DNA from: Diprion similis
Taxonomy: Eukaryota > Arthropoda > Insecta > Hymenoptera > Diprionidae
DNA: 64,000 nt
Direction: 5' to 3'
Assembly (NCBI RefSeq): GCF_021155765.1
Contig: NC_060113.1
Coordinates: 2,284,501 to 2,348,500 of the forward strand
The notes beneath the pieces were generated by a model. That model worked only from the letters and a program-made list of their open reading frames with translations, searched no databases and had not been told where the DNA came from. This document shows positions 1 to 64,000 of the stretch, piece by piece (position 1 is the first letter of the stretch; each line of letters opens with the position of its first letter). Both the position numbers and the translations under genes were made by a program.

Positions 1-2160
1 ATAATTTTTTTTCAAAACTTTTCCCTTTAAATATCGATCTCAAATTTTGAAAACCACTCGAAGGGCGAAGTTCTCGTGATTTTTGATCGAATGACAAGAC
101 AAAAAACAAAAAAACAAAAAAAAACAAAAAAAAAAATTAGGATTCAAAAATCTTTAAGGTACAGATAAAGACGTTTTTTTTTCTTTCTTCTTCTTATCCT
201 TCGTTCACAGGATTGTACCTGTACCTGCGGGACCGGAAGTTGACGATAAATAAGTACAGATAATTGATCGAATACCAGAAGGGACTACGAGGTGCTGATC
301 GATTAAATTTTATGACTTGCACTGGCGTGATCTGATCGTGAGTAAGTATAAGAAACGTAGCTATATACATATATATATAATGCGTTCCCGGCTCGTTTAA
401 AGTTCGTTCGTTCCTTCGTTCGTTCTATTCGAGTTGATATAGTTGCAAGAGACGTGGAGATATTACCCGATTTAATCCACGTGTGTGAGAGCTGAAATGT
501 CAAAAGGACAAATTCCTTTAACGTAATGGCGGCTGATCTCCGTCTCGCCATAAAGATCCTTTATCATTGCGGGTGGCGCGTGCCGCGTAATTCACCGATT
601 ACGTTCGCGATTTTTTTTTAGATCTTCGGAGTTGGCGATTTTATCGGTGATACGAAACTGTTAATCGATCTTTGGTGTATAAAAATAATTACAAAAAAAA
701 AAAAAAAAAAAAAATCAAAATCGAAAAACAAAAATCGAAGCTGCAGCTCGTAACTTCGCATTTAGCATGCAAATCGTGTGATAATACTGCTGATAAATAT
801 CGAAGAAATTACGTATAAAACGGTAAACGTCTTTCAGCACGTATGATTTTGAGAAGGTAAGAGTTGATGAAAAAAATTATTACGCGTGTGCAAAGAATTT
901 AAAATGGAAATTGTTAAACACAGCAAACAGATATTTCGATAATAATAATAATAATTATTATTATTATTGCCGTGTTTGAAAAGTGTCTTGAGAAGAAAAA
1001 AAAAAAACATTTACACAGAAAAATAACTTTAAAAAAAACTCAGCAATTCGATACTTGTGGAAGTGTTCGTCAAATTATTTCTATAAAAGCTTAAAAATTT
1101 TTGAAACTTGAATTGTATTGTTGATTTTTTTTTTAATTTTTTTTTTTTCTTCTCAAAAATTCACAAAGAATTTCGAAAACCGTTTTCAAACAAACTTAAC
1201 CGGACAATCTATAGGAGAAGGATCAATTCACACTATACTTACGATCTTTTTAAGAGATAAATTTGTCTCCTCAATCACATTAATATACAATTACCGAACG
1301 ATCTATTCTGGCCGATCCAGCACCTTGCTGTAGATCATTCGTTAGTCCGATGATCGTTTACGATTTATTATGAATCACGTTACGCAATCGCGTGCAGGTG
1401 AAAGAAAAAATAACGAGCCGTGAAGGTACAGGTAGAAAATGAATTAGGAGCTAACCAATCAATCGTTGAATAAATTCTATAGAAAATAAAGCAGCCTGTC
1501 AAATATCTGCCATTTCTCTAAACGGCACCGATCACGGATGATCCATTAATAGAGAACCCTTTATAGCTGGTGCAGGATTATGTGCGAATTATCCGTACGT
1601 AATACCGGCTATAGTGTAATAAATCTGTATCATTCAATTCACAGTCATGCCAACATTTCAAATCATTACAGACTCAATTCCGCACATTATATTATACAGC
1701 ATCGATGATCAACATTGCGCAATCGACTTATAATCATCGTGAAGCCTTTCACTAACGATCGAACATGATCGATCCATCAGAATTGAATGAATTCGGTGAA
1801 GGATCGGTGTACATCGAAGTTTCAACGATTTATACTATCTACTCTGCGATTTTTGATTATTTATAATTTAATTATACATATCGACGAATCGTTTTTCCGT
1901 ACGAATACCTGCCGTGATTGAAATACATGAAAATTGAATCGTGCAGGTACTCACTTGCGGCTGCTCGTTGACGCCTCTGCACGTATAATCATCGTGGCAA
2001 TTTGTTCGACATGTGGATGACGGCGATTCGCCAGAGGCCAAAAACACATCTTAAACGTCACACCCCGACACTTTGCGTCTAATTCTAAAACACACACTGC
2101 AGCTTGTCTCACATTGTATTTTTTTTTATAATTTATCTACGTACGTTTTATGTATATATA
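1..2160. other. Intergenic DNA, no gene recognised
   Basis: No open reading frame here looks like a conserved protein. The stretch is AT-rich with many A and T homopolymers. A short AAT/ATT perfect palindromic microsatellite lies near 941-968 and an AT-rich tract near 361-382. I see no RNA gene or splice-flanked exon. Confidence 0.6.
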
Positions 2161-2716
2161 TTAGGGGAGCGCAAAAAAACGATTATTTTTTTTTTTTGAC
2201 TCTTGTGTGACAAAATGTTAGTTTTTGATATTTTAAGAGCCCACTCCAAAGGACAAAAATTTAAGAGGTCGCTCCAAATTTTTTAAAATGTAAAAAATCG
2301 TCAAAAAATTAAATAAAAAAAATTTTATTTTCAGTATTTTGTTCGATTTTTAATTCATGTCGTGGTGTATTGTTATCGATTCTTTCTTACTAAATTAAAG
2401 GAAAAAAATTTATGAAATTTTAATATGAATATTAAAATCTTGCTCGAAAAGATCTAAAGAAACGCACCAAAAAATTGAGAAAAAATTATGAGCGACCTTT
2501 CAAAATTCAAATTTTGAACTGAAACTTTCGGAAACTTATTTTTTTTTTTCTTTTTTGTCTATAAAATTATACCGTAACGAGAAAAAAAATGACCAAAAAA
2601 AAAATCGATATTTGACGATTGCTGACGTTTTAAAAAATGTGGAGGGACCTTTTAAAATTTTTTTGTCAAACGAGACTCAAAAATAAAAATAGTCGGTTTT
2701 TTCGTGCCACCCTTAA
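2161..2716. mobile_element. MITE-like element with long imperfect terminal inverted repeats
   Basis: The left end begins TTAGGGGAGCGCAAAAAAAC and the right end, read as reverse complement, begins TTAAGGGTGGCACGAAAAAA. The match continues inward for about 60 bases, through a T-rich stretch and then GACTCTTGTGTGACAAAA on the left against GAGTCTCGTTTGACAAAA on the right. The element is about 556 bp with no coding capacity, flanked by TA-rich sequence compatible with a TA target site. This is the structure of a non-autonomous DNA transposon. The superfamily is not certain from the ends alone. Confidence 0.75.
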
Positions 2717-3239
2717 TACATACATGTATAATCAACCCGTCATGTAAACCGTTTGATGATAGCGCAGCGATCATACTTACAGATTATATCCGATCACTTT
2801 GACAAACGCGAGGTTAAATTGGATATCGATTATGGAACGTGTATAGTAATTATTCCCATGTTACGGGTAAAAATCAATCTCGCTTATCAGCCTTAAGGCA
2901 ACAACACTGCAATCCTTGAGGCTTCGTCATGTCCGTTTCACTTGGCTGATCGTAAGCAATATTATTATATTAACACTTCACACAACGGTGATATCGTGAT
3001 CTGCGTATTATCTCAATGTATAAACACAGGTGTCAAAGTGTCAATTTTGTGTACAATGTATGTCAAAGACAGAGTACAGAGGGTAGAGTTCACCTCACGT
3101 CGGACGGTCAGTATCGACGCGGCTTTCTTCGCGAACTGATCGTTCTGTGCTCTTGATAGTGAAAATTATGGCCGAGCTTAAGAATAAGACGTCATCTTCC
3201 ACGTTAGGACTGCCTGATATGATCGAAGCTGCAGCCGAA

Positions 3240-3280
3240 GGCGGGGTGGTGGGGGGGTGGGGGGGGGGGGGGGGGGGAGG
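3240..3280 (+). repeat. G-rich homopolymer tract
   Basis: An almost uninterrupted run of G on the plus strand, broken by a few T, followed by GAGG. Apparent glycine-rich and proline-rich open frames over it on both strands are composition artefacts. It has the sequence requirements for a G-quadruplex. Confidence 0.85.
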
Positions 3281-3430
3281 ATGTAAACACAAAACTGACG
3301 GTTCCATCTCGTTGAACAATGAGGTAAGTCAACCGTAAGAAACGCGTCTTATCTTTCTTAATCCGCAAACGTAAACAGAATTTTTGTATCAGTTATTCAC
3401 GTACTTGTCATACCATTTGATATATGTATA

Positions 3431-4190
3431 GGGCAGTCCAGTTTATTTCGACCTACGTAATTTTTATATGATTTTTCTCATTTTGAAGACAAACGGTTTT
3501 TTTTTTTTTTTTTTTTTTTTTGTTTTTTCCTTTTTTCGACACGGTTTGAATTTTCTACAATTTTTTAAAACCGTCGTTACCGATCGACACAGTTTTTCCT
3601 TATCACTGTTTTTAAGGGTTTTTTGGTAAAAAAAAAAAAAAACGACAGAAACGTTAACAAAATTAGAAACGAGAATTATTTTACTGTGTATATAATAGAA
3701 TTGCTGATAAACGCTTTCATATTATGTCATCATAACGGATTTGTGAAAATTTTTTCCACTCTTCGGAATCATTTTACGATTTGAAATTTTTTTTTTGTTT
3801 TCTCCACATCGCTATAATGAAGAGGAAAAAAAAATATTCTGCGAAAAGTGTGAAAAAATTCTCAACAATTAATCTGATGTGAAATATGAAAATGTTTGAT
3901 TTCTTCAAGCTTTCTTTCGGAAAAAATCTTGCAAACATTAAGAAAGAAAATTCTCGCCACTCCGGGTCTGGTTTAAAAAAAAAAAATTTTCACATCTGAC
4001 AGATGATTTTTCCAATAATTGTGTCGATCGGTAAGATGGTTTTGAAAAAATTTATAAAATTCAAAACCGTGTCGAAAATGTGTATAAGAAAAAAAAAAAA
4101 AAAAAACAAAAAAAAACTAAAAATAAAAATAACTAAACCAGTGCTCTTAAAAAAATTTCGAAAAGTTCGAAATCGGCTGCACTGACCCCT
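3431..4190. mobile_element. Long inverted-repeat (foldback or MITE) element
   Basis: The two halves are inverted copies of each other. The left arm around 3530-3592 (CGACACGGTTTGAATTTTCT, later ACCGATCGACACA) matches the reverse complement of the right arm around 4019-4083. The outer ends also pair: GGGCAGTCCAGTTTATTTCG on the left against GGGGTCAGTGCAGCCGATTT on the right read in reverse. It is about 760 bp and contains no conserved coding sequence. I infer a non-autonomous DNA transposon whose arms have diverged by point changes and A/T-tract slippage. Confidence 0.7.
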
Positions 4191-7100
4191 ATATATATAT
4201 AAATATACATGCAATCGGTGCAGGAGATGCAGCGAATCGCGCGTTGCACCCGATTATTAAACCGACCATGACCCAAATGATGGGTCACGTTCACGCTGCA
4301 ATTTATACGCCCGCGTGTACATGAGAGGGAAATAAATACTCGGGTAAGACTCTGGATCCGATCGCAACGAGTGAAAGTCTCGGGTGAGCTTGACGCAGTG
4401 CCGTTTCTACTCTACTTGACGTAGAGCTAGGCTAACAAGTAGATATGTAATAGGCAAGCTCTAGTCCCGCGTCTGCATGGCTCAAGTTAACAAGATAGTC
4501 ACGTCGTGGCCAGAAAACTTCTGGCTGTGGCTAATAACAGAGGATCTGGATCTGATGCCGCTGCTGCTGATCACCGAGGTAGAAACTGCAAATGAAACTG
4601 ATCGAAACGCGGAGTTTTCATTTTTATGCACCTTATCCAGGATGCTGAGCCTCGATCCTTTGGCGTTTACAACTGTTTTGATTAACGTTCGATTTCCGTG
4701 ACTCGGATGAATTTAATTGGAGTGAAAATAGACCTCCGACGATCCGAAAATTAGAGATTTACTAACGATAGATTGATGAGGTATTTCTTTGTTTGAATCA
4801 TTATAAAAAATGGAATAAAAAACACACACTTATGGTATCAAATTACTTATACACGAAAATTTTCATGCCTCTGATGTTGTAATAAAAATTTTACCGATCC
4901 TGTTCACTTGAAAGACACGAAAATAGTTCATATCAGCGTACTCATACTCCTCGTTATTAAAGTTAATTTTTTTACGAATTCAAAATTTTTCAAAGATCTA
5001 ATTAAAACGTACTTATCATATCGATGTCGGTACTTTTTTTCTATATGATGAATTTTTTTTAATTATCTGGAACCATCTAAAAACGCTAAAAATTTATAAA
5101 CTCTTTTCTTTCTATATATACTGTATAGATAAATAAATTTATGAGTGAATAACGACCTTAAATTTTGTTCACACCTAACACTAATTCCGGCAACGAGATC
5201 TAATGAGATAAGAGAAGGCCGGTTAATTGATGTTATGAAATTAAAGTTCACGCCTCGTTTACATCGTATATAGCTATTATATCACTTACAAATTACGTTA
5301 CGGTTGAAAAAAAAAGTTAAATCTAACAAATTGAATAACAGGATGATACTGACAACTATTGAATGCAACTAATATCTGAACATTAACGGAATATCTAAAT
5401 GTCGTGAACTCAAAATTTCCGTTTTCGATTCAACGTGAAGAATTTTTTTTTCATTGTAAAAAAAAAAAAAAAAAAAACAATTCACAAAGGGTTTTAAATT
5501 TTTCAACAATGTAGTTTGTTAAAAAAAAAAAAAAACGATTCTTGTACGTTTTTGTTGAAAACGACGATTTATGATTTCCAGAAAATTCTGAAAAAATCAT
5601 TTTCCACCAATTCAAAAAAAACAACAAACACACACAATTTTTTCCTCTTTATAATTTTTTCGCAAAAAATGTACAGTTTTCGAGTTGTATCATAAAATAA
5701 AGATTACTTTGTTATACCGTATCAAGATTAAATGAGTATTAAATATTTTTGGCGAAAACGTCGTAAGTTACGATTTTAATAATTCGATAAATACTTAATG
5801 TGATAATTCAGGTAAAAAAAAAGACGTTGAGCCCAACAACGAATCGGAATGGTTGAAACGACCACGAACATATTTCGATCCACGGAGTTTTACATAACAC
5901 TTTTAATAATAAAGTCGATGCCTCGAGCTTAACCTGCCAGTTAGTTGGTCAATGTCTCGCCAATTATTACCGCCGCGTGTTTGCCTTTCTTGACTTTCAA
6001 CGGCGTTGATACTCGTAACGAGGGTGTGAATCACGCGATGACGACGCTGAGCTTTACACTACTTGTGCAACAGATGCTTAACACGATAGCCAAAAACGTT
6101 TACCAACTGCTCGAAGTTATGCTTCGTACTTTTTAAAAAGTTCACCTTAAAAATTGACGAAAGTTCTTCTTCTCTTCAATTACCAAACTTTCCTTCGATT
6201 TGAGGGAAAATTCTGAAAATTGCATGTCTCGATAATTTTTTGGGAAATATTCGTCGCAAAAGACGATATTTTTAAAAATAAAATAAAACGGAAAAAATCA
6301 CGAGAATCGTTATCTTCCTTGCGTTCAATCTTTGCTTTCACTCGTTACCTGATTATCCTTTTAATTTCGTTAGTGCACAGGATGCACGTTTTTTTTATTT
6401 ATTTTTTTTCCATTCTTGTCTGTCAGAAAATCATGAAATAACATTAAAACAGAGTTTAATTCTAATTTCCCCGAATGAGATTCGAATTTGAAACGATGAC
6501 GTGACGATTACTGTGTAATTAAACTACAATTAGCCGCGAAGTAGTTATTTGAAAGAAATTCGAAGCGATTCCTTGGCCCGAGGTGTTCGCACAGCTCGTC
6601 GAATTCCTGGTCAAATTTCATGCGATGCGGTAACGAAGTTGATTCAGACTATTTGCAATTCCGTTTCGTTTTATTCGATACGATTTTCTCGTCGAAAGGA
6701 CGTCAAACCTTGCATCATAGACGCGAGCGCGTTCGTAACGCACGCAACATGCTCTACGTCGAAACCCCATCGCATATATGTATATATATGTATAACAGTG
6801 TTTATATAAAAAAAAAAGTATATGGTAATAATCGGTAACTAACTGACAGCATGGCGAGCCGCCTGCTCTCAACCGATCACGATCAAAACTGGTTTTGTAA
6901 TCAGCTTAGATTTTATTTAACCAGATGAATACATGCTGCAGCCGCTTATAGCGTGCATGGCAGTGTCAAAACGTTTCGCGTTGCATAACGGAGCTGGTAT
7001 TACTAGGATTCAACGAAAAAATTGTGAAAAAAAAAAACAATATTCAATTTCAATTCCAATCTACTGTAAATCGAATCGACGGTAAATCAATTCCATGTAA

Positions 7101-10100
7101 CTAGATTGCAAAAAGTATTCTCATTCAGTATACATTATGATATACGTATTATACATTTTAATTAACTCGAACATTATACTGTAGTATATACGCAACACTT
7201 TGCAAATAATGCGAAATACGGGATAGTGAAACGATTTTTTACGAATGAAAATAAAATCTGAATTATACTTACGAATTGAGAGTAAGTCGATGTTTTTCCG
7301 CTGACAGGTGAAATTTATAATCTGTCCATAATCAGTCTCGCAAATTTCTGCACGAAATAGGTTGTTCTTGTATAACAATGTTTAAAATTTACAATTCTCC
7401 TAAGAAGTTTTCCCCAGCTATGGAATCACCGACTAACTATATTAATCGCTCGTAAAACTTCTAAGCTCGATCTAATTCAGCGCGGTGTCCGCCTTCGGCA
7501 TGTGAATTGCCTATATACATATACATATATGTAGAAAGTGGCAAGAGATTGGGAAAGTATATTAGAGGCATATAGAAGTCCGAGTGTATTAATAAGTATG
7601 CTGCTGCACGATTTATGCAATCTATAAACCTACGAGTAGATAATCTGGAGCAGAAATATATTAATCAGCATGCAATTTTCCCGAGAGATATTCCCATATT
7701 CCTTTTACAAAAAACTTTTCATCTTTTCTTCTGCATGCGTGTAGGTAGGTATTACTAACATTGTGGGTATAATATAATAACAAATATACTAAAATTCGGT
7801 AATGATCAATGCTTGTAGATCGTGTGTGAGAGTGTGTATAGGGATCTATAGTTACATGCGTGCAATGTCGTAAATCAGTTAGACTTCTGATTTCACTAGG
7901 TTAATTACCTACCAATCTCGCGGTTGTTTTGTTCAAAATTTCCTACGGTAAACACGGCACTGCTTGACCGATTTATACATGTGCGTCGTATGCAGGAGTA
8001 GAAAAAAATTTTCACCTCATATTCGTCAATAATAATTAACACCTAAAACTCGAGTTTTAAATTTAAATTAAAATTGTCTATAAACGATGATTTTGTATTT
8101 TCAAACGTTTACACAAATCATAAAAAGTTTAACTCAAGTCTATTATATTGTAAAATATTTCATATATCAATAATTTTTCCACGTCTCAGAGTCATGAGTG
8201 TATTTAAAATCGTAGATAATAATAACGTATCCGGATGTACGGAGACCTGAAATTTATGAATCACCATCGAACGTTCGATCCGGTTTGCAACGTGCCGAAT
8301 ACAGCTACTGTGAATTTCCGCAAATTGCAATCGAAGAATAATGCGGATACGCAAGCTGACCAGTGGTAGCTTCGTTCGCCAGTCACGTGATCGTGTCGTA
8401 ATTGCATCTTAACGTCAGTTCCAATTTTATCCTGTGGCTAAAAAAAAAGAAAAAAGAAAAAACCATTCGCCGGAGTGTTTTGTCACTTATAACGAGCTCG
8501 GTGAACAAATTTCGAAGTTACAAAAGTTGCGCGATAATCCAACCGAGCCCGAATTTTTGTTCTCTCCCTTTCTTTTTCTTCCTGCTCTATTTGATCCCCA
8601 TTTTTCGGTTCCCTTTCCTTTACGCAACGGAATTAATTCATGCTAATTAATAATCCGTCGGCCACTTTCACGTGGCTTCGTCTCACGATAGATTAAACTG
8701 TAATAAGGTACCTGGTATCCCATAACCAGCAATGGGACCACCTGTCAATCACCTTTTCAGTGTCCACGCGCGAACCGACTACCAGTTCATTCCTCCATTC
8801 TACAAAAAAAAAAAAATAAATAAATAAATAAAGGATCCTCTGTACCGCCTGCCTCGTGCCTCGAGCCATTGTGTGGATCGAGTTTTGAATGGCTCGCGAT
8901 AACGATCCAAGAATTGTCATGGAAGTGCAGGTGCTGGCCGCGGATCGTCGAATCTGTTTCGCACTATTAGTGATCAAGGTTACTCAACGGATTATTATTG
9001 TTGTTGCGTAATATCAGCGACGCGTGACCGCGACTTTTGCTCGTGAAATGCAAAAACAAAAAACCAAAAAAAAAAAAGTTATACAAGTAGAAAGACAGGG
9101 AAATAATTCGATGGATAGCAATTATCGATGGGCAAAGTCGGTTAATCTCGTGAAAATAAATCCCGCGATTCCGATCACACCTTTCGAAAATCATAGGCAA
9201 TTGGACACTCGATCTGACAGGATATACAAGCGTCGATGCAAATGTGCAGTTACCATTTTTGAACCTTTACTTCGTCCATTGACCTCCAAAGCTAGTCTTC
9301 TGCTGGGTTGGTACGATATCCATATGCGCTAAGACTACATCACAATGACTCGACGATATTTACCGCAGAAATTTAACCTCGATACATATCAGGTTTTCTG
9401 AAAACCAATATTGGAGAACGGTTAAAACGGCTTGCCGAAACGTCTCGATTATAACGAACGCGAGGATAATGTCACATGAAATCCTTGGAAACCCCTGTGA
9501 ATCGTGTTGTAAAATTTGATAACTGTGTTAAGAATGACTTGAACGAATCGGATTTCTCGAATATGAGCACTTTTTCCAAAAATTTTCGGACTACTTTCGT
9601 AAGCCATTATTCTGTAAGGTACCTCAATTGTATAATAAAAATGTATTTCCCGTGGTCAGCAGCGATTCGTATCAGTCTACGGGGGAAGGAGAAGGCGGGT
9701 CAACGAATCCGGTAGCTGATAGGAGATAAAAAACGTCCTCGAGAGCAGAGATCCGTGTACGAACAATGATTATACCTTTGAGAAGCCGAAGTCCAGAAGC
9801 GTCGTTTCGGTGTTCCGCATAATTTGGCCTTCCAATTCTTAGGGTAGAGTGACTTGGCTGTTGGACGTAGAGTAACGAGCTTTTCTGTCCGTCTTGAGCT
9901 GCTGACAAAACGCAGACGTCGCGTGCGATGTCATTTGGCGAAAGAGCACGTTGAACGAACCTTGAGATTGTTATCGATCGCGATACCGAACCGCGTCTTC
10001 CGCATTCAGCTTCCGCAGGGCGATACCGATCGCACGATCGAACTCTCTGCACATCGACTTGGAACCGTTGCCAAGACTTCCAGAAATTCCTTGACATTCC

Positions 10101-12224
10101 ACATTTTCGAACCACTTGTGGTTGCAAGTTATCGTTTCCAAACGTTTGCGATATCCATTTAGGAATCGGTACCGAAATATTCGACTAACGTCGGCTCTAG
10201 CCCAAATACGTTCGCCCAAGGTTCTCCGAGATAAATGACCAATTAAACCAACTACACCTTTTTACCTTTCTTACATGTACAAGTGATCATTTCATTGCGG
10301 GCTCATTGCGCACCCGACGTAATCCGCTCACCGACACCGATCTTAATCGGAGGTAAGTATTGGTCACTTGGCGAAATACGATGTTGGCACGAGATATCGC
10401 GCCCAGGAAAGTCGCCCATTCGCCAAATTGGATTTGGAGAGTCCTTGCAAGTGGCGTTGTCTACATTCTTCCGTGATTACTATATCCGTTTTGTCGTTTC
10501 TGATACATGGATACATGGAATTACATGACAGGCAGGAGTTTCCTGCCAGACTATCACGTCTTGAAAATTATTCAACTTCCGTTTACCAGTCTGGAGAAAT
10601 CCTTAACGAATCGAATTGCTTTTCGGAATTTGCACCCGAGAATTTAAGAGGAAAGCAATCCGATGCTGTACGAAGGCTGTAGGCACGTCGACGATCGAAG
10701 TCTCCTCTCGGTTATCTCAACGCGTTTTATTACCGAACGAACGGCTCGTTAGGCTCTCGAAAAAATTCTGTGCAGTTGATGAATGGACAATGGACGATGT
10801 GCCCACGTGTCTCTTTATTGAATAAAGCAGACAGCCGCACACGCAATGCAGCTGCATGCTTGCGGGTTGATTAACTGCTTGCTTGGTCAGAGTTTTGTAT
10901 AAACTCTCTCGTAAGAGAGAGAGATATCAGAACCGCGCCTGCATTTCACTGCACCATTTGCAGTAGAGGAAAATTGGCACGATGTATCGCTATGGAACGC
11001 GAAAGCGCGTTAGTTTGAATTAAAACTAGAAGGTAAAAGATGGGAGACAATGTGGCGATCAGGTGCGTAGGCGCACACCGGCATGTTGATGGTCCAAGAA
11101 AAGAAGTCGCCATTTCAATCCACCACGCTGGGTGGATATCTATTCAGGAAAATTACCAAGGCAGCGCGCGATCTCTTGGAAAGTAACGGATCAGCCGACA
11201 TATCCGTTCTGCCTTGATTTGCATCGGTTTCGCTCGCTGCTCCGACAAATTCCCTTTCGATTTCTAACCGTGCAGGGGATTCCTCGAGCGTGGGTGCATG
11301 CCTCTCGACGATTGCATGTAGCACTTAAACTTTGCAACTTGCACGGACAGAGGCTGACTCGGAGATTAGAATGCGAGGCGTGGAGCTGGTCGCGTTTCTA
11401 CATCGCAAGACCGCCTTGTGTGGTACATACTTGAAAAAGCAATCGCATTTCAAGCATGGTTAATCGACAAGGTCACGTTTTGATCTGGTACATAGTAAAC
11501 ACCATGGGATACCAGACGGGGTAAAAGGAGGAGCAAAAGCTTGTTGCATCTGGACGTTGAAGAGCGAACACAACGACGTCGTAGAAATCGAAAGGATAAG
11601 AAAATGGGCTCCCATTGCCAACGTCAAGGCGTTCGAAGGGTGTGGTCCTAGTAATCGTTGGAACGGTATCCTGTGGTTCTCTGCATCATGTTACAGGCGG
11701 CCGTCGTCGTACGGCTTTAGGAAAAGGAAAGGCACCGTGCGATTGGTCGTGTAGCAAGTAGACGTATAACGCGGGTCTTGTCCTGCGATTCGAGTCGCTG
11801 ATGGCGCCCCACCTCCTGGTCTATCGTGGCCGAGCAGAGCTCCCTTCACCTTCGGAGGAAGTCCACCTCGGAATTCCTCATCGCGACTGCAACCTTAGCC
11901 CGAGTAAGAGACACGGGAGGCCCGGTCCTAGGCGAGCGTCCACCACCTCCACCTCCACCTCCACCGAGTCCACACCACCTTCGCAGGATAAACGGTACCA
12001 CCACTTCCTCTTCTACCATCACCACCAGCCGCGAGAGCAACCACCACAAGCAAGGCTGCGGCTGCGGCATAGGCGAGTCAAAGCGCCAAACTCTCCTTGG
12101 GAACGGTTGCAGCCGTTCTTCTCTCCGTATCTCTCGAAAGGAGGTGAACGCGTGCGAATTTTACCATTGGCAGGGGGTATCGAGGGTAGGAGCCAATCTG
12201 GCGTCGTCGGAGGTGGAGCGATAG
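4191..12224. other. Intergenic DNA upstream of laccase 2, no gene recognised
   Basis: About 8 kb with only short open frames on both strands, none with recognisable domains or codon-usage character. Base composition shifts from AT-rich in the first part to more balanced after about 9.6 kb, approaching the presumed laccase 2 promoter. Microsatellite-like A, T and AAAT tracts are scattered, for example near 8805-8830. I found no RNA gene by eye. Confidence 0.5.
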
Positions 12225-12527
12225 GTATTAAATAGGCGAGCAACGGTTGGAGTTCGGGTAAACGCGCCGTACGTAATGGGTTGTGGGTATTTCGGATAGT
12301 GGTCCGTTTGTGGTGGCTCTTCGAGTTGTTGGTATCGCTCGTTATTGCCTCAATTCCTCATCACCGAGGTTCGAAGGATCGCGGTGCAGTGTCGCGGCTG
12401 CGAAAGTGACATCGAGTATCTACCACCGCGAATACCACCGAGAGTAGCTAGTAAACTCAGTTACCGGTTAGCCAGTGCCGGAGTCAGTCATCAAGACGAA
12501 GTGCCCCAGGTATAAACCGAGAAAGCC
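12225..12527 (+). promoter_or_regulatory. Presumed core promoter / 5' UTR of laccase 2
   Basis: The sequence directly upstream of the first coding exon is markedly richer in G and C than the rest of the window. A TATA-like ATTAAATAG lies at about 12226-12234. Several TCAGT motifs, which resemble arthropod initiators, occur close to the start codon (about 12457 and 12484). The start codon context is AAAGCCATG. No transcript evidence is available, so the transcription start is a guess; a further non-coding exon upstream is equally possible. Confidence 0.3.
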
Positions 12528-15500
12528 ATGCCGTCTACAAACGGCTGTCACAACTTCGTCTGGGTCCTTGTTATCCTGGGATCCCTTTTCCTCGAGGATG
12601 TAGCGCCGGTTCGCATAGGAACCAGCACCGTCAAGCGGAAGAAGGGTGAGTGGTGGTACCCCTGTATTCCCAATCTCAACTTCCATCCCGTTCCTCACGT
12701 CACAAAGTGTGTCTCCGTGTTGTTCTTGCCATTTACAAGAGAGAACAAACAAAAAAACTAACAAACAAACGGTGTGTTCGGCGAACCTTTCCTAACGTGC
12801 CTACCCATGCGTAACCTGATGATGCGAACGTGCATCGAACGCTTCTAATGCGAGCTGTTATAACGGGTCCAGGATGACGGAAGACTCTTACTAGAGTGTT
12901 GGTCAGGCTCGGCGTGAAATGCCACAGCTGCCAGAAACCTAGGCATGGAATGGCCTGCCTTCTAGCCTACCTTTCTGGTCAGTTGTAACCTGCTCACCTA
13001 CATGTCGTCTGCGTCGGTCATTGTCTCGTGCCATCGAGTCAAGGCATTCTGAAAACCAGTTTGCCAGATACGCGGACGGTTGTATTAACGGGTTTAGAGG
13101 GGCAGAAAGGTTGTTCAATACAGTTTTGCAACCTTGTGCATGAAGCGTCAACGAACCCATCTCATTGATGCCATGCCTACTCGGCGCCTGCGCTTTGAAT
13201 CAACGAATTCGAACGAAGTTCAGTGTCAGAACTCTGTGTATTGGCCAACGCCAATTCGCTTCGAGTCCAGTAACCAAACCATTACAGGTCAGAAGTAGCA
13301 GCTTTTTAATGTGTTTTTTCAACGATTTAAAACCAGTCTGTGATCGTACATAACTGATCGCTGTAAAACAAACTGGCATGAATGAACGATGAATCAGATT
13401 TCTTTTCATTTCTAACAATCATAATCACCGATCCAAAATTCCTCATCGATCATCGATTCACTTGCTTCATTTGCTGCAATCCACATCGCCATTATCATTC
13501 TACGTTACACTGCTAATTGACGTTCACCGTGTTTCGTGTTTCTTCTTACTTCCTTCAGTGAATGCGACGAGATTCTGTGTCACTTTTTCAAGGTTGCCTA
13601 GCACCAGCCGTTAGAAAAGCTGAAGGGCAAAAAGACTAAGAGAGGAGAAAAAAACTATTGGATAATTCAAAACCTACTACGTCGAGATCTCGAAGGATAA
13701 TTACCTAAGCAGCAGAATCGTGTTCACCGTTATATTGTGAAAGTTCGGATGATCGAACTGCGTTCAAAACTTCCAAAACTCCAATATTTTCATTTCGCTA
13801 TCATCTTCTAGATCTTCTTCTCCCCCTTATAACCCCCCCCCCCCCCACCCCCCACCCCCCACCCCCGCCCTCATCTCTCACTCACTCTATCCGTATCTAC
13901 GTCGCTTCATCTTCGTTAAAATATATCCGAGACGTTATCCACACCGTGGCTGCAACACGCGAGTAACGGTTTTGGGAGAAAGTCCTGATGATGGTGACTA
14001 TAAGTGGATTCTGCGTGCTCTTCTTTCGTTTTGGTTCGCTCGGCGTTGCTGCCTCAACGGTTTACAGTTTTGTCATAATTCTTTAGTTTTCATGACCGTT
14101 TTCACCTCCTTCTTTACTCCTTTCCTCTGGTATCGTCAACCTTGTCAAAATCCCGATTCTTTCCAACTGAGAAGGAAATCAATCTGCGTTCACTTTAACA
14201 GTTGACATTTAACCCGTAATCGGTTATCAAATTCAATCGAAGCTTCCTGTGGGGGTAAATAAATTGAAAAGATGAAGAAATTGAAGTCACTTTTTGCTCA
14301 GGAGGAACGGACATGCGATCCATTTTTGCAAACTATTTTCAGTTCCATGGATCGGAGAATGAAGTCAAGTCTGGTTCTTGTAATCAAACGTCAAGTCGGA
14401 CAATTGAAAGATGAATTGGAAAGCGAGCTGCCTGCACCTACGGCGCTTCTAAATGACTACATGCTACTTTAAACCCGCCTAATTACTTCCAATCTTCTAA
14501 TGCTCTCGTGCCCAGAGTAGCTCCGGACAAAGCCGCTGTTCCAGGTGGGCTCAACACCTTGTCTGTGGTTCGTTGGCACGATTTTATAATAGTCGATTGT
14601 GTGTGGGTTGGTACTCCTTTCATTCATCCATTCCCCGTGACTTCGCTGCGGTAGATCCACGGTAATAAGGTGGCAATGTTGAACATGATGTGCCCGCCAG
14701 ACTCTGAAAAATTGAGCAAATTAACTCCACGTTGTACTTATTTGTTATGGATAATTATACCGCTATTAGGATACCAGCGTAAAAGATTGGAGAAATTACG
14801 TTGTAAATGAATTTACAGAAAACAGTTATATTACTGTAATTATACAATAGTTTTGCAGACCGATTTCGTGCATTTCACAGCCGATTATTTAGTAATGTTT
14901 CCAAAAACTTTGTGCAACTGATTTTTAGTAATATGGCGAAAGTCAAACGCAATTTTAGATCCTTCATTGCTTCGACCTGGATACAGTGCCCCGTAATTAT
15001 TTACCCTATATACGTTGAAACAAGCGTCCATGAAGCCTGTATATCGATAAGAATTTACGTTTTTCAAAACAACACACGGCGAAACGATTCACTTTAACTG
15101 CTTTAACTCATCATCAATGGAATAGTGAACATAATGAAGAGGCTTCAACTAATGTGTAATGGCGTGATGTTTGTATTGAAACGAACACACGTATAATTGA
15201 AACGCATTGACCATCCAGCCCATCTTTATTCATCAGATTTTCTACCCGATGTAGGTACAGACTCGTATAATTAGAGGTGATATTTTATCGGATCAAATCG
15301 TCGACGCTATCGCTCTGCAATCGCACTCTATAAGTCACGAACTTGTTTCCTGCCATCTTGGTTCCATCATGCTGAGAGGTGTGAAAGGCTTTATTAACAT
15401 GTATTTTGGCTTTATTACTATATACAGGGTGACGTCTGTACCAATTACTTCCTGCAATCTTTAATGCACACCCACCCGTGACTCGAGGGAAATTAATCCA

Positions 15501-18500
15501 CCAGAGGATCTAAAACTGGGATTAGGATGAACGCAATTCTCCATCTGTCGAACGGTGATGAAAAGCAATGCAATAACCAGTAATCGAGAAATGTGGACAT
15601 TATTTTATTCCCTCCTGCGTTATACTGTTTTGCAAACGTTCAAAGCCCTCCGAGTTTAATTAGCGGCATGTAATGAGCCGTGGCAATTGAGGCTGGGAAC
15701 GCTTGTGATTCTTGGCTAAAGTTACGCTATATGCCAGCCAGGACATAGTAAGTACTTGCCTCATTTCCTGGCCTGAATGGGATATTGCCCGATGGTTGCA
15801 GCATTCGCATTCGCATTCACTGCTCGGATTATTGCTGTGTTTCTTTCTTTCTTTCTTTGGAACCTGCAAGAGGCGTCTGCATCCTGATGCCCGTCTGCCA
15901 TTCACGCCGTAACTCTTTTCACCTGACCTTGTCTCGCTGCCTCCACAATCCAATCAGTCTACACGCCGAGTACAGTTACCTTACCAGCGTTGGTTTCTGG
16001 GGAGGATAAACCAGGCTAGTCGTACCAAACAAGAGTGAAATGGCACGCCTTATTGCGTACATACGCGTTTTACACTCCGTCATTTGGCTTGACGTGGAGT
16101 GAAAAATTATCCGCCGTATCTCTCGTTGCGTGGGGTAATCGTGCCGATTTGAAACGGTCCATTGAGAGAGATCGAGTCGTTTCATTTTCGATTCCTCTAT
16201 GGTGTTGGTACTTTGGATTGCGATGCAATTCTAAACCTTTCAATATGGCGGAATGCAGTGTCTCTCATAACGTGACAGAAAGTTTTGGATCGATCGGCTT
16301 CGATCTAGCAATTTGTATTACAATGGAGTGAGAGAACGGGCCAAATCCAATGGGCAAAGGGTCACCGTTCTGGCTATGAATAATCTGGGCCAAATTGGAA
16401 CGAATCTTCGAGTAGTTGGATAATAACTGCAGATCGAGGATCGTAATTCATTGGGCTGAAGCGGAACGAGCTGCATTAGCACGATACTATCACATGCGAG
16501 ACATGACATGGCACTCACTTTCCAACCAGCTACACCGTCGTTTCTCATTACACGTCCGTTTCGCTGACCGAAGAAGAGCGGACCTACCTCAACTGGTCAA
16601 TGTTCGCTGTAATTGAAAGAGGGTCGACTCGTGTTATTCACTAGAGGAAATTATACGGAAGTGCCGCCATTTTTGGAAATGTCCTGCCTTGTCGTAAGTT
16701 AACATCGTCTGACTTTAAACATTAAGACGGCGAGTTCCATTGCTTACGTAGACTATTTTGCCATTGAAGAAATTGCCGAGTTTTTTATATGATTATACCG
16801 ATTGTAGAAACAAAATGGCGTGAGCATTAGGAAGTGGATGGGATGCGGAAAAGGATGACCAACCATCATGCCGTTAACGTATAGACTTTAGAATTTGTTT
16901 GGAAAGGAAATGTCGCGTTCGCACGCGTGCACCCAGTGCGGAAAGTAGGAGAAGCGAGTTTTCTCAGCCTTATGTAGTTAGAGATCGACTCCAATAACGT
17001 GAACAAGTTCCATTAGAAAACAGCGCTGATAATCCGACGAGATTGAGGTATCCGGTTTCCCGCAAATGCCTATACGTGTGCAACATTCTCGACTCTCGTT
17101 TCTGTGATGCTCCAATGCGTAAGACTCAGCTGCAGGATACATCAAAGGATGGGAAACGCGTGTCAGAATTTCTGGAATTCCTTCATAAATAGAAGCAGAG
17201 AAAAACGCGTGATTTCATGTTTTATTACTTGTACATGCACATATGGACGCGGAAATATTCGAAAACCATCGAAAAACAAAACCTACGAATCGAAAGCTGC
17301 CGTATGACAAATTATATTTTTTGCTCGAGTGTGAATTTGGCTGTCACGGTCATGCCGTAAAGTTTGGCAAGCGAAACGCCAATTTTCCGGTCCCAATTGT
17401 TACATTCTACTGCCTATTGTCGTTATTGTTATATCCATATTTGCGCGCTGCTCAACGGAGCTAAAATCATTTCAATGAAATTCGTTGAACCGCGATTCGA
17501 TGTTGTTTGATCTAATTTAGTACAATTAAACCAATGCCTGGTTATCTTTTTTATTTTTTATCACGCAATCCTGCAGAAATTTGAAATTCGATCTCAATTC
17601 TCTGACCCTGTGTGATATAATTAAATTTTTGCGTCGAATATCGAACGAATCTGATTTGAACCCATCTTTAAAAGCGTCGAATCCCGAATTATTCGGTGGC
17701 GAAACTTAAAGTTTCGAAACTTTGGTGTCTCGTCAAAGTTTCATTTCTTTACTTCAAGTTTCGACAGTAAAAAATTCCAAATTTCACCCACTTTCGGAAC
17801 TTTTCAAATTCGGAATTTCAACCCTGCTCCAGGTGCAGTATAATATTGCAAACGCGGATATTGCTGCAGCTATTCGGCGATATCGCTGATTCTGTTCCAG
17901 CTCGTGGTCGCGTGTCGTAAACGCGAACGAATTAACCGCGAATAATGTTTATAAGCAGTAAGGAAAAGAGGCTAGAAAGTGAACACGCCTACACCGCTTA
18001 CTATCCTGCAGGCTAAATAGACTAGATTTTATTACGTTTCTATCGAGATCAGAATAACTTTTTCTCCGACGTCGTTGTTTGTTTTTTTCTTTTTGTTTTT
18101 TATTGTTTTTTTTTTTTTTTTTTACACCGCGAATATTTTATTCTCATTCCATAATGATATTTTCCAATTAGTGACAATTCACACGATACCTTATAATTGA
18201 AAAATCAATTTTTATTTTTTTTATCCCAAAGAAAATTTAAAAATATTTTCATCCCACAAATTGAAAGAAAGAGAGAAAAACACTGATATAGATATTTTCC
18301 GAAAGCGAGGCAGGAAATAAATTGAGATCGAAGGAAGAGAGGTGGCGATAAAAAAAAAAAAAGTAAAAATCGGCACGTAATAAAAAAGAGTTTATCTGTC
18401 CGCGATACTGTAAAATTATTATAAATAAACGGCGGAGTGATGCAGCTTATACTTGGGTAAAATTTTCAAGACTTTCATCCGAATAATTATCACACTTGAG

Positions 18501-21500
18501 ATTTCTGTCGTTAAACATTCGGAGGATTATAGTCGGATTTCCCAGGTGCAAAATGTCGAACCTTTTATTACTGAAATCCAGCAACTGCAGATCGACCGTC
18601 CGACTGAATCCTGCGGAGATAATTAACGTCGTACTTTGGCAACCGTTAGTGCCTTCATTAAATAATTACCATCCGTGTCGCATATATAATGTTACAATCT
18701 CGTACATACATATGTTAACGGTCGTATCTCAGATTTCGGTGAAAGTTTTCCAAGTCGATTATAATGCATACTTACGCATAATGGCTTATCTCTCTTAAGG
18801 AATTGGCATCAATCAGTTTTTTTTTTTTTTATAATTAGAGTGTATTCATCAAGCCTAACAAAGTCTATATCAATATTTACAGTTAAAAATTGATAAAAAA
18901 AAATTCTTGAAAAAATCTTTTCTTTTTTCCTCGTCACGACTGTCATCGTATGATGAAAGAAGCAGCCTGTCAACGGTGAGATTGGCTGCCAATAAATGGC
19001 ACCATTACCTCTAATACCCTGCGTCAGTTTCTAGTACACACTATCGCCAAAGCATTTGCATAAATAAAAGACGGAACAAGCGGTTAACGCACGTTATATC
19101 AGTCAGCTAATTCGGGAGTCAATCATCTGATCGCGGAATTGATTATAAGTTATAAGTTTTTTATTTTTTTTTTTTTTTTGTACTCTTTCAACGGGTACAG
19201 TTATCGCTTCTAGGATGATCCGTGAGATAAATGGTGCGTGAATCGTGATACTGTGGCCGTTATGAGTTCTGCGTAGATACACCTATAGGTATATAACATG
19301 AAAAATGAAAGCCATCTCACGATTTGACGTGTTAATAATTACCAAAGAGAGACGAGATCTCAACGAGACCCTAGAAATGTCGTATTTACTTTACTTTCAA
19401 ACCAACAATCTTATCTCAAAGGTTGGATTGATTTTTAATTTATTAGACAAAATTTGCAATGGAATGTCGATTTCGCATTCGCTTCGTAGAAAGATGAAAT
19501 AAACAATTCTTGTGTGGATTGGAAATGTAAGTTTTCTTATCTTTGTGGCTGGGTGTGGATAGTCGATGATCAAGGTCAATAATAATATTATACCTGTATA
19601 TATATAAATTATCGGATACCGGTTTTCTCCAAATATTTGTCAATTCGAGAAAAAGTTTCTAATGTCGGTTTGGATACTTTTCAAGTACCCACGTGCATCG
19701 TATCGTCAATTCCAATCTGCATATATATATCTGACGTGAGGTCCGATTCTTGAATTATTCTTAAAATTTTCGTGTCACTAAAAACGAGCTCGAGAATCGT
19801 CATCTCGATTTCATTCCACGCTGCATCTATGGAAAAAGTCGATTTCACCAGTCACACGTCCCATACGCACACCGACTCGGTCTCTATTTCAATATCGCAC
19901 GTTTCTGCTCAGCTGCGACGGAAGATGGATTCTGTAAAATGCGTGAATTGAGGCGGAGATTAGAAAACGTCGTTTCTCTTGATCGGTAGCATTTTAAACG
20001 TACGCATTACATCCGGGCTTCTCGCTCCGCTTTATTCACCGTAAAAATGAACTACTTGAAATTTTTTTATTGCATTATATTACCGTTATTGCCCTCCGTA
20101 TAATCGCGGTGAAATTTTTACAATGGAATTTGTACTTTCATTAACTAAGATAAAAATTGTCCGATATTTTCTCGTACACAACTTTTTAATATCTACGCAC
20201 TTTTACCTAATTCGCGTTATTCTTGCCACGAGCAAAAATTCACACGAAATATCACAAATCTGAACTGTTAAAATACATATACGTAACACAATAAGAACAA
20301 AAATTTGTGGATACAATGTAAATTAACGGAAGTGTGGGGGAATAAAAAAAAAAGAGAGAGAGAGAAAAGTTTGAAACTAAATATCTCCTTGCTGTATTAA
20401 TTTTCAGGACAATAAAAAGGAAGAAAAGAACGCCCGCGAGATGATGTGTAGAAAAAAAGAAAAAAAAAAAAATTAAAAAACAATAATAATAATAATAAAA
20501 TAAACTTATCATTTGACATCGATGTTGCAGAGCGCTTCGGACATTCTCTCATCGTTTCTTTTTATCCTCTCGTACCTTTTTTTTTACAATATTCTCAACT
20601 CTCGGGCAAATTTTCTCCTCCTTACGAATGTGGGTTATAAACGAGCCTCAGGCGTGTTCCTCCATGAGTACAAAAGCGAGCGATAAATATTAATCGGATT
20701 TAGCATCTCGCTAAACTGATTTAATTCAATATCGCCCGCATATAGTTAAAAAGTCTCAATCAGGCCCGCCAAAAATCACGCCGTCTCGTGTCTTTTATTT
20801 TTATTGTCAAGTTTTTGCCTCCTTTTTTCTTGTGAACAAACAGAAAAACGTTCGGATTACGCCCTGGGATATAAGAAATCTAGGAATTTATTAATTTTTT
20901 TCTTTTTACACTTATCTCTCGAGCGAAAGACGTCTGCTTTACTTACTTTCCATCCGCATCTCCCATGTGTGATTCTCCAAGTGTGGGTGCCGGATATTTT
21001 CAAATTTGTATTCCAACCGTGTTTCTTGTACGAGTACCAGGCTTGCTATACGATGAACGGTAGCCGAAATTGTTGTCGATTAAAGTAAGTGACGAAACGC
21101 AACGCATATAAATTTCACTGCCAGGACTTATGGGTAACAACCTTACGAATTGAACTTAAATGTGTATAAAGCTCCGAGTCACGTACGACTGCGGTTAATC
21201 TTCTTGTTAACTCGACTTTAACAAGACGTTGTTTCCTCCATTTTTCTTAAAGAACGTAATCTTCTTACTTTACTCGCATGTCACACATGCGTATGCAAAT
21301 CCGATTTGAAATTAATGAGGGAAAAACGATTTTGTGAGATTATAATCTCAAGGGGTTATTCACCCGTGGATCAAACGACAAACGATTTCATTCTAACTTC
21401 AAAGTTGTTTCAAAATATTTTCAGATTCATTCGAAACGGTTTCAAAATTATTTCAAGATCTTTTAAATGATTTCGAAATCATTTCGTATTTCGATGCAAT

Positions 21501-24500
21501 ACAAACGGTTTCACACTCATTCCAATCAGTCCTCGTGCAATTTCTCAGCGATCGTAACCAAAAGTGATTTGCGATTTCAACGAGAAAATGGCCCCGGCTT
21601 CGTGAAATCTAATATCTTATTCAGACGCAGATCTAATTCCATATGCATGTAAATAAATTATAGAAAAAAATTCTTTTCGAAAATATCCTCGAAACGGTTG
21701 AGATTTTAAAAGACGAAATGAAGGTTAGAGAGGCGCTTCTGTTCTTCAACCTCGTTGAAATTCTTCTCTCAATTTTAGGCCAAGCTGTTATTCTGACGGA
21801 TACGCCCGCGTTCTTTGTTGGATCCACGTGTGATCGGCGTTCAGATAAACTGAATGATTACAAGAGCGCGTTGGCACGAGAAACTGAGAATCGCGTGGAC
21901 CTTTCACGTGGCCCCAATCGCAGTCGCGATCTTCTTCCTTGAAGTTTCAGAAGTAGATTTTCATTACCGATGATCGCAGAAATTCTTCTGAATAACAATT
22001 TTCTTTTCCATTTATTTATTTACATTTAATTACAGCGATTTCTTTCTACGGAATCTCTTTTATTTCCGCTCTCGTATACACAACTCCGAAGCATCGTGTT
22101 TTGCACTTGTCGCACATACTTGCAACGATATTGCGCTGCAGCTTAGAAAGTTGCAACACGCGCGGTGATGCACTCGAACGCATTAATAAACGAGCTTGAT
22201 TACAAACCGCGGAGAACTTTGACCGCGGACAAATAGAAAGAAAAAGAAAGCAAACAAGATGAAAGAAAGAAAAAAAAATATACTTTTCGATCAAACGCGT
22301 AACAGTATAGGAAAGAAAAAAAAAAAAAATTAAAACATAAATAAGGTGTAACGATGCCAATGGAATTTGAAAAAATGCGACTAAAAAGTAGCCGAATAAT
22401 CGTTTTATGAGACACATTATAGCAGCGAGAAATCGCAAGTTCCGTTGTATCGTTGAATAGGCACGTGGTGAAAACGAGTTTCGATCGGACCGGTAAATCG
22501 ATGATTATGGTCCAGCTATCGATTTCATTTGCATCCAATAACATAGCGGTTGCGATCGGGATTCTCGATCGCATGTGCGAGCATCGATGCTGATCGCGAT
22601 CTGTGACACAGATTTAGAGGACGTTGCTCACGGGGATGCGGAATAGAGATCGACTTGTCTATCTTCGTCTTTTTCTTCTTCGTAAAACTCGGTCGAGTGG
22701 TTGACGTTCGGGTAAAACGATGAGTTTTCTGCATTACGTACATTTACTCGCCGACTCTCACTGCTCGATCAAAAAGAGAGAGCAAGAAAAACAGGGTCTA
22801 GAAGAACAGACTCAAAGTCGTCTGTTTAAGGACGAATCTACTTAAGGACGATCCGGATCAAAATTTGGAAAAAGATAGAAAAAAGTGTTATTTGCGGCTA
22901 TTAATGACTCAGAAACAAAAATGATCCAAATGACGAAAGCAAGAATATCGATCTCAGAAAAAAGCTTATAACAAAAAACGTTCGAAACGATTGAAACTTA
23001 ATTACTTTCATACGATTTCAATTTTTATTTTGTTTCTTTTTTTTTTTTTTTTTATTCGGGAGATTATTTCGTTCATTTTAAAGATGTGCAGAAATCTGAT
23101 GGTGGAAATTCTGACAAAAACTGTTATGTTCAGAGTGGATGAAAATTATTGATCAACTCCTACTATTACTAATTTTTACAGAAATTGTAATATTTTGTAT
23201 TCTTTCGTAGAAAATTGTTAATTTACTTTGAAAATATGGTGATTTTCATGAAAATCTACAAGTTTTTATGCATAAATATTTACAATTTTTTCTATATCAA
23301 ATTTTACGAAATGTTACAATTTCCCTAAAAATTCGTTAAGAAATTGTAGAAATCATTTTCACCATGGAGTGCCTGCAATGCTTGCTGCTGCACGTGGTGG
23401 TGGATGAATTTATATCCATATACCGAGGTTCCCATCCTTCCATGAGTCACGATAATATTATACGGCGTAAATAAATTATCCGCTTCTCCCGGCGACTCTC
23501 TCTCACACGAAATCTACTTCACGCTCGTGTCTGACGTGCGTCCAGTTTCTCTGGATGCATCCGTGGGTCGTCATGCGGGGAGATTGACGTCCGACGTCTT
23601 ATCGAAAATCATCGGGATAATAATCACGGTTTCTGAGAGTAGTTTCTTTCTTTTTTTCTTTCATCTTTTCTTATTTTTTTTTACACTTTGCCGTCAATTT
23701 GAACCAATTTACATTCGCTTCTTCACGCACGCTCCGGCGGCTATCACGGCATCATGCTCAACAGCTTTCAGCGGTAAATGACTGCAATTCGCGCTGCCTT
23801 GTTTAATCGCGATGCAAATAGCCGGAGCCACACGTCTCTCTGTAATTTTCTGTATCCTATACATAAATGCCTTTACGTGACGGGTAAATACACGTTTCTG
23901 GAAACTCATAATTAAGGTATCCGGATAAATCATACGTTGTTAAATGATGCGAAGTGAACATTTTATATATATATATGTACATATATGGAAGTTTATGTAA
24001 ATATTTAACTCGCATATACATATAGAAAATTTATGCACATTAACCGTTGAAGAATATGAGAAATGAGAAATTAGATTTTACAATTCTCGCGAAGTTGGTA
24101 TTTCTAGTAAATATTTAATTTAAATTTGGTTTTCAAGATGAAAAGACTGAAATTATAACCAAAGATTTTTATTTTTAAACTACTAAGATATTCAAAAACT
24201 TGAACGTAAAAAATATAATAATTCCTTCATTTTTTTTCCTTTGATTAGAATTCAGAACAATTACAATTCGATGGGTATCTCGTACGATAATCGAAAATGA
24301 GAATTTAGGATTATTCGAAAGTTTCAAGATATAACACAGAGTAAAAATATCAATCATGGAGAGGTTCAACCGACCAGCAAACAGCGAATGTAATTAAACG
24401 ATGATTAGTTTCACGGTTAAATATAACTAATTATGGTCAATTCTACGTTAACATTAAACGCCGACTACACTTCAGGAAAGTGGCCAATGCCAAGAGCAGG

Positions 24501-27500
24501 TTCAGGTGAAATTGCGCAAGTATATTACCCAACTCGTGCCCCCTGCGTTATTATACAATGGCGAATAAATTTCGACGAAGAAGTCGAAGAATTCGACCGC
24601 GCATTTTCCTCTCCAAACGAAAAAAATCTCCACGGAATAAAGCGTCAAGACTATCTAACGGCACGTATTTCTTATCGACGTTTTACAAAACGATTCAACG
24701 GCAATGTCCTTCGGGAAATTTAATAATCGAACGTGTGAAGCGACAAGTTTTTTTTCTTTCAACATCCCTGAACGATCTACGTAAAATCGCGCCTTCAAGG
24801 ATTTATTTCACATTCAGGAATAAAAACTAACGCCTCCCACAACGCGAAGGCCTGTTTTGTTGGATAAATTTCATAAACGAAATTATTATACAGTCTACGT
24901 GGCAAATTATCCACGTGATTTTTATTAGATAATACATCAAAGCTGTGGATGAAAATATTTAGTGTTGAAGAATAAATGGGAAGACGAAGAGAAAGAGAGA
25001 GAGAGTGGCAATGAAAATAATAGCTAATCTCACTCACGTTATTACATCTATTAAGATTCTAAATTGTTACCTGCGCTCCTAGCGGCAAATGGAAATATAA
25101 TTAATCTGGGCATGTGGTAATTAAGCATCTAATGGTTGGAGCCTCTCGACGAGTTGCCAAGTTCCACACTGAAAGATCCACAATTGGACGTTCTTGCAGA
25201 GTGATAAATTATAACTACAGTCCATATTTAATAACTGAAAAAAACAAACAGCAATTACGCAAAATTATGATCGATGTAGCCTTAATGATCGAGAGAAGTA
25301 AATATCATAAAATTGCAGGAATTTAATTTTTTAATAATTGTAAAATGTATCGAAGAAAATATAAGGGGTGAAAATTTTATAATCCATTCATCGAATTTCA
25401 TTCACTAATTCTGCAATTATTTATTTGTTTTTTGTTGTTGTTTTTTTTTTTTGTCGCTTAAACGAAACTTCTTTTCCAACTTCAGGTACATCCAGCGTTA
25501 TAATTATTGTTACAAATAGCGCGTATCGCATTAACATGACAGTAGGATTTTGATTTGAAAAATAAATTTATAACCACATTTGTTTGACTTGTGGTGTTGA
25601 AGAAACGGTTTATAAATCACGTCTCGCCTGGAGGTTCGCCTGATTTTAAAAGAGCGCTTGTTTAGCCGGTCTATGTAATTAATGTTACGCTGCTGAGAGC
25701 TGGGATGGAGAAAGTAAGCCAGAAAGTTCCAAGGTTAAGGGGAAGGGACTTACTTCGATCACTGATTCAAAAATATACGGTTTAAAAAATATACTTGCCC
25801 ATCGGTTAAACATTATTTAAGATCATATTACACCGGCATGTACGGCGGTGTAACATATGCGTAATACAATATAATTAGAGAATGAAAAGAAGAAGAAGAA
25901 GAAGAAGAAAAAAACAAAACCACCGCAAATTATATACCAAGAAGCCTGCTTGAGCTGAGAGCGGATGAACGTTATTTTCTTTCTATTTCTATTTTGTAAT
26001 TTCATTCCATATTTCACCAGAGTCTTTAGTTCAATTGCGTTCACACGTGGGATTTTCAGACTGCAGGTAGACGCTTTACAAAAATGAAAAATTATTCATT
26101 CATGTTACAGTTGCTTATTTTCATTCTTAGTTTATCTCTTTCTCCGTTTTTGCACTTATATTTTCACCCATTTTCATGTATAATATCAAGTAGCGCGCGT
26201 CGAAAATTCTCCCCGGACATTGCGTTACGTTGGCGATAATAATTATTCTATTGCATCTAGAATAAGTGTGAAGGCGTGAAAAATAAGAAACCGTGGCCGT
26301 CGCTCTGAGTTTCAATTTACACCTTTGCGAAATTTTAACTTTATGCGACGCTCTCGAATATTGTTTTCCCAAAGCGCGTGCAATAATTCTGCACAATTTT
26401 TATGCATATGTGCAATAGTTTGCAATACACGCGCAGAAAATCGACAGTGATTATTGAAACGACGCGTTCAATTCAGAGGAAAGAAATCGATGAACCTAAC
26501 CAGCAACGCCGAGTTCTTTTTTCACTTTTGCTTATATTATGTTATATATATATATATAATTTTTATATATGTATAGCTGCGAGATCTTAATTAAGAGTCG
26601 TATAGGTACGCGATAATTGAAAGACGAGTTGAAAATTGAAATCATGGTTATAAAATATTATGCTAATTCACGCCACGACGAAAGCATCTATCTATAGTGA
26701 ATTTCTAATCTTAGTACCATCCGAGGTGTAATAATCTAATATAAATTAAATAAATAACGGAACAGGAATTTCAATCCACGATACTATGATTTTCTTTTTT
26801 TTTTTTTTTTTTATCCAGCTCGGCACTCGAGTTACTATAAATTCTATTTACACCCCGGGCAGTAATAATATTTTATTTCTCACTTCCTCATAAATTAATC
26901 TGAGACGGTGTGAAAAAGAATATAGTTTTATTGTATAAATGTAACCGCGCCGTATATTTTCTACGAATAAAATTCAGCCACGGCTACACGGACGACATGA
27001 TAAACGTTGATTTATTATTTCAGTAAATTAAAACTCAGTGTTTCACTGTTCCTAGTCTCTATATAAAAAAATAAAAATAACAGTCGACTGATTCAAAATC
27101 CCACGCAGTGAAACTGCACTCGAATATTATCCCACATCTTGAATTTTATACCGCACTATTTCGTCCCGGAGAATGGAAGAAAGTAAAAAACCGACGAATC
27201 TTTGTAATTAACGTTTTATTGTGTGTGTGTGTGTGTGTGTGTGCGTCTATCTATGTATACATATATGTATAATATTGCATCCGGGATAAATAAAACATGT
27301 AATCCTCGAGTTTTTGAAGTGAATCAGCGTGTCGAGTAGAAAGAAAAATGTGATTTCTAAACTGACCAACACGCCCAGATGCGGTCACGGGTGTGGGCAA
27401 CATTAAATCGACGTTGAGAATTTTATTGGCTTGTTAAAATGGCAAAGTCATGGCCAGCCACCGGCTCTGACCCAGTTTTGCCTGACTTTTGAGCAATAAT

Positions 27501-30265
27501 TTACGCCGCCGACACACGCGAACCAGTAAATATAAATGGGCGGGTGGAAATTAATTAAATGGGACTTTGTCTCCGATGCGATTCACCTTTCGTTTATCCC
27601 GAATTTAAGAGGGTTAATCTTTCGTTCTACGTTCAGCCTCCATCTTCACCCCCCCCCATCGAAGACTAAGAACTATTTTTTGAGCCTGGATGGAAACCGA
27701 TTTGCTTTCTCTACTCAATTATCATATAAACAGCCGAATCGAAACGCTGGAATTCCATTCCCTAGACCCGGAGGCCATTCGTCATTAGTCCAATTTACGG
27801 GAAACGATCTCTTAGCAACGAAATTTCCGCGCAGATTTATTTGCGCCAATAGACAAGCCAACGTTACTCGACAAAGATTGCTAAGTGACGACGATGGCAT
27901 TAAACGACACACCGCAGGTACTGTTGTAGGTACGCCTACTTTGCTCGGTATTGCACATTCATATATATATATATCCGTGGGAAAGCCGGCGGCCTCACGT
28001 AGTTTTGCCTATCGCGATCATGGATTTGCCAACCGAGTTGATCCGACACAAGCTTTCAATTTACAAATCCCACAACGGTCCTTGAGGTATCATTACATAT
28101 ATGGATATGTCACGAAATTATTCGGCAAATGTGGTATTTAAATTTAACGCAGAGGAAAATCGTTTCCACTTGAATTTTATGCTCTTGTATTAGTACCCAT
28201 TTTTTATTCGATTGCTGCACTTTGAGTTTACTCAGCTGTGAATGGACGATTTCAACCTGGATGAGGACCTTAGAGCGTGCTGAAATATAGGGTAACGACT
28301 AGCTGCACAATTTCCGCTACTCACTCAGACGATCTAATGATCCGTGACGCTTGGATATCGCCGATCGTCCACAGGGATGTAGTTATCACGCGGCGAAATT
28401 GCTTCACAACGGATTCATTCTACCGGATCATAACACCCGGAAGATCCTGCGATGATCCGGGGGTAGAAGACGACGACAAAGTTTCTTGGCACAGCGGCGT
28501 AAATCACTTTTGCGCTTTTAAACCTGGTCCAGAAACCACGGAACAACGTTCCAACTACCTGTTTCCGCTTCGATCGTAACGAGAAAAAACGGTCAAGTGA
28601 TCAGCTGGACGTTGGTTTGTTGCCGTTAAGAGGAGATCGGGAAATCTCTTTGACGTTTTCCAAAATCGGATCTGCGTAATATTGTTGATCTATAAAAAAC
28701 ACTTCGTCTATGGAGTTTTTTTGCAACGGGAATGCTGATTCCATTGAGAATACCAAAGTGGGAAATTTACAATTGCATCGCTGCATTTGACGACGATTGA
28801 CTAATAAAAGACAGAAACCGCGTCTCCTGGGCATAACGAAACGAAATAGTTTTGCAGACGTACAAGATATATCAAAACGTGAAACGTATAGTAATATGGC
28901 TTGTACGAAATTATGTCTCGAGGGCGAATTGAGTCATGGACTGAAAATAATTGTGACGGCTTTTTGTCCCAAAGAAGTACGACAACGCTCGCTTATGGCG
29001 TGACCTGCACAGGATATAACTCACGCTCTTGCAACATGTTGCATTCCGGCTTCGATCGAGTCTCGCTAGTGGATTTATAAATATTGCCAACTTTTAGATG
29101 GATTAAAGCGTTGAAATCAACGCAGGCATACCGTTTCGTTTTTTTTTTTTTTTTTTTTTTTTACAAAAACGATTTCATTATCGTTATCGTTTCTTAAAAC
29201 GAATGTTAGAGATCACCGTAAGAGAAATAAGAATAAAATTGGAACAAGGAAAGGACCGGAAGTGTGCTAGAAGGCGGACAACTTCAGTGAATGAACAAGC
29301 GGAAACCGCGTAGTCAAAAGCGTTGGACTGTTGTTGCGGCATTTAGAGTACCTGCTGAAATTCGAAATTATGTAACTTGGCATTAAATTGATATTGCACG
29401 ATGTCCTGCTGGGCGAAATGGGTTTATACACCTATCAAAAGCACTTTACGTTACGGAATGCGGATTGAACAAGGTGACGAGCACGACTTCCGGTGGTTTA
29501 GTTTTGCCACAGTGTGATTAGCCACCGTGTCGACGCAACGACGTCGTGCTTAGTGGATTTTCTTATTCCTCTTCTTCTTATAATAGTAACAACGAAATTC
29601 TCGTTTTATCCTGTCAAGGACTCGAGTAGCCGATTCTCTTGGCGTCCAATGGCCAGACTAGCCGATGATACGTCTCTTGATAAATTTTTTTTTAGTTCAA
29701 ATTCGCAGGAATGTTTATCGACTCGGCTTATGACCAGCGTGATGATGACTCGGCAAGATGTGACAAGGCCAAGGCTAACGCTCTCGTTAACTTGCGTATA
29801 GCCAACACTTTCTATCTGCAATGGAGCGGACAACCGTGGTGGCATCGCTCTCCTGAGGTTTTCCACTTCAACATTCAAGCTACCCACCTACTTTATTTAC
29901 ATAGACGACGTTTTTACGCGAAGAAATAATATATGGCATTCCGCTCTTTCCAATACTCCATACGTTTCTTATTTGACAACAGATCGTTGCTTTCTAAACA
30001 ATCCTGATGATACACAGTAAAAATTCCTAAAGTATTTGTCACGTTTTTTTCTTTACTCATTCCTCCAAAGATTATTGGGATGATAAAAAAGAAATATAAA
30101 ACTGATTACCACGGTCAATAGACCGTTACTTGGAATCTACTCTCCCTTGATTTAGGACCTGATTTTTTTTAGTAATACTCTTTCACTATTTAGTCGAAAT
30201 TACTGAAGGTGAAAGAAAATTGTCGAGAGAAGAAAACGTTCGTCACCATTTTTCCGAACTCTTAT

Positions 30266-30315
<50 letters not shown>

Positions 30316-33300
30316 GGTTCCCACTTAAACAACCGTTGAGATATTCACTATCCGAGCATCTCTCTGTTACGGGTTTGCCATGTATCTATCTAAGTATACA
30401 GTTTGTTCGTTGACTCGTGTACAAGATGTTAATCGCACGTCTCGTCGTTAACAGTAGCCGTGTTTGAAACGGTGCAGTGCCGTTCACGTAACAACCACGA
30501 CGAAGACGACGACGTATCTCTCTACGCTGGTTAAACTATACATATGGGCGACATACGCCTTGTTGAATATGCGATTCCAAAAATGTTCCGCATGTCTGAT
30601 TCCAACGTCTATTGTAGGCACTTTCTCCACCTCTCAGCATGCTTGTAACAACGAGATAAGTTCAAAGTACACATCACATGCACGTATGTCTTGCAATTAG
30701 ATACATGCGGTGCATCGTCTTGCGGCAGGATGTTGGTGCACGCAAGGTACGAGCCGCAGGCCAAAGACGTGCTTGAGGTAAGGATCAGCTCGCTGAACGG
30801 AGATTGAATTTTCAAAAGCCGGTGACGTTGATTGATGCTGGTGGTATAACAAATACCTTGCCAGGACGTACACAGAAGCCATGACTAGTATCTCCATCGA
30901 CGACGTATATACGAACGAGGAAACCAGTTTCATTTTCGAGTACCTATCATGCCGATGGAGTAGCATCTGGCAACGCTCCTTCCGACTTCCAAGTTCCGAA
31001 TTCTTCAAATTCCTGGGCCAATTTAATCATCGTATCGATTCACTTTCCACTTCTCGAAACAGTTTCAACGGCTCTACGTCGACGCTTATGGAAGCTGAAC
31101 GTTCGTCCATGGTATCCAGGAAACCCCGAATACATTACGGTGTTTGCTCGTTCATCTCGCTTGTGCATGCTGGATCTACGCATGTATATGTGTATATATG
31201 TATATGCATACCCATGTGTACTCATCTCATCCAATAACGGATGTTTCCGGTCTCGGTTTTATATTGTCCCAGATAAAACCAGTCGGAAACCAGCTCGTCT
31301 TCCATGACAGTCGACCGACTAGTTTGCTGACACAGTTTCGATCCTAGAACCAACGACGTGCACTCTTCTTCTCCTTCTTCTTCTTCTTCTTCTTCTTCTT
31401 ACTCTTCTCGCAAATTTTTTTCTCCTTAACAAGGCATTGAGTTACACACATTCACGTTTCGTTTAAATTACGAGATGCGGATACCAACACGCGTGCTACA
31501 ATGCGCTCATTGAACATCATTCTTGAATCTCTTTCTCATACTCAACACCAATTTGTTTAATCGGTCACGCGACGAAAGTCAGCAAGTCTAGTTTTTCTGC
31601 AGCACGCATAACAAAATCACCTTTACCGCTGTTCAAAAATACCCTCAGAACAGATTCTTATTCCAACATTTTTTCATTCACCTTTTCGGTAGAATCATTT
31701 TGAAAATAAGATTTTTTTAAATCCTTTGCTAGAGACTCGCGTCCTGTTTTGCATTGTTTATATCTTGGCGATAAGTATAACGAAAAGTGTCTTCACCATT
31801 GCACCTAATATCGGTTTCTGGTTTCAGTCGTGTCGTTTGCACTTTCTACACGGTAAAAACTCCGCTGAACGACTCGCTTCAATGCAATTCGATGTTTTTC
31901 TACGCTGCGGACCCGTGCAGACTTTGTGAAATAGGCGCTTTAGAGCGCTGCGTTGCCACAGTTGAAATTCGAGCCTGGACAAAACCTTTCTGCGCAATGA
32001 TTCTGCCCAGTTCGAGGTATCGTCTTTCTACATTCGTATGACGCAGATCGGGCTTTACTGCAGTTTGTAATTTTCACCGATTTCGATCGATACACTGCCA
32101 TCGAAACTTTTGCACAACGCAACGTTCAGATAAGCGTTACACAAATTATGGAAGGTATATACAAATGCCAGAGCAATTAATTGGCTGATGACTGAAATCG
32201 GTTTCCAAACGAGGCTTTTTCACGTTCGTATCACGCTGCATGCAATTGCTGTGCCCAACCCGAATTCCTCTAAAACAATATACAACAGGATATTACCTAC
32301 CAGTGAACAGTTGATACAATTCGTTTTACGTCGTCGACGCGCGAGTTTTTCTTTTCTCTTGCACAGGTAAAATCGTGAAAGAACAGCCCTGACCCAAAAT
32401 ACAATTGTACGGGAAATAGTTATTAGAAAATTAAATTTCTTGTCTAAATTCTTTAAACGATACAGATTTGTCGATGTTTCACAATTACCGTTAAAAGAAG
32501 ACATCGGCGGTTGTAACATTTTCACGCCTCTTATCATTCGTTGGATAACGGTTACGGTACTTACAGTCGGTACAAAAACATAATTAAACTCTTCTCGAAT
32601 CCAGATGTTTTTTTCGACTCGAATGAAAGGACTTTACAGTTATGTCAACGAATTGTCCAGCCAACCGCAGCGTTATGACCGACTGAAATCGAGGAAACAA
32701 AGAATGAAGTATCGCGGAATTAAGTACGGGGCAAACCAACGCGAGACTATCATAATGGATCAATCGTAATAATAATGAGACGACTGAAAGCCGTAGTAGA
32801 AAGTAGACACGCGTTACGTTTTTCTGCATAAATGTATATATATATACACGTATATAACCGCACAATTTGCAGCCGCTAAAGAATCAGCCCAGTCATTCAT
32901 TTGGAATTAATTTCTTGCCAGAACGAACCTCGCTATTGTTGATATGAATTTTACTTTCTTATACACCATGGATATACCTAAGTTGCATGGTAATGCGATA
33001 ATGGCTGACCGATGGAAGCTGTTCAGCAATTATTTCGGAATTGAATAGAATTTAATGTAATCTATTCCATGGTTTTTATCAATATACATCAGCTTCGTGT
33101 TCCGTTTTGCCCCCAATTTGATTGTTCCGCTTGCAACAAAAGAGCCATCGGCCGAATGCTTGAATGCTCCAATTCCCGGTTCCCCATTGTCACGGTTATA
33201 ATGAATTCACACTGTATTCACACTTTCCTTCAAATTCCCCAGCAGAATAGATATCCAATGTCGTATATATTGTATCGAATTCAACGCCGGACCGCGTGAC

Positions 33301-36300
33301 GAAATTTGAATCGATTGAAATCAAATCGTGGCGATTTCCAATCAATCGGAGAGAAACACGACGACGACGACCTCGTCGTAACTTCTTATTGGCACAAGAG
33401 CGTCGAGCTTCGTCCGGAAATTCCGGTCCGTTCATCCGGAACCTCTGATCCTTCGTTTCCGAGTCACTGGCAACCATGGACCAGGAGGGTTTAATAACTT
33501 ACGTAAGATCGTCAGTTCCAACGAATACCGTTACACGACCTTCAGGGTTGGTCAAGAATCGTGTCGACGAGAAGTAAGAGGCTGCGATCTGGTGAAATTA
33601 AAGATAAAAATTTAAGGAAAAAATGCTTTATTTCCAAGCAACTTTCTGACTCTCTTTCACTTAATTCCTCGAAATAACAAGAGACACGCGTGATCGGAAT
33701 CCATTAATTGGTCTCCGATTGCGAAGTAGGTACCGATCATTAGGCTAGACGACCTTAACTGGTCCGAGAACCACTGATCATCGGACAAACCTGAGTACCA
33801 ATCTATCAATCAGCCTTTAACTCGGTTCGGCCAATTCCCATGGATTGGCCATTACAAAGTGGGCATGTCGGAAGGCTCAACGTCCAGATGTGGACCTCGT
33901 TTGTGCAACAGTGTCATGTTTGCCCCTTTTATCCGACTGTCACTCGTTAGCAGGATCCAGTTTTACGCTTGAGGCAAAAAGGAGACTCGAAAAGTCCGAA
34001 CTCGCATAAAGGCGAGTCGACTCGACTGACGTGCGACGCAATAGCGCAGAATCGATTTTCCAATGGAGGAATTTACGCACGTATAGATCCAGTGACGCGA
34101 GACGAAAGCAGTGGAGCCAATCTTTAATGCATACGTTCCACGGACCAATGCAGCCGAGGGTTAGACTCTAAGGTCGGTGGTGAAATCTTCGCCTAGTTTA
34201 TCTAGACAGTCCTGACTCGCACGCACTTCGTCTGTAATCGTTCCCATAAAAATTTCTACGTGATATTTGAAATTTCGAAAAATACACGAAACTTGCGCAA
34301 GCACGCTAGGCTTAGACTTACTCAAGAGTTTTATCTCCGTCGGTTTCTCATTGCCAATGCTACCATCCGGCAATATGTATATGTATATATACAACTTTAT
34401 AAACGGCCGCTGAAACACCTGTAGAACGTCCAGGTAATTATTATGAAACTATAACGCGTTATGAGAGCTGGTAACAGGTCAGGTGAACACTCTAATTGCC
34501 TAGGCGTTGTGCGGCGAAATGCATGTTACACAACACCTAGACGGCCCAAAAAGATGACGACGCTTTTGGTCAATGTGCCTCTGCTCAGTTTGGTCCACTT
34601 TCTTCGACGCTGACCTGCGGAAAGAAACTCTCTTGCGTAGGAGACGAACTCCGCTTATTAGGATCAGCAAGGACGTTATTGGCTACTGATCGCTTTCATT
34701 AACTCCCATCCGATTAGAGAGGGCTTCGCTTTCTTCGAACAACCAGCGACAAGCTTTTACGCCAGTCAAAGATCATGGAAATTATAATTATAGAGAAGTT
34801 GCAGCATCGACTCTGGGTGTAATCAGGTTGCGTTCATGTTAAAAGGTGACGCAACGCGGTCCACGAAAAGATGATCGTTTTAATCCTTTCTACGATCTCG
34901 TCTGCGGTTTGCTGATTAGTCATATCACACGCATCGTATTTAGACTTCCATACCAATAAGTCAACATCCGTTATTTAATGCAACTTCTCGAATAACGAGG
35001 TAGGAACGCTAAAACATTGCGCGAGGTCAGGTTGTAGGGAGATTCCAGAATGTAGCAATTCCGTGCGCTTAATTGACCGCGCAATTAATTTCACCAGCTG
35101 TTAGCGTAATGCAAAAACGGACTTTTTCTTACCCCGTTTATCCAATTACAACAACTACTACACTCAACTGAAAATTTATACTCAACTGACAACCTCAAAG
35201 GCGGCGACGCGTTCACTCCTGGCCCTCGGGGCATCGAGAAAACACGAGACCACTGCAAAATAACTCGACTTTAGTCCCAGGCTGTTTATCGAATGCCGCG
35301 TTAATACTCGGCTGACAATGCTAAGTGGTTAATTAATCGTTCGCTGCAGTGATATTAACGAGCTTTCGAAGTAACATGATACGGAAGAAAACTCTTCCAT
35401 CACCTCGACGAGTTCTCGTCCTCGACAATGGCACTGAAGTTCCTGCATGCATTCCGTTCACCTTCTCTCAATTCCATCAATAACCTTCCTCTGTTTTTTC
35501 AATTTTCAGAAGCTCTCCGCGATCCCATCGACCAATCGACGGCATCGTCATTCTGGAGTCCAGCCATCAAGACTGGAAATGTGTTCCAGACTCCGGACGA
35601 TTCCTCAAACTTCTTCTCTTCCACCCACGGTATCCTGCAGACCCATCCCTTGGGCACCTCTTTCCAAAGTGGATTCGGAGGAATCGATAACCTTGGAAGC
35701 AGAGGGTCCACCGTCAGACCACCCAGGACTCGACCACTGGACTACAGCGAGCGAGCTACCGCTGAACTAAGACGTAATCCATCCCTTTCGGCACCCGATG
35801 AATGTGCTCGTGCATGTCGCGAGGGTGATCCTCCAAGGATCTGCTACTACCACTTCACGTTGGAATTCTACACTGTCCTTGGAGCGTGAGTCCTTTTCTT
35901 AGTTGCCTCAAGTGATTATGGTATGACTTGACCTGTAAACCGGATCTAAAATTTAAACGATTCCATTTCGTCCACCAGGGCCTGCCAAGTATGCACTCCG
36001 AACGCCACGAACACGGTGTGGAGTCACTGTCAGTGCGTTTTGGCCGACGGTGTGGAGCGGGGCATCCTTACTGCCAACCGAATGGTGCCTGGACCAAGCA
36101 TCCAGGTATGCGAGAATGACAAGGTCGTGATAGACGTCGAGAACCACTTGGAAGGAATGGAGGTTACGCTGCATTGGCACGGGATTTGGCAGAAGGGGTC
36201 GCAGTACTACGACGGTGTGCCTTTCGTAACTCAGTGCCCGATACAACAGGGAACCACATTCAGGTATGTCGAGATAAGTTTTTATATCCCGCCCCAGTTA

Positions 36301-39017
36301 CAGCAGCCTTTCTTCATTCTATTGTGGATAATTCGTGTGAATTTGGCTCGTGCCACGCGTCGAGAACAGGAAGCACGCTTATGCTCAGGCTGAATCGAGA
36401 AACCTGTTTCTTCAGGGACGGTCAGGCGGCGCAATTGTCCCAAGAAAGCGTCGAAACATGCATCCGTTGAACGTAATTGAACGTAACTGAATCGAAGATG
36501 ATGGAGCTTTAGGTGAATGAGTTAATACTTTTGACCTGAAAGCCTCTGCGTTTACGTAACTCGATGACTTACGCTTCTGCAGTCACGTTTCCCAGATTTC
36601 GATTTCGATAGCCCGGCACGAGTAGAGACACTTTATGCTACTATTTTCTCCATCATGACTGGACGTAATGTTTTTGTGTTTTTTCATTTACAATCTGTGA
36701 ATGAGCGTATCCAATGAACTTGTTCTTGTATTCTTTTAACAACTGTACTTATAAATCGATCCTCATTCCCAAGGTATCAATGGACTGCGGACAATGCCGG
36801 TACTCACTTCTGGCATGCTCATACCGGTTTACAAAAAATGGACGGTCTTTACGGAAGCATAGTGGTCCGTCAGCCACCCAACAAAGAGCCTAACAGTAAT
36901 CTGTACGATTTCGATCTGACAACGCACGTGATATTGATCAGCGACTGGATGCACGAAGATGCCGCTGAACGATTCCCGGGACGTTTGGCTGTCAACACTG
37001 GTCAGGATCCGGAAACTGCTCTAATCAACGGAAAAGGACAATTCCGGGTACGGAATTTTGATGAAATCCTCCAACACACACGACTATATTAAACGCTTTG
37101 TTCTGACGGTATAACTTCATCTCGATTTATCTAATTCGCAGGACCCAAATACCGGTTTCATGACCAACACACCGCTTGAAGTATTTACCATTACACCAGG
37201 CCGCAGGTACAGGTTCAGGATGATAAACTCCTTCGGTTCCGTTTGCCCAGCTCAAATTACCTTCCAAGGACACACGCTAACCCTGATTGCTACGGACGGA
37301 GAACCAGTTCATCCCGTAAACGTCAATACAGTTATCTCATTCTCAGGTGAGAAGTAAAATCTCAATCATGTATACTATATATAGTGATGGATACAGCAGT
37401 CATCACCATGTGACAACTTTCATTTTAATAGATTGTAGCATTTGAAATTTATCGGATAATATATTGGCAGTAAATGTTCAGAAGTGTAGAGTTTATGATC
37501 AGCACTCTACAAAAATGAACCTGACGTGTAATCAAACTTCGAGCAACGCTTATTGCCGTTCCATCGAATGGACAAATCAAGAACTGATTTTAACGAACCT
37601 CTCACTAACCGATTTTACTACAGGTGAACGATATGACTACGTAATAAACGCTGACCAGCCTCCGGGCGCCTACTGGATCCAGCTTCGTGGTCTTGGAGAA
37701 TGCGGTATAAAGCGAGTTCAGCAACTGGCTATCCTTCGCTACGCCAGAGGACCTCATCAGCCAAGTTCCGACCCACCAACCTACGATGTCGGGCTTCCCC
37801 AAGGAGTGGTAAGGATCGCGAGCTGAGCAGAAAACCGGTGCAATTTTACACTCCGGCCGCAATTTTACACACTACGGTAATTTCAGGTCCTCAACCCATT
37901 GGACGCCATCTGTAACAGGCCACGTGACGACGCAGTTTGCATAAACCAGCTGAAAAACGCCCGGCACATCGACGAGGGGATCCTGCAGGAGAGACCCGAC
38001 GTCAAGATATTCTTACCGTTCCGTTTCCTTTTCTACAGACCCGAGGAGGTCTTCCAACCGAACACTTACAACCGATACTTGGGTAAGTCTGCGGTCGTTT
38101 GACTTTTCTATTGTCTTTGCAATAGAAAATTTAGTTAGGAAATTTGCTCTTCGTAATGGTGATATAAAGAAAACAAAAAAAAAAATGTCTTCCAGTCGCG
38201 CCAACCGGTGATCACGTTATTTCACTGGTCGATGAGATATCGTTTACTTTCCCGCCGTCGCCGCCGCTTTCCCAGATCGACGATATCCCACCGGAACAAT
38301 TCTGCAACGGTGATAATCGTCCGGCCGATTGCGGTGCGAATTGCATGTGCACTCACAAAGTTGACATCCCACTTAACGCCGTCGTTGAAGTCGTCCTGGT
38401 CGACGAAGGTACGAGACATATAACTTGACTCGTTTTACCCACGAGATGCCGATCTCCGGAGTACAATAATTTAAGAGTTTCTTTATTTTTTTTTCCCCCC
38501 AATCGACAGTCCAACAGCCGAATTTATCCCATCCGTTCCACTTGCACGGATACGCTTTCAACGTGATCGGTATGGGCAGATCACCGGACAAGAACGTCAA
38601 GAAGATCAACTTGAAGCATGCTCTTGATCTCGACAGGCGAGGTCTTCTCAACAGACAGTTCAATCTCCCACCGTCGAAGGACACCATTGCTGTACCAAAC
38701 AACGGTTACGTCGTCTTCAGATTCCGGGCCGATAACCCTGGTCAGTACCTATACAGCAACCTGGTGAATGGCGCATCCGTCGAAGATGGTCGCCGTTGTA
38801 GTTTTCACTCGTCTCAAAATCTGTTTTCTCTTTCTCATCAGGTTACTGGCTCTTCCATTGTCACTTCTTGTTCCACATAGTGATCGGTATGAACCTCGTC
38901 CTCCACGTCGGGACTCACGGAGATCTTCCACCTGTACCACCGAACTTCCCAACGTGCGGAGATCACCTGCCACCAATAACGCCACCACTGCCAATTGGCA
39001 GTTCGATTTATCACTGA
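12528..39017 (+). CDS. Lac2: Laccase 2 (multicopper oxidase 2), ten coding exons
   Basis: Secreted p-diphenol:oxygen oxidoreductase. In insects laccase 2 oxidises N-acylcatecholamines in the cuticle, driving sclerotisation and tanning. Exons: 12528-12645, 35510-35885, 35979-36263, 36774-37047, 37142-37346, 37624-37808, 37887-38082, 38196-38408, 38510-38740, 38842-39017. They join in frame to 752 residues, slightly above the usual length. Residues 1-26 look like a signal peptide. A low-complexity linker follows, then the insect-type cysteine-rich region (ECARAC to CQC, about 149-184) and three cupredoxin domains. Copper ligands are all present: HWHG at 230-233, WHAH at 273-276, HPFHLH at 625-630, and HCH at 700-702 with H706 and axial M711. 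Sequence identity to known insect laccase 2 is high by eye, so the assignment is firm. The weakest point is the link from exon 1 to exon 2 across 22.9 kb; it rests on matching phase (1), a good GTGAGT donor, and the need for a signal peptide. I see no second set of mutually exclusive 3' exons like those giving the A and B isoforms in beetles. Confidence 0.93.
13831..13870 (+). repeat. C-rich tract
   Basis: A run of C interrupted by single A and one G, giving repeated A-C6 blocks. On the minus strand it is a G-rich tract with quadruplex potential, a counterpart of the G-run at 3240-3280. Confidence 0.85.
23131..23372. mobile_element. Small palindromic MITE in laccase 2 intron 1
   Basis: The left half (GAGTGGATGAAAATTATTGA, then AATTTTTACAGAAATTGTAA) is repeated as an inverted copy on the right. 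Read as reverse complement, the right half gives CACTCCATGGTGAAAATGAT, then AATTTTTAGGGAAATTGTAA. The arms meet near the centre, so almost the whole 240 bp can fold back on itself. No coding capacity. The structure fits a palindromic non-autonomous transposon; the family is not identified. Confidence 0.65.
27221..27246 (+). repeat. GT dinucleotide microsatellite
   Basis: About twelve uninterrupted GT units inside laccase 2 intron 1, followed by GCGTC. Confidence 0.95.
30271..30312 (+). repeat. CT dinucleotide microsatellite
   Basis: About twenty-one uninterrupted CT units inside laccase 2 intron 1. Confidence 0.95.
31366..31401 (+). repeat. TTC trinucleotide microsatellite
   Basis: Roughly eleven TTC units in laccase 2 intron 1, with one imperfect unit at the left side. 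Confidence 0.9.
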
Positions 39018-39031
39018 CCTTAAATCACCTA

Positions 39032-39045
39032 ACACCACCACCACC

Positions 39046-39094
<49 letters not shown>

Positions 39095-39095
39095 T
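39032..39095 (+). repeat. ACC then ACT trinucleotide microsatellite after the laccase 2 stop
   Basis: About seven ACC units run directly into about fifteen ACT units, starting 14 bases after the stop codon, so the repeat lies in the 3' UTR. Confidence 0.95.
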
Positions 39096-39830
39096 AAATG
39101 AAGCTCAGACGCTGAGACACACCGGTCCAAAGCACTTTATACTTCTAGTATAAATTACTAACTCAAGCTGTACAAATACTCAAGCATGTTGTTGACCGTT
39201 GCATGAACACTCAGGGTAGATGATTACTGATAGCTTTTATCTCAGTGAAAAATAATTTCTTCGCATGCTTTCTGTAGACTGTCACGTCATCGTACTAAGC
39301 GCAGCTTCATAGCTTTCTATGAAAAGTATTTGAAGAAGAAATCTTTTGGCACTGAGACAAAAGTCACCAGTGATCGCCTACCTTTAACGATGCTTTTCTC
39401 AAGAGTTGGACAAAAACTCGGGGCGTTTTTGCATCGCTTCTTTATCACTCTCTTATTCCTCATTTTCACCCTTACCCATCCTGTTCGTTTTGGCAGACAA
39501 AAAAAAAAAAAAAAAACTGCTACAAACCGATTGTATGAGCACAACTTTCGCACGATATCGAGCACTTAACGTGCTTCTTTATACTGGTCACCAACCATGT
39601 CGATATTTTCTCCCCCTCCCTCCCTCCCACCCTCCCTACCGCCATCACTTCTTACGTCATCTTATTTTATTTCATTTCACCTTTTTAATGTTATGCACAA
39701 GTCGGAAGATCCTGAGAGAGTAACGAACTTGACAATGACAATGGGATCGAAGATATTTATTTAAACTTGCGATGTTTCACGCGATTTATTTATTTTTTAT
39801 TACGTCATTTATTTTAAATTCTCTTTTCTT

Positions 39831-39868
39831 CTTTTTCTTCTTCTTCTTCTTCTTCTTCTTCTTCTTCT
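39831..39868 (+). repeat. CTT trinucleotide microsatellite
   Basis: About ten to twelve CTT units in the presumed 3' UTR of laccase 2. Confidence 0.9.
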
Positions 39869-40210
39869 CCGCTCTGGTGCTTCATCATACTCTCACGATT
39901 GATTATTCTTTGCAGATTATGTATACCTGTGTATGAACAAGTGTACGTATATCGAATTAGAGATGAGTAAAATGGAAGGAAAAATATGCGAAAAATATTA
40001 CGACCGCGACGACGCTGTTTCCTTTTATTCGCAATATGTATATATATATATGTTGCAGCTCGTACTCATACTTTATAAATATGTGTGTATGCCTACGAGT
40101 ATATCATTAATGTACCCGTGCATGTACGTGTACGTATGGAATTTGCATGACTTGAAGTATATGTGTGTGTGTGTACGTGTGTATTTGTACACGTTTGAAT
40201 GATTTTATTT

Positions 40211-40216
40211 AATAAA
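40211..40216 (+). terminator. Candidate polyadenylation signal of laccase 2
   Basis: Canonical AATAAA about 1.2 kb after the stop. A second copy lies at 40393-40398. Either could be used; there is no transcript evidence. Confidence 0.35.
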
Positions 40217-41140
40217 ACGATACTGGAAAGTATCGCGACAATCCACGAGAGAAAGAATACGAACGAAAGAGAAAAAAAAACGTAAGAAAGAAAGAAAGAA
40301 AGAAAGATTGATTGATTGAAATAAATAATATAAAGCTATAAAGTATGGATGTTATACTAACATAATTCTGTATATAATCTAGTTGTAGAAAAAATAAAAT
40401 TGTAATCTATATATTAAATTTAGTACAACAATATTATATTGTTAACGAGGGTGGAATTGGGATAATAGTCTGGAGATACGTCTTGAGGCGAATTCCGCGG
40501 TAAGTAGGTAAAACGATCATCACGGAGTTCAGCTCACGCGTTCTCACTTCGACGACTCTGGTCTGGTGTTACATTCGATATTTTCACCTATACGATAAGC
40601 ATTTCAACCAGCAGAAAACGCTGAGGATTTCGATATTTTCATACGCTTTCTTCGCTTCGTTTTTCCACACAGTTCACTCATCCTCTTTTTATTTACTTCA
40701 CCATTTCTTTCTACGGCTTCGTTTCAACAGTCACTTCACCTTAAAGATAGTCTCCTCAACTCAGTTCGACTCTCTTAATCCTTTCTATACACGTATCCTT
40801 GGCTACCTTGGCTTTTCTATTGTCATAGTAATCTCACATCATGGACCAAAGCAATGCCTACATCGTGCCTATCATATATTGTTTAAAAATCAGGTGTCTT
40901 ACATTATTACTTTGTTAAGTAGATCGTGGAACGAGACCCGAGTCGAAAAACTGTTTATTAGTTTCATATATGCAATTAATCGCGCACCAAGTAGTCACGT
41001 GGTGCGATTGTCAGGGGACTTGTTTGCCATAGCGTCTCCGTCTGTCCAAATCTCGATTTCTGTCCTTTATTTTTTTTGTTTCTTTTTTCTTTTGTTCTTC
41101 TTCTTTTGTAATTCTTCTCTCACATTATTTTCGGTTTCGT

Positions 41141-41182
41141 TATTTATTATTATTACCATTATTATTAATACTATTATTAATA

Positions 41183-41213
<31 letters not shown>

Positions 41214-41223
41214 TACTATTATA
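41141..41223 (+). repeat. ATT-rich trinucleotide microsatellite
   Basis: About 80 bases made almost entirely of ATT units with a few ATC/ACT interruptions, in the spacer between laccase 2 and the second laccase. Confidence 0.9.
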
Positions 41224-43174
41224 GTTTATTTGAACGTTTGTTGTTTTTCTATCAGATTTTTTTTTATTCTACTTTTTCTATGTCGGGGACTAAAAATTAC
41301 CACGCTACTTGGTACTCGAAAATTTTCTATTCGATACCCGGTCTTGATAATATGAATCAGGGTGCGATTTTTTTTTTTTTCCCACGCATTTATGTGCCGT
41401 CACTGCTCATTAGATATTATCCGAGTGTGTACCTTGATCAGTAATGCGATTTGGATGATTTCGAAGAAGCGTGAGGAAACAGTTCGTCACGTTGAGACTT
41501 TTGCGGGTTTTTATAAAGTTTTATGGGCGATAAATTATCGGAATCCCCGTAGCGTTCGAATGAGTATAAATACGGGGGGTGATCGATCAATCAGACCACT
41601 TTTTCACCGAAAGGATTAACAGGGCTATAATTGAAGTAACACGATGTGTAAGGTTATATGTATACCGCGATACGTTTTTATAATAAGGATATATAAATAA
41701 TATTTGTAAAGAATTTGAAGAACGGGCGATATATATATCGCGAACTGCTGGTCGGTCTGTCGGCCAATGCGATACTATAATGCACGATCTGACAATTGTT
41801 CATTAGGATAAAAGAGATATGTATTTTTAGTAATAAAGTTGTTTTGAAAACTGTTATTAAGCATTTTTATATACGCTTATCAACGCTTCACGTTGAAAGA
41901 AAATTTGCAGTTAAGAGGAGCAAACTCTTTACAATTTTCGAAAAATCGGTTTTTTTTTTTTTTTACCGTCCAGCGGATCGGTAAGTCCATACAATTGGGC
42001 AAGGAGACGAAAAAGAGGCGTCCGAAGAGTCTTCATAACGCCGCTATTTTGTTTTGCATAATAGTGAAAAAAATGTTTTACAAAAGTTGAAAGTTTTAAT
42101 AAATCAATGTAAAAATTTCAAAATCATTCGATTATTTTATCAAGGTTGAAAATTTTTTTTTTTTCTAATCAACTATTTTTCACGCTTCTATAGGGTTTGC
42201 TCTTCTTAAGAAGATTACATTTGCCAAGTATAATTATGAATACGTTAAGTATAATATGTCAAACGCTTATGTGTAACTGCGATAGAAAAGTGATCCATTT
42301 TATAGATATCTTCAAAATTTTAGCAGTAATATGTTTTTAGGTTCCAGATGTCACGTCGTGGAAGGGGAACGGTAAAATTTTTGTCCAATATTGCAATACA
42401 GTAGAAAGTGGAAAATCAAACGCACGACAAAGTATGCAAGCAATATTTAATGTCTTCTACTTTACCTGCAGAATCAAAAATGATTAGAATTTCTATTATG
42501 TCATGGTACTGCTATTCCTCTTTTTAGCTTTGTAGCTGGCGAATTTGGAGTGAAATTAAAGACAGAAATTCAGCTCGGATGGAAGACAACACAGTCTTGT
42601 CTTTCAACTTTAATACTTTTTCTATACTTCGGTATGACCGAGAGGCTTGAAACAATATTATTAAAACAACGATATCAAAGTGGTGAGTGACTAGGATTGA
42701 CGTAACGACGGTGCCTTCGCACAACATGTTATCCTTGTGGAGCATTGAAAGACATGAATTTCCAACAATCACTCGTTGTCCATCATTCGTTATTATTATA
42801 CAACTCGAGGCCTGTTAGGAATCGAAATAATCAACCCCGCACTCCCTGTCGTATGAAATATCAAGTAGAATTGAAAATTATTTTACTCATGCAAAGTAGG
42901 TACGAAAGTGAAAATGTGAAAATAGCAGCTATGCCTACAACTCTATACCGCGTTCATAAAAACTTGTGCTTTCGGTACGAAGGGACGAGACAATCCTAAC
43001 GTACAAAAATATTTTCGCCGACAATCAGCTTACATTGAAATTCAAACAACACAAACTCAGATGTCATGCACAAAGTTGATGAGGTATTTAAAATATTTTG
43101 TTGACCTACGTGAACTTTTTGTGTTGGCGACTGTGTTTTTTTACTTCAGCTTCAAGAACGTGCAGAATCCCGAG

Positions 43175-43182
43175 TATTTAAA
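43175..43182 (+). promoter_or_regulatory. TATA-like box of the second laccase
   Basis: TATTTAAA lies about 130 bases before the start codon. Its position suits a short 5' UTR, similar to the third and fourth genes, whose TATA-like motifs lie 135-175 bases upstream of their start codons. Confidence 0.4.
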
Positions 43183-43311
43183 CGAATCACCCGACAGTTG
43201 GTAACATTATAGATTATCCTTCGTCCATACTTGGCTGACCCAAATGCCCTGCGGCATCTTTTCATTACAGCCATAATAAAATTTTTTTATCAACACCTCA
43301 AATTACAAGCG

Positions 43312-46300
43312 ATGGCTTTTCCCGGACGTAACCATGCGGTAACTGATTTAAGTCAAATCAATCGACTCGTCATACTGATGACCACTTGCTTTCTCATGAG
43401 TAATCTTGCAAACGCAAAACTCTATCAGAGTCACCGTCATAAGACAGGTAAGTGTCTATTTTCTAGGATATTGCGGTAAACGTGATTTTAGTTTCTTTCA
43501 TTTTTTTTTTTTTTTCTCTCTTCTCCGACTCCGACTGGAAAAATCTAATCGAATCGACAGAACCTACAGCGACGACCGTCCATCAAACGCTTAGCTTATT
43601 TTATTTTTTTAATTTTTCTCTCCTTCAAGCCCGCGAAATTTAAAATGGTCGATAATTTTTGTAGTCTGATCCCGCTTGTATAAATTTTGAACCATTTTAG
43701 CTACAGCCGACCATTGGAAAGGCGATGTCCGGTTATCAACACCAATGGAATGTCTGCGACCATGTCGAACGAACGAAGCACCTAAGACTTGCTACTATCA
43801 CTTCACCCTGGAGCGTTATACTGTCCAAGGATTGTGAGTAGAAATTTGACTAAATATTCTTTTCATAGTTTCGGGATTGGAACAGCATACTTAATCGATT
43901 TCACAAATTATGTCAATCAACCAGGGCCTGCAACTTGTGTACTCCTAACATGACCAATGACCTCGATGACAACTGTCAATGCGTCACTGGTGACGGTGTG
44001 GAAAGGGCCATTTTAACCGCGAACAGAATGCTACCTGGACCCTCCATTCAGGTTTGTCTGGGTGACAAGATCATCGTTGATGTTGAAAATTTAATGCAAG
44101 GCTCGGAGACCACCATTCATTGGCATGGAGTATATCAGGTTGGAACACCGTACCAAGATGGAGTACCTTTCGTGACCCAATGTCCTATTACGGCTGGAGT
44201 AACGTACAGGTAAGTCAAAAGTTCTATCATGAGCCGAGCTTTGAGTCTGTGATAAACTAAGTTGTAAGTCAAAACTGGAAATGACTCGTTGCAATGGTAC
44301 GATGTGAATCTCAGTTTTACTTTTATGCGGTTTTCAGTCACTTTAATATCACAACTTCTCTGCTCTTAGATATCAGTTCGTTGCCAGAAATCAAGGAACA
44401 AACTTTTGGCACTCTCATGACGCTCTACAAAAAATGGATGGCTTATTCGGTTCCTTAATCGTTCGTCTACCACCCGAACAGGAACCCCACTATCAGCGCT
44501 ACGATTATGATACACCCTCGACAGTCATGGTTATTAATGACTGGTTTCATGAAATGTCTACTGAACATTATCCAGGACTGCTGAATAACCCGGGTCAACG
44601 TGCACAGGCAGTACTGATACATGGAAGAGGACAGTGGACGGTGCGAAAGAATATTTCGTTAATCGACGGACACTTGCTGCTTGCTGGTTTCGTTAATTTT
44701 ACTTTCATCTCAATTTCTCGTCCTTGCAGAATGGGACTACCGGACTTACAACCAGAACGCCACTGGCAGTGTATACCGTGGAATATGGGACAAGATATCG
44801 ATTTAGAATGATCAATGCTTTCTGCACTGTGTGTCCTGCTGAACTAACTATTGAAAATCATGACATGACCGTCGTCGCATCAGATGGAGAACATTTGCAG
44901 CCCGTCACTGTTGACATCTTAAGATCGTATGCAGGTAAGAGAAAAGAAAATCTATGGCTGAAGCTCTCTCAGTTCCCTGGTAATATTTTATTTTGCGATT
45001 CGTATTTCAAGTCATGAATTTTCTGGTTACCACACCTTCCATTTTCTATAGTGGCAAGCTTGCTACGTTGGAGAAAATGTTGCTTCTTTGAGTCAAGCTT
45101 TCGGTCGTTCCAAAGAACGTTTTCATGCCGGAAACTGTCTTGAATAGTTCATCATTAAAAGATGAACGCAGAAAAATATCCAGCAAATGAGAATAATATC
45201 CTTCAGACTCTATCTGACTCTGGCAGTTTAAACAACAAATTCGAAACATTTTGAAATATTAAACCATTACCATCGTGCCGTAGGAGAACGATATGACTTT
45301 GTCATACATGCCAATCAACGTGTGGGCACCTACTGGATTCGATTACGTGCTACTGGAGAATGCGCTGATAGAAATGTTCAGCAATTTGCTATTCTTCGCT
45401 ACGAAGGTGGTCCTGATCGTCCCACCACTCCACAACCAGCATACCAGCAAAACTTTTTCCAACGACTCGTAAGAAGATTTCCGATTGTTACAATAAATAC
45501 GGATAACTACTCCAAGGCACTAACCCCAAATATTGTAACATATTCCTTAGTCGAGGACTCTCAATCCGCCGAACGGAACCCTCTGTTCCATCTCGACGCA
45601 ATCAATTGATGGTACTTTATGCATAAGCGGACTTAGAAGTACTGCTGTCGTAGAAAAGGAGGTCCTTAAACCGGTCCCAGACTTCAAATTTTACCTGCCA
45701 CTAGGGTTCATGGTATTCCCAACTTCGGAATTATTCATACCAAGAACTTACCTACAATATTACGGTAGGATCCACAACTTAACATGATCTTCGAGAATGA
45801 TTATTGCGATTATTTATTAGATTAATCCATGCAAATCTAAACACTCGATTTCTCTCCTTATCAAAAATATTTTTCACAGTTCCCCCGGGAGGTTCTGCCT
45901 TCGCAGCACTTGTAGACAACATCACGTTCGTTTCTCCACCAGTGCCACTAATTTCCCAGGGTAACGACGTTCCGCCGGACTCAATTTGCAATGGACAAAA
46001 TCTCCCCAAATATTGCGACAAGTTTTTTTGCCCCTGCACGCATGTCCTCAAAGTACCTGTAGGTGCCGTAGTTGAAATTATCCTCAGTGACGCAGGTATG
46101 AAATTGATTGAATTCAATCTATTTTTACCCTAAAGCTTCAATTTTCAATTTTTATTTTCGTCTTTGACTATTCCAGCTCCGCAATCCGGTGTCACCCACC
46201 CATTTCACATGCACGGGTATGCCTTCTACGTCATGGGCATGGGTCCATCCCCTGACCCAAACACTCTAGTATTGAATGCAACAACCATTCGTTATCTTGA

Positions 46301-46643
46301 CAACAGTGGTCTTCTGGTCAGAAACTTCCAACAGCCTCCTGCCAAGGATACCGCTTTAATACCCACTAATGGATACTTAGTTATCAGATTTCGTGCTAAT
46401 AATCCTGGTAGGTTGTACTGAACAATTTTCCACATTTTTCGTGGTTGTCAACGTCACGTTTTATTCCAACTTATCACCCAAGTACTAATTGATCGTTGTC
46501 TTTCATCAGGTTTCTGGCTCTTCCACTGTCACTTCGTTTTCCACTCGATCTCCGGCATGGAGCTTGTCCTGCAGGTCGGGGATCGAAAAGATATTCCACC
46601 AATACCACAAAACTACCCAACTTGCGGAGACTACTTGTCGTAA
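43312..46643 (+). CDS. Laccase-like multicopper oxidase, gene 2 of the array
   Basis: Predicted secreted laccase; the substrate is unknown but the family oxidises diphenols with reduction of oxygen to water. Exons: 43312-43447, 43701-43833, 43925-44209, 44370-44640, 44730-44934, 45284-45468, 45551-45764, 45880-46095, 46177-46407, 46510-46643; 669 residues. All intron phases match laccase 2. A hydrophobic stretch ending in LANA near residue 37 suggests a signal peptide that starts late after a polar leader. The cysteine-rich region (MECLRPC to CQC) is present, but the long low-complexity linker of laccase 2 is absent. Copper ligands are complete: HWHG from 155, WHSH with H199 and H201, HPFHMH with H556, H559 and H561, and HCH at 631-633 with H637 and axial M642. 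The four exon 8 cysteines of laccase 2 are kept. The exon 4 donor reads GTGCGA, a weaker site than the others. No frameshift or premature stop was found. Confidence 0.9.
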
Positions 46644-48536
46644 ATATTGCCGATCAACAAATAAGAACCCTGGACGTAGAATTTATTGCTTGACTATTGG
46701 ATCACAACTTCCAATTATAATTTAGATAAATGACAATCAACCTCCTGACAGGATCGTTAATGCTATTGGTCCTGAATAGGCTTATGTGGACTCATGTTAG
46801 GAAAATATCATTCGGTAAACGTTAATGGTTACCTCCAAACTGCTGCTGGACGTTTATCACTGCCTTATCCTCAGTATTATTTTTTCCTGGTGTCTTCCTC
46901 AGATCGTATATTTATTTAACGTTTATTCATATTACAGTTTAAACAAAGAAGAGTACGAATTTGTCATTTGAGCTTCACTGCTCCAAAACGATATTGTTAA
47001 ATTTCTGTAGTGAATGTTCTCAGGAAAGGAGGTCGATGGAAAGAATCATGCGTGCATATCCACTAATGGCCTAATAGCCACAATGTCTCATCACATTAAT
47101 TTATATCGCATTTTGTCATACAGCATTGAGATGTAACGAAATAAATAAACTTACGCACAATTGTTTATACAGTTTAAATGTTGAATGGAATGGGGGAAAT
47201 AGCGTAAATAAAAATATTTTTAAGAATCCTAAACCCTCCGACAAAAAGTATCTAGCAATGAAATAATCGTAACATTTAAAAAAGAAGTTATTTGTTGCAA
47301 AAACTCTGCGGTACAGCTTTGGACTTCACACCTTATAGCTCCAGGAAACACGTATGGGACGTTCCAGCTTTTTTTTTGAAAGGACTTGGAGTGAAAAATT
47401 TTAGGTCTGAAAATAAAATTCCATCGGAATAAAATACTCACTTTGGTTCAAGGTTTGATGAGAAAAAAAAAACGACCATCCCGACTCGACTTGAAATCGT
47501 TTTCACTCTCGAACGAAAAGTCGAGGCATAATGTCCTGGATTTTTAAATTTTCGCAAAGAATGCACCTTTTGATGATGAAAATTCGAAGTTTATATACAC
47601 TTTGCGTACAAGCAGTTGTTTATTAAATCCAAGAAACAAAACTGACACTCACACCTTGAAATCCATTCGATATGTACAGAAGCCTACACTTTAAATACAA
47701 ACAAACGGAATGATGTAGACAATAAACTCTTGCATATCAACACAAATATATGTGTTAAGAAAGTCGCCAGTCACTTTCAAATTGAAGTAGCAAAAAATAA
47801 GGTATCGCGCACGCAATATCCAAAATATTTTTGTAACCTGTCCGTCACTGGAGCGTGAAAAACAAGTACATTTGTGGATACTTAAGGCGATCATACTGCG
47901 GTAAGAAAGTCTTTTTCGAGATCAAGTTTATGAGTCTTATTTCTTTCATCAATTAGAAAGCTATAAGGTGATTTTCGAAAAAGGCAGAGTAAAGCACAAA
48001 TTCAAGAACGAGATTAGATTTATTAGAATAAACTCATCAGGAACGTGGTAACAAATAAAGAAGCTAATTTATGAATAAGATTTCTAACGACATTACACAA
48101 TTTATATTAGTAATGTTGAGAAAAACATTTTCCAGAAAATCACAGTTTACAACAACAATTTCAACTAACAATTAGCGTCAACTGTTTGACGTCAGCACGT
48201 CCCGTCAACGATATTATACGAGTAAACGCACTAAACAACGCTGTTCGTGTAAAAAACGATCTTCTCAAATCCGACTGTACTTACCAAAATGGTTAGAATC
48301 GTTCTCGATCGAGGATTCCTTAGCAGACTTACACACGATACTTGTGTAAGTCCTGAAATTTGTCTAGATCTTGAATGAAAATAAAATTATAGTAGCTATT
48401 GCTCTATTGGTTTCACGAGAAACAAGCAATGAATAAACGTTCCGACGAAACGACATTTTATTTATATTTTTTCTTCTCTTTTTCTACAAATGCCATGAAT
48501 GTTATTCCGCATAACACTTAACTGATCAACAACATT
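46644..48536. other. Spacer after gene 2, no gene recognised
   Basis: Contains the 3' UTR of gene 2, with AATAAATAAA at 47139-47148 as the likely polyadenylation signal about 0.5 kb after the stop. The remaining 1.4 kb, up to the exon relics at 48.5 kb, shows only short chance open frames. Earlier exons of the relic copy may be buried here but I could not recognise them. Confidence 0.5.
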
Positions 48537-48990
48537 GTGTACATTGCTCTATTTCCATCATCGCTTTCTTCATATCATGATAGTCTAACAATAAGCCTAC
48601 CCAAGAATTGTGACGACATTTGCAACTGCACGCATATGCTTGATTTATCTATGAATGCTGTCATTGAAATAATTTACTGCGATTCAAGTAAAGAGTTCAA
48701 TTCGCTTAGTTTATATATCGCGTCGTGCAGTTGAACAGCAAAGTCTTACTTTTCGTTATCACTTTTCTGTTCTACAGTGCCAGTGGCATCTCTACCGCAT
48801 CCATTTTACTTACACGCACCTTCGCCTATAATTTTCTGGGTAAGGAAAGTTCAAGATTTTGCATGGAATATAAAAAAAAAAAAACAATCCCATAAAAGAT
48901 AATGAAACAAAGGGTGCCATTATAGTGGCCATTCTAGATCAGAGAGCTTTACTATCTAGGAATATGCTTACTGATAAATCTAGGAAGTTC
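48537..48990 (+). pseudogene. Relic of laccase exons 8 and 9
   Basis: The frame at about 48600-48690 reads LPKNCDDICNCTHMLD then AVIEIIYCD. It aligns with the exon 8 segment of gene 2 (LPKYCDKFFCPCTHVLK, AVVEIILSD). An intron of about 90 bases follows and still ends in TTCTGTTCTACAG. The next segment, from 48778, reads LPHPFYLHAPSP, matching the HPFHLHG copper motif with the middle histidine changed to tyrosine. After a frame break and a poly-A stretch, ILDQRALLSRN at about 48934-48966 matches YLDNSGLLVRN of exon 9. No start, no domain 1 or 2, and the frame is broken. It is the remnant of a further laccase copy closest to gene 2 or laccase 2, since three exon 8 cysteines are retained. Confidence 0.8.
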
Positions 48991-50202
48991 GATATTTTGG
49001 AAGCCTTCAAAGCTCTTCAATCACTGCATTTTTGGAGCCTAAAGCATCTTACTGATCGTGGATAATTTTTTTCTTACTTCATTCACTATTTCACTGACAC
49101 CTTCTGTATCACCTAATCATCACGATGGAGATCGTCATGCGTGTTGATGATCTGACAGATCTTTCTGCCAGATACAGTTTCGTTTTAAACGCAAGCCTAC
49201 TGTTCCTACCTATCAAATCGCAGTACTTCTATGAAGTTTTGGTCATTCTATAGAAAAAATTGAGTCAGTCGTATCCACGATACTCTGGTCTTATTGTTGG
49301 CTGCTTACCTTCAACACAAGCCTGAGTGTTCTTCTACCTCGATTATTCTTAACTGCAATGAAAATGTGTTAACAGCTATTTTAATTTGACGGACGTGTTG
49401 TGGCGACGCGTTTTGATGATACGACTAATATTTTGGCGGATGAAATATCACACAACGAATTGTTGATGATATCGTCGCTGCTGTTTTACCTGTTCTGTTA
49501 TTTTTCCATGTATATACTAGTCATGAAGATATATTTTTAGTAATCCAATTTGTTTTAAATGCCTGAACTTAAATTTCGCGAGATATAATGTTTTGTACAA
49601 AAATCTTGAACAATTTATTAATCTATAAAATCATTTTGTAAGTACTTATAGTTGAAAATTTGTAATTTACAATGTAAAAATGTCACAATAAGGGTCACTG
49701 CAGATCTTGTGACATTGCACCGACTATTTATGTTTATCACATTCCCGAGGCATAATTTTACCGAACGCAGATTAAGTTAGATTCTATATAATCATAATTT
49801 TGTCTAACTTTAAGAAATACAATTTTTCCTCGTGGATAAATGCACCGATAATTAGTGAAAATCACATGATCGTTTAATCTATGACCATGCGAGATTACTT
49901 CATCAAAATTGAATTATTCAATTATGCAAATAAAGTACTGTTATTAGAGAGTTATTATGATTTTCAAGTGACAACCTACTTCTTGTTACAAGGCGTGCCC
50001 GATACCGTTTATAATCATATAAAATAATATCAGGCCTATATTAGTTCCAAAGCATGCTGTGCCTTCTTCTTCGTTCTTTATTTTTTCAATTGCCTTTGTG
50101 TTCCGATGACACGTCAAAAATATTTAAATTTCTCGACAATAATAATTTCCCGTCGATGACAACCCGCCTCATTCTGTACGCATTAGAACCACATCGAATT
50201 CC
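48991..50202. other. Spacer before gene 3, no gene recognised
   Basis: No coding sequence found. A segment at about 49396-49510 resembles 55121-55230 in the next intergenic region, including GTTGATGATATCGTCGCT in both, which points to duplication of this spacer. Confidence 0.5.
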
Positions 50203-50210
50203 TTTATAAG
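50203..50210 (+). promoter_or_regulatory. TATA-like box of the third laccase
   Basis: TTTATAAG followed by CG lies 175 bases before the start codon. The sequence from here to the start codon aligns with the same interval of gene 4 (TATATAAGCG at 56629), including a shared AGTGAATTT block and CCATAAGCAA, so the core promoter was copied with the gene. Confidence 0.5.
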
Positions 50211-50377
50211 CGTATGTGCTGCACATTTATGAAAGTGAATTTGTGACAGTTGAAACAGCGCCCCGTCTTATCTGATTCGGAAGATCCAATATCTGCAAAA
50301 TATCTACGTAGAAACAATTCTTCACACGTTCGGAAAACCCATAAGCAAAGGGTTTGCCGAAGGGAAACAACTGCGCA

Positions 50378-53300
50378 ATGATTTCAAGCAACGTAAATCG
50401 GTTTGCCGTTGTATTGGCATCCCTTCTCATCCTGATCAGCTTTGCAGATGCCGATAACAGTGGTCATCAAAATAATAAAGGTGAGTAGCAAAACGAGATC
50501 GGAATAGCAGCATGCTGTTTGTATCAACACCTTCGGATTTTTATGAAAGATTTTAAAACAAAGATGTGAAAAAACCTGTGAATAGATAAGTTTAACCCTG
50601 AGTCATTGCTCGGTATCAGCGATCGGAATTAAAATTTACCTTTAGAAATTGATTGCTTAAGACAGTTTTGGACGATTCACTGGGTATCGATTTCCATTTG
50701 ATCCTCACAAGTTTTCCCTAAGTTCTAGCGATGTACTCTATTTTTAATCTACATCTATGGTCGTTGCAATTCAGGAAAATATGTCATATCGTCACCCCAC
50801 GAATGCCGGCGCCCGTGTATCGAAAATGAGCAGCCTAAGATCTGCCATTATCACTTCCATATCGAGTCCTTCATTACCATGGGATCGTAAGTATTACAAA
50901 CAGTTCTAGATTTTGGAATTGGATTTTTTTTCTAATCGACTACACCGCAGTTTCACGAATTATTTATTTATCCACCAACAGAGCATGTGTAAACTGTACA
51001 CCCACTATTACCAATCAGCTGAACCCTACTTGCCAATGCGTAACCGCAGATGGTATTGAGCGAGCCGTACTAACTGTGAACAGAATGATTCCTGGACCCA
51101 GCATCCAGGTCTGCAAAGGGGATCATGTCGTCATTGATGTTACAAACGCAATGGACGCTAAAGCAACGAGTATTCACTGGCACGGGATTTATCAGTACGG
51201 TAGCCAGTACTACGACGGTGTACCTTTTGTAACTCAATGCCCAATTGCGGATGGGAACTCGTTTAGGTATGCCAATAGATATTCTGACTGTTTAGAAATA
51301 TTGAAGTAACCAAGAAAGAGTAAATCAAATGCGTAATCGATAACGAGATGTAGAAACACGATAAGGGGGTTGAATTTTCAATATCGTCACTCTTGTTTCA
51401 AGATATCAATGGCATGCTGAAAACGAAGGCACGCAATTCTGGCACTCGCATCACGGGTCTCAAAGAATAGATGGCCTTTACGGAAGCATAGTTATTCGTA
51501 CACCAAAACCTTTGCATCGCAATCTGTACGATTACGACAGACCGGAAGATGTGATAGTGTTAAGTGATTGGTTCCATGCAAGTGGCTCCGAATTTTGGCC
51601 AGGAAGATACCGTTACAACCCCGGTCAAGGCGCGGTTTCGGTACTTATACAGGGATTAGGACAATACACGGTAGTAAAAGGCTTAACTTTTTTCTTTTTA
51701 GTTTGACTAATTATAGTCTCATCTTAATTCTTCACATTACTTTAGAATCCAACCAACGGCAGTACAACCACTACACCACTGGCAGTCGTTAAAGTCAAAC
51801 CAGGAAAAAGATATAGGATCAGATTTATCAATGCTTGCACTACGGTTTGTCCATCCGAGTTCAGCATCGAAGGGCATGATTTCGAGTTAATCGCTGCAGA
51901 CGGAGCGGACATTGTACCTGCAACCGTAAACAGCATCCTCACTACTGCAGGTACGAAAAACAATCAATGAGAAATACTTTGTCACTATTTTCGTAAATGC
52001 TGGTCAGTTATTTGTTATACTTGATTATCATTTTTGTTCTACTGTTGCACACTTTAATAATGGGCTTGGAAACACCCAGGAGCCTAGTGTAGAGTTACTA
52101 CAGTAAACAAGTATCCGAGAAACTTTGAACCTTGACCAATTTCTATGGATTTAAAAGCTTATTGATTACACTTTACCATTTACTTCTTTAACACACGAGT
52201 CTTGCTAAAAATTTCTGTTTTGTGAATTCAAAATTTTTGTCTCAATTCCTATCCATTAAAATAAACTCTTCCACAGGACTGTACAAAATTTAAAAAAAAA
52301 AAAATTTAATTGTGTTATACAAATGTCGTTTGATTGTCAACGGCAAAGGTAACTTCTACTTGTTATAGTGATTTTTGGGGTTAAGGCAGTTAGTACTAAT
52401 TCGTCTCACGTTTTTAATTATTGAAAAAGTACTCGGCAATAATTTTTCTCAAAAAAAACCTTGATTTCAAGTTTGAAAACGGATGGTATGAGATTTTAAA
52501 TCACAGTCGTGATTCAGAGTATTTTTTTCTCCATATTTATCACATTTATTTGGTAATTTTATTTTTGATATCCCCCCTAAAATTTATCTTGTATCCGCGC
52601 CTGTTAAGTACTAATCTAATAGTAGTGTAAAAAAAAATATTGCGTTGTAGGTGAGAGGTACGATCTCGTGATTAAAACTCACGACAGCGTTGAAAGTTCA
52701 TGGTGGATTCGTGCACGAGCGATAGGGGACTGCACAAACACGTCTGTTCAGCAATTCGGAATTTTGCAATACGAAGGAGCCCCGCAATATCCGGTTACTC
52801 CGAAACCCGGATACAACGAAGGTTTCTATGGAGCAAGGTTCAAGGATCTTCTCGGTCGTCGGAAGCACGAAAAACAACCAAAATCCGTTGTCGGAGGAAT
52901 GGTAAGGACCTCGTTGATACCGTCAGTAACAGTTTACATTCCATGGCAATGCCTAGCCTAGGATGTAAGTGATGTTTAACGTAGAGAATTCTTTTCGTTC
53001 TAGGTTGCAATCGCTTTGAATAACAGTAAAATACCTGAAACTGACAGTGACTTCGACAGTTGGGAAGTGAAAAATGCCCTTCCAATCACCGAAGACATAC
53101 GCGGAGAACCAGACATCCAAATCATGGTACCGTTTAGCCTTCAGAATCTCGATGAAACATATGCCTGGGCGCCAAGAACTTATCAACGTTTTGCAAGTAA
53201 ATCATCATCATCATTTCATTCATATTTCTACATAATTAAGTATACATTTTTTATTGCTAATACTTCATCCATAGATTTTATATATTTTAAATGAAAATCT

Positions 53301-54281
53301 AAAAGCCTCAATGAATGTCCTCACCGTAACGATCTTTCCTCTTTCCTAGTCACGCCAGAACGTGTTACGATTGCTGCAGGCATCGGTACTATCTCACACG
53401 TTGCTCCGACATCGCCGCTGTTATCGCAAATAGAAGATGTTCGACCAGGAACATTCTGCAATCAAAGCAGTGTTCGTGTTACAAAGAGCAGAATCAACAG
53501 GTGCACGCACGTGGTGAACGTTAAATTGGGTGACCTCGTTGAGATTGTCCCCATCGACCTAACACGTATGTCGTCAAATTTTATCCTTGTCTCACGTTGC
53601 CAGGATTACCTTCAAAGCATTTTACCAATTACCAACAATTTATTATTATTATTATTATTATTTCAGCACGTGGAGATCTATTCCATCCTTTTCACCTCCA
53701 TGGATACCAATATTACGTCCTCGCTATGGGGGCGAATCCCGATCCGGTCAAATATCCGATATGGAATGCATCAGTTTTTCATCTTTTCGACAAACAAGGT
53801 GCAATCCAAAGAAATTTTGTCAATCCGCCATTGAAAGATACCACTACAGTAACCGCTCGCGGTTACGCGGTTCTGCGATTTCGTGCGTTTAATCCTGGTG
53901 AGTTTCGTTAATACATCATCAACGTCATATAACGCGCGTACATGCGATATTCAAAAAGATCTATTTTCACAGAAAATGTTTTCTCTCGAAATTGTTATTT
54001 TTTTTATTTATTTTTTTTTTTTCAAGTATAAAGTTTTTGATTTTCAAACTAAAATCTCATTTTTTACATGTAGTGAAGGGAGGTCAATGCGTGAAATGGC
54101 TTGTTAAAAAATATGAATTTTCTTTTCAGGTTACTGGCTAATGCACTGTCATTTCGATTACCACATGATGAATGGCATGCAGATGATAATGCACGTCGGT
54201 GAAAAGACAGATCTTCCACCAGTTCCTCCAGACTTTCCTAAATGCAAAAATTACAAACCCCCCATAGTTCCCAGGGATTAA
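50378..54281 (+). CDS. Laccase-like multicopper oxidase, gene 3 of the array
   Basis: Predicted secreted laccase of unknown substrate. Exons: 50378-50480, 50775-50886, 50982-51266, 51403-51670, 51746-51950, 52651-52901, 53004-53196, 53350-53565, 53667-53897, 54130-54281; 671 residues. Residues 1-25, ending FADAD, form a clear signal peptide. The cysteine-rich region (ECRRPC to CQC) is present. Copper ligands are complete: H137 and H139, H181 and H183, HPFHLH with H551, H554 and H556, and HCH at 627-629 with H633 and axial M638. Compared with laccase 2 it lacks both cysteines of exon 7 and two of four in exon 8. Exon 6 is 57 bases longer than in gene 4 and encodes a lysine/arginine-rich insertion (DLLGRRKHEKQPK). 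Introns 5 and 9 are longer than in laccase 2. It is closest to gene 4: promoter, signal peptide, introns and 3' flank align. No disabling change was found. Confidence 0.9.
53640..53660 (+). repeat. TTA microsatellite replacing the polypyrimidine tract of gene 3 intron 8
   Basis: About seven TTA units sit immediately before TTTCAG at the 3' splice site of exon 9, where introns normally carry a pyrimidine-rich tract. Confidence 0.9.
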
Positions 54282-54297
54282 ATGAAATACTTGTTAA

Positions 54298-54303
54298 AAT
54301 AAA
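54298..54303 (+). terminator. Candidate polyadenylation signal of gene 3
   Basis: AATAAA lies only 17 bases after the stop codon; a second copy at 54739-54744 would give a 3' UTR of about 0.47 kb and is the more usual length. Either is possible. Confidence 0.3.
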
Positions 54304-54774
54304 ACGGGGATACTTCTGTGGAATTATACAGTTAACGCCAGCATTATTTTTCATTCCTTGAACTTATCGTTAAGACTTTATGAGGGGTATGTGGTACATT
54401 GACAGTAAGGTTTAGTTCTAACTTGAAACCTGTTAACATTCTTTCAACATTATTAAATTTAGCATTTTTGAATGCGATTTGATCTACAAACATATCCTGA
54501 AATAGATACTTTTCTAACAGAGGACGCGAACTCAGTCTTTTATCATCGATAGAAGGTTTTTTATTTCAAATCATCATATATGACTAGATATCAGGCATGC
54601 CATCTCGACCTACTGCGGAAATGGTATTTCAATTTGGCTAAAATTTGACTATCTTTTTGCATTCAGTGAAAAAGGATTCCTTGTTTTTTTTCAAATTTGT
54701 TTTTCAAACCGTTCATAAGTTTGTGGATCAATAATTTTAATAAAGCCTTGTCTAAAGATGATAAAAATGTATTA

Positions 54775-55078
54775 CTCTTATGATGGAGTGCCACAATAAG
54801 GTAAAAACTACGAAAATTTTATAAATCTTCATCATTGTGAAGAAGATTTTAAAACGAATGTCCAATGGCGTTTCGTTGCGAGCTATCATAGTAAAGGATC
54901 TTACTATGACGTTGGGGGTGTGACTGAAAGAGCAACAGCTGGAGTAAGTATTCGATTGCCATGTAATCGACAGGTTTCGAGTTACACGAATATGCTAAAA
55001 ATCCATCCAACTTACCCAGCATCAGAACAATGTTTTCAACAATTGGAAATTAGAGTACCTACCCATCTCCTAAGATGA
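54775..55078 (+). pseudogene. Fragment of an uncharacterised insect gene family (SHGKG-type motif)
   Basis: The plus-strand frame reads YDGVPQ, a stop codon, then GKNYENFINLHHCEEDF, VQWRFVASYHSKGSYYD and VGGVTERATA, ending in TGA at about 55078. Many insect genomes carry an uncharacterised protein family with an EWHFFATSHGKG-CDG-GG pattern after a YKNxxNFINL-like stretch. The order and spacing match. An internal stop and loss of the CDG cysteine mark this as a dead copy. The family is often repeated in insect genomes, so a transposon-related origin is possible. I recall the family pattern only from general knowledge and could not search. Confidence 0.5.
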
Positions 55079-56628
55079 CAAATAAAACGTGAAACCTACT
55101 AATACCATTAGACTGATGATGTTGTGACGGCACGCTATAATGACGCAGGCAATATTTTATAAAATAGAGTATCAGGTGAACGGTTGTTGATGATATCGTC
55201 GCTCCTCCAGTTTCCATTTTGTTATTTGCTTACTTTCACACTGTTTTTTGGCATGTTGGAACTTTTATTCATCAAATTCTTTTCATAGTCTAGTTGTAGA
55301 ACGCCTCAAGACATGCAGTCTTAATTTGCACTAGATCGAAGAATTGAGTTGATGCAAAAATACAATTTTTACGGCATAGGCATTGAAAAGTCCACTTTTT
55401 GTGGCAGTTTTCGTTCCGTTAAGTGACGCTTTATACGGCAGCGAACAAAGTTGCGGAATAAAGTCTTTATTCCGCAGTTTTGATGCGCAGTTCGAAGTGC
55501 GCATCCCAAACTGCCTTATAAAGTAGCTTCGTCGAACAGATCACGACATAACCTCACTCTTCGTTTTGCTTTTCAATGCCTATACCGTAAAAAATATTGT
55601 ATGTAGCATGCCCGTAAACCGTTTTTTGGCTCGGATAATTTCAGTACTCGCTTCCAGCTCGCCTTCAGCTCGTCCTGAAATCTTTATCCTTGCCAAAAAA
55701 ACAAGCGGTTTACGGGCATGCCACATAAATAGTTATTACATACTTCTAGCCTAGATTCATAACTGGAAAAACTACATAATTTATCCCAAGAACAGTAAAA
55801 AATATATTGAATAAAATAACATAGATATTTAGGAATAATACAGCAAATTTTTGTGGATTTTGTCCATCATTGATAAACGAAGAACATAATCTAAAAAAAA
55901 AACCAATTGCAGTTTTGGTTCTGGTTGGTTGGTATTATTTTCTGCGCATGCTCCTCGTTCAGAAGAGTGAGAGAGACAAGCAGAAGCTACTCTCTCCTTG
56001 TCGCATACCACTAACTAGTAATGCCACGTAGCGGAGAAAAATAAAAGAACATTTGGATGCGTTAACGGGTACCTACCATTTCATGGTCGTTTCCCGACCT
56101 GCATATAAGAGCGTGGGGCTTATTGTGACGTGCATATGGAGATGCGAAGTCACACGGATCTTGAAATTTATTACTCTGCAAGAAGATCCGGTATATGTAA
56201 CAAGAAGTACGGACATGTAGGACCTTGATCAAATGCTGAATATAAATTGCTTTCAACCGTAAGCGTGTCCACTTGTGTAAATAAAATACTATAATTATTG
56301 AAGAATTGTCATGATTGCTCGATCGTGGCTCACTCTTTATTATGATCAATACAACATGCAACACCACAAAGGGTACCTCTGTTATCATCACTCGATTGTA
56401 CCATAACACCAAATGACATAGTGCCCGAGTAACATAATTAAACCTGGTATAATTTATATTTTCCGTATTTATTGTTTTTTATGGTATTTTCTTCACTTTG
56501 TCCGGGACTTTTTATTTTGCAAAAGTTTTGAAAATATTTGAATTCATTAGTGTTAACAATACTGGAGCGTCTGTTGTGGACTGTTGTCATGATCTGGTAC
56601 AGCAGAGTAGCTTTGCGGAAATTGAACT
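55079..56628. other. Spacer before gene 4
   Basis: Contains the composite hairpin element at 55366-55737 and a segment (55121-55230) resembling 49396-49510. The part from 55738 to 56628 shows only short open frames with no recognisable product. Confidence 0.5.
55366..55737. mobile_element. Composite hairpin element, copy 1
   Basis: Two foldback units side by side. Unit 1 runs from TTTACGGCATAGGCATTGAA to its inverted copy CTTTTCAATGCCTATACCGT near 55570-55592. It contains further internal palindromes, such as GCGGAATAAAGTCTTTATTC plus CGC, and GATGCGCAGTTCGAAGTGCG. Unit 2 runs from TAGCATGCCCGTAAACCG near 55606 to CGGTTTACGGGCATGCCA near 55707-55724, with inner arms TTTTTTGGCTCGGATAA and TTATCCTTGCCAAAAAAA also pairing. 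No coding capacity. A copy with few differences lies at 59283-59653, so the whole unit moves or is duplicated together. Confidence 0.8.
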
Positions 56629-56636
56629 TATATAAG
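56629..56636 (+). promoter_or_regulatory. TATA box of the fourth laccase
   Basis: TATATAAG, followed by CGCG, lies 135 bases before the leader shared with gene 3. Transcription would start near 56660, leaving a 5' UTR of roughly 110 bases. Confidence 0.55.
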
Positions 56637-56770
56637 CGCGCGATTTCCGCATTTGCAGTAGTGAATTTACAACGGACAGCCGATCACTCCCGAATCTCTC
56701 TGCATGTTCAATATAATACACTCAGGGAAAACCATAAGCAATCGGTTTGTCTAACGGAAACGACTACGCC

Positions 56771-59700
56771 ATGACTTCAAATATCGTAAATTGGTTTGCG
56801 GTTTTACTGACGTCCCTTCTCATCCTGGCCAGCTTTGCAGATGCTCATCACGTTGGGTGTGGAAAGGATAAAGGTGAGTAGCATCATTTAAAAAACTCAA
56901 GATGCATGCACATGCCATAATCATTCTTTGTCTCCTTTTATATTGGAAGTTACAAATATATATATATATAAACAAATTCGAAATACAACTTTTCATTTTA
57001 TGTGAATTTTATAGAAGGTACAAAAATTATTCTCTACAAATTTGGAAGCACAAAGTTCTATCAGCACCTTAGTATTCTTATAAAATAACTTAACACAAGA
57101 TCACTGAAATCTTGCGAAAGGTTTTGATGAGGTTAACACTGAGTTCGAAATGTCTGTTCAGTTGAGACTTATTGGAAGCAGTATGTAAAATTGACGTATT
57201 GCTCAGTCTCAATGATCAGAATCGGAATGCCTACTCAAAAATTATTAGTCACTCAAAACAGTTTTGGAAGATTCGTTAATTATTCACTTTCATTCTACCG
57301 TCAATATTTTTTGCAAATTCTCAAGATATGCACTTTTCTACATCTTCCTCTGATCGTTGCAATCAAGGAAAAGATGTCATTCTATCAACGCCTCAAGAAT
57401 GTGCCCGCCAGTGTGTGGCAGGTAAGAAACCTAAGATATGCTACTACCAATTCTACATGGAGTCCTACGTAACCATGGGAGAGTAAGTATAAATCAAACT
57501 TTATTTGCGAAAATGACTTAAATTGGATTCAGAGTTTCACAAATTATTCATTCGCCAACAGTGCCTGTTTGTACTGTACGCCCAACATTACCAATCAGCT
57601 GAACTCTACCTGCCAATGCGTAACCGCAGATGGTGTTGAGCGAGCCATACTGACTGTGAACAGAATGATTCCTGGACCCAGCATCCAGGTCTGCAAGGGA
57701 GACTCCGTCGTCGTTGATGTTATGAACGGAATGGACGGGAAAGGAACGACCATTCACTGGCATGGGATCTATCAGAACGGCAGCCAGTACTACGACGGAG
57801 TACCCTTTGTAACCCAATGCCCCATTGCGCAAGGGAACTCATTTAGGTACGATGATACATGTAACTATCTAAAAAAATGTTGAGATAACCGAGAAATAGA
57901 TGCAAACTCAATTGATCACAAGACCGAGAAATTTAATGAATGAGTTGATTTTCCAACATCGTTTCTCTCATTTTAAGATATCAATGGATCGCTGGTAACG
58001 AAGGCACGCATTTCTGGCACTCGCATTACGGAACTCAAAGAGCGGACGGTATTTTCGGGAGCATAATTGTGCGAGCACCAAACAATCCTAATCGCAATCA
58101 TTACACTCAAGACAGACCGATGCATAGGATGGTGATTCATGACTGGTACCATACAAGTGCCTCCGAAAATTGGCCAGGAACTCGAGCCAGCTCTGGTCAA
58201 GACCCGGATGCGTTACTCATACATGGATTAGGACAATTCACAGTAAGAAAAAGTCTTGATTGACACTTTTTCTAAACCACTGATACCACTCTCATCTTGA
58301 TCCCTCATTCATTTAGGATCCAACCACCGGTAATACAACTACTACACCACTAGCAGTCTATGAGGTGCAACCAGGAGAAAGATATAGGTTCAGATGTATC
58401 TCTGCCGCCTTTACGCACTGTCCAATTGAACTTAGTATCCAAGGGCATAGACTAAATTTAATCGCTACTGATGGAATGGATATTAAGCCTACCTTAGTCG
58501 ACATCATCATATTATTTGGAGGTGAGAAAAACAATCAACGACAAATATCTTTGTCACTATTTGAGCCTGATAACGTTCGATCAGTTTCGAATTGGTCGTT
58601 CCCATAAACAACAATTTGACAAGTCCATTGGTAACAATATTGGGTGGGAAGAATTCACATAATTAACTTGTACTTGTACTTACCTGACTAAGTACTGATC
58701 CAGTGGTTGTGTAAATAGAAAGATGTTGCGTTCTAGGTGAGAGGTATGATATGGTGCCAATGCCTGTCGACAAACATTCTTCAGGGCCATTTTGGATTCG
58801 AACACGTGTTATGGAGCCATGCGTAAACTCCACCGTTCAGCAATTCGGAATTCTTCGATACAAGGGAAACCCAAAGTATCCCAGTACTCCGCAGCCCGCA
58901 CACAACGAAAGTTTCGTTACGACAGGAGTAGTAAGGATCTCGATGATAGCGATGACATTTGACATCACACGATGAAACCGTTGTTGAACGCAAGGAATGC
59001 TGAATATGCACATCTTTTGATTTTAGGTTGCGAATCCCCTGACTTCCAGCTGTTCCGGTAAAAATGACCGTGAATTGTGCGTCAGCGAGATGCGAAGTGC
59101 CGTTCCAAGCGATAAACAAATAAGTGGAGAACCAGACCTCAAACTCATAGTAGGAGTCGGCTTCTGGCTTTGGTCACCCGCAGAACTCTATGAGCTCAAT
59201 TTTTATCGGCGATTTTTAAGTAAGTTGTAGACATTTCTTTCAAATTTTTATTTTACACACAAATATCCGTCGGAAGATAATCTTTTTACGACATGGGCAT
59301 TGAAAAGTCTACTTTTTGTGGCAGTTTTCGTTCCGTAAAGTGACGCTCTATACGGCAGCGAACAAAGTTGCGGAATAAAGTCTTTATTCCGCAGTTTTGA
59401 TGCGCAGTTCGAAGCGCGCATCCCAAACTGCCTTATAAAGTAGCTTCGTCGAAGAGATCGCGACATAACCTCACTCTTCGTTTTGCTTTTCAATGCCCAT
59501 ACCGTAAAAAATATTGTACGTGGCATGCCCGTAAACCGTTTTTTGGCTCGGATAATTTCAGTACTCGCTTCCGGCTCGCCTTCAGCTCGTCCTGAAATAT
59601 TTATCCTTCTCAAAAAAAAGGCGGTTTACGGGCATGCCACATAAATAGCTATTTTTTCGTAAATACTTCGTTGAAAGTTTCAGTATATTTTATATTGTTA

Positions 59701-60678
59701 CTTGAAAAAGCCTAGATGAATGTTCTTCTAATCATGACGTTCTGTCTCTCTCCATCAGTGGTGGCACTAGGTGCTTCGCTTGCCGCAACCCTCGGTAACA
59801 TCTCATACATTCCTCCACCATCGCCTCTGGTGTCGCAAATGGAAGATGTTCCATCGAAAACATTTTGCAATCAGACGAATCCTCCAGTTCCAGATGGAGG
59901 GTTGAAAAGCTGCACGCACATGATAAAAGTTCGACGACATTCCATTGTTGAAATGATACTATACGACCAATCAGGTACGCAGTAAAATTTTATCAGTCTT
60001 GTCCCACGATGCCAGGATCACCTTTAAAGTATCTTAGCAATTACCTGGGATTCCATTTTAGCCAATGGAACTCTGAACCATCCAATGCATCTTCATGGAA
60101 ACCATTTTCACGTCGTCGGTATGGGGACGAATCCGGGAAAGTATCCGGTCCTCACCGATCAAGTCATACGTTTGTACGACAAGCAGGGTTTGATTCCCAG
60201 AAATTTTAAAAACTCACCTTCGAAAGATACCTGTGTAGTCATGAGACAGGGTTATACGGTTCTCCGATTTCGCGCTAATAATCCAGGTAAGTTTGGTTAC
60301 GATACATCATCAATTCCTTCACTGTGTGCAGCAACTCATATGATGCATGCGGGAAAAAGTTGTGCCGCATGTACTTACGGCAGTAAAAGAAATCTAATCA
60401 CGCGATAGTAATTTTTATTTAAAAAAAAAACTGATTTTCAAATGGAAATCTCATTTTAGTCACACAGTGAAGGAGTCGATGTGTGAAATGTGTTGTTACA
60501 ACTGATTTTATTTTTTTATTTTTCAGGCTTCTGGCAATTGCACTGTCATTTTGAATTCCACCAGCTCGCTGGCATGACGTTGGTCTTGCACGTTGGTGAA
60601 AAAAGAGATCTTCCTCCAGTTCCTGCCAACTTTCCTACATGCAGCAATTACGAACCTCCCATCAAACCCGTGTATTAA
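56771..60678 (+). CDS. Laccase-like multicopper oxidase, gene 4 of the array
   Basis: Predicted secreted laccase of unknown substrate. Exons: 56771-56873, 57368-57482, 57562-57846, 57978-58242, 58317-58521, 58737-58930, 59027-59219, 59759-59974, 60062-60286, 60527-60678; 650 residues. Residues 1-25, ending FADAH, are a signal peptide nearly identical to that of gene 3. The cysteine-rich region (ECARQC to CQC) is present. Copper ligands are complete: H138 and H140, H182 and H184, HPMHLH with H532, H535 and H537, and HCH at 606-608 with H612 and axial M617. It keeps the two exon 7 cysteines that gene 3 lost but has only two in exon 8. The acceptor of exon 2 ends CAATCAAG, where gene 3 has CAATTCAG, so its polypyrimidine tract is weak. 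Intron 8 contains a mobile hairpin element. All exons join in frame without a stop, so it is probably functional. Confidence 0.88.
59283..59653. mobile_element. Composite hairpin element, copy 2, inside gene 4 intron 8
   Basis: The same two-unit hairpin as at 55366-55737, in the same orientation, with roughly 15-20 differences over 370 bases by eye. It lies between exon 8's donor side at 59220 and the acceptor at 59758, about 100 bases from the acceptor, and leaves both splice sites intact. Gene 3's corresponding intron lacks it, so it arrived after genes 3 and 4 separated. Confidence 0.8.
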
Positions 60679-61966
60679 ATGAAATACTTGTGAAAAGAAG
60701 ACGGAAATGAAGTGATACATGCGCTGCTTCAATGGAGTCCCATAGTTTACACCAGTAGTATTTTTCGTTCCTTGAACTTATTGTTAACAATTCATAAAAG
60801 GTGTGTGATGCATTGACAGTAAGATATGATTTAAATTACCTGATATAAATTTCCTGGGCTTTCGAAGTATGCTGTCGTGTTCTCATCTGTTAAAATTCTT
60901 CTAACACTGTCAAATTCAGCAAATTTTACACTAAAAAATATGCCACCATAAGAGGACACATAAGCTCAGTCTTTGCTAATCGATGGAAAGTTTTTATTCC
61001 AAATCACGATATAAAACATACATTACGTTCACTTACACAGCTAAGTTCACTTGCAAAACTACTTTGCACTCAGTGCTTGCTTCAGAAAACTTTCCGAAAA
61101 TTATTTACTAATTTAAATAATAAAAGTGATAGTTTTCCATCCACTAGTGTTATACACAATCAGCATATTTTCCAGAAGCAAGTGAACAAAGAGGAGCAGC
61201 CTGTAGGCTGTAATGTAAATATATTTGTAAATGGATCATTGTTGAAGCAATAAATTTACAAAACTTGAATCTAGACTTGATTAAAGGAAAAAGCATGGAA
61301 AATGAAGTTACGGTCAAGTTGACGAATAGATCCTGAATTATCGAAACAACAAATGTACAAGACAATCGTAATAATCGAATGATGACAATAATCATAATAA
61401 TAATCACAATTCAGAATTCTTGCATGCAACACCACACACCACTTCCCGTGCAAAAAATGCGGAGGGAGACTGAAAATATCATTCTAGCGTGTCTCTGTTA
61501 TTTTTTTCCAAGTCATTTTAGTCCAAGCTGCCAACAACTCACTCTAGTATATATGTGTTGCCTCAGCTGCCTTTTGTAAAAGTGTTTTCCACCAGAAAGT
61601 AACAACCTATAAGCAGACTGTCCGCTGTAGAATAAATACGACGCTTCATTTTTTCGATGCCATCGCAAATATTAATGGTAGCAGTAAATATTTTGATCTA
61701 CAAACTCTGTTACTTTTACTCTGGAATAGCATTTGTTACCTGTCCAGTCCTTCAATCCAAACACAAGTTGCAAATTTTACCGACTTCGTTTATGCGGCAT
61801 CACCGCTGCAGCAAATTGATCAACAAATTACCATTATTGTTCCAATAAATTTACGAAACGTCATGTAAAGATGATGTGGATATGAAAGCACGAAAATGGA
61901 TCACGTCTCGAAGATCTATGGTGCTGATAATGCGTAAATAAAGTAAAAATATTTCATCGATTTCAG
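60679..61966. other. Spacer after gene 4, no gene recognised
   Basis: The first part aligns with the 3' flank of gene 3: AATGAAATACTTGT after the stop, then CGTTCCTTGAACTTAT and CATTGACAGTAAG blocks. AATAAA at 61248-61253 is a possible polyadenylation signal. Nothing else is recognised to 61966. Confidence 0.5.
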
Positions 61967-62290
61967 ATCTCCCAGATCGACGATGTATCACCGAAATAAT
62001 CTTTAAACTGAAAACTCTAACAATTATCTAGCAGGCTACACGTCAAACCACAAAATTGTTGAATTTTTGTTGATTTTTATGAAAGTATGAGTTCGCAATT
62101 AACTAGTCATTCGGTAAAGTTATTTAACGATTTCTTATTCACGTTCGTCTTTCTCTTTACCATACTAGTAGGATGTGAAAATTTAAACCATCCGCTCTAC
62201 TTACATAGACACCCCTTCATTCATTCTAATGGGCACTGAGAGGATCTTGGCCAATAAATCACGTGATATCAGTGGTTATGGAGTTCTTCA
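61967..62290 (+). pseudogene. Relic of laccase exons 8 and 9
   Basis: At 61967 the frame reads ISQIDDVSPK followed by a stop and SLN, matching the exon 8 start [14 protein letters not shown] of laccase 2. At about 62171-62220, behind a TACTAG, the frame reads ENLNHPLYLHRHPF, matching [13 protein letters not shown] of exon 9 with the middle copper histidine changed to tyrosine. After a frame break, RDISGYGVLQ at about 62262-62292 resembles the exon 9 segment KDT...GYAVLRF. The bulk of exon 8 and all of domains 1 and 2 are missing. This is a second decayed laccase copy. Confidence 0.65.
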
Positions 62291-62929
62291 GCTGTGCAGA
62301 AAAGCATCCTTAAGGCTTATCCAGCAGCACAGAACGGTCTTCATCTTCACCACCATATCGCACGACTTTGAGACATGTTGCTCGTCACATTTCGGAGTAA
62401 GTTTACTTTCTTAACATCCCACGATTGGCCTTGATCCGTTTGAAATTGACACACTTTCGCAGACTTTGATCTGTCACAAAAATACTGAACCAGACAACCG
62501 TATACTAAGGGTACACAAATATGTGATTAACCTGGTTAATTAATTATCGAATTGTTTTTGAATTGTGGTCCTCACCTGAATAAATACACAGAACTGTAAC
62601 GTTTTAGTGTCCACAACTAATATTTAACAATTCTTGACTTATTTTGGCGTGAAGATGTTTTCAATTTGGGTTGCCGTGTAGTACATAAAATGGTAATGAA
62701 ACAGATCATATTAGTTCGTGGAACATAGCTCGTCGGACTATCTACATGTGATGTTCGCAAAAAGTTTCTGTCCTCTCTATTTTTTCGAAATTGTCGTGGG
62801 TTACAAAAAATCGTTGTCTATTGTATCGTGGTAACCATAATCATTGTTCGCCATTATTGCATATTTAACCACCGTAAGAATATCCAAACGTTGATGTAAC
62901 GAGCAGCCTGGATGGTCCCCATAATAACC
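62291..62929. other. Spacer between laccase relics, no gene recognised
   Basis: A continuation of the relic (exon 10) might be expected just after 62290 but I could not recognise an HCH copper motif. The rest has no supported feature. Confidence 0.4.
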
Positions 62930-63106
62930 CAGTGAATAAACATTCTGTAGCTTTACCGAAAACTTTCGAACCGTTTGAGTATGGTAGTATCGAATCGGAG
63001 ATTTTTTTTGAAAAGCACAAGTGACGTTGAACTGCTCTTCACCTTCACGAGTGTACTACTAGTATCCAGCATCGTCTCTATCGATCTTCACTACTTCCTG
63101 AATTAG
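62930..63106 (+). pseudogene. Relic of a laccase exon 1 with 5' flank
   Basis: The sequence GAACCGTTTGAGTATGG, and the block AATAAACATTC just before it, matches the sequence in front of gene 5's start (GAACCGTTCGATATCACCAT, GAACGAACATTC). An ATG at 62981 opens a 41-codon frame ending in TAG at 63104-63106. Its hydrophobic part LLVSSIVSIDLHY aligns with LLIFGMIFVDLSDAH of gene 5's signal peptide. No splice donor follows at the expected place and no exon 2 is seen, so this is probably a dead first exon from another array copy. Confidence 0.55.
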
Positions 63107-63533
63107 TTTCATGAAACTTCAACTGTAACAGAAATCATCGAAGCGATACGCTACTACACTGGTGTGTATAAAAATATTTGATTGATCGGTCACTGATCAG
63201 CACAAGTCCTAACATTTGAACAAATAATAGATATTTTATGTTTAATATGCCATAGACGTAGTGCAACGCACCATATTACGTACGTGGTAAGCTTAAATTT
63301 AAATGTAAAGAGGATTTTTTTTTATCCATTTCAGTTTACGCGTTGAGGTCATTACCGTATCCAGAAAGTTTGTTTTCTTCGTTTTTTCAAAGCTTCTGCA
63401 AAAAATTCACTGAAAATTACATTTTTATCGCACTGTGGTGATCATAGTAATGAGCTGGCATTAAGTGCACGATAACTCATTGAACGAACATTCAATACAT
63501 TTACCTGAAGCAGCCGAACCGTTCGATATCACC

Positions 63534-64000
63534 ATGATATCACCGAAGAGAAAAAATTCTGCAAAACGCTTAAATTACGTCCAGCGATACTACTTCTTCA
63601 CCCACACATTATTGATATTCGGAATGATCTTCGTCGATCTTTCAGATGCCCATTCTGCTCGACTATGTGATGGTAAGATGGATTTTTTATCAGAATATGC
63701 TATATGAAAACATGTTATTTTCTCAAGACATCTGACCAAGTGAAAGTGTTCTATGATTGTGAGTGCTGATGAAAGAAAGTCACACCAGCCACCAGCATTT
63801 TTGATGATGAAATTATTCACAGTCTCATTTTCGTGCAGTCTGTTGCATATCACAGTACAGTTGTGGCATTGTAATTTTAATTGACAAACTTCTAGATGAA
63901 GGACCGATGGAAATGAAAAACTCTCAATATTTGTCGACACCACAGGAATGCGCACGTCAATGCACAGACGATGAATTCCCAAGAACCTGCTACTATCATT
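63534..64000 (+). CDS. Laccase-like multicopper oxidase, gene 5, 5' part only (cut by window end)
   Basis: Two exons: 63534-63672 and 63896 to beyond 64000. Exon 1 starts at the ATG in ACCATGATATCACCG and encodes a basic leader followed by a hydrophobic core (HTLLIFGMIFVDLSDAH), consistent with a signal peptide or anchor with an unusually long N-terminal part. The donor is GTAAGA in phase 1, as in every other gene of the array. Exon 2 reads STPQECARQC then PRTCYYH, the start of the insect laccase cysteine-rich region, closest by eye to gene 4's exon 2. Copper ligands lie beyond the window, so whether the gene is intact cannot be judged. Confidence 0.8.

Follow-up and report, generated by a model that had tools for sequence, protein, structure and literature searches.

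Gene content and organization of the array

The window analyzed here, a stretch of 64,000 nucleotides (C9:2284501-2348500) from a genome of 269 Mb in 60 contigs, holds the greater number of the genes of a laccase array that extends over C9:2297028-2356455. The array consists of six intact genes (A, B, D, E, G and H) arranged head to tail. A, B, D and E lie entirely inside the window, all on the plus strand and with frames open from ATG to stop. The features are listed below in window positions, except for gene H, for which contig positions are given.

12528..39017, plus strand: gene A, which we take to be insect laccase 2 (MCO2); gene model, 10 exons, 752 aa
43312..46643, plus strand: gene B, laccase paralog; gene model, 10 exons, 669 aa, Pfam Cu-oxidase_3, Cu-oxidase and Cu-oxidase_2
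48420..49163, plus strand: laccase relic retaining pieces of exons 8-10 and carrying in-frame stops; tblastn
50378..54281, plus strand: gene D, laccase paralog; gene model, 10 exons, 671 aa, three Cu-oxidase domains
56771..60678, plus strand: gene E, laccase paralog, sister of D; gene model, 10 exons, 650 aa
61967..62218, plus strand: possible relic, exon 8-like and exon 9-like fragments in order; weak tblastn matches
63534..64000, plus strand: gene G, exon 1 and the beginning of exon 2 in the window; gene model, 678 aa
C9:2353199-2356455: gene H, sixth laccase; gene model beyond the window

Each of the six genes has ten exons, and the intron phases 1,2,2,0,1,0,1,1,1 recur at matching places in all of them, exactly as the initial annotation had claimed for its four complete genes. 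That annotation had described four complete laccase genes and one further paralog on one strand, which is borne out by an array that proves larger. The further paralog, G, had been called truncated; it is intact and merely cut by the window edge, with exon 1 at 63534-63672, exon 2 running from 63896 off the window end, and the complete gene reaching C9:2351261 (L009 34-3261). All introns of A, B, D and E start with GT and end with AG, and GC donors occur in one intron of G and one of H. Retroposition is ruled out, as introns are present. Exon 1 of E (56771-56873) was located by homology to D, the two exon 1 regions sharing 79% identity. Exon 2 measures 112-160 bases in B, D, E, G and H versus 376 in A. 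The encoded proteins are 650-752 residues long, and the intergenic spacers measure 1.9-4.3 kb.

Intron 1 of A (12646-35509) spans 22.9 kb; its counterparts in B, D, E, G and H measure 110-494 bases. Nested genes were sought in this intron and its flanks, and six long open reading frames from there gave no Pfam match at 0.01. Searches at a cut-off of E 0.01, with exons 2-10 from the four genes complete in the window (A, B, D, E) as queries, detected no extra laccase exon in the 31.5 kb downstream of H (to C9:2388000) and none in the 10 kb that precede the window. Downstream of H there is an open frame of 138 codons (L009 9552-9965), a 102-residue part of which had no Pfam match. Rfam at gathering thresholds returned no match within the window. 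At the contig ends, TTAGG repeats were seen at five of nine sampled ends, on four of six contigs; the other four ends had an 11-base repeat, N, or nothing of the kind. TTAGG is given for 19 orders in excerpts of PMC8977481, so that the repeat does not point to a single insect order. The sex-determination family PF12278 had no match in this genome, nor any in the controls.

Copper ligands, domains and a putative substrate position

Six of six array genes encode all eleven copper ligands (ten His and the type-1 Cys) as well as the axial Met, among them the four complete genes whose ligands the initial annotation had described as intact. The Pfam domains PF07732, PF00394 and PF07731 were found in B and D, the two proteins scanned, and A, E, G and H align with these over their full length, three Cu-oxidase domains included. 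A hydrophobic leader, judged by eye, is encoded by each exon 1 in all six genes, suggesting that the array proteins are probably secreted laccases.

In fungal laccases, the Asp of the IDGH motif binds substrate. The column that phmmer aligned to this Asp, which may be the substrate-binding position in the array proteins as well, is occupied by Gln in A and E; the residue there is Glu in the other four (B, D, G, H). Since E carries Gln as laccase 2 does, the Gln/Glu difference fails to separate all of the paralogs from A. As in fungal laccases, the region encoded by exon 7 may also contribute to the substrate pocket.

Laccase 2 is the cuticle-tanning phenol oxidase and is usually treated as a single essential cuticle gene. 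Like insect laccase 2, gene A has a long first intron and all ligands. Two of six published Tribolium laccase2 primers matched A best and in frame, at 17/20 and 16/20 positions, scoring above each of 200 shuffles, and the remaining four did no better against A than their shuffles. Alternative 3' exon sets (A and B exons) are described for Tribolium lac2 in excerpts of PMC12716784, and one of the two matching primers belongs to the B exon set and falls in exon 9 of gene A. The other five array proteins differ from laccase 2 in being 44-53% identical to A, in their shorter exon 2, and in carrying Glu in four of five cases where A has Gln. Among solved structures the best match is laccase BP76 (PDB 8r7i; E 1.2e-165 for A and 3.2e-145 for G), the match including the N-terminal Cys-rich region.

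The array within the multicopper-oxidase family

A search with the first Cu-oxidase domain yielded 24 first-look candidates, all of which were scored and grouped into 15 multicopper-oxidase (MCO) loci, one of them a fragment. Six of these are the array genes; three genes and one fragment fall in C2:18.37-18.40 Mb, and the remaining loci stand singly at C2:11.56, C7:0.23, C7:5.63, C9:2.07 and C9:5.85 Mb. Full gene models were made for the six array genes, and the C9:5.85 Mb locus was seen in part. The group on C2 (C2:18369282-18398291, L018-L021) forms a second MCO cluster, on another contig, whose three genes include a very similar pair and in which two fragments were seen. The locus at C9:2064341-2070198 (L014, L015), about 227 kb upstream of A, is MCO-like with several copper ligands missing in its stitched pieces, and in this resembles the described multicopper oxidase-related protein (MCORP) family (PMC4203857). 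In these stitched pieces, unlike in the array genes, HWH has lost at least one His, and the type-1 Cys is missing together with its adjacent His.

Two trees were built; sequences of this genome from outside the array entered them as assemblies of tblastn pieces, and neither tree includes two fragments from C2. In the first (14 sequences, all from this genome, rooted on the very long branch of C9:5.85 Mb), the array forms one group with SH-aLRT 94.5 and bootstrap 75. In the second (14 rows, with BP76 added and C9:5.85 Mb left out), it again forms one group against eight others, with bootstrap 76 and SH-aLRT 84; BP76 falls outside the array group, at a weakly supported position. The trees thus lend moderate, not decisive, support to the array genes forming a single group. 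Within the array, the second tree makes the pairing of D with E certain (100/100), A with H (95/95) and A+H with G (92/91) fairly supported, and B with D+E weak (72/72).

Intron positions support the array grouping independently of the trees. As judged from the spacing of tblastn pieces, the full set of nine introns is absent from all seven other MCO loci considered (C9:5.85 Mb excluded): the four C2 genes lack positions 5 and 9, both C7 genes lack 2 and 3 (one of them also 9), and C9:2.07 Mb lacks 3. The proposal that the array arose by tandem duplication of an intron-containing gene therefore stands, on nine phases common to six of six genes, one tree group of moderate support, and homologous introns and flanks in D and E. 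A placement of the paralogs in separate old clades, which had been named as evidence against it, did not occur in these trees of sequences from this genome and BP76. Laccase 2 relatives were also sought in viral_contigs and genome_contigs with exons 3-4 of A, and none was confirmed.

Age, constraint and loss of copies

Among the 15 pairs of array genes, seven have synonymous differences beyond distance calculation and seven more reach a dS of 1.75-3.12, which is saturated or nearly so. With 14 of 15 pairs at or near synonymous saturation, most of the duplications look old. The one well measurable pair is D/E (dS 0.56, dN 0.34). Introns of D and E are 54-77% identical, versus 44-49% for shuffled partners, intron 5 (54%) standing hardly above the shuffles, and their 3' flanks are 76% identical. 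Judged by sequence divergence, D/E is the only fairly young pair, and the wording "growing array" used in the initial annotation fits this pair alone.

Copies have been lost as well as gained, as indicated by the relic between B and D, in which pieces of exons 8, 9 and 10 follow in order with stop codons (E 1.5e-5 over 48420-49163; E 6e-6 for the exon-8 piece). The fragments between E and G near 61967-62218 (E 0.014 for the exon-9 piece and 1.3 for the exon-8 piece) are a possible second laccase relic. The initial annotation lists neither.

A 380-bp interspersed repeat occurs at 55357-55737 and at 59274-59653, the latter copy inside intron 7 of E; the copies are 94% identical and contain an internal inverted repeat. 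Genome-wide, 685 first-look candidates were obtained, and the 40 of these that were scored were all 95-100% identical, consistent with an abundant short element. Because the repeat copies are more alike than the D/E introns, the element was probably inserted after the D/E duplication.

It is close to an even chance, falling a little short of it, that the array dates far back in some large clade of insects and was trimmed in other lineages. Such an origin would be compatible with the explanation preferred below and competes only with calling the array lineage-specific. It would fit the synonymous saturation, full or nearly so, of every pair except D/E, and also the placing of laccase genes among the families contracted at the Aculeata stem in excerpts of PMC12492102; D/E at least is younger. 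By the criteria of PMC4414376, as given in excerpts, Nasonia has 11 MCO genes, Apis 5 and bumblebees 7. The difference between Nasonia and Apis likewise speaks for an old array, and the initial annotation's expectation of a single laccase 2 with a few paralogs besides suits the bees better than Nasonia.

Over the whole coding sequence, dN/dS between D and E is 0.60 (bootstrap 95% 0.49-0.74), and it varies strongly along the gene: 0.20 (0.09-0.38) in exon 3, 0.67 in exons 4-6, 1.12 (0.74-1.75) in exons 7-8 and 0.42 in exons 9-10. The HWH copper motif thus sits in an exon conserved between D and E, and others are fast. In Tajima's test, uncorrected for multiple tests, two of the three outgroups show D and E evolving faster than A and the third does not; none of them makes B, G or H significantly faster than A. 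From these comparisons the array genes appear to remain under constraint, and the fast divergence of D and E in exons 7-8 may reflect either adaptation or relaxed constraint, the interval for these exons including 1.

We regard it as unlikely that the array as a whole is slowly decaying, its redundant paralogs drifting under relaxed constraint with no new function. A clear relic lies inside the array, and dN/dS in exons 7-8 of D/E is indistinguishable from 1, as drift would predict. Against it, all five paralogs keep their frames, splice sites and copper ligands despite the saturation of nearly all pairs, and exon 3 of D/E is plainly conserved.

Separate genes or alternative exon sets

The downstream genes could instead serve laccase 2 chiefly by supplying its first exons with alternative 3' exon sets, in the manner of the exon sets of Tribolium lac2, and the identical phases in all six genes would keep any splice from laccase 2 to a paralog in frame. 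We consider this very improbable, since each paralog retains its own leader-bearing exon 1 and exons 2-6, 5' exons that would be expected to decay if unused, and is set apart by a spacer of its own; a second exon set was searched for in the interior of gene A and not found. Duplicated haplotypes mimicking an array in the assembly can be dismissed, since pairwise identity among the array proteins is just 39-55%, a divergence that rules out haplotype duplication, and the window contains no N.

Discussion

We find it probable that the locus holds six intact, probably secreted laccases that arose by repeated tandem duplication of an intron-bearing laccase 2, with the loss of at least one copy, and that the paralogs are used outside cuticle tanning. 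An ancestral laccase 2, with its introns already in place, would have been duplicated in tandem repeatedly, and unequal crossing-over may have both created and removed copies. Laccase 2 itself (gene A) would keep its cuticle-tanning job, and the paralogs may act as oxidases of other diphenols in secretions of exocrine or reproductive origin, such as those of venom, accessory, silk or defence glands or saliva. Their substrate preference could have shifted through the region of exons 7-8 and the substrate-acid position.

A glandular use of the paralogs is suggested by analogy with laccases of venom and stink glands. In excerpts of PMC8402507, laccase-2 and -3 of Sirex nitobei are reported as venom-gland-specific; 14 laccase transcripts are given for Pimpla turionellae venom in excerpts of PMC6950128, and venom laccases of Hymenoptera including Nasonia appear in those of PMC7930282 and PMC7828074. 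These laccases of Sirex nitobei, Pimpla and Nasonia are laccases of secretions. Tribolium Laccase2 produces para-benzoquinones in stink glands according to excerpts of PMC12716784.

Going further, the array might be a standing genomic source, in its insect group, of glandular laccases for venom, ovipositor, silk or defence secretions, in which old copies were kept for catalysis and freed at the substrate pocket, with positive selection on D/E in exons 7-8; we put this forward tentatively and think it rather unlikely. We found no account of such an array in this insect in the open-access literature searched, and the word laccase is absent from the main text of the Neodiprion gene-family paper PMC10542623.

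Growth of the array is a clear and ordinary kind of gene-family expansion, a fresh example of a well-known event, and should the paralogs prove unexpressed, the finding would amount to ordinary gene-family turnover. If the array is conserved and expressed, it could explain the origin of insect gland and venom laccases, and it offers five defined genes for testing how a tanning enzyme turns to other phenols.
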